Assembly (NCBI GenBank): GCA_013327885.1
Contig: JABUMY010000011.1
Location: 1 to 64,000 of the forward strand
DNA length: 64,000 nucleotides
From: Flavisolibacter longurius
GTDB taxonomy: Bacteria; Bacteroidota; Bacteroidia; Chitinophagales; Chitinophagaceae
Direction: 5' to 3'
Positions 1-64,000 of the stretch are shown in pieces. Numbering within the stretch: the stretch's first letter is position 1; each line of letters opens with the position of its first letter. The translations under genes and the position numbers were made by a program. Below the pieces are notes generated by a model. The model saw only the letters and a list, made by a program, of their open reading frames with translations. It searched no databases and had not been told where the DNA came from.

Positions 1-1
1 C

Positions 2-1006
2 GACAAAGGCAAACTGAGCGTAGTGGCCACCGACCTGGAGACCGTGATGCGCATACAACTGGATGTGGAAGCCAAAGAGGCTGGCAAGGTTTGTATACCG
101 GCAAAGATCCTGATGGACTCGTTGAAGAACATTCCCGATCAGCCGCTTTCGTTCAACATCGATAAAAACTTTGCCATTGAACTGACCAGCGATAATGGTA
201 AGTATAAGGTGATGGGCGAAAATCCCGACAACTTCCCGAAAGAGCCCGCTGCTGATGATACCACGTCGTTTACCATGACCTCGTCGGCTTTGGTAACAGC
301 TATCAATAAAACGCTGTTTGCGGTAAGCAACGATGATCTGCGTCCAGCCATGACCGGGGTTTTCTTCGAGCTCAACAAAGATTTTATCCAGTTTGTGGCT
401 ACCGATGCGCACCGCCTGGTACGCTACAAACGAACTGATGTAAGCTGTCCGAAGAATGATTCGTTTATTGTTCCCAAAAAACCACTAAATCTTTTAAAGG
501 CTGCCCTGCCGGCAAACGAAGACGAGATCACCATCAGCTACAACAGCAATCACCTGTTTGTAAAGCATGGTACCACGCAAATGAGTTGTCGCCTCATTGA
601 TGCCCGCTTCCCCGATTACAAAGTGGTAATCCCGGCCGACAATCCGTACAAGATGACCGTGCCAAAAAGTGATTTTCAAAGTGCCCTGCGCCGCGTTAGC
701 ATTTTCAGTAATAAAAGCACCAACCAGGTAGCCCTGCAAATCAGCGGCAGCGAACTGGGCCTGCAGGCCCAGGATGTGGACTTTAGCTTTGAAGGAACCG
801 AACGCATGAAATGCCAGTATGATGGCGAGGACCTGACCATTGCGTTTAATGCCCGCTTCCTGATAGAAATGCTGAACGCCGCCGATAGTGATGAGGTACG
901 CATGGAATTGAGCACACCAACGAAAGCCGGCCTGATCAAGCCTACGGAAAAAGATGATGAAGAAGATCTGCTGATGTTGGTGATGCCGCTGATGTTGAAT
1001 CAGTAG
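2..1006 (+). CDS. dnaN: DNA polymerase III sliding clamp, beta subunit (5' end outside window)
   Basis: This is the ring-shaped processivity factor that tethers the replicative polymerase to DNA. The reading frame is open from base 2, so the gene starts upstream of the window. About 334 codons are visible against a usual 370 or so, meaning roughly the first 40 residues are missing. The recognisable stretches are VATDLETVMR near the visible start, ATDAHRLVRYKR in the middle domain and the LVMPLMLNQ end. Bacterial clamps typically finish in a similar hydrophobic MPM-type C-terminus. The gene is followed by a strong hairpin terminator at 1091-1126 that is itself part of a repeat. Identification is secure from sequence similarity recalled from the family. 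Confidence 0.95.
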   Translation, partial: DKGKLSVVATDLETVMRIQLDVEAKEAGKVCIPAKILMDSLKNIPDQPLSFNIDKNFAIELTSDNGKYKVMGENPDNFPKEPAADDTTSFTMTSSALVTAINKTLFAVSNDDLRPAMTGVFFELNKDFIQFVATDAHRLVRYKRTDVSCPKNDSFIVPKKPLNLLKAALPANEDEITISYNSNHLFVKHGTTQMSCRLIDARFPDYKVVIPADNPYKMTVPKSDFQSALRRVSIFSNKSTNQVALQISGSELGLQAQDVDFSFEGTERMKCQYDGEDLTIAFNARFLIEMLNAADSDEVRMELSTPTKAGLIKPTEKDDEEDLLMLVMPLMLNQ

Positions 1007-1011
1007 GACGC

Positions 1012-1232
1012 TTGGCCCCCACCTAACCTCCACCGAGTGGGGGAGGAACAGCCAACGCACAGACACTTGCTTTTGCACGATACGTTTTTTAGCCTCCGCC
1101 AGTTTTTGGCGGAGGCTTTTTGTTTTAGTAGAATGAAACGTTCGGCACCGTAGGGACACGCTCTTGGCGTGTCCGCTGCCTGAAGCCTGCAGGGCTTCAA
1201 TGTAAATAGCGCCGGGTGAAACCCGGTGAAAA
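1012..1232 (+). repeat. Composite intergenic repeat, copy 1
   Basis: This stretch of about 220 bases lies between dnaN and the desaturase gene and has three modules: a CCCCCACC/GGGGGAGG block with GGAACAGCCAACGC, the terminator hairpin at 1091-1126, and a block with the GTAGGGACACGC/GCGTGTCC hairpin and the GCGCCGGGTGAAACCCGGTG hairpin. The reverse complement of the series aligns with 6537-6765. No gene is apparent in 1007-1438 apart from these modules. Confidence 0.75.
1091..1126 (+). terminator. Rho-independent terminator downstream of dnaN, embedded in a repeat
   Basis: The perfect 10-base arms AGCCTCCGCC and GGCGGAGGCT are separated by AGTTTTT and followed by TTTTTGTTTT. It lies 85 bases after the dnaN stop. 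A degenerate inverted copy of the same segment occurs at about 6631-6672, where the hairpin arms are no longer complementary. Confidence 0.8.
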
Positions 1233-1438
1233 TGGTGTTGAATGAAAACAGAACCCTGAAAGGGTTCAATGTTTATGTTTTGGGAATTCCTTTGTCGATC
1301 GGACGAAATGCTAACGCTTTCATTGGTAAAACGGCGATTGGCAGATTTTACTTTTTCCCAAAACCTGATTGCATTTTTCAATTCGCTGGAATAGACCGCA
1401 TTGCTTATTTTCATAAGAATAAAAATTCTTTTTATCCT

Positions 1439-2335
1439 ATGTGGGAAGACGTGCTTCGCTATTTTGAAACCCTTGAGCAGCGGCCGGTAGAGCGGATGGC
1501 TTTTATTGTGGGCGGCCTGCTTTTCTTCTGGATACTGGAAGGTGCCATTCCCCTGCTGGAACCGAAATACAAACAGACCAAGACCCGCCATGCAATGGTC
1601 AACTTTTATTTTACCGCCATTCACCTGGTAATTCAAACCGGCATCGCCGTGCTGATTGTGCTCTTAGCAGATTGGTGCCAAAAGGCCGATTTTGGCCTGG
1701 CGCAATGGATGGATTTGGGTGTGGTAGGAACGATCATCCTTGCCTTTTTTGTGTATGATTTTTTTATTGGCTGGCTGGCCCATTTTGTCGAGCACAAATC
1801 GTTTACGCTGTGGCGATTTCATATTGTGCATCATGCCGACAATAACGTAGATGCTACTACGGGCCTGCGACATCACCCGGTGGAAAGCATCATTCGCGGA
1901 TCATTCTTTTTGTTGGCAACGTTGGTGGCCGGTGCGCCTATTTATACCCTGATGATTTATCAAACCTTTCTTGTGTTTTTTACGGCCTTCACGCATGCCA
2001 ACATCAGTCTGCCAGCAAAGCTCGACAAGACTCTTTCTTATTTTTTTATTTCGCCCAACATGCACAAAGTGCATCACCATTGGGTGCAACCCTATACCGA
2101 CAGCAACTACGGCGCCGTACTTTCCATCTGGGACCGCTTGTTTGGCACCTATCGTCAACTGGCCCCTTTGGAGATCCGGTACGGGCTTGACCGCTATTAC
2201 CCCAACGAGCAGGACGAAAACTTCTGGCAACTGCTAAAAAGTCCATTCTTAGTACGTCAAACGTCAGACGGGAAATGTGAAACGGAAGACACTACAAAGG
2301 AGGGCCAGCCTTCCCGGCCAAAAGCCTCTGTTTGA
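1439..2335 (+). CDS. Sterol desaturase / fatty acid hydroxylase superfamily membrane protein
   Basis: This is a predicted integral-membrane di-iron oxygenase of the fatty acid hydroxylase superfamily, which hydroxylates or desaturates lipid substrates using histidine-coordinated iron. The histidine clusters typical of the family are visible: HFVEH, HIVHH, a following HHPVE, and HKVHHH further on. Several hydrophobic segments lie between them. The frame is open further upstream, but the ATG at 1439 (MWEDVLRYFE) is the best start because the upstream codons come from the repeat region. The protein is 298 residues long. Its last 27 or so residues (VRQTSDGKCET onward) are encoded by a word-type repeat and look non-native. 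The substrate cannot be told from sequence. Confidence 0.85.
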   Translation: MWEDVLRYFETLEQRPVERMAFIVGGLLFFWILEGAIPLLEPKYKQTKTRHAMVNFYFTAIHLVIQTGIAVLIVLLADWCQKADFGLAQWMDLGVVGTIILAFFVYDFFIGWLAHFVEHKSFTLWRFHIVHHADNNVDATTGLRHHPVESIIRGSFFLLATLVAGAPIYTLMIYQTFLVFFTAFTHANISLPAKLDKTLSYFFISPNMHKVHHHWVQPYTDSNYGAVLSIWDRLFGTYRQLAPLEIRYGLDRYYPNEQDENFWQLLKSPFLVRQTSDGKCETEDTTKEGQPSRPKASV

Positions 2336-2360
2336 CGTTTCCCGTTTCCCGTTTGTCGTT
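2255..2360. repeat. Self-complementary word element, family A (copy 1)
   Basis: The left arm (2255-2288) is built of variants of CGTCAAACG/CAGACGGGAAA. The right arm (2331-2360) carries the complementary words TTTGACGTTTCCCGTTTCCCG. The two arms can pair imperfectly over about 25 bases. The element encodes the C-terminal tail of the desaturase and reaches to within 16 bases of the kdsB start. Related copies lie at 19789-19940 and 31848-31885. Confidence 0.7.
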
Positions 2361-2375
2361 CCTTATTTTCGTTGC

Positions 2376-3092
2376 ATGAAAAGCATTGCACTTATTCCCG
2401 CCCGTTATGCCGCTACGCGTTTTCCTGCCAAGCTGATGCAGGAGCTCAAAGGCAAAACGGTGATCCGGCACACTTATGATGCAACGGTGTCAACCGGTTT
2501 GTTTGACGAAGTGATCGTAGCTACCGACAGCGAAATTATTTTCAACGAGATCACCGCAAACGGCGGCAAAGCCGTAATGACAACCGGGAACCACGAAAGT
2601 GGCACCGACCGCATTGCCGAAGCAGCGCAGGGGCTGGACGCCGATGTCATCGTAAACGTGCAGGGCGATACGCCGTTTGTAAAAAGGGAGCCGCTGGAAA
2701 AACTGTTGCAGCAATTTGAAGATTCATCGGTTCATGTTGGGTCGCTCATGCAGGTGTTGGAAGACGAAGCCCTCATTGCCGATCCCAACTACGTAAAAGT
2801 TTGTGTTGATAAAAAAGGGAATGCACTTTTTTTCAGTCGCAGCGTGATTCCTTTCCCCCGGAACAAGGCCATTCCGATCACGTATTACGAACACATCGGC
2901 GTGTATGCATTCCGTAAACAGGCCCTGATCAATTTTACCACCTGGCCCGTATCGCCGCTGGAAGATGCGGAAAAAGTAGAATGTCTTCGTTACCTCGAAA
3001 ACGGTGTTCCGATTCGCATGGTAATAACTGATTTTATGGGCGTGGAGATCGATACGCCGGAAGATTTGGAAAGGGCGGAAAATTTGATGTGA
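2376..3092 (+). CDS. kdsB: 3-deoxy-manno-octulosonate cytidylyltransferase (CMP-Kdo synthetase)
   Basis: This cytosolic enzyme activates Kdo with CTP to give CMP-Kdo for lipid A inner-core assembly. The family signature is clear: MKSIALIPARYAATRFPAK at the N-terminus (nucleotide-binding loop), VNVQGDTPF around residue 98, and the closing GVEIDTPEDLERAENL. At 238 residues it is close to the usual 240-260. The ATG at 2376 is chosen because the conserved protein begins exactly there and the 33 upstream codons come from a repeat. TATTTTCG at 2364-2371 resembles a -7 box and would give an almost leaderless message. It points to a Gram-negative organism that makes LPS. Confidence 0.95.
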   Translation: MKSIALIPARYAATRFPAKLMQELKGKTVIRHTYDATVSTGLFDEVIVATDSEIIFNEITANGGKAVMTTGNHESGTDRIAEAAQGLDADVIVNVQGDTPFVKREPLEKLLQQFEDSSVHVGSLMQVLEDEALIADPNYVKVCVDKKGNALFFSRSVIPFPRNKAIPITYYEHIGVYAFRKQALINFTTWPVSPLEDAEKVECLRYLENGVPIRMVITDFMGVEIDTPEDLERAENLM

Positions 3093-3129
3093 TAGTTGTA
3101 TTTTACCAATTAAATAGAATGTGGTTGAT

Positions 3130-3342
3130 ATGGCAAGTCCATTAAAATACATTGTTGACGACAACGGCCGGCGTACATCTGTGTTGGTGCCCATCAAGCA
3201 ATGGGAAGAACTGAATGCAGAATACAGCCGAATGCAGCAAAAGCTCGCCATCTTACAGGGCATTGCTACTGGTCTTCAGGAAGTGTCTGAAGCCAAAAAG
3301 AGCGGTGAGAAATTACAAACGCTGAAAGATTTTTTAAAGTGA
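3130..3342 (+). CDS. Antitoxin-like small protein of a type II toxin-antitoxin pair
   Basis: This 70-residue protein starts MASPLKYIVDDNGRR and has the SVLVPIKQWEEL motif typical of Phd/prevent-host-death-like antitoxins, followed by a charged helical C-terminal half expected to wrap the toxin. A GTG at 3121 in the same frame is an alternative start. Its TGA overlaps the GTG of the next gene by four bases (GTGA), implying translational coupling. Antitoxin function is inferred from motif, size and gene order. Autoregulation by the antitoxin would be usual, but no operator was identified. Confidence 0.65.
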   Translation: MASPLKYIVDDNGRRTSVLVPIKQWEELNAEYSRMQQKLAILQGIATGLQEVSEAKKSGEKLQTLKDFLK

Positions 3343-3698
3343 AAGTAACCGTAGTTGTTACCGAAAACTTTAGAATTGCTGCAAAGCCACTTTTAAAGAA
3401 GTTTCCTTCGTTGAAAAACGACTTGCTTTTGCTGGAGCAGGAATTAACAGGAAATCCAAAGATGGGCACAAGCCTTGGTCATGATGCTTACAAGATCCAA
3501 TTGCGCATCGGAAGCAAAGGCAAAGGAAAAAGCGGTGGTGCAAGAGTAATTACGCTGGTGGAAACCACCATCATTGTCAGCAGGAATGAAGAGGCAAATA
3601 CCGTCAACCTCTTAACCATTTACGACAAATCTGATACAGCTACCATAACAGACAAAGAATTAAAAGCATTGATTAAAAATTTCAATGCGGGCAAATAA
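3339..3698 (+). CDS. RelE/ParE-like toxin of the same module
   Basis: This 119-residue basic protein opens with MKVTVVVTENFRIAAKPLLKKFPSL. The fold suggested by its predicted pattern (two helices, then strands with YKIQLRIGSKGKGKSGGARVITLV) matches the RelE/ParE/HigB-type toxin superfamily as seen in Bacteroidota. It uses a GTG start that overlaps the antitoxin stop. The family acts as ribosome-dependent mRNA interferases or gyrase inhibitors, and which one applies here cannot be decided. Catalytic residues are poorly conserved across the superfamily, so the assignment rests on architecture and pairing. Confidence 0.65.
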   Translation: MKVTVVVTENFRIAAKPLLKKFPSLKNDLLLLEQELTGNPKMGTSLGHDAYKIQLRIGSKGKGKSGGARVITLVETTIIVSRNEEANTVNLLTIYDKSDTATITDKELKALIKNFNAGK

Positions 3699-3713
3699 TA
3701 AAACAAACTCGCG

Positions 3714-5291
3714 ATGGCAACAAACGAACAATTTCTGCAACGGGTAAATGAAGGCTATACATTCAAAGGCGAAACCCTGAAGATCGGTCGGGCTGTGCTG
3801 AACGGACAGGTAGTGGAAGGTGCCGATGTTTTGCTTCCGCTGCGCACCATGAACCGCCACGGCCTTATTGCCGGCGCCACCGGTACCGGTAAAACCAAAA
3901 CCCTGCAGGCCATCAGCGAAGGCCTGAGTGATGCCAGCGTTCCGGTGCTCCTGCTCGACATCAAGGGCGATCTGAGTGGCATTGCTGCTGCCGGTGCTCT
4001 TAATGATAAGCTGGCCGAACGGGCCGCCATGCTGGGCATGGATTACAAGCCACAGGCTTACCCGGTGGAGTTGCTGACATTAACAGCCAGCAAGCCCGGT
4101 GTTCGGTTACGGGCCACCGTTAGTGAGTTTGGTCCCGTGCTGCTTTCCAAAATTCTTGGCCTGAACGATACGCAGGGCGGTATTGTGGCCATGATCTTTA
4201 AGTATTGCGACGATAACAAGCTACCCCTGCTCGACCTGAAGGATTTTATTAAGGTGCTGCAATACGTAACGCAGGAAGGAAAGGCCGAAATTGAAAAAGC
4301 CTACGGCAAAATTTCCACCACCTCCACTGGCACCATCCTGCGCAAAGTGATCGAACTGCAGCAGCAGGGTGCCGATGATTTTTTTGGTGAAAGAAGCTTT
4401 GAGGTAGATGACCTTATGCGAATCGCCGATGATGGCCGTGGCGTAATCTCTATCCTGCGTGTGACCGAACTGCAGGATCGTCCGAAGATGTTCTCCACCT
4501 TTATGCTGCAGCTGCTGGCCGAACTATACGCAACGGCTCCCGAAGAAGGTGACCTCGACAAACCAAAGCTGGTGATCTTTATCGACGAAGCCCACCTCAT
4601 TTTTGATGAGGCTTCAAAGGTTTTGCTTGACCAGATCGAAACAGTTATCAAGCTCATTCGCTCCAAAGGCATTGGTGTTTTCTTTTGTACGCAAAATCCC
4701 ATGGACGTTCCGCCATCTGTTTTGGGACAATTGGGAATGAAAGTGCAGCATGCCTTGCGGGCCTTTACAGCTGTTGACCGCAAAGCCATCAAGCAGGCGG
4801 CAGAGAATTATCCCGAAACGGAATTTTATAAAACTGAGGACCTGTTGACACAACTGGGAATTGGTGAAGCGTTGGTTACCACGTTGAGCGAAAAAGGTAT
4901 TCCCACGCCACTGGTGCATGTAATGATAGCGCCACCCCGCAGCCGCATGGATATTTTGTCCGAAGGAGAGGTGATTGATGTTACCAATAAATCGAAGCTG
5001 GTGCAGAAATACAACCAGACTGTGGACAATGAAAGTGCCCACGAGATCCTGACGAAAAAAATTGAGTTGGCTGAACAGCGTTCGCAGGAAATTAAAGAGA
5101 TGGATGCCCAGGCGAAAATTGAAGCCAAAGAAGAAAAGCGGGCTGCTGCCAAGCCGGAAAAAACCTGGATGGACAACCCGGCGGTAAAGCAGGCCGGTCG
5201 TACGGCAGCTTCTATCATTACCCGTTCGCTCCTCGGTGTGTTGGGATTGGGCGGCACTACCCGAAGGAGAAAAACAACAAGCTGGTTTTAA
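3714..5291 (+). CDS. HerA-like ATPase/helicase, DUF853 (YjgR) family
   Basis: This 525-residue P-loop ATPase belongs to the HerA/FtsK-like DUF853 family. Walker A is GATGTGKTKT at residues 54-63. Walker B is KLVIFIDEAHLIF in the second half, and the stretch GVFFCTQNPMDVP follows as expected for this family. The C-terminus is a Lys/Glu-rich helical tail ending RRRKTTSWF. The cellular role of DUF853 proteins is not established. Relatives include DNA-pumping and end-processing helicases. It lies 15 bases after the toxin gene and upstream of a macrodomain gene, all on one strand. Confidence 0.88.
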   Translation: MATNEQFLQRVNEGYTFKGETLKIGRAVLNGQVVEGADVLLPLRTMNRHGLIAGATGTGKTKTLQAISEGLSDASVPVLLLDIKGDLSGIAAAGALNDKLAERAAMLGMDYKPQAYPVELLTLTASKPGVRLRATVSEFGPVLLSKILGLNDTQGGIVAMIFKYCDDNKLPLLDLKDFIKVLQYVTQEGKAEIEKAYGKISTTSTGTILRKVIELQQQGADDFFGERSFEVDDLMRIADDGRGVISILRVTELQDRPKMFSTFMLQLLAELYATAPEEGDLDKPKLVIFIDEAHLIFDEASKVLLDQIETVIKLIRSKGIGVFFCTQNPMDVPPSVLGQLGMKVQHALRAFTAVDRKAIKQAAENYPETEFYKTEDLLTQLGIGEALVTTLSEKGIPTPLVHVMIAPPRSRMDILSEGEVIDVTNKSKLVQKYNQTVDNESAHEILTKKIELAEQRSQEIKEMDAQAKIEAKEEKRAAAKPEKTWMDNPAVKQAGRTAASIITRSLLGVLGLGGTTRRRKTTSWF

Positions 5292-5309
5292 GAATATTGA
5301 GTCACAAGT

Positions 5310-5368
5310 CACGGAGGGGCACAGGTGAAAAATTCTCTGTGACACGCTGTCTTCTCCCTGCCTCCGTG
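5310..5368. repeat. Self-complementary word element, family J
   Basis: CACGGAGG at 5310-5317 is the complement of CCTCCGTG at 5361-5368, and the intervening words (GGGGCACAGG, TTCTCTGTGACACG, CTTCTCCCTG) are also partly complementary. It follows the HerA-like stop codon by about 20 bases and ends just before the macrodomain start. Confidence 0.6.
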
Positions 5369-5376
5369 GTTCGTAA

Positions 5377-5913
5377 ATGGTTTATATGCAAAACAGGTTG
5401 TCGGTCATCAGGGGTGATATCACCAAAGTGGAGGTGGATGCCATTGTCAATGCAGCCAATTCATCGCTGCTGGGCGGTGGTGGTGTGGATGGTGCCATTC
5501 ACCGCGCCGGTGGTCCGGCTATTTTAGAAGAATGCCGAAAGATCGTGGCGAGGCAAGGTGGTTGCCAAACCGGCAAAGCTGTGATAACAACCGCGGGCCG
5601 GTTGCCTGCAAAATTTGTGATTCATACGGTTGGCCCGGTGTGGCATGGCGGCAAGAAGAATGAAAGAGAATTGCTGGCCAACTGTTACCAAAATTCGTTG
5701 CAACTGGCGGTTAATAATGGTTGCCGGTCCATTGCTTTTCCCAATATCAGTACAGGAGTATATGGGTATCCGAAACCGGAAGCGGCAGCGGTGGCCGTGC
5801 AGGCTGTACATGATTTTTTAAATGGGAACAAGGTTTTGGAGAAGGTGATATTTGTTTGTTTTGATGAGGAGAATTTTCGGTTGGTGGAAGGTGAGTTGGT
5901 GAGGTGGGGCTGA
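5377..5913 (+). CDS. Macrodomain protein, O-acetyl-ADP-ribose deacetylase type
   Basis: This is a single macrodomain of 178 residues. The ligand-binding signature is complete: [20 protein letters not shown] followed by [14 protein letters not shown], then [14 protein letters not shown] and [12 protein letters not shown]. Family members hydrolyse O-acetyl-ADP-ribose or remove mono-ADP-ribose from proteins or nucleic acids. An ATG three codons downstream (5386) is an alternative start. It sits after the HerA-like gene and a word-type repeat, so it may be cotranscribed. The substrate is not decidable from sequence alone. Confidence 0.93.
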
Positions 5914-6773
5914 GTTGTAGATTGTATTAGGATTGGTCTTACATTTCGTTAGTTTGTTTTCCACCTTTTCTCTCCCGAAAAGGTGGAGCCAAAAGTTCAA
6001 GGAAAAAGCAAACGCTCCGCTGCTTTTTCCGGGCCAACACACAAGGGCCATTCTTTATTGGTTGCAATATTCATTTTGTATGCAGTTCTTCTTTTCAACT
6101 TTCATTTTCACTTCACGTTGCTTGATACAAATGCATTCATCGGCCTATAAGGCAAGAAACTGCAATCGCTGTATTGCGCTATCCATTCTTTACAGCAAGA
6201 AGAAGTGTTAGGCCATGCGCAATAAGGCGCTGAACCAGTGAGATCAGGGAAATGGAAGGAGCTGCTGTTTTCTTATTTGAGATTTGATCATTGATAATTG
6301 TCTATTGAATATTATTCCTGCCTTCATTTGAACTGTTGACTGGTTTTCATTTTTCCTTCATCCAACTCCTCTTGCTAAAACAACTATCCCCTCCTTGGAG
6401 GGGCGACCTAACGTTTGTCATTTCCGTAAAGACTTGGGGTGGGTTTACGCAGCCCAATCTATGCCCTGTCCCTTCGGGGAAAACTGGTGCAACGCCAATA
6501 AACGGAAAACCCCTCCGGGGTTGTTTATTATCATTGCATTTGTTCACCGGGTTTCACCCGGCGCTATTCACAGGGAAGCCCGAAGGGCTTTGGAGAGAGA
6601 ATGAAATAATGACAAGTATTTCGTATGCATAAACAAAAAGCCGCCGCCAGAAAAACTGTCAGAGCTAAAAACATATCGTGCAAAAGCGTGGCGTTCTGCG
6701 TTGGCTGTTCCTTCCGCATTAGGCGGAGAGGTTAGATGGGCTTCTCCACCGGAGGGACCCAGGGGCCGTCCTC
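5914..6773. other. 860-base gene-free region made largely of repeats
   Basis: No open frame here looks coding. The region holds a perfect 10-base hairpin at 5961-5986 (CCACCTTTTC/GAAAAGGTGG), a second palindrome at 6388-6403 (CCCCTCC/GGAGGGG), G/C-rich repeat debris around 6470-6530, and copy 2 of the composite repeat at 6537-6765. It separates the plus-strand macrodomain gene from the minus-strand DUF3078 gene (convergent). Confidence 0.7.
6537..6765 (-). repeat. Composite intergenic repeat, copy 2 (inverted relative to copy 1)
   Basis: The order is TTCACCGGGTTTCACCCGGC (6541 on), then AAACAAAAAGCCGCCGCCAG with TATCGTGCAAAAGCG (6631-6687), then GCGTTGGCTGTTCC and a GGAGAGGTTAGATGGG block (6698-6740). 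Each part matches the reverse complement of the corresponding part of 1012-1232 in the same order, so this is a long diverged inverted repeat. Confidence 0.75.
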
Positions 6774-7697
6774 CTAAAACTTCAACTGCAGCCCTGCTCC
6801 AATCAATGATTTTATCTGCATGGCCGGGGATTTTCCTTCTTTGCCAAAAATGCGTACATCATCATCGTAAATAATATCGAGGTTCCAGCTTGCTGATAAA
6901 AACTTTGAAACTTTTACCGAGACCACATTGGTCATGAAGATGTCGATGTTCTGCGGATTGTGCCGGTAGTTTGAGAAAAGGTCAAGCCGGCCACGGTATT
7001 GCAGGTTGGGTGTAAAATCCTTGATATAATTGGCGCTGGCAAACGCACCAAATTCGGCATTCACATGCCGGCCCGAATCCACGCCATAGGCGCTTTTTGC
7101 CGACAGCGAATCATTCTTAACAATCACCAAACGACTGGTGATGGGCGAAATAAAGAATGAAAAGCTAGGACTTGGTTTGTAATCCAAACCGATACTGGAG
7201 AGCAGGTAGGCCGGTGATAAAAAAGAGGACGCAAATGTTTTTACATTATCCGGGTACGTATAGCCCCGTGCCAGTTGCGAACGAAAGTTGCCGAGCACAG
7301 AAAGGTTCCAAACAGAATCCAGCGCATAGCCGTACTTGGAAAGAACATCCAGGCGGTCATCGTTCTTGCGGCTTCCGAGGCTGGTGGTGTTCACATAACC
7401 AAAGTTGAAATCAAGCGTATTGTCCCAACTGTGCTTTCCTTTTTTATAGAACGAATACAGGTTGAGGTAAGAGGTTAGCGTCAGGGAAAAATCATCGCCG
7501 CCGGCGGCCCAGTTGCTCAGCGACCCTTGCGCCAGGTTTAAGTTGTAAATGCCGCCCCTGCGCCAGGCAAGGGTATCAGGGCCTTCCTTTTTGATTTGTT
7601 TGCTGGCTTCTTCGCGAAGCTGCTTTACCGTTTTGTCCTGTGCAGAAAGCGATAAAAAAAACAAACTCCAGCAAAGGGTGAAAATTGTTTTTAGCAT
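6774..7697 (-). CDS. DUF3078 outer-membrane barrel protein
   Basis: This is a 307-residue exported protein with a signal peptide (MLKTIFTLCWSLFFLSLSAQ). After it comes the DUF3078-type start LAWRRGGIYNLNLAQGSLSNWAAGG and alternating strand-rich sequence with aromatic residues, ending IGAGLQLKF, as outer-membrane barrels do. The family is found in Bacteroidota and its function is not known. It ends convergent with the macrodomain gene. murI lies upstream on the same strand with 31 bases between, so the two are likely cotranscribed. Confidence 0.8.
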   Translation of the reverse strand: MLKTIFTLCWSLFFLSLSAQDKTVKQLREEASKQIKKEGPDTLAWRRGGIYNLNLAQGSLSNWAAGGDDFSLTLTSYLNLYSFYKKGKHSWDNTLDFNFGYVNTTSLGSRKNDDRLDVLSKYGYALDSVWNLSVLGNFRSQLARGYTYPDNVKTFASSFLSPAYLLSSIGLDYKPSPSFSFFISPITSRLVIVKNDSLSAKSAYGVDSGRHVNAEFGAFASANYIKDFTPNLQYRGRLDLFSNYRHNPQNIDIFMTNVVSVKVSKFLSASWNLDIIYDDDVRIFGKEGKSPAMQIKSLIGAGLQLKF

Positions 7698-7728
7698 AAT
7701 TGGCAGAAGGTTGGTGGTTGAAATGGTG

Positions 7729-8550
7729 CTACAAATCTACATGTCTTCCCACAACAGGTTGCCCAAAGAAAAGGGAGGCTTTGCTGGTAAAATCTTCTGC
7801 GGAATCGGTTGTGTAAAAATGGCGTTGCGCCTGCCGTGAAATTTTCGTTTTAATTTCAGGATGGCGTTCCAGGTAATCCTGCAGGCTATGTGCTACGATC
7901 TCTCCTTGCGAAAGCAACTGAACACCAGAGGGCAGTTGTGCTTCAATTTTTTCTTTCAGTAAAGGATAATGCGTGCAAGCTAACAGCAGCGTGTCTATGT
8001 CTTTGTCTTTGGATAAAATCTGTCGGATATGCTTCTGTACAAAATAGTCAGCGCCTTCGCTCTGGTGTTCGTTGTTTTCCACCAGCGGTACCCACATCGG
8101 GCAGGCCTCCTGTGTGATCTTGAGCCCGGGAAAAAACTTTTCAATCTCGATGGCATAAGAATCTGATTGCACCGTGCCGTTGGTAGCCAGGATGCCGATG
8201 TGGTTTGTGCTTGTTTTTTTCCCGATGATCTCCGTGGTAGGACGAATCACGCCCAGTACTCTTGCCGTTGGATGCAAGCGCTGTAAGTCGTTCTGCTGGA
8301 TACTGCGCAGGGCCTTTGCCGATGCCGTATTGCAGGCAAGAACAATGAGCGGACAGTTTTGTTGTAAAAGCCACTCCACGCACTGGAGGGTATAGCGGTA
8401 AACGGTTTCAAAGCTGCGGGTTCCGTAGGGTGCCCGGGCATTGTCGCCGAGGTAGAGATAATCGTATTGTGGCAGGGCGGTTACAATTTCACGCAGCACG
8501 GTAAGACCGCCATAGCCCGAGTCAAAAACGCCGATGGGACAGAAGTTCAA
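7729..8550 (-). CDS. murI: Glutamate racemase
   Basis: This enzyme converts L- to D-glutamate for peptidoglycan. The diagnostic motifs are present: IGVFDSGYGGLTVLREI at the N-terminus, the first catalytic cysteine in VLACNTASA and the second in LLACTHYPLL. The protein is 273 residues long. In this frame the only usable start after the upstream stop (TGA at 8554-8556) is TTG at 8550, giving MNFCPIGVF. That TTG lies within a word-type repeat (AAAGTTC words at 8544-8579), so a repeat appears to supply the start codon. It is followed by the DUF3078 gene. Confidence 0.93.
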   Translation of the reverse strand: MNFCPIGVFDSGYGGLTVLREIVTALPQYDYLYLGDNARAPYGTRSFETVYRYTLQCVEWLLQQNCPLIVLACNTASAKALRSIQQNDLQRLHPTARVLGVIRPTTEIIGKKTSTNHIGILATNGTVQSDSYAIEIEKFFPGLKITQEACPMWVPLVENNEHQSEGADYFVQKHIRQILSKDKDIDTLLLACTHYPLLKEKIEAQLPSGVQLLSQGEIVAHSLQDYLERHPEIKTKISRQAQRHFYTTDSAEDFTSKASLFFGQPVVGRHVDL

Positions 8551-8579
8551 AGTTCACAGTTTAACGTTCAAAGTTATTG
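8544..8579. repeat. Word element, family I (AGTTCAAAGTTCACAG type)
   Basis: It consists of tandem variants of GTTCAAAGTT, and the murI TTG start codon lies inside it. It shows little internal complementarity compared with the other families. It lies in the divergent space between murI and the AraC-type gene, next to the family C element. Confidence 0.5.
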
Positions 8580-8588
8580 CCCAATCTG

Positions 8589-8656
8589 TGTTTATGGTTT
8601 ACAAATGCATTTTAGAATTTACACAACTGTAAACTGTAAACAGTAAACGGTTAACT
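8589..8656. repeat. Self-complementary word element, family C (copy 1)
   Basis: GTTTATGGTTTAC (from 8590) faces the complementary words GTAAACTGTAAACAGTAAAC (8629-8648). A second family C copy is at 26893-26962. It fills the 5' region of the AraC-type gene, and TAACTTTA at 8652-8659 overlaps its end and resembles a -7 box. Confidence 0.6.
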
Positions 8657-8663
8657 TTAATTC

Positions 8664-9503
8664 GTGCAGCATGTGGAGTTTTTTCATAAGGACCATTTTC
8701 AGTACCGGTACTATCGCCAAAAAGCAAAGCGGCCGCTTTCGCAGTTCATCGATTTTTTTTGGGAAACCGATTTTGATGACTTGTTCCGGCGCTACCCCAA
8801 TGGTTTTTCCGATGCCTTGTTCCCGAACGTAGGCTATACTTATCTTATCAACCTGGGCACACCGTTCGTGATGCAACTGGAAGAGGAGAAATTTGAAGTG
8901 AAGGGTGATGGCTTTTTACCACGGTATAAAAACATGATCTGTCATCACTCAACCGGCAACAGGATCTTTGGTATTAAGTTCAAAGTATCGCCTGTGGTTT
9001 TTCAGAAAAAGATCAATTTTTTGGAGTACCGCGAATACATTTTTCCGCTGGCTTACCTTATTGATCGCAACGTAGTGGAAAAGGTAAAAGCAGCCGCTTC
9101 CTTCGGGCAGCGGGTGCAGCTACTTAGCGCTTATTATGAAGACATTCTCCGGCAACACGCCGGCTCCTTACACCATGTGAATATCGTTACCGAAATTTTG
9201 CAGGATTGCGTGGAGACAAATGCTTTTGATCGGTCCATTGAAGATCTTTCCATCCGATACAAGATCAGTACCCGCACCCTGCAGCGTTATTTCGAAGCCA
9301 CTACCAGTATCACCAGCAAGCAAGCCTTGCAAATCCTTCGCATTCGCAAAGCCGTGGAAAAGCTGGCCAATGCACCGGGTGATTTTCACTACACGCAGTT
9401 TGGTTATTACGACTACAGCCATTTTCACAAACACCTGAAACAATTTCTTTGCAGCCACACGATTTCTATACTGCAGCCACACCTGAAGCTGCTGCAAAGG
9501 TGA
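8664..9503 (+). CDS. AraC-family transcriptional regulator
   Basis: This is a 279-residue regulator. The N-terminal two thirds resemble the DUF6597-type sensor domain of Bacteroidota AraC proteins (YRQKAKRPLSQFIDFFWE, then GYTYLINLGTPF). The C-terminal helix-turn-helix includes ISTRTLQRYFEATT and FGYYDYSHFHKHLKQFL, the second matching the usual GYxDxSHFxRxFK signature. There is no ATG: GTG at 8664 or 8673 must be used. The TGA stop (9501-9503) is part of a GTGAGTGGTGAG word element. Its targets are unknown. The neighbouring TonB receptor is convergent and not an obvious target. Confidence 0.85.
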   Translation: MQHVEFFHKDHFQYRYYRQKAKRPLSQFIDFFWETDFDDLFRRYPNGFSDALFPNVGYTYLINLGTPFVMQLEEEKFEVKGDGFLPRYKNMICHHSTGNRIFGIKFKVSPVVFQKKINFLEYREYIFPLAYLIDRNVVEKVKAAASFGQRVQLLSAYYEDILRQHAGSLHHVNIVTEILQDCVETNAFDRSIEDLSIRYKISTRTLQRYFEATTSITSKQALQILRIRKAVEKLANAPGDFHYTQFGYYDYSHFHKHLKQFLCSHTISILQPHLKLLQR

Positions 9504-9556
9504 GTGGTGAGTAAAGAGCTACCTGCACTCACCACTGACCATTCACCACTCACGAT
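9499..9556. repeat. Self-complementary word element, family B (copy 1)
   Basis: GTGAGTGGTGAGT at 9502-9514 faces ACTCACCACTGACCATTCAC and CACTCAC up to 9554, and the arms can pair. It lies between convergent genes (AraC-type on plus, TonB receptor on minus), supplies the AraC stop codon, and ends next to the receptor stop. It could act as a two-way terminator, though it has no T tract. Confidence 0.7.
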
Positions 9557-9557
9557 G

Positions 9558-12026
9558 CTAATTTCCTCCTGCCCGTTGCCGTTCTTCCTCCGAAGCTGTT
9601 GTTCGTCTGCGGGCTGCCTGCACTTTGCTGTTACCAAAACGATAGGTGAAGCTTAGGTTCGCAACCCTTGATTCGCGGTAAGCATGCCAGTTTTCTACAT
9701 AGCTGCCTTTGTATTCGACGGTTGCCTTCGGACGGTTGGTCCAGAAGATGTCATTGATGTTGAACCGAAGTGTTCCCTTTCCTTCCAGTACCGTTTTTTG
9801 TACACCGGCACCAAGTCCCCATTGGGTTTTAATGACGGCATAACCGTAACGGCCGCCGGTATTGAGATTGGCGTTCAGTTCAGCCATCCAGCCTTTTTTA
9901 AACGTAAAAGTGTTATTGGTGCGAATGTTTGCGGCAGGTGCACCTTCGCTCAGTTGGGCACCGCTGATGTTGCCGTTGAATTTGTTGTAAAAAACATTCA
10001 CGTTGTTCATCATGTTCCACCAGCTATTGATGCGGATGGGTGCCGATGCGGTCAGTCCTACATATTCTGACAGGCCGAGGTTCACAGGCAGTTGCACGGT
10101 AATATTGCTGTCCTGCCCGGACTGAATTTCAAAGGTGGGAATCACATCCAAGATCTTTGCCAGCACAAAGTTTTGCGTGTTTTGGGTACGGCTGTAGCCA
10201 AGGGTGAAATTGAGATTCTTTACGGTATAATTCATTTCGTACGACCAGGTGGTTTGCGGCTTCAGCAACGGCTCACCGGTTGAATAGATCGTGGCGTCAA
10301 TCTGGAAAAGAAAAGGATTGAGCGATTGATAACCGGGGCGGTCAATACGGCGGCTGACCGAAACACCCAGCGTTTGCTCCTGCGTTAGTTTGTAATTGAA
10401 ATAAGCACTGGGGAAAAGCTGGAAGTAATCGTTTCGGTAGCGGCGGTCGCCTTTTACCTGGCGGGTACGCAGGTTGGTGAGCTCGCCACGAAGGCCAAGC
10501 TGCACGTTGAATTTTTTGTATTCCTTGCTAAAATTCGTGTATGCGGCATTGTTATACTCTTCGTAAAAAAAGCGGTTGGTCTTGCCTTCATCAACAACTG
10601 TTTCGGTGGTGAGCACATTGTAAAATTTGGCATCGTTATCCGACGAAACATAGCTTGTCTTAATACCGGCTTCCAGCTTGGCGCCGCTTTTCATGGGATT
10701 GGTAAAATCTACCTTGGCTGTTTTCAGCGTCAGCTTGCCTTGCTGATCGCCATCGAGAATATCATCTGCACGGCGTTTGTCCCCATTGAGGTTAAAAAAG
10801 TAGGATGCTGTTCGTGTGAGAGAGCTGTTGTTGAACACACCATAGTCCACATCGGCTGTTAACTCTTTGCCGGTTGTGTCCAGTTTTTGTTTGAGGTTGA
10901 TGTTGGCTACCGTGTTATCAAAAGCATCGTCATTTGTACCCCGGGTGTCGAACCAAAAAGAAGGCCTGCCGGAAAGATCGTTTACCCTTGTTTTGATGTT
11001 TCCGATCCGTTCAAAACTGTTGTAATTGCCATTGACCACAAAGCCAATGATGGTTTTTTGTGAAGGGAAAAAATCGGCACCAAAGCGCACCGTATGGGAA
11101 CGAAATGGCATGCGGGCATAATTGTCCTTGTCGTCGGAACCGTTGAAAACACCCTTGTTGTAAAAGTTACGGTTGATGATCAGGTGGTTCAGGTTTTCGC
11201 GGTAGCTGTGGGTATAGTTGCCAAAAACATTCACGCTTTTGTTGCGGTAGTTAAAGGTGGTGCCGGCATTCCATTTAGGATAAACGCCCTGGCCGTAACC
11301 GGCTGTCAGCGTGCCGTTATAACCCAGGCGCTGGTCTTTTTTCAGGCGGATATCAATAATGCCCGAATTGCCGGCCGCATCGTATTTGCTCGATGGATTG
11401 GTAATGATCTCGATGCGTTCAATGGCATTTACGGGGAGTCCGCGAAGATAGTTGGCAAGGTCGGCACCGGTCATGGACGACACTCTGCCATCGATCATAA
11501 TGATCACTCCCTGGCGACCCCGCAGCGAAATGTTGTCGTTCTGGTCGATGGTGATACCCGGCGACCGTTCCAACACATCAAAGGCGGCCGAGCCGGCGTT
11601 CACCACGCTGTTGTCCACGTTCACAATCAGGCGGTCGTTTAGCCGCTGAATAAACGGTTTTCGGGCACTAACAGTAACGCCTTGCATCTCGCTTTCGGTT
11701 TTGGTAAGATGAATGGCCGGTGGCGATGCGGTCTCGTTTTCTTTTACCGTAAATGGTTTGCTCAGCACAGTAGCAAATCCTACCGATGTTACCCGAAACT
11801 GGTAGGTTGCCGGTGCAATATTTTCAAGCAGGGCAAGGCCGGCTTTATCGGTGATGGCGGTTTTTACCAGGGCAGAATCCTTGCTGCGGAGCAGTTCAAC
11901 CGTCGCTCCTTCCACGGGTGATTGCTGCTCGTTCAGCACCGTTATGGTAATTGTGCTATTCCCTTTTTGCGCAAAGAGAGCAAAGGAAAAAATGCTGGAA
12001 AAGAGCAGGGTAAACATCAGTTTCAT
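9558..12026 (-). CDS. TonB-dependent receptor / outer-membrane beta-barrel family protein
   Basis: This 822-residue outer-membrane receptor starts with a signal peptide (MKLMFTLLFSSIFSFALFAQ). It then has a carboxypeptidase-regulatory-like domain (ITVLNEQQSPVEGATVELL), a plug domain (AAFDVLERSPGITIDQNDNI and IERIEIITNPSSKYDAAG) and a long barrel. The architecture is that of the outer membrane protein beta-barrel family common in Bacteroidota. The ATG at 12026 is preferred over further upstream codons because it begins the signal peptide. The C-terminus is a basic tail, RRRTTASEEERQRAGGN, which is unusual for a barrel. No SusD partner is adjacent, so the ligand is unknown. Confidence 0.9.
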   Translation of the reverse strand: MKLMFTLLFSSIFSFALFAQKGNSTITITVLNEQQSPVEGATVELLRSKDSALVKTAITDKAGLALLENIAPATYQFRVTSVGFATVLSKPFTVKENETASPPAIHLTKTESEMQGVTVSARKPFIQRLNDRLIVNVDNSVVNAGSAAFDVLERSPGITIDQNDNISLRGRQGVIIMIDGRVSSMTGADLANYLRGLPVNAIERIEIITNPSSKYDAAGNSGIIDIRLKKDQRLGYNGTLTAGYGQGVYPKWNAGTTFNYRNKSVNVFGNYTHSYRENLNHLIINRNFYNKGVFNGSDDKDNYARMPFRSHTVRFGADFFPSQKTIIGFVVNGNYNSFERIGNIKTRVNDLSGRPSFWFDTRGTNDDAFDNTVANINLKQKLDTTGKELTADVDYGVFNNSSLTRTASYFFNLNGDKRRADDILDGDQQGKLTLKTAKVDFTNPMKSGAKLEAGIKTSYVSSDNDAKFYNVLTTETVVDEGKTNRFFYEEYNNAAYTNFSKEYKKFNVQLGLRGELTNLRTRQVKGDRRYRNDYFQLFPSAYFNYKLTQEQTLGVSVSRRIDRPGYQSLNPFLFQIDATIYSTGEPLLKPQTTWSYEMNYTVKNLNFTLGYSRTQNTQNFVLAKILDVIPTFEIQSGQDSNITVQLPVNLGLSEYVGLTASAPIRINSWWNMMNNVNVFYNKFNGNISGAQLSEGAPAANIRTNNTFTFKKGWMAELNANLNTGGRYGYAVIKTQWGLGAGVQKTVLEGKGTLRFNINDIFWTNRPKATVEYKGSYVENWHAYRESRVANLSFTYRFGNSKVQAARRRTTASEEERQRAGGN

Positions 12027-12601
12027 TCTCGCATATTTGGTGTAAAGAAGCGGTGGAATTTTAAGGCGAAGAAGGGAAACTCTGTTAGCTGCAATAGGCT
12101 GCGATGGGCGGAACAAAGAGGACGTATGGGGAAAAATCAGGTGTCGTTTTTTTACATTGGCCGGTAGAAAACAACATGAAATAGACAAACCTGCAGCTTG
12201 AAAATTTCCCTAACGGAGCGCCATTACTGCTTATGAAAATAAATTTTAATTTTATTTAAATAGTATATAAATTTAATGTTCTCTATCCCTCTTGAAAGCT
12301 TTTCTGCATCCAATCTCCAGCGTCTAACTGCCTTTTCAGTTTTCATCGTTTGCAAAGTATTTGACCTTTTGTTACGTGCAGGGTGGGTTGGTGTAAAGCT
12401 GGCGCTAGAGTTTCTAAGGGCAACAGCATCCTTGTTTTCTTTTGTAAGAATTTGTCGCCGTTGTTCTGTGTCGGTTCTATGAAAAGGATTTTGTAATGAT
12501 AACACAAGGTCAAAAAACATTGCCTGTGCTGCACCCGGGAAACGAAGAATCCTGAAACGCTTGAATAACACATCATACTCAAAACCAAAAACCAACCAGT
12601 T
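12027..12601. other. 575-base intergenic region with an AT-only stretch
   Basis: This is the divergent space between the receptor and the exosortase locus. Bases 12236-12275 are almost pure A/T with a palindromic core (AAATAAATTTTAATTTTATTT), unlike the roughly 50% GC surroundings. The rest has no convincing coding frame or terminator. It may hold the promoters of both flanking genes. Confidence 0.5.
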
Positions 12602-12838
12602 ATGACACAGAAAAGTAGAAAGACGATCTATTCGTTGCTGACTTTTTCATTCCTCTGTATGTTTTATTTGGTGAACGCCCAGGGCGATCCCGGTCCTGAT
12701 CCCGACGGCATTCCTATTGATGGCGGCTTAAGTTTGGTGATAGCGGCTGCAGTGGGCTACGCGGCAAAAAAAGGTGTTGAAAAGCGGCGCCGGGATAAAA
12801 AGGTGAATGATGCCGGTGAGTCTGTCGCCGAAAAATAA
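12602..12838 (+). CDS. Small PID-CTERM-like protein, predicted exosortase substrate
   Basis: This 78-residue protein has a signal peptide (SLLTFSFLCMFYLVNAQ), a short DPGPDPDG linker, then a tripartite sorting-signal look-alike: the motif IPIDGGL, a hydrophobic helix (SLVIAAAVGYAA) and a basic cluster (KKGVEKRRRDKK). PID-CTERM domains with this layout are known from Bacteroidota and are found with exosortases. A 13-residue tail follows the basic cluster. The next gene encodes an exosortase-family protein 110 bases downstream on the same strand, which supports the pairing. Processing is inferred, not shown. Confidence 0.7.
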   Translation: MTQKSRKTIYSLLTFSFLCMFYLVNAQGDPGPDPDGIPIDGGLSLVIAAAVGYAAKKGVEKRRRDKKVNDAGESVAEK

Positions 12839-12948
12839 TTGCCAGCATTTTCCCTGATTTTTTTATGCATTCAGCAAAGCCGGAGGTGTGGTGAATACGA
12901 CACTCTCCCGGCACAGCTTTGCAAACAAAAAACCTTCCAATCAAACGT

Positions 12949-13575
12949 ATGCTGAAAACGATTAGCGAGAAAACCAGCAAGGTGATGGATGTCTCTTTTT
13001 TCGCAAAATACCTGATCAAATTTGTGGCTTTTTATTACATCGCCAAGTTTTGCTTTTATGCCTGGCATGCGGTGTCTTACGGACCTGGCCTTATTCATAT
13101 CCCCTTCTTTGAGCAGTACCTGAATTTCTATGATTTTATAAAAATCTACATGTTCCAGTTACCATCTGGCCTGGCTGAATTTTTTGGCGTGCATGCTTTC
13201 CAGGATACGGATCAATCCTTGCAAGTGGAGGGCGGCCAGCGCCTGCTGGTAAAAAGGCCTTGTTACGGTATTGGCCTTATGAGCTTTTGGGCAGCCTTTG
13301 TGCTTGCCGATGCCACAGCGTGGAAGCGAAAATTGGTATGGGGCGTCGTTGGCATTGCCAGTTTACTCCTTATCAACATATTGCGGGTAACGCTGATGCT
13401 GATCGCAACAAAAAATCAATGGAATGTCCACCTTTTGGATTCGTATGGATTGGACCATCATACACAGTTCAACATTGTGGCCTATGCTCTCATCTTTTTG
13501 TTGATGTTTTTTTATTACAAGCGAAATAAGGCCAGCCTGGGGCGCAGCAAAGAAGGTGAAGCAGTAGCTGGCTGA
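12949..13575 (+). CDS. Exosortase-family membrane protease/transpeptidase
   Basis: This is a 208-residue multi-pass membrane protein. The three catalytic landmarks of exosortases are visible: Cys in KRPCYGIGLMSFW, Arg in LLINILRVTLML and His in DHHTQFNIVAY. Exosortases cleave PEP-CTERM-type tails and transfer the protein to a surface acceptor. The ATG at 12949 is used. A TTG ten codons upstream is less likely. It follows the PID-CTERM-like gene and precedes two secreted proteins. The subtype (XrtF, XrtN, XrtX, XrtY) was not assigned. Confidence 0.85.
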   Translation: MLKTISEKTSKVMDVSFFAKYLIKFVAFYYIAKFCFYAWHAVSYGPGLIHIPFFEQYLNFYDFIKIYMFQLPSGLAEFFGVHAFQDTDQSLQVEGGQRLLVKRPCYGIGLMSFWAAFVLADATAWKRKLVWGVVGIASLLLINILRVTLMLIATKNQWNVHLLDSYGLDHHTQFNIVAYALIFLLMFFYYKRNKASLGRSKEGEAVAG

Positions 13576-14032
13576 GTGCATTTGTTTATGGATGTCTGCC
13601 AACTGTATGCCTGCAAAGCTGGCAGCTTTGCCAACGGCCGATCGTTCCGAACAGTTCGAATTGGCTCTATGCTTTGCATTTGTACATCATCAATCCAATA
13701 ACCACGGTAAGATACCTTCCAACCCTGTCTTTCTCTCTTAGTTAATTTATTGCCCTACGGATCAACCCGCGGATGTCTGTTTCTGACGAAAACCAAAGTG
13801 CAGGTACTGACTGCTTTTGCTTTGTGGCATTTGTGGCTTATTAAAAAGCTTTGCTACTACCAGGCGTAAAGTAGGTTGCGGCAAGGTGTACCTGTCTATT
13901 AACTCTTTACAGAAAACTATTGCTCAAATGCAGCTGTCAGGTAACTGGTTGTCTGCACCGTTCTCCTGCCGTCTCCATTGAAGATCAAAACCCTCTGTTG
14001 CAGATCCATTTTTAACCATAAACTAAACAACT
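13576..14032. other. 457-base intergenic region, no gene seen
   Basis: The only structure noted is a perfect palindrome GCAAAGCTG-G-CAGCTTTGC at 13613-13631, 40 bases after the exosortase stop. It has no T tract, so a terminator role is uncertain. Confidence 0.5.
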
Positions 14033-14581
14033 ATGCGCAAGAGTAGTTTTCCCGCCTTTTTTTCTTACAGGCGGCGTATGCAGCGAAAGATGTTTTTGAT
14101 ACAATGCCGCAGCAAAAGCAATTGGCTGCAGCGACCTTCCTTTTTGTTTTTGGTGCTTTTGACTGCCGCTTTTTCCGTGGCTAACAGTGCGCCTCCTTCC
14201 TGGTCTGTGTTGTTGAAGAAGCAGCCGGCTTCCGTTGCAATTGACTGGCAACTGGACGCAACGGTGAATGGCGTAGAGTTTTACCATGCCATAACAGAAT
14301 GCGGCGGACGAAAGATTGTTTTTCTGAAAGTAAACAACAAGAATGCTTACAAGGTCAATGTGTCCTGGAAAGAGGTTTTTACAACGGTAGAAGGAAAAGA
14401 AGTTGCCGGTGCAGAGGCCCAGAAGACACTGCAGCTTCCTACCGGCGAAGCTTTTGAAACCAGTTGCGAGACCATGACCCGCAAGGAGCTTGTTATTCTT
14501 CCTGAAAGGGTAACGCCTACCTATGTTGTTAAGATAGCCAAATTCAATTACAAAGACATTGCCGTTAGCCGCGCCGGCTAA
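14033..14581 (+). CDS. Secreted protein of unknown function
   Basis: This 182-residue protein has an unusually long basic N-terminal region before its hydrophobic signal segment (RPSFLFLVLLTAAFSVANSAPP). ATG codons at residues 16 and 20 could also be the true start. The mature part contains EFYHAITECGGRKIVFLKVNNKN, a pattern reminiscent of small beta-sandwich domains, and two cysteines (ECGG, SCET). No family was recognised. It lies 35 bases upstream of the giant surface protein, so the two are probably cotranscribed. Confidence 0.7.
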   Translation: MRKSSFPAFFSYRRRMQRKMFLIQCRSKSNWLQRPSFLFLVLLTAAFSVANSAPPSWSVLLKKQPASVAIDWQLDATVNGVEFYHAITECGGRKIVFLKVNNKNAYKVNVSWKEVFTTVEGKEVAGAEAQKTLQLPTGEAFETSCETMTRKELVILPERVTPTYVVKIAKFNYKDIAVSRAG

Positions 14582-14616
14582 GGCTGCAATTTCAATTACG
14601 CAACAAAAACTTTAGT

Positions 14617-17600
14617 ATGAAAAATTTGTTACATGCTTTTTTCGATACGTTTCGAAAACCATGGCTGCTGCTGCTCCTTGCCTGTTTCGGTAGCTTAGAG
14701 AATACAGCCGCACAGGACAGTAAAGGAACCGAATTCTGGATCTGCGTTCCGGGCAACGCAGGTAGTCCCGTGCCGCAATTGTACATAACAGCCGAACAGG
14801 CTTCCACCGTTACAGTAGCCATTCCCGGCCTGGGATTCAACCAGGTTGTGAATGTGGTAGCAGGCGGACTGCAGGTTGTAAACCTTCCCGCCTCGGCCCA
14901 GGTGCAAACGCAGTTTGCCGTAGATAACAAAGGCATTCGCATTACAGCTACCACCGAGGTTACCGTTTATCTGATGAATGCACAACAGGCCACTACCGAT
15001 GCTTACCTGGCTTTTCCCCTTGATGCTATTGGTATGGAGTATTACATGCTGGGATACAACAGGGATGTTTCGTTCACGCAACCTACGCAGGCAACCATTG
15101 TTGCTACGCAAAACAATACAACGGTAACGATAACGGCTACCGTAACCGGCGGTGGTTTTACAGCCGGCGTTCCTCAAAACATTACATTACAGCAAGGACA
15201 GGTTTACCAACTACGGTCGTTGAACACCAATGCCGATTACAGCGGCACAAAGGTAACTGCCAACAAGCCGGTGAGTGTTTTTGGCGGCGCCCAGTGCACC
15301 AATATATCCGGCAGCTTACGGGCCTGCGATCACCTGGTAGAGCAGCTTCCTGCCCTTAGCTCGTGGGGCAGAAGCTTTGTAACAGTACCACTGGCCACCC
15401 GCCTGGCCGGCGATGTGTTCAGGTTTATGGCGCAAACCAATGGTACCGTGGTCAGCGTAAACGGTGTGGCAGTGGCCACCTTAAATGCCGGGCAAATTCA
15501 CGAAAGGATATTGGGCAGCACAACGTATAACAGGATCACATCGAACCAACCCATCCTGGTAGGGCAGTATTCCAGGAGTTCAGATGCCGATGGCGTTACC
15601 TCAGATCCCTTTTTTGCACTGGTTCCTCCTGATGAACAATTCCTGAACAACTACACCATATCATCCGGAACAAGCAATATCCCCATCAACTTTTTAAACA
15701 TTACATCGCCAACGGCTAACATCGGTAATGTAAAAGTGGATAATGTTGTGGTTAATCCTGCGTTGTGGAACCCTATTCCCGGCAGCAGTTTTTCGGGGGC
15801 CAAAGTGCCGGTTTCGATTGGCGTGCACAGGGTAACCAGTGTTTTGCCGGTTGGTGTACTGGCCTATGGCTTTGGCTCGTTTGATTCATATGGTTATTTG
15901 GGCGGACAGTCATTTTCGGCTGTTGCCACCGTTACCACGGTCACGCTTTCACCCAAAACAGGAACAGCATCCGTTGGTACGGAAAGGTGCTTTGAAGCAA
16001 CCGTTAAAGATCAGTTCAATAACCCGGTGCCTGGTGTGCGGGTTGATTTTGCCATTACCGGCGCCAATCCTGGAAGTACGGGCTTTGCCAACGCCAATGC
16101 AAGTGGCGTAGCCCGCTTTTGCTATACCGGTACCAACACCGGCACGGATAATATCGTGGCTTCTGTAGGTTCTATCACTGATGCCGGAACATTTACGTGG
16201 ACTTCGCAGCCCATTTTAAATGTTTACTATTCCAAACCAGCCGGCAATCTGCACAATGTTCTTACCTGGGGCGTTAACCCCGATGGCAGTGGTGCCAACC
16301 CAACAGACTTTGGTGCAGGTAAAACCTTCAACCTGGCCAACCGTGCCGGCGTGTACACCATGACGGGTAACTGGACTGTTTTGGGTAAACTTGTTAACCC
16401 CTCGGGCAGCCAATTGCAGATTGGGAACTTCACGCTATCGATTGCCGATCTTACCGGTGCCGGTACGCTTAGCGGAACCATGATGTCGAATCTCGTTGTC
16501 ACGGGAACAACAGGCGGCAACCAGGCGCTCAATTTTACAGGTGGCAGCAATAACCTCGGTATGCTTACGCTCAACAGAACGGGTAGCGGTGCCATGGCCA
16601 CTTTAGGTTCTGCGCTTAATCTTTACGGCCTACTGAATGTACAAGCCGGTACCTTCAATACAGGTAACAGGCTGACGCTGAAAAGCCAGGCAAACACTAC
16701 GGCCCGTGTAGCGCCGCTGATGGGCAACTTAACGGGTACAGCTACTGTAGAACAATATATACCGGCTCGCAGGGCCTGGCGTATGATCAATGCTCCTGTT
16801 ACCGGTACAGGTGGTGCTACTTCCGGCCGTGCTAACATGACCCACGCACAGGAAACCGTAACCGGCACGCCTGTTACAACAGGAGGCAACCCACGCCCAT
16901 TGGCTTCTGGTACGGCAACGTTCAGCCTGAACGCAGCCCGTACAGCGCTTCAATTTACGGCTACAGTCAACAACCTGGACGTAACAGGATCGCAGACACC
17001 TGATGTCAATGATAACCTGTTAGCCGCGCATATTCATGTCGGTGCTCTCCCGGGCAGCAATGCACCGGTACGTTGGGGTTTCTTTGGTGCACCGGACAAT
17101 GATATCAATCCAAAAAATACAACCCTAACGCCGTTTGCATCCGGCGTGGGTGGTGTGTTCAGCGGTACCTGGGATCTGCCCGAAGGCAACGCCGGTACGA
17201 CGCTGGCAACGAACCTGCCCAGCATCCTAGCCGGACTGGCCTATATCAATTTCCATACAGTGCAGTTTGGCGGTGGTGAAATTCGCGGGCAGATCTTTAT
17301 GCTTGGCGAAGGCACGCAAACCATCAAACAGGCCTGGCAGGAAAACGCTGCCAACAGCACGGCCAACCCCGCCCCTGGTTTTGGTACACACATAACCGGC
17401 GGGCCTATTTATGGTAGTGCGGCCAATGGTTTTGATGTCAACCTGAATGGCATTAGCGAAACCTCGCTTAAGTATTACGACAACCCTGCCGTTAACTGGC
17501 TGCCGGTGCCCAATACCAACAGCACCCTGGTAGGCAACACGCCGTTTATGCTCTTTATACGGGGCAACCGGGGTATTAACCTGAATGGTCCTGCCATTCC

Positions 17601-18726
17601 GGCCAATGTGACTGTATTAAGGGCCAACGGTAATTTGATTTCAGGTGACAGGGTATTTAATGTGGCGCCAAATGGCTTTACGGCTATTCCCAATCCTTAC
17701 CAGTCGCCCATCAATTTTGCAACACTAACCCGTAACAATGTACAGAACCTGTTTTATGTATGGGATCCCAAACTGGGCGGCACCAACGGTGTGGGTGGTT
17801 ATGTGACCGTAAGCTGGAATGGTTCATCTTACGACATTACACCAGCACCCATCAGCCCCGAAAGTCAATACATACAGCCCTGGCAGTCTTTCCTCGTTAA
17901 ATCAACGGGTGCAGCAGGTACAATCACCATAAAAGAAAGCGACAAAGTGACAAACATCACAGGTAATGTTTTCCGCATGGGTGGCGAAGTAACCGGTACA
18001 TCTTCGCAGCAGATGGTAAGGGTGAACCTGCAGGTGCAAAATAGCGATCAAACCTGGGGGCTGGTAGATGAGATCCTATCGTCCTTCAACCTAGGTTATG
18101 CAAATAGGGTGGATGAGATGGACGTAGCGAAAATGCCGAATTTCAACGAGAACCTTTCATTTATCCGTGATGGCAAAGAGCTGACCATGGAAAGAAGAGG
18201 ATTGCTCACGGCGACGGATACACTCTATTTGAAGCTGTCCAACACGGTGACTGGAACGTATCGTTTAACCTTTGACCCGGTTAATCTCACAACTTCCTTC
18301 CCTGCATTTTTGGAAGACATGTACCAGCGAATCGCCATTCCCATCAGCCTGAAAAAGAATACACAGGTTGACTTTGCGGTAACGGCCGACCCGGCCTCGC
18401 AGAACCCATCCCGTTTCAGGGTGGTGTTTGGCAGCAGCAAAATGATGTCCTCTGCCATTACGCTTAACAAACTGCAGGCTGAAGTAAGTCCCAATCCCAT
18501 TAAGGGAAGCAAGATGAACGTTCGACTTATCAGCCAACCGCAGGGAGTTTATACCGTAGCTGTTGTCAACAACCTTGGGCAAACAGTGGCACAAGCCAAT
18601 ATTCAACACGGTGGTGGTACAGCTTTGCAGAGTGTACAGTTGGGCAAAGCTTTGTCAAAAGGATTGTACCAGGTACGTATCAGCAATGAAACAGCCGCTG
18701 CGACACTCACCGTGATTGCAGACTAA
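14617..18726 (+). CDS. Giant secreted multidomain protein with IgGFc-binding-like, Ig-like, CHRD and T9SS tail domains
   Basis: This 1369-residue protein has a signal peptide (WLLLLLACFGSLENTAAQ). Residues of about 35-440 resemble the IgGFc-binding N-terminal domain (GTEFWICVPGN, then LAFPLDAIGMEYYMLGYNRD). About 445-530 is a Big_1/invasin-like Ig domain (TVKDQFNNPVPGVRVDF). About 770-890 is a CHRD domain (LLAAHIHVGALPG, YINFHTVQFGGGEIRGQI). The last 80 residues form a type A T9SS sorting tail (VSPNPIKGSKMNVRL to GLYQVRISN). This predicts export by T9SS to the surface. The proximity to an exosortase gene is notable. A terminator follows at 18921. Confidence 0.85.
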   Translation: MKNLLHAFFDTFRKPWLLLLLACFGSLENTAAQDSKGTEFWICVPGNAGSPVPQLYITAEQASTVTVAIPGLGFNQVVNVVAGGLQVVNLPASAQVQTQFAVDNKGIRITATTEVTVYLMNAQQATTDAYLAFPLDAIGMEYYMLGYNRDVSFTQPTQATIVATQNNTTVTITATVTGGGFTAGVPQNITLQQGQVYQLRSLNTNADYSGTKVTANKPVSVFGGAQCTNISGSLRACDHLVEQLPALSSWGRSFVTVPLATRLAGDVFRFMAQTNGTVVSVNGVAVATLNAGQIHERILGSTTYNRITSNQPILVGQYSRSSDADGVTSDPFFALVPPDEQFLNNYTISSGTSNIPINFLNITSPTANIGNVKVDNVVVNPALWNPIPGSSFSGAKVPVSIGVHRVTSVLPVGVLAYGFGSFDSYGYLGGQSFSAVATVTTVTLSPKTGTASVGTERCFEATVKDQFNNPVPGVRVDFAITGANPGSTGFANANASGVARFCYTGTNTGTDNIVASVGSITDAGTFTWTSQPILNVYYSKPAGNLHNVLTWGVNPDGSGANPTDFGAGKTFNLANRAGVYTMTGNWTVLGKLVNPSGSQLQIGNFTLSIADLTGAGTLSGTMMSNLVVTGTTGGNQALNFTGGSNNLGMLTLNRTGSGAMATLGSALNLYGLLNVQAGTFNTGNRLTLKSQANTTARVAPLMGNLTGTATVEQYIPARRAWRMINAPVTGTGGATSGRANMTHAQETVTGTPVTTGGNPRPLASGTATFSLNAARTALQFTATVNNLDVTGSQTPDVNDNLLAAHIHVGALPGSNAPVRWGFFGAPDNDINPKNTTLTPFASGVGGVFSGTWDLPEGNAGTTLATNLPSILAGLAYINFHTVQFGGGEIRGQIFMLGEGTQTIKQAWQENAANSTANPAPGFGTHITGGPIYGSAANGFDVNLNGISETSLKYYDNPAVNWLPVPNTNSTLVGNTPFMLFIRGNRGINLNGPAIPANVTVLRANGNLISGDRVFNVAPNGFTAIPNPYQSPINFATLTRNNVQNLFYVWDPKLGGTNGVGGYVTVSWNGSSYDITPAPISPESQYIQPWQSFLVKSTGAAGTITIKESDKVTNITGNVFRMGGEVTGTSSQQMVRVNLQVQNSDQTWGLVDEILSSFNLGYANRVDEMDVAKMPNFNENLSFIRDGKELTMERRGLLTATDTLYLKLSNTVTGTYRLTFDPVNLTTSFPAFLEDMYQRIAIPISLKKNTQVDFAVTADPASQNPSRFRVVFGSSKMMSSAITLNKLQAEVSPNPIKGSKMNVRLISQPQGVYTVAVVNNLGQTVAQANIQHGGGTALQSVQLGKALSKGLYQVRISNETAAATLTVIAD

Positions 18727-19205
18727 GGCCAAGAGAAGAAAGATGACCTGCCAGGAAAAGGGACACACAAAGCAAACAGCGTATTGGCGTTGTATAGCAG
18801 CACATGGTTCTCTGTTTACAATGTGTATCTCTTTCAAAGGCTAACCGTAGTTAGGCAAAGGCGGTACTATCACGGTGTTGTAAACGAAAAGTTGCGCAGA
18901 TACAGTTTCAGTAAAACAGCAAAAGAGCAGTCAACTGGCTTGACTGCTCTTTTTTATTATCACGAGTATGCCATTTGGCTAAGCCTTTCAAACCGCTATC
19001 CACGGTTTTTTGCTCCTGCGGAGTTAACCAATGCTTTTTGTTACGATCTGTCATAGCAGGCATTCGCAGTAAAACCAAGCTAACCGCTTTCTTCTTTATG
19101 TAAACAAAATACCATGGGATAGATCTTTTACGGAATTGTTACCAAAACATTCTGCCCTGTTTCTTTCAAAACCCTCAATTTTGCCCACAACAAAAAAGCA
19201 GAAGC
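18727..19205. other. 479-base intergenic region with one terminator
   Basis: Apart from the hairpin terminator at 18921-18957 nothing is seen. CAATTTTG at 19176-19183 resembles a -7 box 22 bases before the nitroreductase ATG. Confidence 0.5.
18921..18957 (+). terminator. Rho-independent terminator after the giant surface protein
   Basis: The perfect 14-base arms AAAAGAGCAGTCAA and TTGACTGCTCTTTT are separated by CTGGC and followed by further T residues. It lies 195 bases beyond the stop codon, implying a long 3' untranslated region. Confidence 0.85.
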
Positions 19206-19790
19206 ATGGAGTACAATGTAGAAGAGATCAATAAGTTGATTCGAAGCCGTCGGTCTGTTTTCCCGAAACAATACGCCGAGGGACAGCCCGTAGATGACGC
19301 CATCGTGAACAAGATTTTGGAGAACGCTACCTGGGCGCCCAGCCATGGCAACCTGGAGCCGTGGAAATTTATCGTGTTTACCGGTGAAGGCCTGCAAAAG
19401 CTTGCCACGTTCCAAGCGGAATTGTATAAAAAAGAAGCCGGCGATAATTTTAAAGAAACCGTTTACCAAAATTTGCAGGCCAACCCGCTGCGGGCTTCGC
19501 ATGTGATTGCGCTTTGCCTAAAGCGTGACCCCAATAAAAAGTTCCCAGAGCAGGAAGAAATTGCAGCCGTGGCCTGTGCCGCACAGAACATGTACCTTAC
19601 CACCACCGCTTATGGCTTGGGTGGTTACTGGACTACCGGCGGCCCTACCTATAAAGCCAGCGCCAAAGAATTTTTCGGTTTGGGTGAAAACGATAAGCTG
19701 ATGGGCTTTTTTTACGTGGCCCATGTTGCCGTTCCTTCGCCGGACAGCAAACGAAAGCCGCTGGAAGAAAAAGTAGAGTGGGTGAGGTGA
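19206..19790 (+). CDS. Nitroreductase-family FMN oxidoreductase
   Basis: This is a 194-residue flavoprotein of the YdjA-like nitroreductase group. The motifs seen are RRSVFPKQY near the N-terminus (FMN phosphate contact), NATWAPSHGNLEPWKFIV, and AACAAQNMYLTTTAYGLGGYW. Such enzymes reduce nitro- or quinone-type compounds with NAD(P)H, and the physiological substrate is usually unknown. The ATG at 19206 fits the family start. It is convergent with the DUF1003 gene, with a family A word element between them. Confidence 0.92.
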   Translation: MEYNVEEINKLIRSRRSVFPKQYAEGQPVDDAIVNKILENATWAPSHGNLEPWKFIVFTGEGLQKLATFQAELYKKEAGDNFKETVYQNLQANPLRASHVIALCLKRDPNKKFPEQEEIAAVACAAQNMYLTTTAYGLGGYWTTGGPTYKASAKEFFGLGENDKLMGFFYVAHVAVPSPDSKRKPLEEKVEWVR

Positions 19791-19940
19791 CGGAAGACGT
19801 AAAACGGCAGACGTGAAAGAAGAGAGCGTTTACAAGTTCACACGTTGAAAGCCCAGACAAACTATTGTCAAAACTGACTGAATTCTAAGTGACGCTACAG
19901 TCTCACGTTTGTCGTTTCACGTCTGACGTCCTCACGTTTT
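19789..19940. repeat. Self-complementary word element, family A (copy 2)
   Basis: The left arm GACGGAAGACGTAAAACGG with GCAGACGTGAAAG (19789-19820) faces CTCACGTTTGTCGTTTCACG with TCTGACGTCC (19902-19930). It sits between convergent genes and encodes the last residues and stop of the DUF1003 protein. Confidence 0.7.
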
Positions 19941-20619
19941 GCAGAATATCTTCCAGGTAATCCGACTGCACCTGCTGGATTTCCAGCAAGCGTTTGTTTT
20001 GGTGGATCATCAGGTGATCGAGCTTTTCGTGTAACAGACGGATCTCGATCTCGGCTTTCAGGTTCACCTTGTAATCGTGTTCGTTGCGACGGCGGTCTTT
20101 TTCCTCCTGCCGGTTTTGGCTCATCATGATGATGGGTGCCTGGATGGCAGCAAGGCAAGAAAGAATAAGGTTAAGTAAGATAAACGGGTAAGGATCGAAC
20201 GGCCGGCTGGTAAGCAGCCAGATGTTCACTACCATCCACGCGGCAATAAAGAAAAAGAAAGCTAGAATAAAGGTCCAGCTGCCGCCAAACGTAGCAATCC
20301 TGTCGGCAACCCGTTGCCCCAGCGTATTGGCCTCTTGTAGGTCCTCTTCAATGTTTTCGGAAAGAATTTTATTGGATTCAATGGAATGGATCACTTCTTG
20401 TTCCAACTGGCTCACTTCGCCAAGTTCCTGCTGAATCAATTGGGTGATATAGCGTTTGCGATATGCGTTGAGTTTTTCAACAGAAATAAAACTGGTATCG
20501 GTAAAATCAGGGTGATCCTGCTGGATCATGGTTCGCAGTGCGTCCCTGATCTCGCTTCCCTTGTAACTTTCTGCTGCCGGAATTTGTTTCTGGCTGATGT
20601 GGCAATAAACGGTGTTCAT
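19903..20619 (-). CDS. DUF1003 membrane protein
   Basis: This is a 238-residue protein with two central membrane segments (TFILAFFFFIAAWMVVNIWLL and FILLNLILSCLAAIQAPIIMM) of the DUF1003 family. The sequence after them, SQNRQEEKDRRRNEHDYKVNLKAE, is the conserved family feature. The N-terminal part is soluble with a coiled-coil-like stretch. Function is unknown. The final residues NVRTSDVKRQT are encoded by the family A word element and resemble the tail of the desaturase at 1439-2335, which is also repeat-encoded. GAAAGATA at 20638-20645 may be a -7 box. Confidence 0.85.
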   Translation of the reverse strand: MNTVYCHISQKQIPAAESYKGSEIRDALRTMIQQDHPDFTDTSFISVEKLNAYRKRYITQLIQQELGEVSQLEQEVIHSIESNKILSENIEEDLQEANTLGQRVADRIATFGGSWTFILAFFFFIAAWMVVNIWLLTSRPFDPYPFILLNLILSCLAAIQAPIIMMSQNRQEEKDRRRNEHDYKVNLKAEIEIRLLHEKLDHLMIHQNKRLLEIQQVQSDYLEDILQNVRTSDVKRQT

Positions 20620-20652
20620 GCTGGCAAACTGCTTTCAGAAAGATAGAAAGAA

Positions 20653-20681
20653 TTTGTTTGTGCCCGCTTTGATTAATTTTA
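20653..20681 (+). promoter_or_regulatory. Candidate promoter of the GT39-type gene
   Basis: TTTG at 20653-20656 and TAATTTTA at 20674-20681 resemble the Bacteroidota -33/-7 elements, with spacing slightly shorter than usual, and lie 24 bases upstream of the ATG at 20705. Confidence 0.35.
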
Positions 20682-20704
20682 GCCGAAAAGCGTTTCCTTT
20701 TTTC

Positions 20705-22417
20705 ATGGCCTTCCCGCAATTGTTTCCCTCCAATCGTTCTGTTGATCGCCTGTTGGCTGCGCCGGCTCAAAAGCCTGTGTATACTTTCCTCCTGTTTTGG
20801 TTTTTGCTCAACCTGTTGCAGGTTGGGCTGATGGAACTAACCTCCGACGAAGGCTACTACTGGTTTTATGCCCAGCACCTGCAATGGGGTTATTACGATC
20901 ACCCGCCGATGATTGCGCTTCTGATCAAAGCCGGTACCGCTATTTTACCGGGCGAATTGGGTGTGCGGTTTTTTAACGTGGTGCTGAGCACAGGTGGGCT
21001 GGCCCTGTTCTTTTCACTCCTGCCTCACGCAGCCAAACAAAACAGGCGGACCTATCTTGTGCTGCTATCGGCGCCCCTGCTTCACTACCTCACGTTTTTG
21101 GTTTTCCCCGACGGGCCGCTGCTTTTTTTCAGTCTTCTTTTTCTGGTAACATATAAACGGTTCCTGCAAAAACCGACGCTTGCCGTATCGTTACTGCTTG
21201 GGCTTTCGCTGGCGCTGATGGCTTACGCAAAATACCACGGGGCGCTGGTGTTGCTATTTACAATTATCGCCAATCCAAAACTGCTGAAGAGCGGTGCTTT
21301 TTACCTTTCCCTCTTTGTCGCCCTGCTCCTGTTTGCGCCGCACCTTTTTTGGCAGTACCGCGAAGGGTTTCCTACCCTGCAATACCACCTTGGCGGACGC
21401 ACCAGCCAATGGGGTTTGCGTTACGTAGGTGAATACCTTTCGCAACAGGTTGCCGCCATCGGTCCGGGACTGATCTTTGTCCCGTTTGTGGTGAAAACAA
21501 AAGATGTTTTTGAGCGTACGCTAAAGACCATCGTTATCGGCAGCTTCCTTTTTTTCCTGGTTAGTTCTTTTAAAACCTTTGTGCACTTTCACTGGACGTC
21601 AATCGCTCTTTATCCCCTGCTTTATTTTGCCGTGCAGTATTACGGGCAGGCGCACACGAAAAAATTATTTTATTGGTTGATCCTGCCTTTTGTTGTGCTG
21701 TTCTTTCTTGCACGGATCCTGCTCATGATTCCCATTATTCCCAACATGCATGTGGGTGAAGATGTTTACCATGGCAGAAAGGCATGGGCAAAAAAGCTTG
21801 CAGCATTGGCCGGCGAGAGTCCCGTGTTTCTACCCAACAACCTGAGGGAAGCTTCTTTGTACACGTATTATTCTAGAAAGCCCGGGGTGACGCTTTACAA
21901 CCGGCCGGAGAAAAAATCGCAGTATGAGTTATGGGGCTATGAAGACAGCCTGCAGGGAAAAGAAGTTTTGCTGGTAAAGAAATACCCTTTCGATGGAAGC
22001 GAGGTTTTGACCACTAACCTGAAGCCTTTGCATTACAAGCGTCTTCCTTCTTTTCATTCCTTTTATAGCCATGTTCGTGTCGAAGTACAATCGCTGCAAC
22101 AGGCAGGCGACAGTGTTGTTGCGGTGATCCGCATTCATAATCAACGCAGTGATAGCCTCTATTTTACAGACAGTACTGGCGGAGAGGCCGCACAACTCCT
22201 ATATGCAATTGAGCAAGGGCGAAATGTGGTTGAAACGAAACCATTGCAGCCCCTGTTGAATGCTAGTCCGGTACCGCCAGGTGAAAGTTTGGAGCGAACA
22301 ATTCGTTTTTCAACAAAAGGCCTTCTACCGGGCACGTATACGTTGTTTTTCGGCCTGCGATATGGTGTGTTGCCCGATGCAATTCTTTCAAAAGGCGCAG
22401 ACCTAACGGTCTGGTAA
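20705..22417 (+). CDS. GT39/PMT-type membrane glycosyltransferase
   Basis: This is a 570-residue integral-membrane protein with about ten hydrophobic segments. The GT39/ArnT-like catalytic loop is visible near the N-terminus: TSDEGYYWFYAQ with the acidic pair, followed by GYYDHPPMIALLI. Family members transfer a sugar from a polyprenyl-phosphate donor to protein or lipid A. The C-terminal 170 residues form a soluble periplasmic domain. The ATG at 20705 is preferred to 20612 because the extra upstream residues overlap the divergent DUF1003 start. It ends one base before the murA stop (convergent). Confidence 0.88.
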   Translation: MAFPQLFPSNRSVDRLLAAPAQKPVYTFLLFWFLLNLLQVGLMELTSDEGYYWFYAQHLQWGYYDHPPMIALLIKAGTAILPGELGVRFFNVVLSTGGLALFFSLLPHAAKQNRRTYLVLLSAPLLHYLTFLVFPDGPLLFFSLLFLVTYKRFLQKPTLAVSLLLGLSLALMAYAKYHGALVLLFTIIANPKLLKSGAFYLSLFVALLLFAPHLFWQYREGFPTLQYHLGGRTSQWGLRYVGEYLSQQVAAIGPGLIFVPFVVKTKDVFERTLKTIVIGSFLFFLVSSFKTFVHFHWTSIALYPLLYFAVQYYGQAHTKKLFYWLILPFVVLFFLARILLMIPIIPNMHVGEDVYHGRKAWAKKLAALAGESPVFLPNNLREASLYTYYSRKPGVTLYNRPEKKSQYELWGYEDSLQGKEVLLVKKYPFDGSEVLTTNLKPLHYKRLPSFHSFYSHVRVEVQSLQQAGDSVVAVIRIHNQRSDSLYFTDSTGGEAAQLLYAIEQGRNVVETKPLQPLLNASPVPPGESLERTIRFSTKGLLPGTYTLFFGLRYGVLPDAILSKGADLTVW

Positions 22418-22418
22418 T

Positions 22419-23774
22419 TTACACCCGTCGTATCTCCGCACCCAGGCTTTGCAGGCGCTTGTCAATATACTGGTAGCCACGATCGATCTGGTCGATGTTT
22501 TGAATGATGCTTTTTCCTTCAGCACTCAGGGCTGCAATGAGCAGCGAAACCCCGGCACGGATGTCAGGAGAACTCATGGTAATGCCCCGCAACTTGTGTT
22601 TTCGTTCGAGCCCGATCACCGCTGCACGGTGCGGATCGCAAAGAATGATCTGCGCACCCATGTCTATCAGCTTATCTACAAAAAACAGGCGGCTTTCAAA
22701 CATCTTCTGGTGAATGAGCAGCGAGCCTCTTGCCTGCGTGGCTACCACCAGCACAATGGAAATAAGATCTGGCGTAAAGCCCGGCCAGGGATGGTCGTAA
22801 ATGGTCAGCACACCGCCGTCCATATAGGTTTGGACCTGGTAAATCTCCTGTGCGGGAATGTGAATGTCATCGCCAACAATGTTCATCTGTATCCCCAATT
22901 GCCGGAACTTTTCGGGAATCACACCCAGGTATTCCACGCTGCAATCTTTGATGGTGATATCGCTTTGCGTCATTGCCGCCATGCCAATAAATGACCCGAT
23001 CTCGATCATATCGGGCAGAATACGGTGCGTGGTGCCGTGGAGTTTGTCTACGCCGGAGATTACCAGCAAATTGCTGCCAATGCCCTGGATGTCGGCGCCC
23101 ATTTTGTTGAGCATGCGGCAAAGCTGCTGGATATAGGGCTCGCAGGCGGCGTTGTAAATAGCGGTTTCGCCCCGGGCCAGAACAGCCGCCATAATGATGT
23201 TGGCCGTGCCGGTAACAGAAGGTTCATCCAGCAAAATATAAGTGCCTTTCAGGCCTTCTGTTGAAAAATAAAAAAAGGCGTCTTCGGGGTAATAAATATA
23301 GTCGGCACCCAGCTTTTGAAAACCCAAGAGGTGGGTATCCAGCCGGCGGCGACCGATCTTATCGCCTCCGGGTTTGGGAATAAAGGCTTTTTTGTAGCGA
23401 CCCAGCATAGGACCGGCCAGCATCACCGATCCACGCAGCATCCCGCTTTTGTTTTTAAACTCGGGACTGCGCAAAATATTCAGGTCTACTTCATCGGCCT
23501 GGAAGGTGCAGGTATGACGGTCGGTCCGGTCAACCTTTACGTTCATGGCCCTGAGCAGCTCTATGAGGTTGTTGACATCAAGTATGTCGGGTATATTGGT
23601 GATGGTTACTTTTTCATCGGTAAGCAAAACCGCACTGATAATTTGAAGGGCTTCGTTTTTTGCCCCCTGGGGTGTGATCTCGCCGCTTAATTTTTTCCCG
23701 CCGATAACTTCAAAAGCCCCCTGTCCCCCGGTGGGGGAACTTAGGTTTGAGCCGTCTTTTTTATTTTCAACCAT
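22419..23774 (-). CDS. murA: UDP-N-acetylglucosamine 1-carboxyvinyltransferase, Asp active-site variant
   Basis: This is the first committed enzyme of peptidoglycan synthesis, transferring enolpyruvate from PEP. The 451 residues include FEVIGGKKLSGEITPQGAKN at residue 21 on. The active-site loop reads KPGGDKIGRRRLDTH: the usual Cys (E. coli Cys115) is Asp, a change that in other bacteria makes the enzyme insensitive to fosfomycin. There is no ATG, GTG or TTG between codon 1 and FEVIGG, so the N-terminal residues NLSSPTGGQGA, encoded by a 32-base terminal inverted repeat, must be translated. It lies downstream of uppS. Confidence 0.96.
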   Translation of the reverse strand: MVENKKDGSNLSSPTGGQGAFEVIGGKKLSGEITPQGAKNEALQIISAVLLTDEKVTITNIPDILDVNNLIELLRAMNVKVDRTDRHTCTFQADEVDLNILRSPEFKNKSGMLRGSVMLAGPMLGRYKKAFIPKPGGDKIGRRRLDTHLLGFQKLGADYIYYPEDAFFYFSTEGLKGTYILLDEPSVTGTANIIMAAVLARGETAIYNAACEPYIQQLCRMLNKMGADIQGIGSNLLVISGVDKLHGTTHRILPDMIEIGSFIGMAAMTQSDITIKDCSVEYLGVIPEKFRQLGIQMNIVGDDIHIPAQEIYQVQTYMDGGVLTIYDHPWPGFTPDLISIVLVVATQARGSLLIHQKMFESRLFFVDKLIDMGAQIILCDPHRAAVIGLERKHKLRGITMSSPDIRAGVSLLIAALSAEGKSIIQNIDQIDRGYQYIDKRLQSLGAEIRRV

Positions 23775-23967
23775 GCTTAGTATTGGGTCTTATTGGTAAA
23801 TGTAAATTCAGTTTGTTCAATGTTATTCAGCATGCATGAGAGTGCGTTGCAACTGAAGTATCATTGATGCACTGGCGCTTGTTTCATAAAATATATGGTA
23901 GGATAAAGATCTGTCAGAGCAAAACAATCTGATGCACCTAAGTTCCCCCACCGGGGGACAGGGGGCT
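23715..23967. mobile_element. MITE-like element 1 with 32-bp perfect terminal inverted repeats
   Basis: The left end 23715-23746 and right end 23936-23967 are perfect reverse complements of each other (core CCCCCACCGGGGG, then ACAGGGGGC). The interior is 189 bases and contains a degenerate TTGCAACGCAC motif on the minus strand that matches TTGCGTCGCAC in element 2 (33430-33706). The left end lies inside murA coding sequence, the murA ATG is inside the element, and the right end forms the last codons and stop of uppS. No protein is encoded. No target duplication is evident. Confidence 0.75.
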
Positions 23968-24708
23968 TGTCGTTACCTGCTCACTGGTTTTGCCAAACCG
24001 GCGTTCGCGGTTCTGGTAATCGATCAGTGCTTCGTAAAGGTTTTGCTTGCGGAAATCGGGCCAGCGTACCTGGGTAAAATACAGTTCGGCGTAAGCCAGT
24101 TGATAGAGCAAAAAGTTGGAGATGCGGTATTCGCCGCTGGTGCGGATCATCAGCTCCGGGTCAGGAAAGTCAGACGTAGTGAGGAATTTTTGCAGGGTAT
24201 CCTGGTCGATCTCCTCTACTTCCATCTTCCCGCTTTTTACTTCGTAAGCAATGCTTTTTACAGCGTTCAGCAATTCCCAGCGACCACTGTAGCTTAGGGC
24301 CATGATCAGTTGCAGGCCGGTATTCTCTCCTGTGATCTGCAGGGCTTCTCCCAACTCCCGCTGGGCATAATCGGGCAGCATATTGATGTCGCCGATCACA
24401 TGCAGGCGAATGTTGTTTTTGTTGAGGCTTTCCACTTCGCCGCGGATGGTTTTTACCAACAGTTCCATCAGCCCTATGACTTCGTATTGTGGCCGGTCCC
24501 AGTTCTCTGTAGAAAAGGCATAGAGCGTCAGGTAGCCAATGCCCAATTCGGCACAACCTTCCACAATATCCCGTACACTTTCCACACCGTGGTAATGACC
24601 AAACAAGCGGTCCTGCCCCTGCTCCTTTGCCCATCGGCCATTGCCGTCCATAATGATGGCAATGTGGCGGGGCAGGCGTGTATTATCGATTTGCTCCAGA
24701 AGGTTCAT
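23938..24708 (-). CDS. uppS: Isoprenyl transferase (undecaprenyl diphosphate synthase type)
   Basis: This cis-prenyltransferase makes the lipid carrier for peptidoglycan and O-antigen. The signature HIAIIMDGNGRWAKEQG lies near residue 15 with the catalytic Asp, and the later motifs LTLYAFSTENW and DPELMIRTSGEYRISNFLL are present. The protein is 256 residues long. The natural protein probably ended near RRFGKTSEQV: the last nine residues, SPLSPGGGT, and the stop are encoded by the end of MITE-like element 1. An identical tail occurs on the epimerase at 33677. It is upstream of murA on the same strand. Confidence 0.95.
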   Translation of the reverse strand: MNLLEQIDNTRLPRHIAIIMDGNGRWAKEQGQDRLFGHYHGVESVRDIVEGCAELGIGYLTLYAFSTENWDRPQYEVIGLMELLVKTIRGEVESLNKNNIRLHVIGDINMLPDYAQRELGEALQITGENTGLQLIMALSYSGRWELLNAVKSIAYEVKSGKMEVEEIDQDTLQKFLTTSDFPDPELMIRTSGEYRISNFLLYQLAYAELYFTQVRWPDFRKQNLYEALIDYQNRERRFGKTSEQVTTSPLSPGGGT

Positions 24709-24765
24709 GGTAAAAGTTTACATGTTCATTTGTTTACAAGTTGTTTGCCCAAAGTGAACAGAGCG

Positions 24766-24773
24766 CAAAGGTA
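24766..24773 (-). promoter_or_regulatory. uppS: Candidate -7 box of uppS (TACCTTTG)
   Basis: The minus strand reads TACCTTTG, an exact match to the Bacteroidota TAnnTTTG -7 element, about 57 bases upstream of the uppS ATG. No good -33 TTTG was found. Confidence 0.4.
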
Positions 24774-24954
24774 AATCGGAGATTCCACAGATGAATTGAA
24801 AGGATTGCGCATATCTGAAAACAGCAGAAGAAATTGTCAGCCAGGAATAGCTTCTGTCCCGGGCAAACGATGCAGTGTTATGCGCTGCCGTTCTTTTCAT
24901 CTTTTCCCATCAGCGAAATCATTTTGTAAGCTGCATAACCCGCGGTAAAAAATA

Positions 24955-24980
24955 AGGAGGACAGTATGACCCGTCCTCCT
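24955..24980 (-). terminator. Terminator after the DUF6089 gene
   Basis: Arms AGGAGGAC and GTCCTCCT surround a 10-base loop. On the minus strand the hairpin is followed by TATTTTTTACC. It lies 29 bases beyond the DUF6089 stop. Confidence 0.7.
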
Positions 24981-25008
24981 CAGCAAAATCGTTTTCTAAT
25001 CTGTGCTT

Positions 25009-25854
25009 TTAATCAACCGTCGGGCATTTGTAAGACTGCAGGTTCAGGCTGATGGTGAACATGGCAGTTACAAACTGGTCTTTGTTCTGGCTGTTGCCCC
25101 GCTGGAGGTCTTTGCCGCCAATGCGGGTGCCCGTTTCGTAAGAGCGGTCCTGCAGCAGGAAGGCTATCGATGGCGTACCATCAGGGTTGGCCGGGAAGGC
25201 TGCCGGGTCGGCGTAGGTGCGGCTCACATCATCCAGGTAATCCGTGCCGGTGAAGCGGTAAAGCACTTCAAAGCCAAGGTTAATGCGTTCGTTCAGGGCA
25301 TATTTCAGTCCAACGCCCAGCGGAATGGCCAGCGCCATGGTGCCGTATTGCTTGCGGTCGGGGTAAAGCGTACTGCCTTGCCCTTCGGTACCCAATTGGC
25401 GCAGGTTGTATTTTTCATCTTTCAGGTAAGCATAAGGGTCGTAGCTGAAAGCACTCACACCCAGGGTAACATAAGGCGTAAACCGGAAATCAGGATCGCC
25501 GGGCATAAAGCGGTAAAAATTAAAATCACCCTGCAGCGCCAGTTCCCACACATTGGTATTGAAGCTCAGGTTACGCCGGCGCATGGATTCGTTATGCGTG
25601 TTGTACACATCTGAATACCCCAGTTGGGCAAAGTTGCCGGCAAGACGCAGGGCTATGTAGTTGCCAAAGTTTTTGCGGAAAAACAAACCAGCCGCCAGTT
25701 TTGGGCGGTTCAGCTTTGCTCTTGTATTCAAATCACCAAAATAATGACCCGCACCCAGGCCAAAGCCAAATTCTCCCTCCTGCACAATACTGTTTTGGGA
25801 TAACAAGGTCAGCGGCAGGCTAAGGCATAAAGCAGCAAAAAATTTCTTCATCAC
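25009..25854 (-). CDS. DUF6089 outer-membrane protein
   Basis: This 281-residue exported barrel-like protein has signal peptide KKFFAALCLSLPLTLLS, then the family start EGEFGFGLGAGHYFGDLNT, FFRKNFGNYIALRLAGNF and FRFTPYVTLGVSAFSYDPYA. Family members occur beside isoprenyl transferase, NAD kinase and POTRA-barrel genes in Bacteroidota, as here. The function is unknown but envelope-related by context. A piece of the gene (about residues 123-155) is duplicated as a pseudogene fragment at 46763-46866. Confidence 0.85.
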   Translation of the reverse strand: MMKKFFAALCLSLPLTLLSQNSIVQEGEFGFGLGAGHYFGDLNTRAKLNRPKLAAGLFFRKNFGNYIALRLAGNFAQLGYSDVYNTHNESMRRRNLSFNTNVWELALQGDFNFYRFMPGDPDFRFTPYVTLGVSAFSYDPYAYLKDEKYNLRQLGTEGQGSTLYPDRKQYGTMALAIPLGVGLKYALNERINLGFEVLYRFTGTDYLDDVSRTYADPAAFPANPDGTPSIAFLLQDRSYETGTRIGGKDLQRGNSQNKDQFVTAMFTISLNLQSYKCPTVD

Positions 25855-26008
25855 GATACAAATTCGGGTCTAACTAGGTTAACGAAAAAAAGGATCTTTT
25901 GGTATTAGCGTTGGGAGGAATTAGAGGCAATGTATTCATAGACAGTCAAAATTCAAAAGCATTTCCTAAAAAACTGATGCCCGGCAAGAAACTTCCACTT
26001 CAAACGGG

Positions 26009-26887
26009 CTAATTGCGCTTATCCAATCCCCAGCTGAGCTTGTTACGCAAGGTTTGGAGAAAATTATTCTCATTCAGGCGAACAAGGTTGATGGGGAAAT
26101 TTTCTTTTCGCACAGCCAGCAATACATTTTTATCCACCCATTCGCGGCGGGAATCCAAGGCGCAGATGATCTCATCGGCCCGGCTTTCGACTTCAAACGA
26201 AACAATGGTGTTATCCGGGATCACGATCGGACGTACGTTGAGGTTGTGCGGGGCAATGGGCGTGAGCACAAAAGAACCCGATTCGGGAAACACCACCGGG
26301 CCGCCGCAGCTTAACGAATAACCTGTGGAGCCGGTTGGCGTGGCCAGGATAAGGCCATCAGCCCAATAGGTATTCAGCAGCTCTCCGTTGATGTACGTGT
26401 GAATTTTGATCATCGGTGCAATGTCACGCTTGTGAATGGCAAATTCATTCAGGGCATAAGGCACATCGTTAAAAAGAGGAATGTTGGAGTCGAGGTGGAT
26501 GAGCGAACGCTTGTCAATAATATAGGATCGGCGGGCAAGTGCCTTCACGGCTTCAGCCATTTCATCAGGACCGATGGAAGCCAGGAAGCCCAAGCGGCCA
26601 AAGTTGATGCCTACAACCGGGATGGCTTTTTCGCGGATGAGTGTTACGGTGTCGAGCAGGGTTCCATCGCCGCCAAGGCTGATCAAAAAATCAATGTCGC
26701 CCTTTAGCTGTGAGTGGTGTGAGAAGGTTTCGGTATCTGCCGGCAGGCTAAGGTGCCGCACCAGTTGATCGTAGTAATCCGAATAAACCACGATCTCGAT
26801 CTCCTCCTTCGCAAGCTCGTCAAAAAAGGCCTGTATCGTATGTTGCTGGGTGCTATCCAGCACCCGGCCATAAATCGCTACTTTCAA
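26009..26887 (-). CDS. nadK: NAD kinase
   Basis: This enzyme phosphorylates NAD to NADP. The catalytic motif is ISLGGDGTLLDTV (GGDG), followed by GINFGRLGFLA, TPTGSTGYSLSCGGPVVFP and the later ALDSRREW. At 292 residues it is typical. The ATG at 26887 begins MKVAIYGRVLD, the expected start of Bacteroidota homologues. A family C word element fills the gap to the POTRA-barrel gene upstream. DUF6089 lies 154 bases downstream on the same strand. Confidence 0.95.
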   Translation of the reverse strand: MKVAIYGRVLDSTQQHTIQAFFDELAKEEIEIVVYSDYYDQLVRHLSLPADTETFSHHSQLKGDIDFLISLGGDGTLLDTVTLIREKAIPVVGINFGRLGFLASIGPDEMAEAVKALARRSYIIDKRSLIHLDSNIPLFNDVPYALNEFAIHKRDIAPMIKIHTYINGELLNTYWADGLILATPTGSTGYSLSCGGPVVFPESGSFVLTPIAPHNLNVRPIVIPDNTIVSFEVESRADEIICALDSRREWVDKNVLLAVRKENFPINLVRLNENNFLQTLRNKLSWGLDKRN

Positions 26888-26892
26888 AATAA

Positions 26893-26962
26893 TTTCCCGT
26901 TTACTGTTTGCAGTTTACCGTTTACGGTGTTTAACAACTGTAAACAGTAAACGGTAAACTAT
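26893..26962. repeat. Self-complementary word element, family C (copy 2)
   Basis: GTTTACTGTTTGCAGTTTAC and CGTTTACGGTG face CTGTAAACAGTAAACGGTAAAC. The element fills the 82-base space between the stop of the POTRA-barrel gene and the NAD kinase start almost exactly. Confidence 0.7.
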
Positions 26963-26969
26963 CAACGTT

Positions 26970-28418
26970 CTATTGATGTAAATATAGAGCGTTTTGCCCT
27001 AACTGGTTAAAGCTCCATTCGATCTTGAAGATAAGGTCGGCAAAGGCAATAATATCCAGGCCCAACCCGCTGCTGTACAGCATTTTGTTATTGAGCTGGT
27101 TGTAATGCTGCGATGTGTTGGGGTTGTACGAATACCCGGCATTGACATAGGTTTTGGCAAAGACTTTCAGGGGTATGCTGCGCAGCGACTTAAACCATTT
27201 GTTATTGGGAAGCGGGATCTCTGTTTTAATAATGTTGTAACCCACCGTTGCCTTGGTATAGCCACCCACTACGCCATCTACAATATAGTTTTCGTAGCCC
27301 TGCAGGTAGGCATCGCCATACCCCATAAACCGCTGTGTTATATAAGGCTGGCGGAACGGCAGCTTCAGCACGCCACCGGCAGTAAGGCCAAAATAGGATT
27401 TGGTGGTGACGGGCCAGTAGTTACTACCTGTGGCGGTTATCTGCCAAAGGTTGATGGCCCCGCCAAAGCCGGCTTTTTGCAGCGAAACATTGCCCTTGCG
27501 GCCGCGGGTGGGATAAGGATTAAAATCCAGGTCAAGGAAGGAAAGGTTATACGTAAAATATGGATAGCTGAACGAGTTGTTGGCCGGTGCGTACAGGGCA
27601 TTCAGCTTCATCACCGTATCGGCCACACGGTTGTAGTTAAAGCCTACGGTAAAGGTGTGCTTTGTTTTGATGGCGGGACGGTAAGCCACATCCACAGAGC
27701 TTTCTACAAATTCGTAGAGATAGCCATCGGGATTTTTTACCGGCAGCAGCTTGTTTTTCGATGTGGCGTAGTTGAGCTCACGGTTTTTGCCATGCGTAAA
27801 ATTGATGCTCGACGACCATTTCAGTTCCCTGTCCAAGAAAAAGCCCTGGTACTGCAGCGTGAATTTTTTGGTGTAGCCATTGGCAAGATGTAGGTGCATT
27901 TTATCGCCGCGGCCCGAAAAATTGTATTGCGAAAGTTTTAACCCATAATTGAGGTGCTCCAGCTTGCGGCCCCTTTCGTTCCATTGCGAGAAAGTGCCGT
28001 TGGCCACCCGAACAAAAGGCTGGGGATAAAAATACCAGCGTTCTTCCACCTCGATATTAATAAAAACATCCCTGCCCTGCAGGCTCCGCAGGGTTACTTC
28101 CACCGAGCGGAAAAGCGTTGTGTTCATCAGTTGCCGCTTCGACTGCTCCAGCTTTTCAATGATCTCGGGCAGTGGGTACGCCTCGCCGGTGGAAAAAGAA
28201 AGCTCCCGCAAAACGGTTGACCGGCGGGTTCGTTTGATGCCACTTACGGTAATTTCTTTTATGGAAAAGGTAACATTGGAAGTTGTATCCAATACAGCTT
28301 CTTCGGGGGTTTTGGTAGAATAAAAATAGGTCTGCGCACCAGAAGCCTCCTGTGCGGAAAGTCGCTTGCTCACGAAAAGCAACACCCAGCATCCCAGTAT
28401 CAGCAAGCAAGTTTTCAT
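26970..28418 (-). CDS. POTRA plus outer-membrane surface-antigen barrel (BamA/TamA-like, short)
   Basis: This is a 482-residue outer-membrane protein. After the signal peptide (LLILGCWVLLFVSKRLSAQ) one POTRA-like domain is visible (VSGIKRTRRSTVLRELSFSTG to FINIEVEERWYF), then a barrel ending with ADLIFKIEWSFNQLG. With only one POTRA domain it is shorter than BamA and likely a specialised relative. The conserved neighbourhood with NAD kinase, DUF6089 and uppS suggests an envelope-biogenesis role. Substrate unknown. Confidence 0.82.
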   Translation of the reverse strand: MKTCLLILGCWVLLFVSKRLSAQEASGAQTYFYSTKTPEEAVLDTTSNVTFSIKEITVSGIKRTRRSTVLRELSFSTGEAYPLPEIIEKLEQSKRQLMNTTLFRSVEVTLRSLQGRDVFINIEVEERWYFYPQPFVRVANGTFSQWNERGRKLEHLNYGLKLSQYNFSGRGDKMHLHLANGYTKKFTLQYQGFFLDRELKWSSSINFTHGKNRELNYATSKNKLLPVKNPDGYLYEFVESSVDVAYRPAIKTKHTFTVGFNYNRVADTVMKLNALYAPANNSFSYPYFTYNLSFLDLDFNPYPTRGRKGNVSLQKAGFGGAINLWQITATGSNYWPVTTKSYFGLTAGGVLKLPFRQPYITQRFMGYGDAYLQGYENYIVDGVVGGYTKATVGYNIIKTEIPLPNNKWFKSLRSIPLKVFAKTYVNAGYSYNPNTSQHYNQLNNKMLYSSGLGLDIIAFADLIFKIEWSFNQLGQNALYLHQ

Positions 28419-28651
28419 TAGCGGCCTATCCTCACAAAAATTGTATTAAAATAACGTACCCAGCCCACAAAAAGGTTTGAAAGTGAAAAGGAAGTTAAAG
28501 GAAAATCCAATACAACGAACAGGGAGTGTTTGCGCAGACCACTATAAATCACAGGTTTGAGCAGTTTGTAAAGCCAATCTTCCTTGAAAATAATTTTTTG
28601 TAAAGGATTGTTGTAAGCGACGATAATTTACCTTTTTGCAGCACTGCTTTT

Positions 28652-29308
28652 CTAAATGCTGAGGTAATTCATCAGGTTATCGTAATTGGTTTGCAACTCA
28701 TTTTGGTAGAGTTCCTCGCCAAAATAATATTTCACATTGTACTCGTAGCGCTGAAAGGTGCTGACAAGATCCGACACCTCCACTTTGTTTACCCGGATGG
28801 TAACCTGGATGGTTCCGCTTTCGGGATCGGTAAAGGTGTTAAGCTGGGTAATCTGCGCATCAACCGATTCTACAATGCGGTTGATCTCTGTAAACGAATA
28901 CTGTTGTGTCTCCACTTCCAGCACAATCAGCGCACCGGGCTGGCTGAGGCTCATAAAATCCGATGCATTGCGCAGCAGGTCGGTATAGGTAACAATGCCC
29001 AGTAGTTGCTTTTCTTCTACCACCGGAACAATGCTTAACTTGTTGACGACCGCTGTTTGAATGGCTTTTAAAAAATGTTCGTTTGCCTGCACCGAAGTGC
29101 TGCCATCAGAGATAGGCAAATTGGTAAGCTGTGTTTCTTCGTCGTTCTGCAGCAATTGTTCTTCGCTGATGATCCCGAGGTAGCTGTCATTCTCCACCAC
29201 CGGCAGGTGCGCCACATGATAATCGTTCATGAGCTGAAGCGCATGAAAAACCGTATCGTCTTTGTGGAGATATGGAATAGCGTTCGATATGAGATCACGG
29301 GTTAACAT
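28652..29308 (-). CDS. CBS-domain protein
   Basis: This is a 218-residue cytosolic protein with a CBS pair at about residues 1-125 (MLTRDLISNAIPYLHKDDTV, HVAHLPVVENDSYLGIISEE, KLSIVPVVEEKQLLGIVTYT), then an ACT-like C-terminal domain. CBS pairs bind adenosine nucleotides and regulate linked functions. The ATG at 29308 is chosen because the domain begins there. The 14 residues upstream overlap the next gene's region. It is on the minus strand between the POTRA-barrel gene and an alpha/beta hydrolase gene. Its partner is not known. Confidence 0.85.
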   Translation of the reverse strand: MLTRDLISNAIPYLHKDDTVFHALQLMNDYHVAHLPVVENDSYLGIISEEQLLQNDEETQLTNLPISDGSTSVQANEHFLKAIQTAVVNKLSIVPVVEEKQLLGIVTYTDLLRNASDFMSLSQPGALIVLEVETQQYSFTEINRIVESVDAQITQLNTFTDPESGTIQVTIRVNKVEVSDLVSTFQRYEYNVKYYFGEELYQNELQTNYDNLMNYLSI

Positions 29309-29342
29309 AGAACGGTGATATATAGAAATAAGACAAGCGAAC

Positions 29343-30119
29343 CTATACAACTGTTGCAGTGGCCGCCAGTTTTTTCAAAAAATTCTCTAAAATAACATTA
29401 AACTCCCCGGGCTGTTCCATCATGGGCGCATGGCCGCAACGGTCAATCAAATGGAGCTCGCTGTTTGGGATTAAACGTTGAAATTCCCGTGCCACAAAAG
29501 GTGGTGTGATGGTATCGTTGGCACCCCACACCAGCAGCGTGGGTTGCTTGATGTTGTTCAGCTCTTCGCCCAGGTTGTTGCGAATGGCGCTTTTGGCCAG
29601 GGCAATGATCTTAATGACCTTTAACCGGTTGCGGGTAATTTCAAACACCTCGTCCACCAGTTCTTTGGTGGCCATGGCCGGATCATAAAACGTCAGTTCC
29701 GTCTTCTTTCGTATATATTCGTAATCGCCCCGTTTGGGGTAAGTATCACCCATGCCGTTTTCAAACAATCCCGAAGATCCGGTGAGGATCAGCGATTTTA
29801 TCCGCTCGGGGTGCTTTAGCGTATGCACCAGCGCCACATGGCCGCCCAGCGAATTGCCCAGCAGGTGCACTCCGCGGTAATCTTTTGTTTCTAAAAATTT
29901 GTGAACATGCTTGGCCAGCCCGCCAACGGTTGTGTGTAAAATATCCAGCTCAAACAGCGGCAGCAGGGGAACCACCACCTTGTACTGGTGCCTGAAATGT
30001 TCCACCAGGTCTTTAAAGTTGCTCAAGGCGCCAAATAACCCGTGCAGCAATACGAGGGGTTCGCCTTCTCCCTCTTCAACATACTTAAACCTTCCTTGTT
30101 CTTTTACCTGGTACTGCAT
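29343..30119 (-). CDS. Alpha/beta-fold hydrolase
   Basis: This 258-residue hydrolase has the oxyanion-hole motif LLHGLFGALSNF, the nucleophile elbow LLGNSLGGHVAL (Ser in GNSLGG), the acid region LLVWGANDTITPP and the catalytic His in DRCGHAPMMEQP. All three triad members are therefore present. Substrate specificity cannot be derived. It is 34 bases upstream of the CBS gene on the same strand and probably cotranscribed. Confidence 0.92.
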   Translation of the reverse strand: MQYQVKEQGRFKYVEEGEGEPLVLLHGLFGALSNFKDLVEHFRHQYKVVVPLLPLFELDILHTTVGGLAKHVHKFLETKDYRGVHLLGNSLGGHVALVHTLKHPERIKSLILTGSSGLFENGMGDTYPKRGDYEYIRKKTELTFYDPAMATKELVDEVFEITRNRLKVIKIIALAKSAIRNNLGEELNNIKQPTLLVWGANDTITPPFVAREFQRLIPNSELHLIDRCGHAPMMEQPGEFNVILENFLKKLAATATVV

Positions 30120-30292
30120 GAATCTGTGTTCTGATGTTGCTAAAGTAACTGTTTTTTAGTTAAGGCAATTTGCAGAAAGCCAGCAGGCAACGGGCTTCTT
30201 TTCCCTCTTTGCCTGCTCCCAACCACCCGCTGTAATTGCGGTTGCTGGATGGGCAGCGCAACAAGATGACTGCTTGCCATCGCGGTGTCCCG

Positions 30293-30835
30293 TCAGGGTG
30301 TTACCTTGTTAGTACCCACTTCTTCAAAAAAGCGAAGCAATTCGGCAAACATATCCCGAAAGAGAGGAATAACTGTGCCAAGTGCAGCCAGTAGTTTTGG
30401 CGCAAGCGGTGCCACATACGGGTAAACAACCGAGGCTTCAACCGTGGCCGGCTGCAGCACGCCAAGCTGCGTGGCATAAAACAGGATAATGCTGTAGATA
30501 AAATAATAAATGAGGATGTAAAACAAAACACCGCCAATGCGGTTGAGCCATCCGAGCATCATCATTTTTACCGCACCTTCAATGGCTTTGGCGCCCAGCC
30601 TTACCAGCAATACCACCAGTGCAAATACCACCAGGAAGGAAATAAACGGCAGCCAGCGTTGCGACACCTGCACATTGGTGCCGATATAATCGGCCACAAA
30701 CGTAGACAGCTTGAGTGCAGCTGCCAGCCCCACCAGGTAAGCCAGGAAGGAAAACACGGCCACGATAAGGCCCTTGCTCAATCCTTTGAACAAAGCCATG
30801 AGGAGGAGAATGATTGCGATAATGTCGATCAGCAT
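30293..30835 (-). CDS. CvpA-family membrane protein
   Basis: This is a 180-residue protein with four hydrophobic segments, starting MLIDIIAIILLLMALFKGLS, the hallmark of CvpA-like proteins, followed by KGLIVAVFSFLAYLVGLAAA. The family is linked to colicin V production and envelope stress. The ATG at 30835 is used rather than an upstream codon at 30883, whose extra residues come from a word element. It follows the YqeY gene, separated only by the family D element. Confidence 0.85.
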   Translation of the reverse strand: MLIDIIAIILLLMALFKGLSKGLIVAVFSFLAYLVGLAAALKLSTFVADYIGTNVQVSQRWLPFISFLVVFALVVLLVRLGAKAIEGAVKMMMLGWLNRIGGVLFYILIYYFIYSIILFYATQLGVLQPATVEASVVYPYVAPLAPKLLAALGTVIPLFRDMFAELLRFFEEVGTNKVTP

Positions 30836-30838
30836 AGG

Positions 30839-30911
30839 GAGAAGTAGGCAGCAGGCAGTAGGCAGTAAGCAGTCCGGCTCCAATTGCCTACTGCGTACTG
30901 CTTACTGCCTA
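30839..30911. repeat. Self-complementary word element, family D
   Basis: AGTAGGCAGCAGGCAGTAGG with CAGTAAGCAG faces TTGCCTACTGCGTACTGC with TTACTGCCTACT. The arms pair over about 30 bases with a few mismatches. The element fills the 79 bases between the YqeY stop and the CvpA start. Confidence 0.75.
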
Positions 30912-30914
30912 CTC

Positions 30915-31367
30915 TTATTTGGCAAGTAGCTCTTTCACCGCTGCCGAAATGGATTTGCCATCGGCACGGCCGGCCAGTTGCTTGGTGGCCACACCCATCA
31001 CCTTGCCCATATCGGCTGGAGAGGCGGCACCGGTTTGAGTAATGATCGATTGCAGTTCGGCCCGCAATTCTTCGGGGCTCAACTGTTTGGGCAGGAACTT
31101 TTCAATCACCCGGATCTCTTCTTCTTCCTTTTGGGCCAGGTCGGCTCTGGATTGCTGCTGAAAGATCTCCAACGAGTCTTTGCGCTGCTTTACCATTTTC
31201 TGCAGCACGGCCAGTTCTTTTTCTTCCGTGATCTCGCCGCCAGCACCGGGTTCGGTTTTGGCTTTGATGATCTCGGCTTTGATGGCCCGCAGTCCCCGCA
31301 GGGCTGCTTCGTCTTTTGCTTTCATAGCCTCTTTCATTTCGGCCATGATCTGTTGTTCCAAACGCAT
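30915..31367 (-). CDS. GatB/YqeY-domain protein
   Basis: This is a 150-residue cytosolic helical protein of the YqeY family, related to the tail of the GatB amidotransferase. The features are MAEMKEAMKAKDEAALRGLRAIKAEI at the N-terminus, KMVKQRKDSLEIF in the middle, and MGKVMGVATKQLAGRADGKSI near the end. A role in tRNA-dependent amidation is suspected for the family but not proven. A family D word element follows the stop, then cvpA on the same strand. Confidence 0.92.
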   Translation of the reverse strand: MRLEQQIMAEMKEAMKAKDEAALRGLRAIKAEIIKAKTEPGAGGEITEEKELAVLQKMVKQRKDSLEIFQQQSRADLAQKEEEEIRVIEKFLPKQLSPEELRAELQSIITQTGAASPADMGKVMGVATKQLAGRADGKSISAAVKELLAK

Positions 31368-31378
31368 ATAGAAAAGGT

Positions 31379-31463
31379 TTGTAGTGGGTAGTTTGTGGTT
31401 TGTAGTTATGTGTGCAGGCCTCCCTTATCCTTATCCTCAGCCTCAGCCTCAACCTCAGGCTTA
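31379..31463. repeat. Word element, family G
   Basis: GTAGTGGGTAGTTTGTGG and TTTGTAGTTATG words (31379-31409) are followed by CTTATCCTTATCCTCAGCC and repeated CTCAGCC words (31427-31460). It lies between gldC and yqeY, and the gldC stop codon (minus strand TAA, next to TGAGG words) is inside it. There is little pairing between its two halves. Confidence 0.55.
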
Positions 31464-31811
31464 GCCTGCCTTGTTCTCTTTCATCTGCTCTTCCTGGAAC
31501 TTCTGGTAGAACTGCTGTGCAAAGGCTTTCATTTCATCGGTCAATGCCGTCATGCGGGTGGCCCGCTGAAAGGTATCGGCCATCGTCATCATGGTCTGGT
31601 AATAAAAATCAGCCATTTCGTCCACCATCATTTTCTGTGTCCACAGGTCAATGCGCAGGGCCGCTTTGTCGGCACCGTCCCAAAGCGAAAGCATAAACGC
31701 TTTTGCCTGTTGTGGTCTTTCAATGGTACTGTCGGTAGCCGACCACTCGATAGCGGATGGCACTTTCTGCTCATCCAGCTCTACATCTATTTTTATCGTT
31801 GATTTTGCCAT
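31461..31811 (-). CDS. gldC: Gliding motility / type IX secretion protein GldC
   Basis: This is a 116-residue cytosolic protein. The family-specific stretches are AKSTIKIDVELDEQKVP, AFMLSLWDGADKAALRIDLW and VDEMADFYYQTMMTMADTF. GldC is found in Bacteroidota with gliding motility and the type IX secretion system, and is thought to stabilise the GldB component. The ATG at 31811 matches the family start. Upstream, CGAAGATA at 31829-31836 (minus TATCTTCG) may be a -7 box. Its presence agrees with the T9SS-tailed protein at 14617. Confidence 0.9.
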   Translation of the reverse strand: MAKSTIKIDVELDEQKVPSAIEWSATDSTIERPQQAKAFMLSLWDGADKAALRIDLWTQKMMVDEMADFYYQTMMTMADTFQRATRMTALTDEMKAFAQQFYQKFQEEQMKENKAG

Positions 31812-31847
31812 GTGTTGCTTTTTCGCCGCGAAGATAGGCAGGGACAA

Positions 31848-31885
31848 CGTGAGACGTGAGACGGGAAACGACAAACGTGAAACTG
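31848..31885. repeat. Word element, family A (copy 3, half)
   Basis: GACAACGTGAGACGTGAGACG with GGAAACGACAAACGTGAAAC shows the family A words on one arm. A convincing complementary arm was not found. It lies upstream of gldC and downstream of the glycosyltransferase stop. Confidence 0.55.
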
Positions 31886-31968
31886 AAGGCTCATTTTCTT
31901 TCTGTTCGTCTTACGATAGTTTGTTTGTGCTTCGTTACCTTATTAACCTGTCAACTAATCAACCTCGC

Positions 31969-33093
31969 TCACTTCGCCGCCCTTTCCACCGCTTCCCACA
32001 GCAGGGCCGCCGTTCGCTCCCAAGTGTATTGTTCCGAAAGGGGCAGGGCATTTTCGAGCAGCTCTTTGCGTTCGCCTTCGTTTTTGTAAATGAACATGAG
32101 CTTGTAGGCAAGATCGTCCACGTTGTCCGGGTCAAAATAAAGAGCAGCGCCACCACTAATCTCTTCCATGGCCGAATCTTTCGATGTCAGCACCGGCACG
32201 CCGCACCGCATAGCCTCCGCCACCGGCACACCAAAGCCTTCAAAAAAGGAAGGGTACACCATCGCATAGGCCGAAGCCGTCAGCGGGGCCAGTTTTTCCT
32301 CCGGCAGGTAACCTGTGAGCACCACGTCGTCCTTGTATTTGTAAGTTTTTAGCAGTTCCCGGAATTCATCATTCTTCCAGGCCAGCCGGCCGGCCAGTAC
32401 CAGCTTCAGGGAACTTTGCAAGCGGCGTTTAAAAACAGAATAGGCCTTAAGCAGGTTTACCAGGTTCTTACGCGGCTGAATGGCACCGGTATAAAGAAAA
32501 TATTCCGCTCCATCAGTGTACTTCTCCTTTACCGCCATCTTTTCGTCAAACGAAAAGGGCCGGAAGATTTCTTTTACGCCATTGTACACCACCGAAATCT
32601 TTGCCGGGTCCGTACCGTATTTGCTAACGATATCATTCCTGGAAAAACCAGATACCGTGGCCACCGTTTGGGCCCTCCGCACAAATTTTGGCGTGAAATA
32701 TTTGTAATAGGCGAGGTGCGATCCCTGGTAGCCTTCGGGATGGTGCAAAAATCCAAGATCATGTACCACGAGGCATTGCGGTACGCGGGTGGTCAGCGAG
32801 CATTGCCCGTCGGGAGAAAGAAACACATCGGCCCCGATCCTGCGCAACCGGCGGGTGACTGCCACATCAAACCAATACTTCCAAAGCAAGGGGTGACGGG
32901 TTTGCGGCGAAAGCACATGACCGGTAACATTGTGGGCAAACAGGTAGTCTTGCAGAAAAGGACGGTCAAAGAAAAAATGAAACTGGTGTTCGGGATGTTG
33001 CTGAACCATACGGCGTAACACTTCCCGGCTGAAATAGCCAAAGCCCTCCAGGTGGGTATCGAGCAAAAACCGTGTGTTCACCGCTACGATCAT
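31969..33093 (-). CDS. GT4-type glycosyltransferase
   Basis: This 374-residue cytosolic or membrane-associated enzyme resembles GT-B-fold GT4 family mannosyltransferases. The nucleotide-sugar region shows FLYTGAIQPRKNLVNLLKAY, VLTGYLPEEKLAPL and the EX7E-like stretch FFEGFGVPVAEAMRCG, with the acidic residues in place. The conserved protein starts with MIVAVNTRFLL at 33093, although the frame is open further upstream. TACCTTTG ends six bases before the ATG, so the mRNA may be leaderless. The sugar and acceptor are not decidable. Confidence 0.9.
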   Translation of the reverse strand: MIVAVNTRFLLDTHLEGFGYFSREVLRRMVQQHPEHQFHFFFDRPFLQDYLFAHNVTGHVLSPQTRHPLLWKYWFDVAVTRRLRRIGADVFLSPDGQCSLTTRVPQCLVVHDLGFLHHPEGYQGSHLAYYKYFTPKFVRRAQTVATVSGFSRNDIVSKYGTDPAKISVVYNGVKEIFRPFSFDEKMAVKEKYTDGAEYFLYTGAIQPRKNLVNLLKAYSVFKRRLQSSLKLVLAGRLAWKNDEFRELLKTYKYKDDVVLTGYLPEEKLAPLTASAYAMVYPSFFEGFGVPVAEAMRCGVPVLTSKDSAMEEISGGAALYFDPDNVDDLAYKLMFIYKNEGERKELLENALPLSEQYTWERTAALLWEAVERAAK

Positions 33094-33099
33094 GGGGCG

Positions 33100-33107
33100 C
33101 AAAGGTA
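33100..33107 (-). promoter_or_regulatory. Candidate -7 box (TACCTTTG) of the glycosyltransferase
   Basis: The minus strand reads TACCTTTG ending six bases upstream of the ATG at 33093. If functional it predicts a leaderless or nearly leaderless transcript. The -33 element is not clear. Confidence 0.4.
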
Positions 33108-33394
33108 GTTGCGGAAACGTTGGGTGCTGCGAAAGAGCAAAAGACCGCCGCCGGCAAACCACCCGGTTGTTTAACGAATCGAATTGGGTAAAAAATTTCT
33201 TTCCACAACCGCTTGTGTTGTTATTCTTCAACAATTTTTTGTGGAAACATGATCCGCATCCGCTCACTTTACGCTGAAAAATTCTTTGGTATGACGTTTG
33301 TTTCAAACCTCTACGAACGCGAATGCTTCACCCTTAATCTTACAAAACGTAGTATAAACGACCTCTTAGGTGGAAGAGGATGGTGGCTTGTAAA

Positions 33395-33426
33395 AGGGGC
33401 CTTGGTTCGGGGCCCCTTTCTTTTTT
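33395..33426 (+). terminator. Orphan terminator-like hairpin
   Basis: AAAGGGGCC and GGCCCCTTT arms with a short loop (TTGGTTCGG), followed by CTTTTTTTT on the plus strand. No recognised gene lies upstream on the plus strand for more than 30 kb of mostly minus-strand genes except the open stretch at 33250. Confidence 0.6.
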
Positions 33427-33429
33427 TTC

Positions 33430-33706
33430 GGCCCCCTGTCCCCCGGTGGGGGAACTTAGGTCCATTTAGCTTTTCTTTTTCAGTCCGTTGTTTAGCAATG
33501 TCTTTTCCAATAACAAATGCCTGTCGTAAAAACAGGCATTTTTCTTTTTATGTACTTAGCAGAATTACTACTATGAGGCATTCGTTGCGTCGCACACTTT
33601 TGCGTTCGGTAATCCTATTCAGCAGAAAAAAACATTTTACAGTAGGAAATGATAGATGATCAAAGGAAATACGGACCTAAGTTCCCCCACCGGGGGACAG
33701 GGGGCC
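33430..33706. mobile_element. MITE-like element 2 with 34-bp perfect terminal inverted repeats
   Basis: The ends 33430-33463 and 33673-33706 are perfect reverse complements and share the same 32-base core as element 1. The interior of about 210 bases contains a hairpin and the motif GTTGCGTCGCACACTTTTGC followed by GTTCGGTAAT. The right end provides the last codons and stop of the epimerase. No transposase is encoded. Confidence 0.75.
33525..33550 (+). terminator. Terminator-like hairpin inside MITE-like element 2
   Basis: AAATGCCTGT and ACAGGCATTT arms with a short loop, followed by TTTCTTTTTATG on the plus strand. It lies in the interior of the element and has no plus-strand gene in front of it. 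Confidence 0.5.
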
Positions 33707-34816
33707 CTTCCAGCTATTCTCTTCCTTCAAATAACTTTCATCAATCACTGCTCCCAAACCGGGAACTTCCGGTACGTCAATCACACCGTTTTCTAAATAG
33801 CGGATACCACCGATCACCGGGTCTTCGGTGTACATCAGCGGCGTATCAAAATCGCAGTGGTAAATATGGCTGTTGCTCAGGGCCAGGTGGGCCGCAGCGG
33901 TCATCCCTAACCGCGATTCCATAAAGCCGCCTACCTGCATGTGCAGACCGGCCGCTGCGCCCAGTTCGGCGATCTTTTTTCCTTTGTAAAACCCGCCCGA
34001 TTTTCCCAGCTTAATATTGAACATTTGGCAGGCATTCAACTGGATCAATCGCTCCGCATCCCAGTGATCGCCGCAGCTTTCATCGGCCATAATAGGAATG
34101 GGCGATGCCGCTGTTACCTTGCTCAATTCCATAAAGCGGTAGCGGGAAATGGGCTCTTCGCAGTGCTCGATGTTAAACGGTGCCAGGGCCTCCAACACAG
34201 CAATAGCGTTTTCGGCGGTTCCCCAGCCCTGGTTGGCATCAATGCGCAAGGGAAGATCCGGACCAATGCCTTCGCGAATGGCCCGGATCCGCGCCACATC
34301 TTTTTCCAGGCTTTCGCCCAGCTTTACTTTAATAGCGGGAAATCCTGCCGCCTTGAACCGCACCGCATCGGCCTGCATCTTCTGCGGATCGCCAATGCTC
34401 ACGGTCATATCGGTTTCCAATACCTTGGACTTTTCTCCTCCTAAAAATTTGTACAGCGGTACACCCGCATGTTGTGAAGCAATGTCGTAAAGCGCCATGT
34501 CAAAAGCGCTTTTAATGCTGCTGTTGCCGTATATGGTTTTGTCCATGGCCTCCACACAGCCGGCAAGGTCCAGCGCATCTTTTCCCTTCAGCACCTGGGC
34601 AAAATATTGGCCTACCACAAAACAGGTATCAATGCTTTCGCCGTTGATGGTCATGTACGGACTGCTCTCGCCATAACCGGCGCAGCCATCGGCCGTGCGA
34701 ATGATGACCACCAGGTTTTGCACGTTGTGGATGGGACCCAGCGAGATCACGAACGGTTCTTTCAGCGGAATAAAAAGCTTGTACAGCTCAACAGCCTGGA
34801 TAGAGGTTGCTTGCAT
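33677..34816 (-). CDS. Dipeptide-epimerase-like enzyme, enolase superfamily
   Basis: This is a 379-residue member of the mandelate racemase/muconate-lactonising group. Superfamily residues seen: the KxK pair in AIKVKLGES, metal ligands Asp in LRIDANQG, Glu in HCEEPIS and Asp in MADESCGD, and the second base Lys in NIKLGKSGG. The pattern fits L-Ala-D/L-Glu-type epimerases, involved in murein peptide recycling, though the exact substrate is uncertain. The ATG at 34816 is preferred to 34840. The C-terminal GPLSPGGGT and stop come from MITE-like element 2, giving the same tail as UppS. Confidence 0.85.
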   Translation of the reverse strand: MQATSIQAVELYKLFIPLKEPFVISLGPIHNVQNLVVIIRTADGCAGYGESSPYMTINGESIDTCFVVGQYFAQVLKGKDALDLAGCVEAMDKTIYGNSSIKSAFDMALYDIASQHAGVPLYKFLGGEKSKVLETDMTVSIGDPQKMQADAVRFKAAGFPAIKVKLGESLEKDVARIRAIREGIGPDLPLRIDANQGWGTAENAIAVLEALAPFNIEHCEEPISRYRFMELSKVTAASPIPIMADESCGDHWDAERLIQLNACQMFNIKLGKSGGFYKGKKIAELGAAAGLHMQVGGFMESRLGMTAAAHLALSNSHIYHCDFDTPLMYTEDPVIGGIRYLENGVIDVPEVPGLGAVIDESYLKEENSWKGPLSPGGGT

Positions 34817-34852
34817 GGGTTGGGTTTTTTGAGAATGCAATTACGGCAAAAA

Positions 34853-34919
34853 TCGTGAGTGGTGAGTGGTGAATGGTGAGTCAGGCGTAACACAACTCAC
34901 AACTGACCACTCACGATTC
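34853..34919. repeat. Self-complementary word element, family B (copy 2)
   Basis: CGTGAGTGGTGAGTGGTGAA with TGGTGAGTC faces AACTCACAACTGACCACTC with ACGATT. It lies in the divergent space between the epimerase and the 59-residue gene at 35048, an exception to the usual 3'-end placement. Confidence 0.65.
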
Positions 34920-35047
34920 CGGTTCACCAAACGCCATGGCTAGGGTAAAAGATAGGGGATGATCTGCTTCGGAATGATTTTCAGGCTCCGTGTCTTTTCG
35001 TTTTTCAGCGGTACGGATGCTGTAAATTAGACGCACAAACCCCGCAG

Positions 35048-35227
35048 ATGAAAAAGCATATTAGCTTACTGCTTGCAGCGTTGATTGTTGGTGTTTTCTT
35101 CTTTTTCATATGGTATTATGTTTTCGGTAAGGATTACGATACGGCGATGTCGTATGGAATCATTGCTGCGGTAGCAGGACTCGTTGCTGAATACATCAAG
35201 CCTTTGTTCTCCAAAAAGCGCAAATAA
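35048..35227 (+). CDS. Small two-helix membrane protein
   Basis: This is a 59-residue protein starting MKKHISLLLAALIVGVFFFF with a first membrane segment of about 20 residues, and a second hydrophobic stretch (SYGIIAAVAGLVAEYIK) before the basic end SKKRK. The start codon and the codon pattern look genuine. No family was recognised. It is convergent with the 104-residue membrane gene 65 bases further on. Confidence 0.6.
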   Translation: MKKHISLLLAALIVGVFFFFIWYYVFGKDYDTAMSYGIIAAVAGLVAEYIKPLFSKKRK

Positions 35228-35291
35228 AGTTGTGCTTTTCCCCAATAAGGAAAGAATTAAATAGCGCTTCAAAAGGCTTTCAAACGGATGC

Positions 35292-35606
35292 TCAATTTTG
35301 TCTCACCGAATCTTCATGGCCCTTCTCGTCCGGTTCGCCAAAGGCCAATGCAATGGAGGCGAGGAACAGCACGATGATGGTAACGATCAGTATCGCAAAA
35401 TGAAAATTATCATCGGTCAGTGCTTTGCTTATGGTTCGGGCAATCTCGTAAAGCGTATAGGCCAATCCACTAATAACAATAACAAGGGCTGCAATGCGGT
35501 ATCCCTTTCGCGGCACCTTTAGCGCTTTGCGCAGGATCCAGATATAAAGCGAAAGCGATACGGCGTAGGGAAAAATATACATGAAAAGGCGAAAAAGGGT
35601 TTCCAT
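35292..35606 (-). CDS. Small membrane protein of unknown function
   Basis: This is a 104-residue protein with three hydrophobic segments (MYIFPYAVSLSLYIWIL, IAALVIVISGLAYTLY, FAILIVTIIVLFLASIALAF) and a charged C-terminus GEPDEKGHEDSVRQN. It is 11 bases downstream of the obgE stop on the same strand, suggesting cotranscription. No family recognised. Confidence 0.6.
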   Translation of the reverse strand: METLFRLFMYIFPYAVSLSLYIWILRKALKVPRKGYRIAALVIVISGLAYTLYEIARTISKALTDDNFHFAILIVTIIVLFLASIALAFGEPDEKGHEDSVRQN

Positions 35607-35617
35607 AAAGGATAGGC

Positions 35618-36625
35618 TTAAACGTTAGTAATGGGAGTGTTCAGGGTTGTCCACAACAGGTCTTTCAGTTGCTGGATGTTTTTGTTTGTCATAGACGAAA
35701 TAAAGAGGTGCGGAATACCATCGGGCAGTTCCTTTTTAATAGCCTCGGTCAGTTCTTCGTCCAGCATATCGCTTTTGGAAATAGCAATAATAAATTGCTT
35801 GTGCATCAGCTCCGGGTTGTATTCTTCCAGCTCGTTCACCAGCACATCAAACTCCTTGCGGTGGTCTTTGCTGTCGGCCGGGATTAAAAACAGCAGCACC
35901 GAGTTGCGTTCGATATGCCGCAAAAAGCGGTGACCGAGGCCTTTGCCTTCGGCAGCGCCTTCAATAATTCCCGGCAGGTCGGCCATGCAAAAGCTGCGGC
36001 CGTCACGGTACTCCACCATACCCAGGTTGGGTGTGATGGTGGTAAAGGCATAATCGGCAATCTTGGGTTTAGCAGCCGTTATCACCGAAAGCAGGGTGCT
36101 TTTGCCCGCATTGGGAAAGCCTACCAGGCCTACATCGGCTAGTACCTTTAACTCCAGCACTTTCCAGCCTTCAAGGCCGGGCAGTCCCGGTTGCGAATGT
36201 TCCGGTGCCTGGTTGGTAGGTGTTTTAAAATTGGTATTGCCAAGGCCACCTTTTCCGCCCGGCAGCCAGATGATCTCTTCGCCGTCGTGCAGGATCTCGG
36301 CTTCTTTTTCACCGGTTTCTTCGTCGCGGGCAATGGTGCCCAGCGGTACTTCCAGCACAATGTCCTTGCCATCACGACCGGTTTGGTTGTTGTCCCGTCC
36401 CCGGTCGCCATCTTCTGCCAGCACGTTTTTGTGATAGCGCAGGTGCAGCAGGGTCCACAGGTTGCGGTTGCCCCGTAAAATGATGTGACCACCCCGGCCG
36501 CCATCGCCGCCATCGGGCCCGCCAAAGGCGGTTATTTTATCTCTTCGGAAATGTTTGATACCAGCCCCGCCATGACCACTCCGGCAAAAAATCCGGATCT
36601 GGTCAACAAAATTGCTTTTCTCCAA
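35618..36625 (-). CDS. obgE: Obg-family GTPase with probable TTG start
   Basis: This is the ribosome-associated GTPase of the Obg family. The glycine-rich Obg fold is visible (GGAGIKHFRRDKITAFGGPD, GGDGGRGGHIILRG), followed by G1 GFPNAGKST, G3 DLPG and the G4-like ISKSD. The conserved start EKSNFVDQIRIFCRSG is directly preceded by TTG at 36625. An upstream ATG at 36673 overlaps the divergent gene and would lie ahead of the -7 box TATCTTTG at 36651-36644. TTG is therefore preferred, giving 335 residues. Confidence 0.93.
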   Translation of the reverse strand: MEKSNFVDQIRIFCRSGHGGAGIKHFRRDKITAFGGPDGGDGGRGGHIILRGNRNLWTLLHLRYHKNVLAEDGDRGRDNNQTGRDGKDIVLEVPLGTIARDEETGEKEAEILHDGEEIIWLPGGKGGLGNTNFKTPTNQAPEHSQPGLPGLEGWKVLELKVLADVGLVGFPNAGKSTLLSVITAAKPKIADYAFTTITPNLGMVEYRDGRSFCMADLPGIIEGAAEGKGLGHRFLRHIERNSVLLFLIPADSKDHRKEFDVLVNELEEYNPELMHKQFIIAISKSDMLDEELTEAIKKELPDGIPHLFISSMTNKNIQQLKDLLWTTLNTPITNV

Positions 36626-36643
36626 ATTATTGTTTTTGCTTTG

Positions 36644-36651
36644 CAAAGATA
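36644..36651 (-). promoter_or_regulatory. obgE: Candidate -7 box of obgE (TATCTTTG)
   Basis: The minus strand reads TATCTTTG, an exact TAnnTTTG match about 18 bases upstream of the TTG start, supporting that start. A -33 element is not clear. Confidence 0.45.
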
Positions 36652-36671
36652 TAGACCCAACACCCGCTTTC

Positions 36672-37022
36672 ATGAATCCATTGTTCATCGGTGCTTTCTC
36701 GCTTCTTGCTGTGCTGGCGCAAACCTGCGGCAAAAAGGCACAAAACAGCCTACCTTCCTGTGTGCAGGACAGGATTGAGGCCATCAAAAAAGAACCGCAG
36801 TGGAATCCGCCGGCTACAGTAACGGAATACCGCTACGAAGGCCGTACGGTGTACCTGTTCAGCAGCAATTGCTGCGACCAATACAACGAACTTTGGGACC
36901 GCGATTGCAAATACATTTGCGCACCCACCGGCGGCTTTACCGGCAAGGGCGACCAGAAATGCACCGATTTTGAAGAAAAGGCAGAACTGGTGAAAGTGGT
37001 ATGGAAAGACGAAAGAGAATGA
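36672..37022 (+). CDS. Small secreted protein, DUF6970-like
   Basis: This is a 116-residue protein with a hydrophobic leader (MNPLFIGAFSLLAVLAQTC) and a conserved-looking core: EYRYEGRTVYLFSSNCCDQYN, DCKYICAPTGGFTGKGDQKC. The paired cysteines and the CAPTGGFTGKGD block resemble the DUF6970 family from memory. A poor lipobox (LAQTC) makes lipidation uncertain. The TGA stop is inside a GAACAGATGAACAG word element. It is divergent from obgE. Confidence 0.6.
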   Translation: MNPLFIGAFSLLAVLAQTCGKKAQNSLPSCVQDRIEAIKKEPQWNPPATVTEYRYEGRTVYLFSSNCCDQYNELWDRDCKYICAPTGGFTGKGDQKCTDFEEKAELVKVVWKDERE

Positions 37023-37150
37023 ATAGGTGAACAGAAGAACAGATGAACAGGGAACAGATGAATGTTGAAGGAAATTAAAAATTCATCAGTGGAAGTTCGA
37101 TCATAACAACATCGAACATTGAACTTCGAACGACAAACGACGAACAACAA
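37018..37150. repeat. Word element, family E
   Basis: GAATAGGTGAACAGAAGAAC and AGATGAACAGGGAACAGATG words (37018-37067) are followed by CATCGAACATTGAACTTCG and AACGACAAACGACGAACAAC words (37110-37150). It lies between the DUF6970-like gene and the holin-like gene, and only short parts are complementary. Confidence 0.55.
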
Positions 37151-37160
37151 AATAAACAAA

Positions 37161-37505
37161 ATGGGATTTATTCTAAAGATTTTGGCTACGGCAGTTGCAG
37201 CTTACCTGGCATCCTGGCTTCTTGATGGTGTTACCCTGGATACGGCCGGAACGGCTATCATTGTTGCCCTGGTGTTTGCGCTCTTGAATGCCATTGTAAG
37301 GCCCCTGCTTATTTTGCTTACCATTCCCATTACCATTGTTACGTTGGGACTTTTTCTGCTGGTGATCAATATTATCATTGTAAAGCTGACCGATTACCTG
37401 ATCGATGGTTTTGCTGTGGATGGCTTGCTGACGGCGCTGCTTTTCAGCTTAATCGTATCGGCGGTGAGTGGGATCATCAGTTCCATCGTTGGCGACAAAG
37501 ATTGA
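37161..37505 (+). CDS. Phage holin family 4-like membrane protein
   Basis: This is a 114-residue protein made of four hydrophobic segments, with the family-like start GFILKILATAVAAYLASWLL and the conserved NAIVRPLLILLTIPITIVTLG stretch. Despite the family name, chromosomal members in Bacteroidota are not phage-associated and no phage genes are nearby. The ATG at 37161 follows the family E element by ten bases. Confidence 0.82.
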   Translation: MGFILKILATAVAAYLASWLLDGVTLDTAGTAIIVALVFALLNAIVRPLLILLTIPITIVTLGLFLLVINIIIVKLTDYLIDGFAVDGLLTALLFSLIVSAVSGIISSIVGDKD

Positions 37506-37540
37506 TGCTTTCCCTTCCTCCTTATCAATAGCCCGCGGTT

Positions 37541-37915
37541 ATGTTACCATTCTTTCGCCCTGCGCCGGTATATGTAAAGGTGTACCCGAACGCCATTTCC
37601 ATCACTAACCTGAAAACCGGCGAAACGGTTCACCGCACAGCTGCTGAACCCTTTTCCAATACCCATTTGGTAGTGGCCAACTTTGGACTTGCTGAGCGGC
37701 TTGGCCGCGAGATCATCAAAGAGCTGGGACTCTCCCGCCGCTCGTTAAAAACCATCGTGCAGCAGATGAAGGTGTACGAAGACGTTTTGTCGGAAGTCGA
37801 GAAGCGCACCCTCCGCGACCTTTGCGAGCAGATGGGCAGCAAGGTTGTTTTCATCATCACCAATGACAAAGCGCTTTCCAACGAAGAAGCCCTGCAGGTG
37901 CTGAACGAAAACTAG
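37541..37915 (+). CDS. Conserved-looking protein of unknown function
   Basis: This is a 124-residue protein without signal or membrane segments. The N-terminal half (VYVKVYPNAISITNLKTGETV) looks like a small beta-rich domain similar to the start of MreB/actin-like or rod-shape proteins, and the C-terminal part (EVEKRTLRDLCEQMGSKVVFIITND) alternates helix and strand. No family was assigned. It lies between the holin-like gene and the E1 gene, on the same strand. Confidence 0.6.
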   Translation: MLPFFRPAPVYVKVYPNAISITNLKTGETVHRTAAEPFSNTHLVVANFGLAERLGREIIKELGLSRRSLKTIVQQMKVYEDVLSEVEKRTLRDLCEQMGSKVVFIITNDKALSNEEALQVLNEN

Positions 37916-37988
37916 CCCCATCGCCCTTTCTTTGCAAAGGCTTCGGGCAATGCGCAAAGCCAAGCTAGATTCGTCTTAATTTTCACGC

Positions 37989-40070
37989 ATGGATTTCCGC
38001 AGAAACAACCTGGATACTGATACGCTGCTTTCGCTTTACCATAATCTTCTCTGGCCCCGCCTGATCGAAGAAAAAATGCTGGTGCTGCTGCGTCAGGGAC
38101 GCATCTCCAAATGGTTCAGCGGCATTGGCCAGGAAGCTATTGCCGTAGGCGCTACGCTGGCCTTGCAACCCGATGAATGGATCATGCCCCTGCACCGCAA
38201 CCTGGGAGTGTTTACGGGGCGCAACATGCCGCTGCACAAACTGTTCAAGCAATGGCAGGGTGCACAGGATGGGTATAGCAAGGGGCGGGAAAGAAGCTTC
38301 CATTTTGGTTCGGCCGAACACCATATCTGCGGCATGATCTCTCACCTGGGACCGCAACTGGCCATTGCGGACGGCGTGGCGCTGGGCTATAAATTAAAAG
38401 AAGAGAACAAAGTCTCGCTGGCCTTTACCGGCGACGGCGGTACTTCCGAAGGCGATTTTCACGAAGCCCTCAACACGGCTGCGGTGTGGGACCTGCCCGT
38501 GATCTTTATCATTGAAAACAACGGCTACGGTCTAAGCACGCCGGTGAGTGAGCAATACCGTTGCGCCAGCCTGGCTGATCGGGCCAAAGGCTATGGCATG
38601 GAATCCATCATCATCGATGGCAACAATATTTTACAGGTGTACGACACCGTGAAAGGCGTAAGGGATTATTGCATCCGCAACCAAAAGCCTTACCTGATTG
38701 AATGTCTCACTTTCCGCATGCGGGGGCACGAAGAAGCCAGCGGAACGAAATATGTTCCCAAAGAATTGTTCGACGCCTGGCAGGTAAAAGATCCCATTAA
38801 AACCTACGAAGAGTGGCTGCTGGCTGAAGGTGTTCTTACCGAAGAAAGCATTGCCACCACCAGGGACAACATAAGGCAGCGCATTGAAGATGAACTGCGC
38901 ATTGGCTTCGACAGCAAGCCGGTGATGGTCAATATTGAAAACGAGTTGAGGGATGTATACGCAGCCCGGCCCCCCTACCCCCCAACGGGGGGGCTGGCCA
39001 ACACACAGCCCTTACCTGCCGGAGAGGTTGAACAGAATTCAACCACTTCGCAAAGCGAGGCGGGTGTGGTGGGGCACTCCCCCACCGGGGGAGCGGAAAG
39101 GGGCCGTGCACCGGTGCGGTTCATCGACGCCATCAAAGAAGGCCTGTTCCAATCCATGGAGAAGCACGGCAACCTTGTATTAATGGGACAAGACATTGCC
39201 GAATATGGTGGCGCCTTCAAGATCACCGAAGGTTTTGTGGAAGCGTTTGGCAAGGCAAGAGTACGCAACACACCGCTTTGCGAAAGCGCTATCGTGGGTG
39301 CGGCGCTGGGGCTTTCGCTGGAAGGCTTTAAAAGCATGATGGAAATGCAGTTTGCCGATTTTGCTACGGTGGGTTTTAACCAGATCGTAAACAACTTGGC
39401 CAAGATCCATTACCGCTGGGGGCAGTACGCCGATGTTGTCATTCGCATGCCCACGGGCGGTGGCGTAGGCGCAGGGCCTTTTCACAGCCAAAGCAACGAA
39501 GCCTGGTTTGTGCACACGCCTGGACTGAAAGTGGTCTATCCTTCCACCCCTTACGATGCCAAAGGCTTGCTGATTGCTGCCATCAACGACCCCAATCCTG
39601 TTCTATACTTCGAGCACAAGGCGCTTTACCGCAGCGTAAGCGGTGATGTACCCCAGGGCTATTACGAAGTGGAAATCGGAAAAGCAAGGCTGGTGCAGGA
39701 AGGGGAAGATATTTCGATTATCACTTACGGTGCCGGCGTACACTGGGCAACCGATTATGCCGCTGCCAACGGGACAGTTTCCTTCGATATCCTTGACCTG
39801 CGCACATTATTGCCGCTGGATTACGAAGCCATTGCGGCCTCGGTTAAGCGTACGGGCAAAGTGCTGCTGCTGCACGAGGATACAATGATTGGTGGGATTG
39901 GCGGCGAGATTGCTGCCTGGATAGCGGAGAACTGTTTTGAATACCTCGATGCGCCAGTGATGCGTTGCGCTTCGCTGGACACGCCGGTACCGTTTAATAT
40001 CGAGTTGGAAAAAGCCTTCCTGGCCAAAAGCCGGTTGGGAGAAATGGTTGAAAAACTCCTGCAGTACTGA
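37989..40070 (+). CDS. Fused E1 alpha/beta 2-oxoacid dehydrogenase with a repeat-derived linker
   Basis: This is a 693-residue thiamine-diphosphate enzyme joining E1-alpha (about residues 1-325) and E1-beta (about 373-693) of a pyruvate/branched-chain oxoacid dehydrogenase type. The ThDP motif is GDGGTSEGDFHEAL through FIIENNGYG. The beta part opens VRFIDAIKEGLFQSMEKHGN and has EMQFADFATVGFNQIVN. The linker (about residues 326-372) is Pro/Gly/Ser-rich and encoded by a G/C-rich repeat with SPTGG and PTGG motifs. Fused E1 chains are usual in Bacteroidota. E2/E3 genes are not in the window. A zeta-toxin-like gene overlaps its stop by one base. Confidence 0.92.
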   Translation: MDFRRNNLDTDTLLSLYHNLLWPRLIEEKMLVLLRQGRISKWFSGIGQEAIAVGATLALQPDEWIMPLHRNLGVFTGRNMPLHKLFKQWQGAQDGYSKGRERSFHFGSAEHHICGMISHLGPQLAIADGVALGYKLKEENKVSLAFTGDGGTSEGDFHEALNTAAVWDLPVIFIIENNGYGLSTPVSEQYRCASLADRAKGYGMESIIIDGNNILQVYDTVKGVRDYCIRNQKPYLIECLTFRMRGHEEASGTKYVPKELFDAWQVKDPIKTYEEWLLAEGVLTEESIATTRDNIRQRIEDELRIGFDSKPVMVNIENELRDVYAARPPYPPTGGLANTQPLPAGEVEQNSTTSQSEAGVVGHSPTGGAERGRAPVRFIDAIKEGLFQSMEKHGNLVLMGQDIAEYGGAFKITEGFVEAFGKARVRNTPLCESAIVGAALGLSLEGFKSMMEMQFADFATVGFNQIVNNLAKIHYRWGQYADVVIRMPTGGGVGAGPFHSQSNEAWFVHTPGLKVVYPSTPYDAKGLLIAAINDPNPVLYFEHKALYRSVSGDVPQGYYEVEIGKARLVQEGEDISIITYGAGVHWATDYAAANGTVSFDILDLRTLLPLDYEAIAASVKRTGKVLLLHEDTMIGGIGGEIAAWIAENCFEYLDAPVMRCASLDTPVPFNIELEKAFLAKSRLGEMVEKLLQY
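38966..39105 (+). repeat. G/C-rich repeat inserted in the E1 coding sequence
   Basis: CCCCCCTACCCCCCAACGGGG at the left and CTCCCCCACCGGGGGAGC at the right bracket a stretch with CCGGAGAGGTTGAACAG. The right part shares CCCCCACCGGGGG with the MITE-like termini. It keeps the reading frame and adds about 47 residues. Confidence 0.7.
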
Positions 40071-40633
40071 TGCCCACGCTATACATCATAGCAGGGCCGA
40101 ATGGTGCGGGGAAAACAACGGCTTCGGAAATTCTGTTGCCGGAAGTTTTTGGTACAGACATTTTTATCAACGCAGACGTTATAGCGGCCGGGCTCAACCC
40201 TTCCAACCCGGAAGTTGTTGCCTTTGCGGCTGGTCGCATCATGCTGGAAAAGGTGCAAGAGGCATTACAGGCAAAAAACACGTTTGCCATTGAAACCACA
40301 CTGGCTACCAGGTCTTACCTGAACCTGGTGGGTCAGGCGCAATTATTGGGATATGAAGTGGTGTTGTATTTTTTCTTTTTGCCTTCGGCGCAAATGGCAA
40401 AGGAAAGGGTGAAACTGCGGGTGAGCAAAGGCGGTCACAATATTCCGCCGGAGGTGATTGAAAGAAGGTATGGAGCGGGATTAAGAAATTTTTTTGATTA
40501 CATTTTGAAAGTGGATAACTGGTTTATCTATGAAAACACAACTTCCACTCCACTCATCATTGCAGAAGGTGAATTGAACGCGATTGCAAAAATTTATAAT
40601 TTAGACCTATGGGAAAGACTAAGAAAAATGTAG
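40070..40633 (+). CDS. Zeta-toxin-like P-loop kinase
   Basis: This is a 187-residue P-loop protein: IIAGPNGAGKTTASE (Walker A) at residues 6-20, INADVIAAGLNPSNPE and the conserved FAIETTLATRSY resemble zeta toxins, which phosphorylate UDP-N-acetylglucosamine, or related uncharacterised chromosomal ATPases. Its ATG overlaps the E1 stop by one base (TGATG), implying coupled translation, and its end overlaps the next gene by 25 bases. Confidence 0.8.
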   Translation: MPTLYIIAGPNGAGKTTASEILLPEVFGTDIFINADVIAAGLNPSNPEVVAFAAGRIMLEKVQEALQAKNTFAIETTLATRSYLNLVGQAQLLGYEVVLYFFFLPSAQMAKERVKLRVSKGGHNIPPEVIERRYGAGLRNFFDYILKVDNWFIYENTTSTPLIIAEGELNAIAKIYNLDLWERLRKM

Positions 40634-40791
40634 AGTTTTCTGAAAAACATCAGGCGTTGAAGAAGGCTACGGAGAAAGCTTTGCAAAAAGTTTCAGAAAA
40701 ACTTATTGCCGAAACCAAGGCTAAGAACAGCTATTTGGTCGTGTCCGACGAAGCCGGCAACATCAAAAAGATCCCTGCCAAAGACCTCTGA
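40609..40791 (+). CDS. Small basic protein, candidate partner of the zeta-like kinase
   Basis: This is a 60-residue Lys-rich protein, MGKTKKNVEFSEKHQALKK, ending NSYLVVSDEAGNIKKIPAKDL. The final segment is reminiscent of small antitoxin-like proteins next to zeta-type genes. It starts within the preceding coding sequence in another frame. It is not similar to the classical epsilon antitoxin. The pairing is inferred only from overlap and size. Confidence 0.6.
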   Translation: MGKTKKNVEFSEKHQALKKATEKALQKVSEKLIAETKAKNSYLVVSDEAGNIKKIPAKDL

Positions 40792-40907
40792 TTTCCAGTT
40801 GCTTCTTTCTTTTTCAGCCGTTTTTTACGCAACGCAAAATCCTCGCTGCGCTTCCCCTTCATTCCACCTGTTTCCCGCCTCTCCTGCTTTAGCGCTGTTT
40901 TCCGCCG

Positions 40908-40939
40908 CTTGCATTTTTAAAAAATGGAATATAGATTCG
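40908..40939 (+). promoter_or_regulatory. Candidate promoter of the coiled-coil/barrel gene
   Basis: TTG at 40909-40911 and TAGATTCG (a TAnnTTTG variant) at 40932-40939 are separated by 20 bases, the spacing expected for the Bacteroidota -33/-7 promoter. The ATG follows at 40969. Confidence 0.4.
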
Positions 40940-40968
40940 CCCTCTTGTTTTAAATCAACAACTGCCTT

Positions 40969-43554
40969 ATGAAACAATTATCCACCCTATTGGCGGGCCT
41001 GTTGCTGTTTACGCTGTACGGCAATGCCCAATACGACCAGCGCCGGTCGCTCACGGTGCGAAACACTGATGACCGCAAAGGCGTCGCCGTCGCCACGGCC
41101 TACCTCGATTATGCCATCCGCAAATTCGATGGCGAGATCTGGATCCCGGTTTCTTATTCAAAAGTGGAGGTAAATCCCGAAGCCGGTTACTGGCACAATG
41201 GCAAGCTGTATAAAAGCGAAGTGCCCGGCCTGGTAGAACTCATGCGCAGCAGCAAGAGTTCGGCGCCTACCGTCAAATTTGATGTTTATTACAACAATGT
41301 CCGGATCGATACCCGAACCATCTTTATCACCGAAAAGGACAATCTTGGTTTGCTGGGTGATATCATTCGCCTGAAAGCAACCGAAGCCCAGCTTAAAAAC
41401 CCAGCCTACCGCCTGGAGGCTGTGGAGATGACGAGTTTCAATAACGTTGACTGGTGGTACAAGGCGGTTAGCCTTATCGAAACATACGAGCGGGAGAAGA
41501 AAGAAGCCGCCGACTACAAAGAACTGGTCTTCCAGGCTGACGGGGCTTTTCTCCGTAAGGACCTGGTAAAAGCGCAGGAACTTTTCAGCAAGGCCACCCG
41601 CCACAAACTGGCGGATAGTTATCCCACCAACCAGTTAGAGAGAGTAAAAGAAGCACTGAAAAAAGAAAAGGGAACGGAACGGTTCAATGAGCTGATGAAA
41701 GATGCGGCCGCCGCCGAGTCGGCAAAAGATTATACGCAGGCCTTGCGCCAGTACAATGCAGCCGCCAACCTGGGCTTGGATGATGCCAGGGCATCGCAGG
41801 GTGCCAACCGGGTACAGCGTACGCTGACACAATTAAAGACAGAGGAAGAACAGCGCCTGCAGGCCGAAAAGCAAAAGCAGGAAAAAGAAGCCAAAGCCGC
41901 TGCCGATAAAATAAAGACCGACAGGGAAACCACCGATCGCCTGTTGAAAGAAAAAGAAGAGGCCCTGCAAAAAGCGCTGGAAGAAAAGCGTGAACAGGAA
42001 GCAAAAGAACTGCAGGAAAAAGAAAAGAAACTGTACGAGGAAGCCCTGAAAAAACAAGCGAAGGAAGAGCAGGAAAAGCGGGAGAGAGAGCAAAAAGAAG
42101 AAGAAGAAAAAGAAAAAAAGGACAAAAAGGACAGGGACGACCGTGACCAGAAATTGCTGGACAAGTTCAAAAAAAGAATGGAGTGGGACCCGGTGCGCTA
42201 CCGCGAAGCCAAGACCAAGGCCGATAGTTTTTACCAGGCCGGCATGCAGCTTGACCCTTACGGCGCCCTGCAACTGAAAAATGAATGGTGGGATACCAAT
42301 ATGTTCATGGCCGATTTTCGTGATGACCTGAACGAACCCCGTCGCCAGGATGCCTGGAAAAAATCACAAGCCTTGTTATACGACCAGGAAGCCCTTTTCT
42401 CCACCGCTAAATATTATTACATGGAAGCGGTGCAGTATACCGACGAGGACTCCTACCAGTACAAATCGCTTGTCAGCAGGATGAAAATGATGAACAGCCT
42501 GCTGGACGTGCAAAAGCTGTCCATCAAGGCAAGCCGTTCGGGTGAGCAGGTTCGGCAAAAGAACTATGAAAGCGCAAAAGTGTGGAAGGTGATCAACCGG
42601 CAGCGCAGCAACCAGGTGCGGTCCCAACTGGCTTACCAGCACCTGACGCAGCAATACCTTTACCCCGATCGCAACTACAAAGGAAAAGATGCCAGCAATG
42701 CCATACAGCGGCAGTTTGATTTTGAGAACCGCCTCAATGCGGCCGACCAGCAATTGCGGCAGGATAATGCCATTACCGGTGTAACCTCCCAACTGGCTAC
42801 CAGCGCCCTGCTCGACGATAACAAAGTGGCCGCAGGCTATGGCGAAGGCGCCATGGGTTTTAACCTTTTTGCTTTCTCCGGCGGCCTTACCTACCCGGTC
42901 GTAACCAATACGGAGCCCAACCCTGATTATGTGATGGCTTCCAGTGTGAGCAACCTGTCAGTGATGCCGTTTACCGGTGGTTTCGACTGGTGGCTGCGCC
43001 GTGGAAAGGTTTGGGACCTGGGCGTTTCCGGCGACCTGACCCTGGGTGTTTTACCCATGCTGGGCCATAAGAATTTTTATTTCGGCTACGGGTTCAATGC
43101 AAAAATGAATGTTGGTTACAAAGCGGTAAAGCTGGCGTTTGAAGCCGACTGGCACAATCGTTCCGGTTCTTATGAATACGATGACGATGTGGTGAACCAG
43201 GACAACCAATGGCGGGAGAATACAGGGCTGATCTGGAAAGGCGAAATGAATTATTCCGTGTTGCGGGCCGGCGCCGGTTTGCACTTCCAGTATGGCGATG
43301 AAGATGAAGACGGCTACCTGCGACTGCTGTTATATGCCGAAAAGCCATCGTTTTACCAGAACTATAATTTTAGTAAGCCGGTGCTCTCGTTTGGTGCCCA
43401 TTGGATGATGCGCGGCGGATTTTCCTTTATGGGTTCGTATGCCCAGAATTACCCGGTGGGTGGTGAAGCCAAATACTTTATGCGTAATTATTCCACCGCC
43501 GATCATTGGAGCTTCGCTGTAGGAAAAGTATGGACCATTGGAAAAACGAATTAA
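40969..43554 (+). CDS. Large exported protein with coiled coil and C-terminal barrel-like region
   Basis: This is an 861-residue protein with signal peptide MKQLSTLLAGLLLFTLYGNAQ. The N-terminal domain of about 200 residues is followed by TPR-like helices (AFLRKDLVKAQELFSKATR, ALRQYNAAANLG), then a long Lys/Glu coiled coil at about 285-395 (EEEQRLQAEKQKQEKEAKA and EKREQEAKELQEKEKK). Residues beyond 620 are strand-rich and aromatic and end FAVGKVWTIGKTN, like an outer-membrane barrel. No full-length family was recognised. It may span periplasm and outer membrane. A lipoprotein gene lies 22 bases downstream. Confidence 0.8.
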   Translation: MKQLSTLLAGLLLFTLYGNAQYDQRRSLTVRNTDDRKGVAVATAYLDYAIRKFDGEIWIPVSYSKVEVNPEAGYWHNGKLYKSEVPGLVELMRSSKSSAPTVKFDVYYNNVRIDTRTIFITEKDNLGLLGDIIRLKATEAQLKNPAYRLEAVEMTSFNNVDWWYKAVSLIETYEREKKEAADYKELVFQADGAFLRKDLVKAQELFSKATRHKLADSYPTNQLERVKEALKKEKGTERFNELMKDAAAAESAKDYTQALRQYNAAANLGLDDARASQGANRVQRTLTQLKTEEEQRLQAEKQKQEKEAKAAADKIKTDRETTDRLLKEKEEALQKALEEKREQEAKELQEKEKKLYEEALKKQAKEEQEKREREQKEEEEKEKKDKKDRDDRDQKLLDKFKKRMEWDPVRYREAKTKADSFYQAGMQLDPYGALQLKNEWWDTNMFMADFRDDLNEPRRQDAWKKSQALLYDQEALFSTAKYYYMEAVQYTDEDSYQYKSLVSRMKMMNSLLDVQKLSIKASRSGEQVRQKNYESAKVWKVINRQRSNQVRSQLAYQHLTQQYLYPDRNYKGKDASNAIQRQFDFENRLNAADQQLRQDNAITGVTSQLATSALLDDNKVAAGYGEGAMGFNLFAFSGGLTYPVVTNTEPNPDYVMASSVSNLSVMPFTGGFDWWLRRGKVWDLGVSGDLTLGVLPMLGHKNFYFGYGFNAKMNVGYKAVKLAFEADWHNRSGSYEYDDDVVNQDNQWRENTGLIWKGEMNYSVLRAGAGLHFQYGDEDEDGYLRLLLYAEKPSFYQNYNFSKPVLSFGAHWMMRGGFSFMGSYAQNYPVGGEAKYFMRNYSTADHWSFAVGKVWTIGKTN

Positions 43555-43576
43555 TCAACTTTCGAAAACTGTCAAT

Positions 43577-43981
43577 ATGAAAACGATTTCGCTGAAAACC
43601 TTTTTTCTTTTTCTCTTTGGTTGGCTTTTGCTGTCGGCCTGTAACAAAGAAACCTTTGTAGAAACCGTTGGCCACGTAGCCATCGAATCGGCCGACGAAG
43701 ATGAGGTAGGCTATTTCATCTTCACCTCGAAAACCCTTGCGGCCAAGTGTGGTAAGATCACCATCTGGATCGACGATAAAATAGCCGGGTACCTGACCGC
43801 CGATTACCAGGGTTCGTTCAGCCTTTGTACTACCGAGCCCATTGAAGGAAAGCTGCTGAAGATTGTTTCGCCAACAGGCTCGCATAAAATAACAGCAACG
43901 GTGGCCAACGACTGCACCAAATTTTCCGTTGAAACCTATACGCTTAACAAAGGTGTTTGTCGTTATTACGCATTGAATTAA
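43577..43981 (+). CDS. Predicted lipoprotein of unknown function
   Basis: This is a 134-residue protein with a lipoprotein signal (FFLFLFGWLLLSAC, cysteine at the lipobox LSAC). The mature part has VGYFIFTSKTLAAKCGKITIW and LCTTEPIEGKLLKIVSPTG, a probable beta-sandwich with several cysteines. It follows the coiled-coil/barrel gene and ends before a terminator at 44002. Function not known. ATG at 43577 is used because the signal starts there. Confidence 0.75.
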   Translation: MKTISLKTFFLFLFGWLLLSACNKETFVETVGHVAIESADEDEVGYFIFTSKTLAAKCGKITIWIDDKIAGYLTADYQGSFSLCTTEPIEGKLLKIVSPTGSHKITATVANDCTKFSVETYTLNKGVCRYYALN

Positions 43982-44001
43982 GTAGGATAGGTTTGGTAAT
44001 A

Positions 44002-44036
44002 CAAAGGGAATGACGGGGTCATTCCCTTTGTTGTTT
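44002..44036 (+). terminator. Terminator after the lipoprotein gene
   Basis: The arms CAAAGGGAATGA and TCATTCCCTTTG with loop CGGGG are followed by TTGTTTT. It ends the transcription unit from 40969. Confidence 0.8.
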
Positions 44037-44174
44037 TCAGCAGGAAGTAGGATGGCAAGGAAACCGTTTCTCTTGCCAATGCCATTTTGCCTATTGGTAA
44101 ACGTTAGTTATAGCTTTAGCCGCCAGCAATATGCGGCAGGCATTGGTAGGTAAAAGAATTTGCGACAGTAACCT

Positions 44175-45206
44175 TCACAAGGTCAAACCATACAGCAACC
44201 CATCATTTTTTGAGATAAGCCAAAGCCTGTTGCCATCCAGTACCGCCTGGTGCGGCATCCACTTTTGAAGATCGATTGTTTGCAGCAGCTTTTGTTTTTT
44301 ATACTGAATAACGAGAAGCTTGTTGCTGTATAGTACCCAAACGTTCGCATCATCAGCCTTCAGGATCTTTGCAAAAGCATCGCTGTCTTCTTCGATGCTA
44401 TCCGACAGATCGGTGAGTGTGATTGATTGTTGTTTGCGCAGCTTGTTGCCAAGAACGGTCAGTCTTCCTTCTGTAAGAACAAAGCTGTTGCTTTTAATTG
44501 TCAGCATTTCGGGACCATTTATATTGTCGGTGGCAAGGTCTTCGGCCAGCCGGCCATTGATCTTTTTTCCATCATGCGTCAGTGCTGCAAACGATTCAGC
44601 ACAGGAAAACTCGGAGGGATAGGTATGCTCTTCTGTTTCGCAGGCGCTGTTTTTCAGTCTTCCATCGTAAGTTATTTCCAGCCAGTGGTTGCCTTCTGCA
44701 TTGGCAAAAATTTTATCCCCGAAATAATAGGGCTGGCGGGAGCAGCCGTGTGCCAGGAAGCGTTTCCAAACAACCGAATCTGCCGCCAGGTTATAGGCGA
44801 TGAGGCAACCGCCGTCGTAGATTCCTGTTGTGTAGAGGATGTTGCTTTTTAACACCGGTTGCGTTTCAATCGAAAAAGGCAAAGTTTTAACCTCCCTTCC
44901 TTTCAGGTCCAGTTGAACCGAAGCACCATCTTTTGTATTGGCCCAGATGGAAGTCCCGGCAAAGAATGGCGAAACATTCGATTGCCAACCCAGGTTATAG
45001 ACCCACAACTGCCGGCCGGTGGCTTTCTCATACGCATACAGTTTGTAGTCCTTTGCATTAAACAGCAGCAGGCTGTCATTTTGCGCAAGTGAACTGTAAA
45101 ACTTGGAGGCTTTGTTCGGAAAGGCTTGCTGCGATGTAAAAAAAACGGTTTGCCCGTTTGATAGAAAGGCAGTCAGCAGCAGGGCATACAGGAGCAGTTG
45201 TTTCAT
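44175..45206 (-). CDS. PQQ-like beta-propeller exported protein
   Basis: This is a 343-residue protein with signal peptide MKQLLLYALLLTAFLSNGQ. Repeated blades are seen, for example DYKLYAYEKATGRQLWVYNLG, GCLIAYNLAADSVVWKRF and KLLVIQYKKQKLLQTI, as in PQQ_2-type propellers. There is no sign of a PQQ cofactor site. Several paired cysteines (GCSRQP, ACETEEH, SCAES) suggest disulfides in the periplasm. The neighbours do not indicate a role. Confidence 0.75.
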   Translation of the reverse strand: MKQLLLYALLLTAFLSNGQTVFFTSQQAFPNKASKFYSSLAQNDSLLLFNAKDYKLYAYEKATGRQLWVYNLGWQSNVSPFFAGTSIWANTKDGASVQLDLKGREVKTLPFSIETQPVLKSNILYTTGIYDGGCLIAYNLAADSVVWKRFLAHGCSRQPYYFGDKIFANAEGNHWLEITYDGRLKNSACETEEHTYPSEFSCAESFAALTHDGKKINGRLAEDLATDNINGPEMLTIKSNSFVLTEGRLTVLGNKLRKQQSITLTDLSDSIEEDSDAFAKILKADDANVWVLYSNKLLVIQYKKQKLLQTIDLQKWMPHQAVLDGNRLWLISKNDGLLYGLTL

Positions 45207-45341
45207 GGTGTGCGGCTTCTTTGTGTTTTAGTGGGAATGGATTGGCAACAAGATAATAAAAATGGCTGCAGCGCAAACTATCCTCCCACGAAGGAGAGAT
45301 ACCTGCACAACGTAAAACCGTTTTTGATGGAGAAAAGGTAA

Positions 45342-45557
45342 TCATCTTCCTGCCCGAAAGCCGATGGTTTCCTTGTCTTCACCATTGATCTTGCGCACCA
45401 GCGCATCGGCCGGCATCTTTACGCTGACGGGATCTTTTTCTCCCACCATTTGCAGCAGGCATTCAGCATCATCCACCTTCTGCACCAGCACAATTTTATC
45501 GAGGCTGATATAAACTTCCGCTTTGCGGTACGCACAATAAACGTTCAGAAATTTCAT
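45342..45557 (-). CDS. Small protein of unknown function
   Basis: This is a 71-residue protein, MKFLNVYCAYRKAEVYISLD, with a mixed alpha/beta pattern and no signal. The codon pattern and length look like a genuine small gene, but no family was identified. It is divergent from the channel gene across a space that contains a palindrome at 45606-45630. Confidence 0.55.
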   Translation of the reverse strand: MKFLNVYCAYRKAEVYISLDKIVLVQKVDDAECLLQMVGEKDPVSVKMPADALVRKINGEDKETIGFRAGR

Positions 45558-45605
45558 GCACTAAAATTGCAGCATTTTCACATTCTTTTCTGTCCCTTCT
45601 AAAAA

Positions 45606-45630
45606 GGGAATGCCTATTTTAGGCATTCCC
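45606..45630. promoter_or_regulatory. Perfect palindrome in a divergent intergenic space
   Basis: GGGAATGCCTA and TAGGCATTCCC arms with a TTT loop. It is located between the divergent small gene and the K+ channel gene. It could be an operator or an attenuator. A terminator is less likely since only short T runs follow. Confidence 0.4.
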
Positions 45631-45761
45631 TATCCGGTTACACCAAAACAGCTTCATGAGAAAATTCTTTTTTCGATTCTCATTTTATTGGCCGTGGGTT
45701 CGGCTGTACAAAACACCTTTCTTTGTACAGCGGCAGGACCTTTGCATCCGCCTTTTTAGCT

Positions 45762-46583
45762 ATGCACCCACAACAGAGCAAATCCGACTGGCGGAACAGA
45801 CTTCACCAGGTAATCTACGAAAGCAATACGCCGGCCGGTAAGTTGTTCGATGTGTTGCTGCTGCTCTTTATCCTTGCCAGCATTGCCGTAGTGATGCTCG
45901 ACAGCGTGGCATCGCTTCACCGCCGGTACGGCGATCTTTTTTATAACCTGGAATGGGCCTTCACCTTTCTTTTTACCATCGAATACATCCTGCGCCTGCT
46001 AAGCATCAAAAAGCCCATCCGGTATGCCCTTTCTTTTTTGGGCATTATTGACCTGTTGGCCATTATCCCCAGTTACCTCAGCGTGTTTGTTGTAGGGGCG
46101 CAGTCGCTGCTGGTGTTGAGGGCCCTGCGCCTGTTGCGGGTCTTCCGTATCTTCAAGCTGACCCATTACCTTTCCGAGATGGCCTTCCTCGGATCAGCCA
46201 TGCGGGCCAGCATTAAAAAGATCTTCATTTTTATGCTCATCGTGCTGACACTGGTGGTAATTCTCGGCTCGGTAATGTACCTGGTAGAAGGCGGCGAAAG
46301 CGGTTTCCGAAGCATCCCCGAAAGTATTTACTGGTCCATTGTCACCATTACCACGGTTGGCTATGGCGACATTACACCCATCACTTCATTGGGCAAGTTC
46401 ATTGCTTCGGTGATTATGTTCATTGGTTACAGCATCATTGCCGTACCAACAGGCATTGTTACTTCCGAAATGGTTAACCGCTCCCGCGACAAAGGGCACC
46501 ATCCCGAGGTTTGTCCTTCCTGCGGCCGCGAGGGCCACGACGGCAATGCCGTGTTTTGCAAATGGTGCGGGGAGAAGCTGTAG
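45762..46583 (+). CDS. Voltage-gated-type potassium channel with C-terminal zinc ribbon
   Basis: This is a 273-residue six-transmembrane channel. The voltage-sensor helix is LLVLRALRLLRVFRIFKL with regularly spaced Arg. The selectivity filter TITTVGYGDITP is complete. The C-terminal tail carries CPSCGREGHDGNAVFCKWC, a zinc-ribbon pair (CxxC...CxxC). The start ATG at 45762 fits the predicted cytosolic N-terminus. It is a monocistronic-looking gene. The zinc ribbon is an addition not usual in small bacterial Kv-like channels. Confidence 0.92.
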   Translation: MHPQQSKSDWRNRLHQVIYESNTPAGKLFDVLLLLFILASIAVVMLDSVASLHRRYGDLFYNLEWAFTFLFTIEYILRLLSIKKPIRYALSFLGIIDLLAIIPSYLSVFVVGAQSLLVLRALRLLRVFRIFKLTHYLSEMAFLGSAMRASIKKIFIFMLIVLTLVVILGSVMYLVEGGESGFRSIPESIYWSIVTITTVGYGDITPITSLGKFIASVIMFIGYSIIAVPTGIVTSEMVNRSRDKGHHPEVCPSCGREGHDGNAVFCKWCGEKL

Positions 46584-46587
46584 AAAA

Positions 46588-46620
46588 GTCCGAAGTTGAC
46601 AGTTCATAGTTGTTAGTCGA
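46588..46620. repeat. Word element, family H
   Basis: It consists of GAAGTTGACAGTTCATAGTTG words immediately after the K+ channel stop codon. It has no clear complementary arm. It is similar in style to family I but not the same sequence. Confidence 0.4.
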
Positions 46621-46762
46621 CAGGCTGCGTAGGGACATGCCGTGGCGTGACCGCAACAGCGTGTAATGATTGCAAGTAGGGACATGCTCCTGGCATGTCC
46701 TGTTGTTTTGAAAACCCTGCACACATTTCAATCAGCTATCCTTATCCTTTACGCAACACTCC

Positions 46763-46866
46763 TCAATTGGCCCAGGTTGTATTTTTCATCCTTCAGGTAA
46801 GCGTAAGGGTCGTAGCTGAAAGCACTCACACCCAAGGTAACATAAAGCGTAATCCTGAACTTAAAA
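46763..46866 (-). pseudogene. Fragment of a DUF6089 gene
   Basis: About 100 bases are nearly identical to 25387-25490 and encode FRITLYVTLGVSAFSYDPYA and LKDEKYNLGQL in frame on the minus strand. The rest of the gene is missing. The identity over the stretch is roughly nine bases in ten, so the duplication is recent or the segment is conserved. Confidence 0.75.
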
Positions 46867-46883
46867 GTGGTCTTTTTCGCCGG

Positions 46884-46950
46884 TTGCCCCGCCGCTTTAG
46901 CGCGGGGATAAAGTTGTTTCAAACGCTTTTCTGTATCGGCTTTAGCCGAA
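46884..46950 (+). repeat. Paired-hairpin (REPIN-like) element, copy 1
   Basis: A first hairpin TTGCCCCGCCGCTTTAGCGC with GGGG (46884-46907) is followed after 28 bases by TGTATCGGCTTTAGCCGAA (palindromic). The same two parts with similar spacing occur inverted at 63389-63457. Confidence 0.65.
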
Positions 46951-47179
46951 TTCATTTAGCTAAAGCCCATGCACTTTCTCAGCCACGTTTTCAATAACCC
47001 CGCCATAAATGGCGGGGCAACTGGAGGAAGACAAACCCCGCAGAATTTTTAATGAATGTTGTTTATACTCCTTAAAATGAGGTAGCCGCTAAATTGTTTA
47101 GATAGACCTCCCGCATCTTTTTTAACCCACACAAATTCTCCTGCTAAAATGCCGGAACAAAACTTGCAGCGTTATTAGC

Positions 47180-47272
47180 ATGAAAAGCAAAGAAAAAGGC
47201 CTCGCTATTTTAGGCACCGCAGTGTTTGCGGCCCTGGCAGCGCTTATCGGCAACTTTATCCGCAAGCTGTAG
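47180..47272 (+). CDS. Candidate 30-residue membrane microprotein
   Basis: MKSKEKGLAILGTAVFAALA followed by ALIGNFIRKL is a single hydrophobic helix flanked by basic residues. The TAG stop merges with a family B word element in the same way as at the AraC-type gene stop. Very short, so coding status is uncertain. Confidence 0.4.
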   Translation: MKSKEKGLAILGTAVFAALAALIGNFIRKL

Positions 47273-47302
47273 TGGTGAATGGCGAGTGGTCAGTGGTGAA
47301 TA
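47270..47302. repeat. Word element, family B (copy 3)
   Basis: TAGTGGTGAATGGCGAGTGG and TCAGTGGTGAATAAAG follow the microprotein frame. A short partially complementary stretch (CTACTCACATCTG) lies at about 47369. Confidence 0.6.
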
Positions 47303-47578
47303 AAGGATCTTTTACAGGAGCAAAAAAGGCTTCTGTGGACACTGCTCTCTATTGGTTTTGTACAGAATAACTACTCACATCTGAATTGCAGAAAAAATGT
47401 TCTGCATTCACTGCCACTTATTACAAAACAATTAGCGTAATCAGTTTGCGAAATATTGGCATTGTAAAACGGTCCTCTTCATTTCATAGAACGACTACCT
47501 ATTTTCTTATCTACAGCAATTAGCAAGGTGTTCATCTGTCTTCTGCAATAAAATGCTTGACACAAAACAGCAACTAAA

Positions 47579-47625
47579 CAATATCGAATATCCAATATCT
47601 CAATATTCTACTATCCCACTATCCT
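47579..47625. repeat. Word element, family F (ATATC words)
   Basis: ACAATATCGAATATCCAATA followed by TCTCAATATTCTACTATCCC and a CACTATCC word form a short degenerate repeat directly downstream of the SDR gene end (minus strand). Confidence 0.5.
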
Positions 47626-47631
47626 CCCCCT

Positions 47632-48393
47632 CTACACATTGATCCCGCCGCTCACCTCTATCCGCTGCCCTGTGATCCATCGGGCATCGTCGCTGCAGAG
47701 AAAAGCCACCACGCCGCCAATGTCCTCGGCCGTGCCCACACGCCCAAGTGGTGTGAGTGCTGCCAGCGCTTCTTTGCGCTGCGGGTTGTTGCGGATGGCC
47801 GCATCGTTAAAGTCCGTTTCAATGGGGCCGGGCGCCACCACGTTGGCCCGGATGCCTTTGGGTCCCAGCTCTTTTGCCCAGTATTTTGTCAGCACTTCAA
47901 TGGCGCCTTTCATGGAGGCATACACCGAGTAGCCGGGATTGACAAAACGTGTGGTGCCGGTAGAGATGTTGACAATGCCGCCACCTTCTTTGAGGTAGGG
48001 CAATAGTTTTTGGGTGAGAAAATAAACGCTCTTGAAATGCACGTTCAGAAATTCATCAAAATGCGCTTCGGTGGCCTCTGCAAACGGCACGGTGCCGCCA
48101 ATGCCGGCGTTGTTCACCAGGTAATCGATACCGGTAGCCTGCCAGCGGGTTTTCAATTCAATGGAAAGGCCTTTGACAAAAGCATCAAGCGAGGAAAAAG
48201 CGGCCATATCCAGGTGAAGCGCAAAGGCCTTTTGCCCCAAAGCTTCGATCTCTTTCACCACAGCTTCCGCCTCGGCTTCTTTGCTGCGGAAGGTGATCAC
48301 AACAGCCAGCCCTTTGCGGGCCAGGCTGAGGGCCATATCGCGGCCCAGTCCACGGCTGCCACCGGTTACAAGGGCAATTTTCGATTCGTTCAT
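47632..48393 (-). CDS. Short-chain dehydrogenase/reductase
   Basis: This is a 253-residue classical SDR. The cofactor motif is VTGGSRGLGRDMALSLA (TGxxxGxG) at the N-terminus, then YLVNNAGIGG and the catalytic YASMK (Tyr-x3-Lys) with Ser in NISTGT. It resembles 3-oxoacyl-ACP reductase (FabG)-like enzymes, but the substrate is not decidable. The ATG at 48393 is the family start. No cotranscribed neighbours. Confidence 0.93.
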   Translation of the reverse strand: MNESKIALVTGGSRGLGRDMALSLARKGLAVVITFRSKEAEAEAVVKEIEALGQKAFALHLDMAAFSSLDAFVKGLSIELKTRWQATGIDYLVNNAGIGGTVPFAEATEAHFDEFLNVHFKSVYFLTQKLLPYLKEGGGIVNISTGTTRFVNPGYSVYASMKGAIEVLTKYWAKELGPKGIRANVVAPGPIETDFNDAAIRNNPQRKEALAALTPLGRVGTAEDIGGVVAFLCSDDARWITGQRIEVSGGINV

Positions 48394-48654
48394 GGTAAGG
48401 GTTTAAGCCGCAAAGCTATCAGTTATCGGGTGAATCAAGACGGGTAAGTTTAGGAGGGTGCATCCATTTCTTGCCAACAAAGAAAGCAAGTGCCTGAATG
48501 CAATGGCACCGTCAGCTTGTGGCAGAATAAAAACCAACAGCAAGCTTGGAAAACCTGCAAACGGTCAGCAATAAGTCGAAATGGTTTGCTGCACCGGTTC
48601 TCGTCAAATTGACTTAAATTCAATTGTCGACAACATTGCAAAAAACCATTAACC

Positions 48655-49233
48655 ATGTTAAAAGAAATCTTTGAGTTGGTAAAAGGCACTGCTACCGAAG
48701 CGGTTGTGCAAAACCCTGCTATTCCCGACAACCAAAACGATGAAGTGGTAGCAGAAGCTACCAACACTGTTGCATCGGGACTGCGCAACATTGTGGCCGG
48801 TGGGGGGTTGCAAAGCCTGCTGGGACTATTTGGCAGCGGCACCGATAAAAAAAGCCTCCTCGGAAACCCCATAGTTTCGATGATGATGGGGCATTTTGCC
48901 GGTAAGCTGATGAACAAGTTTGGCATGGCGCCTTCGCAGGCTAACCAGTTGTCGGGCACACTGATCCCCGATGTTTTGGGTAACCTTATTGGCAAGACCA
49001 ATGACCCGAACGAATCGGCTTTTTCGCTGGAGAACCTGATCGCTTCTATCACCGGGAAAAAAGATGCGCAAGGCGGCGGTATTGGCGACCTGTTGTCGCA
49101 GATCACCGGTGGCAGTACACCCCAATCCGGCGGTGGTATGCTGGATATCATTAAAGAACTGGCCGGCGGCGCCCAGCAACAACAGCAAGCCAATGGCGGC
49201 CTGCTTGACCTGATCAAAGGGTTTGCCCGCTGA
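48655..49233 (+). CDS. Protein of unknown function with Gly-rich low-complexity segments
   Basis: This is a 192-residue protein, acidic to neutral, starting MLKEIFELVKGTATEAVVQN. The middle part contains hydrophobic helices (LGNPIVSMMMGHFAGKLMNKFG) and the C-terminal third is rich in Gly, Gln and Ser (GGGIGDLLSQITGGS). It is reminiscent of DUF937-type small helical proteins but not confidently assigned. It is followed by the dodecin gene 91 bases downstream. Confidence 0.65.
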   Translation: MLKEIFELVKGTATEAVVQNPAIPDNQNDEVVAEATNTVASGLRNIVAGGGLQSLLGLFGSGTDKKSLLGNPIVSMMMGHFAGKLMNKFGMAPSQANQLSGTLIPDVLGNLIGKTNDPNESAFSLENLIASITGKKDAQGGGIGDLLSQITGGSTPQSGGGMLDIIKELAGGAQQQQQANGGLLDLIKGFAR

Positions 49234-49324
49234 GGGCCTTTATGCCAACAGCGGCAGCCCTTGATTTTTCACCATACAAATAACAATGGTCAAACCATTT
49301 TATCCCCACTAAACTTACAGCTAT

Positions 49325-49537
49325 ATGAAACTGGTAAAAGTAATTGAAGTCATCTCCGCCTCGGATAAAAGTATCGAAGATGCCGTGCACAACGCGGTGG
49401 CCGAGGTTTCCAAAACCATCCGCAACATCGATTCGGTTTACATCAAAGACATCAAGGCCCACGTAAAGGACGGCAAGGTGACCACCTTTGGCGTTAACTG
49501 CCAGATCTCCTTCCGGGTGGAAGGCTCGGAAGAGTAA
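49325..49537 (+). CDS. Dodecin-family flavin-binding protein
   Basis: This is a 70-residue protein with the dodecin layout: LVKVIEVISASDKSIEDAV, then AVAEVSKTIRNIDSVYIKDI and a closing strand (TFGVNCQISFRVEG). Dodecins form 12-mers that store or buffer riboflavin. The ATG at 49325 fits. It lies downstream of the 192-residue gene. The tryptophan usual in some dodecins is absent, so flavin binding is not certain. Confidence 0.85.
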   Translation: MKLVKVIEVISASDKSIEDAVHNAVAEVSKTIRNIDSVYIKDIKAHVKDGKVTTFGVNCQISFRVEGSEE

Positions 49538-49817
49538 CGGTTTTTCGGCTAGCCGGTACCGGTAGAGTACTACTTTAAATCGTTGTTACAGTTTGACCCT
49601 GGTTGCAGTAGCCGGGCAAGATGCAATTCCTATGCATAGCACGATTGTCTTTCACCGGTACTATCGGCTTAAAAGAAATCGTTTCACCTGGTCACCGTAT
49701 GATGGGTTGAAATAAAGAGCTGGTATTTCCCGCCTTAGTAGCCGCTGCTATTATATCAGACGAAGAGCACTGCAGGCGAAGTAAAAATCTTTGGTGCGCA
49801 AACGCTCTGTTCTTGTT

Positions 49818-50405
49818 TCAATCCTCATCCAAATACGGATGCCGGAACTGCGGATACTTTTTCTTTCGTTCGTTTAGTGCTTCCATCTCGGCATCGGTTT
49901 GCGCAGGGTTGTACTGGCTGTCCCTGCCAAAAAACAAGCGGTTCTCGTGAAAATAAAAAAGGCACCAGTTCTGCGTGCTGTCAAACACCATCACATCGCC
50001 GCCAAAAAAAAGGAGCGGTGCATATTTTACCACCATCTTCCAGGTGGTTAGTAGCGGTTCATGGTAGTCTTCCGAAAGCACAAATACCCAGGTGGCAAAG
50101 GGCAGGCCGCGACTGTGCAGCCATTTCTTCAGCGCTGCATTGCTTTCATCCGTTCCGGCCAGCGCCTCGCATTCTTCCACGGTTCTGAAATTGCCCCTGG
50201 CAAAGGGATCCCAACTGCCGCCGGTGATCAAATTGGCAGAAGGACCAGTAAAGGAAAAAAGATAAGCACGGGCGGTTTCGTCCAGGAAAAAGATCTGCGC
50301 CTGGTGCGTGGGTGGCAAGGCTTCAAAGTTTTCCTTGTTGCCAAATGCTGTCCAGCCTTCGGGAGGAGGTATCGTGTACTGCCGGATGTTTGACAGGTCA
50401 ATCAT
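49818..50405 (-). CDS. Protein of unknown function
   Basis: This is a 195-residue cytosolic protein, MIDLSNIRQYTIPPPEGWTA, with YAPLLFFGGDVMVFDS and NWCLFYFHENRLFFG near the C-terminus and an acidic C-terminal tail. A weak resemblance to DUF2947-type proteins was noticed but is not firm. No operon partners. The gene is isolated between the dodecin and DedA genes. Confidence 0.6.
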   Translation of the reverse strand: MIDLSNIRQYTIPPPEGWTAFGNKENFEALPPTHQAQIFFLDETARAYLFSFTGPSANLITGGSWDPFARGNFRTVEECEALAGTDESNAALKKWLHSRGLPFATWVFVLSEDYHEPLLTTWKMVVKYAPLLFFGGDVMVFDSTQNWCLFYFHENRLFFGRDSQYNPAQTDAEMEALNERKKKYPQFRHPYLDED

Positions 50406-50728
50406 GGTAATGTATCAGGCAGGAAAATAAGCAAATACTGTGGTTGAATGCATTGAGAAGGAAATGCTTTTTACAGCAAAAATTTATCAGCCCTGAATGA
50501 GTTTGTACCAGAAAGGTGTAAATAGCCTGAAGGATAGTTAAGCTGCTTCTTTTCTAAAACAAGAATAGAGCCGGTAAGCCAACGGTGTGCAGGTTGATCT
50601 TTTCACCGTACGGAAAAAGAAAGCACTTTTGGTTAAGGAGGAAAATCCAGCTAAATGCTGTTTGGCTTTCATCCACTAAAAAGAAATCTTTTTGCCGCCG
50701 CGAAATCTATTCAGTCGAATAACTTTCC
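50406..50728. other. 323-base intergenic region, nothing recognised
   Basis: No coding frame, terminator or word element was seen here. Confidence 0.5.
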
Positions 50729-51388
50729 TTATCCTTTTTGTTCTTTTTGCTTCCGGAATTTTTCCCGTAGTAATTCTACTACAGGCGGCAGCACAGAAAG
50801 TATGATGATGCCAAAGATCACATAGGTGAAATTGCTTTTGATAATGGGAAGACCGCCAAAGAAATATCCCAGCAGGAGAAAACTAACGACCCAAAGGACG
50901 GCACCAATGACGTTGTAATAGGCAAAGCGACTGTACGACATGGTGCCCACACCGGCCACAAAAGGCGCAAAGGTGCGGATGATAGGGATGAAGCGGGCAT
51001 AGATGATGGTTTTGCCACCATGCTTGTTGTAAAAAGCCTGTGTTTTGTCGAGGTATTCTTTTTTCAGCAGCTTGTACCGGCCGCTAAAGGCTTTCGGACC
51101 AATGTAATTCCCAACGTGGTAATTCACCATGTCGCCCAGGATGGCGGCAACGATCAGGATGCCCGTCATCAGCAGGATATTCAGCCCGCTTTCGGGTTTG
51201 GCAATAATGGCGCCTGCGGCAAACAACAAGGAATCGCCTGGGAGGAAAGGCGTTACCACCAAACCGGTTTCGGCAAAAATGATCAGGAACAGGATCAGGT
51301 AGGTCCAGGTTCTGTAATCGCTGACAATGGCTACCAGGTGCTTGTCGATGTTCAGGATAAAATCGATAATGGCTTGAACCGCTTCCAC
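50729..51388 (-). CDS. DedA-family membrane protein
   Basis: This is a 219-residue integral-membrane protein. The family core LIIFAETGLVVTPFLPGDSL is complete, followed by MVNYHVGNYIGPKAFSGRY and FVAGVGTMSYSRFAYYNV. DedA proteins act in lipid carrier or phospholipid flipping and membrane homeostasis. GTG at 51388 (MEAVQAIIDF) is chosen because an upstream TTG at 51412 overlaps the -7 box TACTTTTG. DedA homologues are often near cell-wall genes. Here it is solitary. Confidence 0.9.
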   Translation of the reverse strand: MEAVQAIIDFILNIDKHLVAIVSDYRTWTYLILFLIIFAETGLVVTPFLPGDSLLFAAGAIIAKPESGLNILLMTGILIVAAILGDMVNYHVGNYIGPKAFSGRYKLLKKEYLDKTQAFYNKHGGKTIIYARFIPIIRTFAPFVAGVGTMSYSRFAYYNVIGAVLWVVSFLLLGYFFGGLPIIKSNFTYVIFGIIILSVLPPVVELLREKFRKQKEQKG

Positions 51389-51410
51389 AGGTCTTTTTTT
51401 TGGTTGCGGC

Positions 51411-51418
51411 AAAAGTAA
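51411..51418 (-). promoter_or_regulatory. Candidate -7 box of the DedA gene (TACTTTTG)
   Basis: The minus strand reads TACTTTTG, an exact TAnnTTTG match 22 bases upstream of the GTG start. This supports the GTG and rules against the TTG inside the box. Confidence 0.45.
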
Positions 51419-51604
51419 CCGGGCCGGTCTTAAAATCTAACCTGCCGGCAGAAGATTAAGAAAATTTAGGCAGCCTGCCTTCTTTGGATTGGTATAAATG
51501 GCTCCAATGGCAGAGGCGCATTGCAGGTAAAAATTTTTGGAACCGCCGCTGTTTAACAGTTTCTTATTCCCCCTCTTCCTACCTTCCCTGTCCAACAATT
51601 TGCA

Positions 51605-52321
51605 ATGCAAAAGCGATGGCTGTTCTTGTTAGGTTTTGCCTTTTGGGTGCAGTTGGCCACAGCGCAAACGGTGGCGCTCCGTGGTTATGTGCGGGACAGT
51701 CTCACCCAACTCCCGGTATTTGGCGCCACGCTTTCCAACAGCACATCCGGTAAAAAAGTAAGCACAGATGGCAACGGTTTTTTCAGCATCCTGGTTTCAC
51801 CCGACGATCTGCTGTACGCTGTGGCAACCGGTTTTCGTTACGATACGCTGCGCTATTCCCTGCTTTTCCAGGATACGGTCACCCTTTTTTTATCACCGGT
51901 AAACGTACTGGAAGCTGTAACCGTGGAAACTGGCTACCGTCGATACCAGCTTGATAGCCTGCAGCGCAGAAGGGAGTTTGAAGAATCGCGGGGGACCCGC
52001 TTATCGGCCATCGACCGGTCGCCCAACAAAAAAACATTCGGGCTTACGTTCAACCTCGACCGCATTTTTAAAAACAAAGACAAGGACGGCAATAAGGCCG
52101 AAGAAACGCTTAATGCGCAGGAAAAAGAAGCGTATGTCCGGTTCCGGTTTTCGCCCCAAGTGGTTTCCTTTTACACCGGTCTTAAAGGCGATGCCCTTCT
52201 TTCATTTATAGGACAATACACGCCTTCGTACCACTGGCTGCGCAGCCATCCTTACCGCGAACAACTCCTCGATTACCTTGGCCAAAGCCTGAAAGCCTAC
52301 CGCAACAGCAGGAAGCTGTGA
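51605..52321 (+). CDS. Exported protein with carboxypeptidase-regulatory-like domain
   Basis: This is a 238-residue protein with signal peptide MQKRWLFLLGFAFWVQLATAQ. The following segment VALRGYVRDSLTQLPVFGATLS is the CarboxypepD_reg-like start used as the N-terminal domain of many TonB receptors, here standing alone. The C-terminal part is helical with basic residues (LQRRREFEESRG). It ends AYRNSRKL before the next gene. Function unknown. Confidence 0.75.
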   Translation: MQKRWLFLLGFAFWVQLATAQTVALRGYVRDSLTQLPVFGATLSNSTSGKKVSTDGNGFFSILVSPDDLLYAVATGFRYDTLRYSLLFQDTVTLFLSPVNVLEAVTVETGYRRYQLDSLQRRREFEESRGTRLSAIDRSPNKKTFGLTFNLDRIFKNKDKDGNKAEETLNAQEKEAYVRFRFSPQVVSFYTGLKGDALLSFIGQYTPSYHWLRSHPYREQLLDYLGQSLKAYRNSRKL

Positions 52322-52426
52322 AGGCCAACTACTTGCTGCTGGCTACTGGCTACTCGCTGCCCCTTGGCACCATTTTCGTTTTTATTCCTGCGGAAAACAA
52401 ATTCCGTAACAATAAAAACAACAGGT

Positions 52427-52747
52427 ATGAAAAAGATGTTTGGGTTTGCGCTTGTGGCTATGTTGGGTCTTTCGGCACCGGCCCTAGCGCAGGACAGCAA
52501 AGTAGAAAAAGGAGCCAAAAAAGCGTGGAAGGGTACAAAGAAAGGTGCTAAAAAAGCCGGTCATAAAACCGCCGAAGTGGGTGCCAAAGGAGCTGCCCGG
52601 GTAGCCGACCAAAAATCAGATGTGTGGATAGGACCGGCAGGGCAAACCATTTATGTAACCGGTGGCGACCGTTATTACTGGGTCAATGGCCGCGGCAAAC
52701 GCATCTATGTAAGCGAGAATGCACTAAAGGCCCGGAACAAAGACTAA
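52427..52747 (+). CDS. Small secreted basic protein
   Basis: This is a 106-residue protein with signal peptide MKKMFGFALVAMLGLSAPALAQ. A Lys-rich repeat-like stretch (VEKGAKKAWKGTKKGAKKAG) follows, and the end contains VWIGPAGQTIYVTGGDRYYW. It could bind polyanions or the cell wall, but this is speculation. The ATG at 52427 is used because the signal begins there. A terminator follows at 52791. Confidence 0.7.
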   Translation: MKKMFGFALVAMLGLSAPALAQDSKVEKGAKKAWKGTKKGAKKAGHKTAEVGAKGAARVADQKSDVWIGPAGQTIYVTGGDRYYWVNGRGKRIYVSENALKARNKD

Positions 52748-52790
52748 GGATTGGTTTGCAATCAGAACCGTAATAAGTCCTTTTAGATAC

Positions 52791-52830
52791 AAAGCCGGTA
52801 AGTAGCGGAAAGGCTGCTTGCCGGCTTTTT
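52791..52830 (+). terminator. Terminator after the small secreted protein
   Basis: AAAGCCGGTAAGTAGC and GCTGCTTGCCGGCTTT pair with G-T allowances around GGAAAG and are followed by TTTGC. It lies 44 bases past the stop. Confidence 0.7.
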
Positions 52831-53027
52831 GCTGCCTGCCTTTTTCTGTACAACTCCAATTCCTGCACCCATACAAGCAATTGTCCATCGGCAATTGCCA
52901 GTTCAGTCACCCTGCACTTTCTTTTGGTTTTACAGGAGGCTAGTTTTAAATAAGATGCCTGGTCCTTTATCCTCTTCAAGACACTGCCCAACTGGAAACG
53001 GATCTTCTCACCTTAAAAACGATTTGT

Positions 53028-53441
53028 ATGGAAGAAACGCTGCTGAAAAGCGAAACCTTACAGCTTGCTGAGAAAAACATGCGGGCTTATTTTGCCACGC
53101 ACGACATCCGGTATATTGCCGATGATGCCGTGTTCCGGAACATGGGTACCGGCGAAACCTACCGCGGCCGGGCCGAGATCGGGGCCATGCTGCACTATTT
53201 TTACCGCGTGGCCTTTGATGCCCGTGCCGACATCAACAGCCAGTTTATTGCCGAAGAAAAGGCGATGGTGGAAGGTGTGGTGCGGGGCCGGCACACAGGG
53301 GAATTTATGGGCATCCCGGCTACGGGCAAAGAGATCAATGTTCCCATTTGCGTGACCTACCGGCTAAAAGACGGGCTGGTGCAGGAAGCCCACATTTACC
53401 TTATGAACAATGTATTGCTAAGGCAATTGGGCTGCCGGTGA
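53028..53441 (+). CDS. SnoaL-like / NTF2-fold protein
   Basis: This is a 137-residue cytosolic protein. The fold pattern (N-terminal helices, then IRYIADDAVFRNMGTGETYRG, then MVEGVVRGRHTGEFMGIPATG and INVPICVTYRLKDGL) matches the SnoaL/NTF2-like family. The family includes ester cyclases and small-molecule isomerases as well as non-catalytic proteins, so no reaction is assigned. ATG at 53028. It lies directly upstream of the palindrome-flanked RAYT. Confidence 0.82.
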   Translation: MEETLLKSETLQLAEKNMRAYFATHDIRYIADDAVFRNMGTGETYRGRAEIGAMLHYFYRVAFDARADINSQFIAEEKAMVEGVVRGRHTGEFMGIPATGKEINVPICVTYRLKDGLVQEAHIYLMNNVLLRQLGCR

Positions 53442-53450
53442 TGTGCTATC

Positions 53451-53507
53451 TAAGACATCATCAGACCTCACAGGTTTCTAAAACCTGTGAGGTCTGATGA
53501 TGTCTTA
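53451..53507. repeat. 27-bp-arm perfect palindrome upstream of the RAYT gene
   Basis: The arms of 27 bases around a CTA loop are fully complementary (TAAGACATCATCAGACCTCA to TGATGATGTCTTA, with the core CACAGGTTT/AAACCTGTG). It lies 43 bases upstream of the RAYT ATG. The core is shared with the palindrome at 54206-54252. Confidence 0.9.
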
Positions 53508-53550
53508 AACGTGCGCATTCTTTACATTTGGGATAACCAAAACGCGTCTT

Positions 53551-54186
53551 ATGGACGATCTGCGCAAACTGGTGCCCGGCCATTTTTATCACCTGTATAA
53601 CCGTGGCAACAACCGGGAGGATATTTTCCCCGCCCCTGAAAATTACCACTACTTTCTGCAACTATGGTTAAAGCACATTCATCCCGTTGCCGAAACATTT
53701 GCTTACGCCCTGTTGAAAAATCATTTTCATGCCCTGGTTTTTATCCGGTCGCCTCAAGACCTGTCGCTGCTTCCTGCCATGAAGGCCAAAGCCAACGATC
53801 CGCTCTATTTTTCCTATACCCTTTCCCGCCGCTTTTCTGATTTTTTTAATGCCTATGCAAAAGCCATCAACAAACGGTATAACCGAACCGGTAGCTTGTT
53901 CCAGGAGCGGTTCCGGCGGAAGCTTATTATGGAGGAAGATTATCTTACGGATGTGATTTTATACATTCATACCAATGCGCTGAAGCACGGCTTTGTACCG
54001 GCATCGGAACTTTATCCGCATACCTCCTATGCTTCCTTTCTCTCTGAGAGGCCCACTCACCTGCCGCGTCAAAAAGTGTTGGAACTTTTTGGTAGCCGCG
54101 AAGCATTTATTGCAGCACACCGGCAGTATACCGAAAACCTGTTGTTAAAGAAAACGATTCTTGAGCGGAAAGATGACGATGAATAA
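53551..54186 (+). CDS. REP-associated tyrosine transposase (RAYT), Y1-transposase-like
   Basis: This is a 211-residue single-domain protein of the IS200/IS605-like Y1 transposase superfamily. It begins with GHFYHLYNRGNNREDIF. The HUH motif is NHFHALVFI (His-Phe-His). A conserved Tyr-containing helix (EEDYLTDVILYIHTNALKHG) carries the likely catalytic Tyr. RAYTs mobilise or maintain REP palindromes in trans. Two long palindromes sharing a core (53451 and 54206) bracket this gene, which is the expected arrangement. Confidence 0.85.
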   Translation: MDDLRKLVPGHFYHLYNRGNNREDIFPAPENYHYFLQLWLKHIHPVAETFAYALLKNHFHALVFIRSPQDLSLLPAMKAKANDPLYFSYTLSRRFSDFFNAYAKAINKRYNRTGSLFQERFRRKLIMEEDYLTDVILYIHTNALKHGFVPASELYPHTSYASFLSERPTHLPRQKVLELFGSREAFIAAHRQYTENLLLKKTILERKDDDE

Positions 54187-54205
54187 ATGAGAGGGCTACT
54201 AACTT

Positions 54206-54252
54206 AACCAACAAACCTAACAGGTTTTAAAAACCTGTTAGGTTTGTTGGTT
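54206..54252. repeat. 23-bp-arm perfect palindrome downstream of the RAYT gene
   Basis: The arms AACCAACAAACCTAACAGG with TTTT and their complement meet around a single A (54229). It follows the RAYT stop by 19 bases and encodes the last residues and the stop of the amidohydrolase (minus strand). The core ACCTNACAGGTTT is shared with the upstream palindrome. Confidence 0.9.
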
Positions 54253-55837
54253 GGATCGTTGTTTGAAGCGTTTCCGGTCGCATTGTTTTGCCGCTGCGCA
54301 CCCCGTTGTGCTTTCCTTCTTCCACCACCACAACACCATTCACCAATACATACCGAAAGCCTTTTGAATACGCATGCGGCTTTTCGTAGGTAGAAAGATC
54401 GGCCACTTCTTTTTCATCAAATACCACTACGTCGGCGGCCATGCCTTCCCGCAGCAGCCCGCGGTCTTTAAGCCCAAATTTTTGCGCCGGCAGGGAGGTC
54501 ATGCGGCGCACCGCTTCTTCCAGGGAGATCACTCCTTCTTCTCTCACATATTTGCCCAGCACTCGGGCATTGGTGCCGTAGCCCCTGGGGTGTGGCGCCC
54601 CCTGGTTAAACACCCGGATAGAGGCATCGGAAGCAAACATATTGAACGGGTATTGCATGATGCGTTTGACGTCTTCATCGCCCATGCCATGAAACACCAT
54701 CGAAGCACCGCCCTTCATCATCATGTCCATGACGGTTTCTGCCTCATCTTTCGCTTTGTGTTTGCGGCCCATCAGCCGGTTCACTTCTTCAATGCTTTTG
54801 CCGTTCAGCGTGGTATCGGCACGGTAAAAGGCCACTACGGGATAGCTGAAATGCTTCAGCTTGCGCCGCTTCAGCCGCTGCAGCATATAGTTTGATACGT
54901 AGCGGCGTACTTCGGGACGGGAAAGCCTTGCCTGGATAGAGTCCTGTCCGTCGGAGAGTACTTCGTCGGGAAGGAGCGTACCCAGGTTAGTGCTGCTGGC
55001 CGTGTAGGGATACTGGTCGATGGTTACATCCAGCCCTTCGCTTCTTGCTTTGATCACGAGCGGAATGGTTTCTGCGCTGCGGCCCCAGTTCTGCTGGCCG
55101 CTTAATTTGAAATGCGAAATCTGGACCGGCAGGCCGGCTTCGCGGCCAATGTGCAGGGCCTCGTTGATGGCATCGGTCACTTTATCTCCTTCGTCACGCA
55201 TATGGGTGGCATAAACACCGTTGTGCCGGGAAGCTGCTTTTGCCAGCCGCACCACTTCGTCGGTGGCTGCATAGGTGCCGGGAATATAAATGAGTCCTGT
55301 GCTCAGCCCAACGGCACCATCCTGCATGGCTTTCTCCACCAGGGCTTCCATCTTTTTTAATTCTTCTTCGGTGGGTTTTCGGTTGGCCGTTCCCATAACG
55401 GCACGGCGCACACTGTTATGTCCCACCAGGCTGGCCACGTTTACCGACAGTCGTAACGAATCAAGTTGTCGGAAATAACGGGCCATGTCGGTTTGCGAAG
55501 AACCGCAGTTGCCGGTGACCACGGTGGTCACGCCATCATAAATAAAATTATCGGCTGTGGGATTTTTCACTTCGTCGCCTTCAATGTGCGTATGCACATC
55601 GATAAAGCCGGGAGCAATCACCAGGCCTTTGGCATCAATGACCTTTGTTGCCTGCATGTTTTGCAGGTTGCCGGTCTTCAGGATCTTGCCATCTTTTATG
55701 GCCACATCGCCCCGGTACCAGGAGTTGCCGGAACCGTCAAGAATGCGGCCATTCCGGATCAATACATCGGCCCTTTCCTGGGCCTGTAAACCTGTACCAA
55801 TGAAAAGCAGTGAAAAGAAAACGATTGCCTTACGCAT
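54227..55837 (-). CDS. N-acyl-D-amino-acid deacylase (D-aminoacylase) family amidohydrolase
   Basis: This is a 536-residue exported enzyme (signal AIVFFSLLFIGTGLQAQ). The metal-binding landmarks are FIDVHTHIEGDE (HxH), GNCGSSQTD, ATHMRDEGD, QISHFKLSGQ and the catalytic Asp in MFASDASIRV. The family removes acyl groups from D-amino acids, or acts on related dipeptides. The last residues PTNLTGF and the stop are encoded by the palindrome at 54206-54252, so the native C-terminus may have been replaced. Confidence 0.9.
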   Translation of the reverse strand: MRKAIVFFSLLFIGTGLQAQERADVLIRNGRILDGSGNSWYRGDVAIKDGKILKTGNLQNMQATKVIDAKGLVIAPGFIDVHTHIEGDEVKNPTADNFIYDGVTTVVTGNCGSSQTDMARYFRQLDSLRLSVNVASLVGHNSVRRAVMGTANRKPTEEELKKMEALVEKAMQDGAVGLSTGLIYIPGTYAATDEVVRLAKAASRHNGVYATHMRDEGDKVTDAINEALHIGREAGLPVQISHFKLSGQQNWGRSAETIPLVIKARSEGLDVTIDQYPYTASSTNLGTLLPDEVLSDGQDSIQARLSRPEVRRYVSNYMLQRLKRRKLKHFSYPVVAFYRADTTLNGKSIEEVNRLMGRKHKAKDEAETVMDMMMKGGASMVFHGMGDEDVKRIMQYPFNMFASDASIRVFNQGAPHPRGYGTNARVLGKYVREEGVISLEEAVRRMTSLPAQKFGLKDRGLLREGMAADVVVFDEKEVADLSTYEKPHAYSKGFRYVLVNGVVVVEEGKHNGVRSGKTMRPETLQTTIQPTNLTGF

Positions 55838-55865
55838 GCCTTAAAAATAAGGTATAGCGAGCAGA

Positions 55866-56000
55866 ATCGTGAATGGTGAGTGGTCAGTGGTGAGTAGGGA
55901 GGCTTTAAAGCACACCCTGTGTTTACTTTGGTTAAGGCCTGTTACATCCTAAAAAAACTATCCACCATCACTACTCACCATTCACCATTCACCACTCACT
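55866..56000. repeat. Self-complementary word element, family B (copy 4, large)
   Basis: TCGTGAATGGTGAGTGGTC with AGTGGTGAGTAGG (55866-55899) faces CACTACTCACCATTCACCATT with CACCACTCACT (55967-56000). It fills the space between the DUF1624 gene stop and the amidohydrolase start. Confidence 0.7.
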
Positions 56001-57233
56001 TTATACATAGCTCAACCACCACTGCTTGTGGGTTTGCTTGTAGCGGCTGTACCACCGGCAAACCGGGTATAGTACCAGTACCACGCTGATCCATACCACG
56101 TAGGTAATGAGGAGGGAATAGCCTTCGCCTGGATAAATAAATTTGAACGGCATACCGGGCACGCCTGCGGCGCCTTCGGCAAAACTATGCCCACGGGTAA
56201 AGGAAAGCACAGACGCTACCAGGTGAATAAGATAAAAGTGCAGGATGTAATAAAAGAAAGGTACCCGGCCAAACACGGTTACGGCTTTGGAAAACCCGTT
56301 GCGTACGTTTTGTGCTAAGGCCAGGAAGAGGATGGCCGGACCGATGGTCATGCACATAAAAAGCAGGGAAGGCGGGTACTTGGTGGTGTTGATAAAAGAA
56401 AAAAAGGTGAACAGCGAATTTTTTTGCGCCGCCCAATGCGAAGGATCGCCATAGCCATTAAGGGCCCGCAGCAGGATAAAAAATACAATGATACCGGCAC
56501 CAAGATAGGCGAGCATTTTTTTGCGTTCAGCACCTTCGTAGCGGGTAAAAAGCCTTCCAAAGCAATAACCCAGGAACATCAGGCCTGTCCAGGGAAGAAA
56601 GGGATACAGGATTCCTAAAACTTTGTTCTCCGCAATGGGAATAAAATTTTGCGTGTGCAGCAAGGAATAAAATAGCCCCGGTCTTTCCTTCAGCCCCGCT
56701 TCGTAATAATCTAGGCTGTTGTGCCCCAGTACTATCAGCAGACCGATAGCAAAAATCAGTTTGAATGGCAGCCAAACGGCCAGGCCCAAGAACACCATGC
56801 TGATGCCGATAGCCCAGATCACCTGCAGGAAAAAGGCACCGAACGAAATGTCGAACGAAATGCCAAACGTTACGATGGTTACCTCTGCCAGGATAAGCCA
56901 CAGGCCACGCTTGACCAAAAAGCTGCAAAGCTCTCCCTTTGATTTGCGCAGGCTTTGAAAGAACGCTGACGTACCGGCAAGAAAAACAAACACCGGTGCA
57001 CAAAAATGGGTGATCCAGCGGGTAAGAAAAAGCAGGGGTGACGTGGTGGCAAAGTTCAACGGGTCGCCGGTCATGGCTTCCTGGTGAATAAAGTCACGGG
57101 TATGATCCAGCGCCATGATCACCATCACCAGGCCGCGTAAAAGATCAATGCTGTCGATGCGGTAAGCGGCTCGTTGCAGTTGTTCGGCCTGTACAGGACG
57201 TTTGGCTTGCAGTTTTGTAAGCGTAACAAACAT
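56001..57233 (-). CDS. Heparan-alpha-glucosaminide N-acetyltransferase-like (DUF1624) membrane protein
   Basis: This is a 410-residue multi-pass membrane protein with about ten hydrophobic segments. The family start YRIDSIDLLRGLVMVIMALD is clear, followed by HTRDFIHQEAMTGDPLNF. The His in ALDHTRDF corresponds to a conserved family residue. Family members transfer acyl groups across the membrane. The ATG at 57233 (MFVTLTK) is used. The substrate is unknown. It precedes the amidohydrolase gene on the same strand, so they may form a unit. Confidence 0.85.
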   Translation of the reverse strand: MFVTLTKLQAKRPVQAEQLQRAAYRIDSIDLLRGLVMVIMALDHTRDFIHQEAMTGDPLNFATTSPLLFLTRWITHFCAPVFVFLAGTSAFFQSLRKSKGELCSFLVKRGLWLILAEVTIVTFGISFDISFGAFFLQVIWAIGISMVFLGLAVWLPFKLIFAIGLLIVLGHNSLDYYEAGLKERPGLFYSLLHTQNFIPIAENKVLGILYPFLPWTGLMFLGYCFGRLFTRYEGAERKKMLAYLGAGIIVFFILLRALNGYGDPSHWAAQKNSLFTFFSFINTTKYPPSLLFMCMTIGPAILFLALAQNVRNGFSKAVTVFGRVPFFYYILHFYLIHLVASVLSFTRGHSFAEGAAGVPGMPFKFIYPGEGYSLLITYVVWISVVLVLYPVCRWYSRYKQTHKQWWLSYV

Positions 57234-57362
57234 AAGTGGGTTTTTAGGAGAGAAGGCGTTGGTTGTGATTCTTAAAGCTACTCCATTTTTTATCACACGA
57301 GGCATTGACGGAAATCATAATATTTGCCACCGCACCCTTCTAGATTCGAACAAAAGATTTCT

Positions 57363-57569
57363 ATGAAAAAGAACATGGCCGTCCTCGATCGTTTTGTTCG
57401 CCTGGTGCTGGGTTTTGTAATGGCAATCCTTTTTTTCACCCGTGATTATTCCCTGGGGGCCAATGCCGGCTTGCTGGCCATAGCCGTGGTTTTTATCTTT
57501 ACCGCCATTGCCGGCCGCTGCCCGCTGTACACCGTTTTCGGGTTAAACACAAGACAATACAATTGGTAA
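57363..57569 (+). CDS. DUF2892 small membrane protein
   Basis: This is a 68-residue protein with two hydrophobic segments, MAVLDRFVRLVLGFVMAILFF and AGLLAIAVVFIFTAIAG, ending in the conserved RCPLYTVFGLNT. This is the DUF2892/YgaP-like inner-membrane family, which in E. coli is fused to a rhodanese domain. Here it is alone. ATG at 57363. Confidence 0.88.
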   Translation: MKKNMAVLDRFVRLVLGFVMAILFFTRDYSLGANAGLLAIAVVFIFTAIAGRCPLYTVFGLNTRQYNW

Positions 57570-57605
57570 CAAAACCTACCAGCAACCGGTATTGCTATCA
57601 GCAAA

Positions 57606-57633
57606 AAAGGGCAGTTGGTAAACCACCCTTTCC
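57606..57633. terminator. Possible terminator between convergent genes
   Basis: AAAAGGG and CCCTTT arms with a partially complementary GTTGGT/AACC stem lie between the DUF2892 stop and the VOC stop. It is a weak hairpin without a clear T tract. Confidence 0.35.
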
Positions 57634-57651
57634 TGCGCTGTACCCGCTTTG

Positions 57652-58506
57652 CTATACCGCCACGCTTGCGGCGCCTTCCAGTGCCGCGATGTCAAACTTT
57701 TTCATTTTCAAAAAAGCCTGTACCACCCGTTCCCGTTTTTCGGGATTCAGCATCAGGTCCTTTAGTATTTCAGGAATGATCTGCCATGAAACACCGTAGC
57801 GGTCTTTCAGCCAGCCGCAGCGGCTTTCGGCACCACCTTCAGTAAGGCTGTTCCAGTAGCGATCGATCTCCTGCTGGTCTTCGCATTCCACCACCAGCGA
57901 AACGGCCTCGTTAAACGTAAAGCCGTGCGCAAATGAACTGTCCATGGCCATCAGCACAAAACCATTAAGCGAGAACTGTGCATGCTTCACCCGTCCTTCA
58001 GCGTCTTCTTCATTCGGCCCATACCGTAGTATACCCGTTACCGAAGATGGCGTGATAACCGATGTATAAAATCGGATGGCTTCTTCGGCCTTGCCGGCAT
58101 TGCTGCCGGTGAACATGAAGGTTGGGGTGAACGTCTGTCCTACTTCTTCCCGCTTGCCGTACGACAGTTGCCAGCTAAAGCCAAAGCGGTCCTGCACCCA
58201 GCCATAGCGGGGGCTCCAGGGATAACTATCCAGTGGCATCAGCACCTTTCCGTCATCGGCCAGCTTTCGCCAGGCCGCATCCACTTCTTCCGCCGTTTCG
58301 CATACCACGAAAAAGGAAACCGAAGGATTGGGCTTGAATTCAGGGCCGCCATTCAGGAGCATGAATTTTTGCCCACTTAAGCGGATGTTTACCACCATTG
58401 GCGAAGCATCGGTGATGGCGCTATCTGCAAACACGCTGCAATAAAAGTCCGCCGCTTCCCGGGCATTGCCATTGAGCCAAAGGCAGGGATAGATTTGCTG
58501 TTTCAT
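57652..58506 (-). CDS. VOC-family protein (two PhnB-like domains)
   Basis: This is a 284-residue protein of two similar domains, each starting with a pattern such as IYPCLWLNGNAREAADFYC and TFMFTGSNAGKAEEAIRFYT, and containing the PSVSFFVVCETAEEVDAAW and LVVECEDQQEIDRYW repeats. VOC-fold proteins include glyoxalases and PhnB-like proteins of unclear activity. It is downstream of the SRPBCC gene with 30 bases between, so the two are likely in one operon. The role is unknown. Confidence 0.88.
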   Translation of the reverse strand: MKQQIYPCLWLNGNAREAADFYCSVFADSAITDASPMVVNIRLSGQKFMLLNGGPEFKPNPSVSFFVVCETAEEVDAAWRKLADDGKVLMPLDSYPWSPRYGWVQDRFGFSWQLSYGKREEVGQTFTPTFMFTGSNAGKAEEAIRFYTSVITPSSVTGILRYGPNEEDAEGRVKHAQFSLNGFVLMAMDSSFAHGFTFNEAVSLVVECEDQQEIDRYWNSLTEGGAESRCGWLKDRYGVSWQIIPEILKDLMLNPEKRERVVQAFLKMKKFDIAALEGAASVAV

Positions 58507-58536
58507 GGAAAATGATTGAAGGGGTGAAATAAGGAT

Positions 58537-59415
58537 TTACGCTTCGCAGATCTCTTTCAGCTTCGCCAATGCCTTTGGCCAGGTTTCGAAAAAGTAAGCA
58601 TGGTGTTCCGGCGTGCTGTCTACATCTACCGACACCAGGGTTTGCCCGTCTTCTTCGGTAAAGGTGTAGTTCTCCAGCGAACCGGCCCAGGCTTCCACGG
58701 CAGGTCCTGTGGTGATCTCCTCGCCGTTTTGCAAAATGCCGATGTGCTCAATGGAAACAAATTGGTTGGGAATATTTTCCCGGATGCGGCTTACCATGCC
58801 GCCAGTGTTGCCTTCTTTGTCCTCGCCGATAAAGTGCAATTTTGCTCCTTTTTCCCACGACCCTTCGTAGCGGGATGAAGGATTAAAAATGGCTGTCCAG
58901 GTCTTATAGGTTTCCGGTGCCAGCATGGTGTTGTACACCGTGCTGACCGGTGCTTTTATCACGGCCTGGAAGTGCATTGTATTCAGTGTGCCCGCCTTTT
59001 CGGCATAGGTCTTAAAATGGTGCATGATAGCCTGCCAGCCCTGGCGCTGCATTTCTACCGGGTGAGTGCTTTCGGCTTCAAACGTTTCTTTTACCGTGGT
59101 TTCATTGCCATAAGGAATGAATAGCACTTGCACGGTGCGGCCATCGTCAATGGTAAAATGGAGTTCCTTGTTTTCTTCAACCTTGGTGAACGTGCCGCTG
59201 AAATCAAAGCCCATGCTGCCGTCCTTGCTTTCCATGCGGTAGCTGAACCGGCCGCCTTCCCGCAGGTCGGCCTCTGCGCTTGGCGAGTGCCAGTCGTCGG
59301 AAGCACTGTTCCAGTGGACAATATGCTGCGGGTCGGTCCAAAGCGTCCATACTTTATGAACCGGTGCCTGGATGGTGGCGGCCACGGTGATCGGTGTTGT
59401 TTCTGTTGTGGTCAT
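58537..59415 (-). CDS. Two-domain SRPBCC (AHSA1/START-like) protein
   Basis: This is a 292-residue protein with two AHSA1-type domains. The first starts ITVAATIQAPVHKVWTLWTD with HIVHWNSASDDWHS, and the second starts FQAVIKAPVSTVYNTMLAP with the motif GSWEKGAKLHFIGEDKEG. Such domains bind hydrophobic ligands or act with Hsp90 in eukaryotes. The gene is upstream of the VOC gene. A candidate -7 box TAGGTTTG lies at 59457-59450. Confidence 0.88.
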   Translation of the reverse strand: MTTTETTPITVAATIQAPVHKVWTLWTDPQHIVHWNSASDDWHSPSAEADLREGGRFSYRMESKDGSMGFDFSGTFTKVEENKELHFTIDDGRTVQVLFIPYGNETTVKETFEAESTHPVEMQRQGWQAIMHHFKTYAEKAGTLNTMHFQAVIKAPVSTVYNTMLAPETYKTWTAIFNPSSRYEGSWEKGAKLHFIGEDKEGNTGGMVSRIRENIPNQFVSIEHIGILQNGEEITTGPAVEAWAGSLENYTFTEEDGQTLVSVDVDSTPEHHAYFFETWPKALAKLKEICEA

Positions 59416-59449
59416 AGTATTGTGGTTTTTTTGGGGTGAAAAGTTAACA

Positions 59450-59457
59450 CAAACCTA
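59450..59457 (-). promoter_or_regulatory. Candidate -7 box of the SRPBCC/VOC operon (TAGGTTTG)
   Basis: The minus strand reads TAGGTTTG, an exact TAnnTTTG match about 34 bases upstream of the ATG at 59415. Confidence 0.4.
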
Positions 59458-59566
59458 CGGCAGCTTTTACCGGAAAGGCCAGTGTAAATACGGCAAATGA
59501 AGGGCGAATTGCGACAGGAATGCGGAAGGAAAAGTGCTGATTATTGCGAAAATGTATGGGCAAAGA

Positions 59567-59593
59567 AAAAGGCCATGTTTACCATGGCCTTTT
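59567..59593 (-). terminator. Terminator after the TPR gene
   Basis: Arms AAAAGGCCATG and CATGGCCTTTT with loop TTTAC lie just beyond the TPR stop. On the minus strand the hairpin is followed by TCTTTGCCC. Confidence 0.75.
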
Positions 59594-59613
59594 CTTCGGG
59601 TTTTGTGTTGCTC

Positions 59614-60393
59614 TTAGTTTTCCGCTTTCGTTTTTCCTGCGTTGATCTTTTCCAGCGCCTGGATAGAGCTGACCATAAAGGGATATTTTTCCAATGCTAG
59701 TTTGTAATACTTCTCAGCATTTTCGGTGTCACCGGTAAGCATATAGAACTCACCCATGGAGTCGTAAGGATTCGCACCATCGGGGTAGAGTTGAATGTAT
59801 TTTTCAAAATACTCTTTTGCCTTTGCGTTGTCTTTTTTTTCGGTCAGGTAATAATACCCCATCATGTTATACATGGCAGGTTCTTCCGGAAATTTCCTGA
59901 TATAGTCGCTCATGGCTGTAAACTGCTCGTCAACATTGGTCCTTGAGATCGCATAATAATGACCAACGAACCTATCGTTGGGGTACATCGTATGCAGTTT
60001 GGCCCACGCCTCTCGCCGCGAATCCGCCGTAGCCGTTTCCGCTACCATCGACGCCAGCAGTTTTTCCGCTTCGGTTTTGCCGGCGGCAATTGCATTGGTT
60101 TTCACACCTTGTGTCTTTCTTGTTTCTCCGGAAGATAGATTGGCCAGGAAAGCATTTGGCAATACAAACCCCTGGTCCATTTCCGCAGCCGCTTTAAAAT
60201 CGTGATAGGCCTGCTCTCTTTCCACATTTAAAATATGCCGTATAGCCTTATCCGTTAGTGCCTTTGCCTGTTTTGATTTTGTGCTCCAGGGCATGGCACC
60301 TTGTTGCATGGAGGCCATTTGCTGTGCCATAGCTACCGGTGTTACCAGGAATAGAAACGAAAAGACAGAAATGAAAAACAGAAGCTTTTTCAT
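59614..60393 (-). CDS. Exported TPR-repeat protein
   Basis: This is a 259-residue protein with signal peptide MKKLLFFISVFSFLFLVTPVA, then helical repeats such as AYHDFKAAAEMDQGFVLPNA, YNMMGYYYLTEKKDNAKAKE and YDSMGEFYMLTGDTENAEKYY. TPR arrays mediate protein-protein contacts in the periplasm. It is isolated from obvious partners and ends at a hairpin terminator. Confidence 0.85.
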   Translation of the reverse strand: MKKLLFFISVFSFLFLVTPVAMAQQMASMQQGAMPWSTKSKQAKALTDKAIRHILNVEREQAYHDFKAAAEMDQGFVLPNAFLANLSSGETRKTQGVKTNAIAAGKTEAEKLLASMVAETATADSRREAWAKLHTMYPNDRFVGHYYAISRTNVDEQFTAMSDYIRKFPEEPAMYNMMGYYYLTEKKDNAKAKEYFEKYIQLYPDGANPYDSMGEFYMLTGDTENAEKYYKLALEKYPFMVSSIQALEKINAGKTKAEN

Positions 60394-60705
60394 GTTACTT
60401 GTTTTAAGGTTGAAAAATTTCGTTGCCGTAGAGTAGTGTGTCGGGCTATTTTGTGGAGGGTGTGGAGAACTATCAATTTACGCTAAGTTGGCTGTATCGT
60501 AAAATCTATTTTGCGCCGCTGACCACTTCCACTTACGAATCCTCCTTCAAGTTTTTATCCAAGGCAACCCTTTTTTGCATTCTTCGTATTTTATAGAACA
60601 AGCGCTTGCAGCAAGAATGGCGAATGCAGTACGGCGGGTCGCCGCACCCGTACCCAACAACAGGCAGTAAACTGCCCTTATTCTTTCATGTAAAATCAGC
60701 AACGT
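60394..60705. other. 312-base divergent intergenic region
   Basis: It contains the imperfect palindrome GTACGGCGGGTCGCCGCACC (60629 on) and no coding frame. It presumably carries the promoters for the TPR gene and the cytochrome operon. Confidence 0.4.
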
Positions 60706-61092
60706 ATGATACGGATCGTTTATCTGGCGGGCATCGCCTGCTTTCTGGTGGCATGTAGCGGCAACAAGGCAAGACAGGACGCAGTGGGTGGCGGCAACAA
60801 CAATAACAACTGCGTCACCACCAACATGACCTACAGTAACGGCATTTCGGCCATCATCAATGCCAACGGTTGTTTGGGCTGCCATGGTGCTGCACCAACT
60901 GCACCCTTTTCGCTGCAGACTTATGACCAGGTAAAGGCCAAGGCTTCGGAAACACGCAGCAACAATTCGGTGCTGTACGGTGCGGTGGCGCATTTGAGCG
61001 GCTTTACACCAATGCCGCAAGGCGGCACCAAGTTAAGTGCCTGCGAGATCTCGAAAATAAAGGCCTGGATCGATGGCGGCATGCCGCAATAA
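60706..61092 (+). CDS. Cytochrome c-like lipoprotein
   Basis: This is a 128-residue protein with a lipoprotein signal (LAGIACFLVACSG, Cys at the lipobox VAC), an Asn-rich linker, and one haem-binding motif CLGCH in NGCLGCHGAAP. The likely distal Met is in FTPMPQGG. It is the first gene of a four-gene operon on the plus strand. It is probably a membrane-anchored c-type cytochrome domain, though a short one. Confidence 0.82.
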   Translation: MIRIVYLAGIACFLVACSGNKARQDAVGGGNNNNNCVTTNMTYSNGISAIINANGCLGCHGAAPTAPFSLQTYDQVKAKASETRSNNSVLYGAVAHLSGFTPMPQGGTKLSACEISKIKAWIDGGMPQ

Positions 61093-61103
61093 AAGTGGCG
61101 GGC

Positions 61104-61541
61104 ATGAAAGGAAAGATACTCATTGGGGTGTGTGTGGTGCTGGCCGCGGCCGGGCTGTATGCAGCCAACGAATACTTCCGCACCCATGATGACCTGTCGG
61201 GGAAAAAACCGGTAGCCGATCTCATGGCTGCGCAACTGATTGCTGCTTTTGAAGCCAATGCCGTTCAAAGCCGGCAACAGTATGTTGACAAAGTTGTGAA
61301 GGTGCGTGGCTATGTAACCGCTGTGGCCGCGGAAGATAAGCCGGTAGTGATTACACTGGGTGAGAAAGGTATGCTTTCGTCGGTGCAGTGCAGCATGGAT
61401 ACCACCCAATCCATCGACGCCGCAAACCTGGTTGGACAGCAGGTGGCGATAAAAGGCATCTGTACCGGTGCGCTGACGGAAGACCTGTTTGGCACCGATG
61501 TGAAGCTCAGTCGTTGCATTCTTGAAATCTCAAAACCGTAA
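61104..61541 (+). CDS. OB-fold (tRNA_anti-like) exported protein
   Basis: This is a 145-residue protein with an N-terminal membrane anchor (ILIGVCVVLAAAGLYAANEYF) and a tRNA_anti-like OB fold: YVDKVVKVRGYVTAV, VVITLGEKGMLSSVQCSM, VGQQVAIKGICTG. In Bacteroidota these occur next to cytochrome and YceI genes, with unknown function. ATG at 61104 is preferred to the GTG at 61095. It is twelve bases after the cytochrome gene. Confidence 0.78.
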   Translation: MKGKILIGVCVVLAAAGLYAANEYFRTHDDLSGKKPVADLMAAQLIAAFEANAVQSRQQYVDKVVKVRGYVTAVAAEDKPVVITLGEKGMLSSVQCSMDTTQSIDAANLVGQQVAIKGICTGALTEDLFGTDVKLSRCILEISKP

Positions 61542-61552
61542 AACAGATAACA

Positions 61553-62113
61553 ATGCCGATACGTGGATGGTTTCTTTGCCTGTGGTGCCTGTTAGCCTTT
61601 GCAACCACGCAGGCCCAGAGCCGGTATTTTACCAAAACAGGGCGCATCAGTTTTACGTCGCATGCGCCGCTGGAAGACATTGAAGCCGTGAACAAAACGG
61701 CCAGTGCCGTGCTGGATGCCAAAACCGGTCAGCTGCAATTTGCCGTGTTGATGAAAGGCTTTGAATTTAAAAAAGCGCTGATGCAGGAGCACTTTAATGA
61801 GAACTACGTGGAGTCGCACAAATACCCCAAGGCCGAATTCAGGGGAACCATCGTCAATAATACGGACGTGAATTATGCAAAAGATGGTAGGTATGCGGCC
61901 AGGGCCCGCGGACAACTGTCGCTGCATGGCGTTAGCCGCGACATCGACGTGCCGGCAACCCTGCAGGTGCAGGGTGGAAAGGTGGAGGGCAAGGCCACCT
62001 TCCCTGTACGGGTGGCGGACTATAACATCACCATTCCTTCGCTGGTGAAAGACAAGATCAGCAACACGGTAAACGTAACGGTGCAGGTGCGGTTAGAGCC
62101 GCTTGCCAACTAA
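61553..62113 (+). CDS. YceI-family periplasmic protein
   Basis: This is a 186-residue protein with a signal peptide (WFLCLWCLLAFATTQAQ) and the YceI beta-barrel pattern: YFTKTGRISFTSHAPLEDIE, SHKYPKAEFRGTIV and ARGQLSLHGVSRDIDVPATL. YceI proteins bind polyisoprenoid lipids in a hydrophobic pocket. It follows the OB-fold gene by 11 bases. The fourth gene is 19 bases further on. Confidence 0.9.
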   Translation: MPIRGWFLCLWCLLAFATTQAQSRYFTKTGRISFTSHAPLEDIEAVNKTASAVLDAKTGQLQFAVLMKGFEFKKALMQEHFNENYVESHKYPKAEFRGTIVNNTDVNYAKDGRYAARARGQLSLHGVSRDIDVPATLQVQGGKVEGKATFPVRVADYNITIPSLVKDKISNTVNVTVQVRLEPLAN

Positions 62114-62132
62114 CGGAACTAAACAAACGTAA

Positions 62133-63014
62133 ATGCGATACAAAGTATTCTACTTTTTGCTCCTGCTGGGTATTTCCGGTAACCTGCCGGCGCAGGACCT
62201 GCTTTCGGGTATGGAAGACAGCACACCTAAAAAAGAGGTGGTCACAGCTGCCTTTAAATCAACACGGGTGATCATGACACACAGCATGGAAATGCTCAAG
62301 CCAGGCGTGCTGGACTTTCGCATCCTGCACCGGTTTGGCAACATCAACCAGGGTATCAAAGAATTTTTTGGAATGGATGATGCCACCATCCGCCTTGGGT
62401 TGGACTATGGCCTTTCCAATAACCTGACCATCGGGCTTGGCCGGGGCAGCTACCGCAAAGAGGTGGACGGCTTTCTTAAGTTCCGGGCGGTGCCGCAAGC
62501 CACAGGACCGGGCGGTTCGCCGGTATCGGTTTTACTGGTGGGCGGCGCTATGGTGCAAACGGCACCTTGGTCGGGCCACAAGGACGATGAAAGTGTTACC
62601 AACCGTATGGCCTACTACACGCAATTGATCCTGGGAAGAAAGTTCAGCGATGCGTTTACGCTTCAGTTGACTCCCACCTGGGTGCACCGCAACCTGGTGG
62701 CCGCTGTGGATAATAACAATACCCTGGCCCTTGGTACCGGTGCAAGGTTTCGGTTGTCACGCCGTGTGTCGCTGAACATAGATCATTATGTTGTGTTCAA
62801 TACCGAAAAAAGTTTTGACACCTATTTTCCACTTTCTGTAGGGTTTGATATTGAAACCGGCGGGCATGTTTTCCAGCTTCATTTTACCAACGCCATTGGC
62901 ATGAACGAAAGAGCTTTTCTTACCGAAACCACCAATCGCTGGGGCAATGGCGATATCCAGTTTGGCTTCAACATTTCGCGGACATTCCAGCTAAAAAAGA
63001 AACGGTTTGAATGA
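62133..63014 (+). CDS. DUF5777 outer-membrane barrel protein
   Basis: This is a 293-residue exported protein with signal FYFLLLLGISGNLPAQ. The family core is TAAFKSTRVIMTHSMEMLKPG and LDFRILHRFGNINQGIKEFFG, and it ends in a strand-rich barrel (GDIQFGFNISRTFQLKKKRFE). It is the last gene of the operon starting at 60706. The function is unknown, but conserved linkage with YceI and a cytochrome suggests a membrane redox or lipid role. Confidence 0.85.
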   Translation: MRYKVFYFLLLLGISGNLPAQDLLSGMEDSTPKKEVVTAAFKSTRVIMTHSMEMLKPGVLDFRILHRFGNINQGIKEFFGMDDATIRLGLDYGLSNNLTIGLGRGSYRKEVDGFLKFRAVPQATGPGGSPVSVLLVGGAMVQTAPWSGHKDDESVTNRMAYYTQLILGRKFSDAFTLQLTPTWVHRNLVAAVDNNNTLALGTGARFRLSRRVSLNIDHYVVFNTEKSFDTYFPLSVGFDIETGGHVFQLHFTNAIGMNERAFLTETTNRWGNGDIQFGFNISRTFQLKKKRFE

Positions 63015-63388
63015 GTGAGTGATTGGACAGGAGAAATGATGTTGCAGGATGTGTTTATTGTTTTCTGCGCAGCTTCTGGTTGAAGTTGCCAGGAGCACAA
63101 CGGACACAAAGGGGGGCACAAAGGCCGGCAAGAAATGTTTCTGCGATAGCCATGGTTCATTTGTAGTTAACAAGAAATGAACTGGCAAATTAAAATGCGT
63201 CAACAATCCAAATTGCAATCATCACTTTACAGCGCACTTAATTGGGCACTTTAGCGTTGCTATTTACACTGTCGTGTTAAGCAAAGTAAAATTGCTTTTC
63301 CTCATCAACGAATGTTCCCTTACGGCTTTCTCGCGGAAATAAAATATGATTCAATCCTCTAAATAAGTTACGCCTTCAACCAAATGGG

Positions 63389-63457
63389 TTCGGCTAAAGC
63401 CGATACAAGGTAGAGTCTAAATTTTCGATAATTCCCCGCGCTAAAGCAGCGGGGCAA
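63389..63457 (-). repeat. Paired-hairpin (REPIN-like) element, copy 2
   Basis: TTCGGCTAAAGCCGATAC at the left and CCCCGCGCTAAAGCAGCGGGG at the right are the reverse complement of the two parts at 46884-46950, with spacing similar but the interior diverged. Confidence 0.65.
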
Positions 63458-63616
63458 TAGAAGAGGAGAGAGTCTATTGTTCGGCAAATAAAAAATGCCT
63501 TGCCAGAGATGTTGCTTCCAGGCAAGACAGTTGTTTTATCAATAAGGAAAAGAAACTGCGTTGTAGTTTTTTAAGTGCCTTGCTTTTCTATTTTGAATAA
63601 CAGACTTAAGATTGCC

Positions 63617-63648
63617 GACTCACCACTCACCATTCACCGCTCACCATC
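63617..63648. repeat. Word element, family B (copy 5)
   Basis: GACTCACCACTCACCATTC with ACCGCTCACCATC, a family B arm, lies immediately after the stop of the last gene of the window (minus strand). A second arm was not seen. Confidence 0.6.
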
Positions 63649-63652
63649 CCCC

Positions 63653-64000
63653 TCAAAACTGCGGAAAGGTCACGCCAAACCTGAGCCCGAAACTACTCAC
63701 TGGCAAGCGGCCGTGCCCCATGCCTTTTAACGGCAAGGCGTAATAAGGTTCAAGACGCAAATTACTCAAGCTCCCCAGCTTTGTGCTGTAGCCAACGGAG
63801 AGTTGCAACGTGGCCAGCCAGTACTGGTCTTTGTCGGTATACTTGTAGTTGTGCGTGGCAATGTTGCCGCTGGAAGGATAGAGATACTCGAGGTTATAAT
63901 CTTCCCCCTGCATGATGTACGACGCAATACCGGCGGTGGCGAAAAAGGCGCCCTTTTTCTTCTTGCTGAACGTATAGCGCATGGCAAGCGGCAATTCTAT
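63653..64000 (-). CDS. Outer-membrane beta-barrel protein (5' end outside window)
   Basis: The C-terminal 115 residues of a minus-strand gene that continues past the end of the window. The visible part alternates strands and turns (AFFATAGIASYIMQGEDYN, YWLATLQLSVGYSTKLGS, LRLEPYYALPLKGMG) and ends FGLRFGVTFPQF, consistent with an outer-membrane barrel. The start is not in the window. The family cannot be named from this part. Confidence 0.7.
   Translation of the reverse strand: MELPLAMRYTFSKKKKGAFFATAGIASYIMQGEDYNLEYLYPSSGNIATHNYKYTDKDQYWLATLQLSVGYSTKLGSLSNLRLEPYYALPLKGMGHGRLPVSSFGLRFGVTFPQF

Follow-up and report, generated by a model that had tools for sequence, protein, structure and literature searches.

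REP/BIME and MITE-like elements are small, palindromic and dispersed, and are found near gene ends, singly or in pairs; in REP/RAYT systems, identical palindromes flank a transposase gene. The heptanucleotide repeats of cyanobacteria known as STRR comprise several heptamer families per genome. Intergenic heptamer repeats are known in distant bacteria without an established function or origin. Xanthomonas has arrays of the heptamer GGGAATC (GGGANTN), described in PMC4692102 as one quadruplex-forming word; the same source mentions three Calothrix heptamers and relates an excess of heptameric repeats in many bacterial genomes, with polymerase-footprint slippage as a proposed cause. TAACTGA repeats are described from Beggiatoaceae, cyanobacteria and five Bacteroidetes (PMC4679880), and the DRT10 system produces 9-nt units, in one system, on protein-primed cDNA (PMC12632851).

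The elements that we describe here were studied in the window, i.e., the whole 64,000-nucleotide stretch of Flavisolibacter longurius DNA that was analysed, and in related genomes. Their closest known counterparts are the heptamer repeats between genes in Xanthomonas and cyanobacteria. As in Xanthomonas, the period is 7 with fixed and free positions, and the arrays are oriented outward beside genes and form inverted pairs; as far as the account in PMC4692102 goes, Xanthomonas differs in having one word, whereas here a dozen interchangeable words, octads and replacement of both arms at one site are found, and inspection revealed no single G-rich, quadruplex-capable word. The TAACTGA repeats are likewise intergenic heptamer arrays at gene edges, Bacteroidetes included, but the account in PMC4679880 gives one word, placed for the most part immediately ahead of start codons in the main genome, in 169 direct sets and one indirect set. 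The STRR repeats share the presence of several heptamer families in one genome. REP/BIME and MITE-like elements are similar as small dispersed palindromes, and some Pinibacter words have common centres, but here the arms are built of heptads and there are many words. DRT10 products are short tandem repeats too, but a cDNA product according to PMC12632851 and not chromosomal arrays. What is new here are the many interchangeable words, paired replacement and a measured core constraint. The elements of the window, none with an assigned strand, are as follows.

2255..2360, two arms of word A (ACGTGAG), about 2255-2290 (left) and 2330-2360 (right), period 7; the left arm falls within a called reading frame ending at 2335, and the right arm of the counterpart in genome G006 is word A too
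8543..8655, words I (GTTCAAA, arm 8543-8575) and C (arms about 8589-8602 and 8625-8655), in a divergent gap; the left arm of word C has only two units
9499..9553, word B (GGTGAGT), convergent gap, with a short left arm that covers the stop codon and right arm 9526-9553; in G006 the right arm is kept and the left arm word is GCGAGTA
19789..19939, word A, convergent gap, arms 19789-19813 (overlapping the stop codon) and about 19900-19939
26893..26966, two arms of word C (GTTTACG), 26893-26928 and 26936-26966; same word in G006
30843..30913, word D (AGTAGGC), between yqeY and cvpA, arms 30843-30873 and 30880-30913; both arms carry another word in G006 and, by eye, in G003
31381..31407, a single word G arm (GTTTGTA), kept in G006
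31847..31883, word A, single arm, kept in G006
34855..34919, two arms of word B, 34855-34879 and 34891-34919
37020..37151, word E octad arm 37020-37050 at a stop codon and AACATCG heptad arm 37108-37151
46594..46617, a single word H arm (AGTTGAC) following a stop at 46583, period-7 match 0.67
47273..47624, a single arm of word B (47273-47297) plus an arm of word F (CAATATC, about 47579-47624)
52329..52358, a single CTACTGG arm following a stop at 52321; G006 holds word B here instead
55864..55999, word B, arms 55864-55901 and 55968-55999; G006 has the same word in both
63618..63645, a single word B arm directly behind the stop of a minus-strand gene at 63653

The original prediction listed 17 places with degenerate words of 6-10 bases. 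Fifteen of them are heptad or octad arrays, with a period-7 or period-8 match of 0.62-0.90 that ranks within the top 3.2% when compared with 3000 sites drawn at random from this window. The exceptions are C 8589, which is a two-unit left arm only (p 0.37) with a clear array as its right arm (8625-8655), and J 5310, a quasi-palindrome without 7-nt period (p 0.21) and with a DNA fold z of -2.28. The word length did not stand: the period is mainly 7 and secondarily 8, in contiguous units of 7-8 nt, which, with no unique spacers between them, bears out that these are not CRISPR arrays. Every word consists of a fixed core plus nearly free positions, identical words recur at many loci, and 12 reference words, set by eye, cover 163/164 arrays. 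By inspection, only GGGTTTG among these 12 has a run of three G, and an Rfam search gave nothing at gathering score. The words also lack the hallmark of intrinsic terminators, a G+C hairpin with a T tract directly behind it, in line with the original view that they are not known terminators. Separate intrinsic terminators are found in the same gaps as arrays.

The structured elements are real and more numerous than first noted, with arrays at 6275-6313, 37108-37151 and 52329-52358 absent from the earlier list. At a strict cut-off, the window contains 17 period-7 arrays compared to a mean of 0.1 in 20 first-order Markov shuffles; the other comparisons used one such shuffle set each, giving 120 arrays versus 0 for 864 kb of genome and 83 versus 5 for 80 pooled Chitinophagaceae loci. 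Escherichia coli K-12, as control, had no arrays in 50 kb, and 12 Chitinophagaceae loci chosen for an already-seen scarcity of arrays had 2 in 249 kb. Folded as DNA, seven of the eight two-arm heptad elements of the window do better than shuffles (z -2.39 to -5.44): 2255..2360 (-2.45), 9499..9553 (-4.40), 19789..19939 (-2.39), 26893..26966 (-4.94), 30843..30913 (-4.58), 34855..34919 (-5.44) and 55864..55999 (-4.39). The region 8541-8660 folds no better than shuffles (z -0.63), and the single arm at 31376-31409 showed no folding in the same comparison.

Placement at gene edges, also claimed originally, is borne out for stop codons. Because the gene caller was a simple home-made one, gene starts are uncertain, while stops are firm. 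The median distance from array start to stop codon is 7 nt and, in gaps of 150-600 bp, 67% of the 106 arms closest to a stop are no more than 15 nt away from it, compared to 15% for uniform placement, versus 23.6% and 16.5%, respectively, for the 72 arms closest to a start; 111/121 elements are outside called genes. The arrays are oriented outward from genes and are often inverted pairs of one word. Both arms have the same word in 67-82% of gaps with a loop below 120 nt but in 25% at 120-500 nt, and in divergent gaps 17/33 pairs are same-word. For 117 arms, no partner was detected at the opposite gap edge. A search for decayed mirror arms opposite single arms gave similar means (p 0.39), with 9% versus 1% reaching 10/12, and in mixed-word gaps nothing was seen. 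We also considered regional spreading, since a word is common to 10.6% of gaps within 1.5 kb versus 4.2% beyond 30 kb (p 0.016), but rejected it because 10.6% is far below the rate within the same gap.

Related species hold arrays in the same gaps, sometimes with the word replaced in both arms. Among 45 hairpins compared between species, 32 have both arms kept, 7 both changed and 6 one changed (Fisher p 1e-4). The notion that arms co-evolve therefore stands at the level of the word, but the units of one arm do not mirror those of the other in their order (mean rank 0.52, 128 pairs, p 0.48), which argues against the proposed correction by arm copying. Compared with a same-family null, arm identity is slightly raised (mean rank 0.61, n = 52, p 0.01); for Pinibacter alone, within-species arm identity is not significantly higher than cross-species identity (p 0.17, 27 hairpins). 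The gap between yqeY and cvpA is 0-10 nt in 7/9 genomes of the genus without an array and 63-116 nt in the five with arrays, in favour of insertion. In one case, a new word is nested within the remnant of an older one.

The fixed core letters probably matter, because they change less than their neighbours. In 58 kept arms, 116/928 core letters (12.5%) had changed compared to 221/764 variable letters (28.9%), with 0.236 for non-array sequence, while a neutral simulation of the same comparison gave 0.218 and 0.227; core and variable positions were defined from the pooled arrays of the species under comparison. Repeating the test in Pinibacter, where words were set automatically, gave 50/628 versus 64/420 and 50/786 versus 77/523. 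Unpaired arms are constrained as well (core 48/310, variable 79/282), and paired arms somewhat more so (p 0.03). The constraint is weak for word G (core 10/73, variable 10/53) and was not seen for word D (core 19/67, variable 13/43).

Some same-word Pinibacter elements appear to have spread as units, since they have a common centre and unit order. In Pinibacter genome G038, eight GCGTTAA elements have a common centre type, GTGC..GCAC, plus a common outward unit order, and in G040, also Pinibacter, four AATTAAT elements have by eye a common inner GCATTC/GAATGC hairpin. Scored for unit order and loop, same-word pairs beat all 10 shuffles more often than the expected 9% in G040 (22.8% of 114 pairs), G038 (24.1% of 29) and G039 (44% of 9); the sharing of interiors is weak in Flavisolibacter (15.6% of 90 pairs in G000 and 17.4% of 46 in G006, against the same 9%). 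Word B elements have a common unit order (z 4.7), and none was found for the Flavisolibacter words CAATNNG, A, AGCT and D. With the arms masked, 6/100 array gaps below 300 bp share sequence, in a test with little power for short centres. For the first replaced element, no donor match was found beyond its arm; for the second, the GCGTTAA relatives compared, the best 7 of 51 other matches, have the same centre and unit order. It is these relatives, and the blindness of the masked test to short centres, that made spread as units our first explanation.

Considering the observed periodicity, placement, polarity, loop-length-dependent word matching, paired replacement and core constraint, as well as the common centre and unit order of some Pinibacter words, we tentatively propose, with somewhat less than even confidence, that these are small palindromes, most of them old, which are dispersed to sites behind stop codons and have a core read by a putative DNA-binding factor. 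Each word would be one family, and an element two heptad or octad arms round a short centre, with single arms occurring too. An element would arrive whole, either just behind a stop codon or into an older element, and the latter would look like a word change in both arms; after arrival, the centre and variable positions would drift while the core is kept. A spreading enzyme is presumed, as is a DNA-binding factor that may read the core at 7-nt steps and could be the mobiliser or a host protein using gene-boundary sites, in either case acting on DNA and not on transcripts. Insertion does not explain one Pinibacter element in which the word changed in both arms yet part of the loop was kept. Y1_Tnp genes are present in 10/10 array-rich and 5/9 other genomes (labels based, beyond Flavisolibacter and Pinibacter, on about 20 kb per genome), a distribution in favour of the proposal, but no transposase was linked to the arrays: the Y1_Tnp genes at C11:190003 and 327791 are flanked by other REP palindromes, of a class distinct from the arrays, and not by identical ones as in REP/RAYT systems. 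Loss of SbcCD was considered as well, the C-terminal domain of SbcD being found in 1/19 family genomes; it is at most permissive, because the domain is missing in array-poor genomes too.

Several other explanations account for part of these data. The elements could be immobile host boundary structures with interchangeable words, in which a core-reading factor holds the arms together and separates genes. The core constraint, unpaired arms included, the fixed polarity, the joint change of arms and the unmirrored unit order all fit, but more than ten words per genome would require many specificities and what Pinibacter elements have in common, their centres and unit order, rather suggests spread as units; we consider the boundary reading rather unlikely. 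If self-complementarity alone mattered, as in a pure DNA hairpin or cruciform, a periodic word could pair in any register, which would account for the dependence of same-word pairing on loop length, the joint change of arms, the folding of most two-arm window elements and the stronger constraint on paired arms; quite unlikely in our view, it leaves unexplained the polarity, the recurrence of words at many loci, the single arms and the core constraint of those without a partner. A role in transcripts, as RNA hairpins that cause termination, direct processing or protect 3' ends, is improbable. The location behind stop codons is as expected, elements occupy 32 convergent and 65 co-directional gaps compared to 120 and 463 such gene pairs, and intrinsic terminators are fewer in co-directional gaps with arrays (17/122) than without (65/260; p 0.016). 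However, transition-type arm mismatches show no preference for G-U over A-C (39 versus 47 in 38 co-directional pairs), which led us to reject selection on RNA hairpins, and divergent gaps show the same pairing. Substitution for terminators was also rejected, with intrinsic terminators in 18/38 convergent gaps with arrays and 38/71 without. The RNA processing or termination signals suggested originally are thus not supported by the mismatch, divergent-gap and terminator counts.

More doubtful still are neutral heptamer microsatellites, made by polymerase slippage and tolerated only outside genes. The published heptamer excess and footprint idea (PMC4692102), the scarcity of elements within called genes and the slight gradient given below are in favour, but the core constraint, the inverted pairing with paired word replacement and the accumulation at stop codons are not. 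Of the slippage originally proposed there is little sign: identity at variable positions is 0.58, 0.56 and 0.54 at a distance of one, two and three units, versus 0.46 between arrays, a gradient present in four words (CAATNNG, A, AGCT and D), absent in B, G and C, and too weak for slippage to be the main maker. A telomerase-like reverse transcriptase adding short templated repeats in the manner of DRT10, a bacterial enzyme that makes tandem repeats on an ncRNA template (PMC12632851), would yield the same word in inverted arms, with fixed polarity and unmirrored unit order. It is nevertheless highly improbable, given that no RVT_1 was detected in G009, G039, G040 or G041, all rich in arrays, that it is common in Sediminibacterium, which is poor in them (4 and 10 matches), that more than ten words would require more than ten templates, and that there are conserved terminators between arms.

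Besides our preferred reading of palindromic elements spreading as units, a broader idea, which we regard as unlikely, is that of word-independent genome punctuation. A putative factor would read a geometry in which the core recurs at seven-letter steps and is mirrored on the far side of a short gap; many boundaries would carry interchangeable words, and a change of word at a boundary would have to affect both arms together. The Xanthomonas and cyanobacterial heptamers would then be one-word cases. The Xanthomonas study, as described in PMC4692102, centred on quadruplex-forming words, and most words here do not look so. Since many words with one geometry, a core constraint in two genera and word replacements at the same sites are now visible, the old questions about heptamer repeats, i.e., why seven, how they spread and what reads them, become testable with oligonucleotides and close strains.

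An array here is a run of contiguous degenerate units of 7 nt (heptads) or 8 nt (octads); two inverted arrays, or arms, around a loop form a hairpin element. A 28-nt stretch was scored as a place when 76% or more of its positions matched at the period under test. By this measure the window has 17 period-7 places, compared with 0.1 in shuffled sequence, and the remaining periods between 3 and 13 gave 0 to 4 each; period 14, a multiple of 7, gave 20 places against 1.9. Across 864 kb of this 5.75-Mb genome, there were 120 period-7 places (0 in shuffles) and 21 of period 8. As controls, 50 kb of Escherichia coli gave 0 period-7 arrays and 12 family loci chosen as array-poor (249 kb in all) gave 2. 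The original prediction, which described degenerate, self-complementary word elements at gene ends, held in 15 of its 17 listed places, these being heptad or octad arrays.

The units have a common anatomy. For all seven words analysed, variation between adjacent units falls at fixed register positions and the rest hardly vary (p 1.5e-6 to 1.5e-38), and ten automatically found Pinibacter words follow the same pattern (p 1.5e-2 to 7e-31). By eye, octads are similar in build, e.g., GTTCACNN. Read outward, words B, D, GCGAGTA, H (AGTTGAC), and CAATNNG, together with Xanthomonas GGGAATC, fit a loose, post hoc frame, A-R-T-N-G-N-S.

Arrays lie mainly outside called genes (111 of 121 merged elements). 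In gaps of 150-600 bp in the window genome and G006, its nearest relative among the genomes compared, a stop codon is the closest gene edge for 106 arms (median distance 7 nt); 67% of these are no more than 15 nt away, where uniform placement gives 15%. For the 72 arms closest to a start, placement is near expectation (median 46 versus 48). Within 60 nt of a gene edge, arms take a single orientation when read outward from that edge; AGCT, which has a self-complementary core, scores 6/17.

Arms within a gap match each other. The left arm has at least 70% identity to the reverse complement of the right in 61% of 97 two-arm gaps, versus 8.5% for arms taken from different gaps. In 215 Flavisolibacter and Pinibacter gaps, 135 same-word pairs are inverted versus 22 direct. 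The same-word inverted share is 67% for loops below 25 nt (n = 51), 74% at 25-60 nt (n = 68), 82% at 60-120 nt (n = 50), 25% at 120-250 nt (n = 28), 25% at 250-500 nt (n = 12), and 0/6 beyond; by gap type, such pairs occupy 31/52 convergent, 87/130 co-directional, and 17/33 divergent gaps.

The fixed (core) letters of the words are under constraint. In 58 window-genome arms that have the same word in G006, 116/928 core versus 221/764 variable positions have changed (p 4e-17), the non-array sequence of the same gaps standing at 0.236.

Core and variable positions changed between the window genome and G006, and arms oriented outward within 60 nt of a gene edge
A (ACGTGAG): core 13/127, variable 38/90; outward 24/29
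B (GGTGAGT): core 31/234, variable 37/170; outward 45/47
C (GTTTACG): core 7/149, variable 24/100; outward 17/19
D (AGTAGGC): core 19/67, variable 13/43 (no core constraint); outward 13/15
G (GTTTGTA): core 10/73, variable 10/53; outward 15/21
CAATNNG: core 23/212, variable 78/264; outward 40/46
AGCT: core 13/66, variable 21/44; outward 6/17

The arm filter itself demands a kept word, a bias checked by neutral simulation through the same filter: at 24% change it gave 0.218 for core and 0.227 for variable positions, and core/variable ratios over three rates were 0.94-0.98. The difference holds in 33 paired arms (0.101 versus 0.308) and 20 unpaired arms (0.155 versus 0.280, p 3e-4); in five intermediate arms, it is not significant (0.171 versus 0.214). 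Two Pinibacter comparisons replicate it (core 0.080 versus variable 0.152 in 37 arms, non-array 0.184; 0.064 versus 0.147 in 45 arms, non-array 0.155). Against a strong reading of this constraint count the 64 of 132 arms without a detected counterpart in G006 and the many single arms (117).

The window genome and G006 share approximately 80-86% DNA identity and 320 adjacent gene pairs, of which 318 were classed for arrays. Arrays tend to occur in both genomes or neither: 32 both, 15 and 11 in one, and 147 none for co-directional pairs; 13, 7 and 3, and 31 for convergent pairs; 5, 4 and 1, and 49 for divergent pairs. Despite this shared presence, words are replaced in place at some gaps. Between yqeY and cvpA, AGTAGGC stands in the window, in Flavisolibacter nicotianae (G009), and in G007, whereas G006 has an octad in both arms and G003 has CAATNNG, identified by eye in a match too weak for the array cut-off. 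In a tree of two neighbouring proteins, these five genomes form one clade (100/99), with G006 sister to the window genome (99/95), and word D is likely the older word, with separate replacements toward G006 and toward G003. Nine other genomes of the genus, which also includes Cnuella takakiae (family Chitinophagaceae), lack an array here; the gap is 0-10 nt in seven and holds other sequence in G012 (93 nt) and G016 (268 nt). Paracnuella and Pinibacter carry different words between these genes.

The arms change together: among 45 cross-species hairpins, the word is kept in both arms in 32, changed in both in 7, and changed in one in 6 (Fisher p 1e-4). In Flavisolibacter, arms match better within than across species (0.816 versus 0.716 in 18 hairpins, p 0.006; 0.727 versus 0.659 in all 27 pairs, p 0.009); in Pinibacter, the excess is not significant (p 0.17). 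In one Pinibacter element, both arms switched from TTGAAAA to TTGAGAG and the loop was partly retained; in another (G038, GCGTTAA), a new hairpin is nested in a remnant of the former right arm about eleven letters long.

Parts of this nested element match 51 other places of the G038 genome. The best 7 are all GCGTTAA hairpins; in most of them the centre is related (GTGC..GCAC type) and the units follow one outward order, GCGTTAA GCGTTAG GCATTAA. In G040, also Pinibacter, four AATTAAT-word elements have a common inner GCATTC/GAATGC hairpin (by eye). Elements of this word (e.g., L196:6882-7020; also L118, L120, and L113 near 15.1 kb) enclose that hairpin in their heptad arms, sometimes with a T run after it, and the whole may be a compound element, perhaps doubling as a terminator. 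Flavisolibacter shows little such sharing: same-word pairs that outscore all 10 shuffles make up 15.6% (n = 90) and 17.4% (n = 46), where 9% is expected, masked array gaps below 300 bp share anything in 6/100, and unit order is shared for word B only.

Several other features of the window were noted.
5919-6269: one copy of a dispersed repeat of ~320 bp, with further copies in several of the genome's long intergenic gaps
25393-25488 and 46764-46859: a 96-bp duplication, 93% identity
31435-31467: a CCTCAG period-6 array adjoining a word-G arm
33324-33428: candidate small RNA, judged from sequence; a ~70-100 nt intergenic stretch, 81-100% identical in 13 genus genomes among the matches listed, ending with a strong G+C hairpin and T run (no tRNA by ARAGORN, no Rfam match above chance)
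33430-33707: a dispersed repeat of ~280 bp adjoining this candidate, with many copies in the window genome and G006 at 72-91% identity

Xanthomonas (GGGANTN)n arrays, described with no assigned function in PMC4692102, resemble the present ones in their outward rule and inverted pairs. TAACTGA repeats include five Bacteroidetes among their carriers (PMC4679880). Among the open-access papers listed in searches on such repeats and on repeat-making enzymes, we found no account of paired heptad arrays built from many words.

As to enzymes, no link between reverse transcriptase and arrays was found across the genomes compared. Y1_Tnp genes are present in 10/10 array-rich genomes but also in 5/9 others, and their REPs are a class other than heptad arrays. 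The window genome has two such RAYT-like genes (L010:9598-10619, i.e., contig C11:189598-190619, and C11:327291-328350), both flanked by palindromes that we read as REP-type and that recur in other gaps, including 5913-6774 of the window. Only 1/19 Chitinophagaceae genomes gave a match to PF12320, the C-terminal domain of SbcD, a hairpin nuclease, in a search where E. coli, B. subtilis, and a Bacteroides do score.

RNA explanations fare badly on the tests, including the inverted pairs in divergent gaps, as do slippage and arm copying. That the arrays are host boundary elements without mobility seems unlikely, and hairpin formation alone more unlikely still. Tentatively, we favour small palindromic DNA elements that would spread through the genome, with their core read afterwards by a putative reader. 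The shared centres and unit order in Pinibacter, together with the weak sharing in Flavisolibacter, suggest that certain words have spread as whole units, in Pinibacter recently, and that the Flavisolibacter words may be older.
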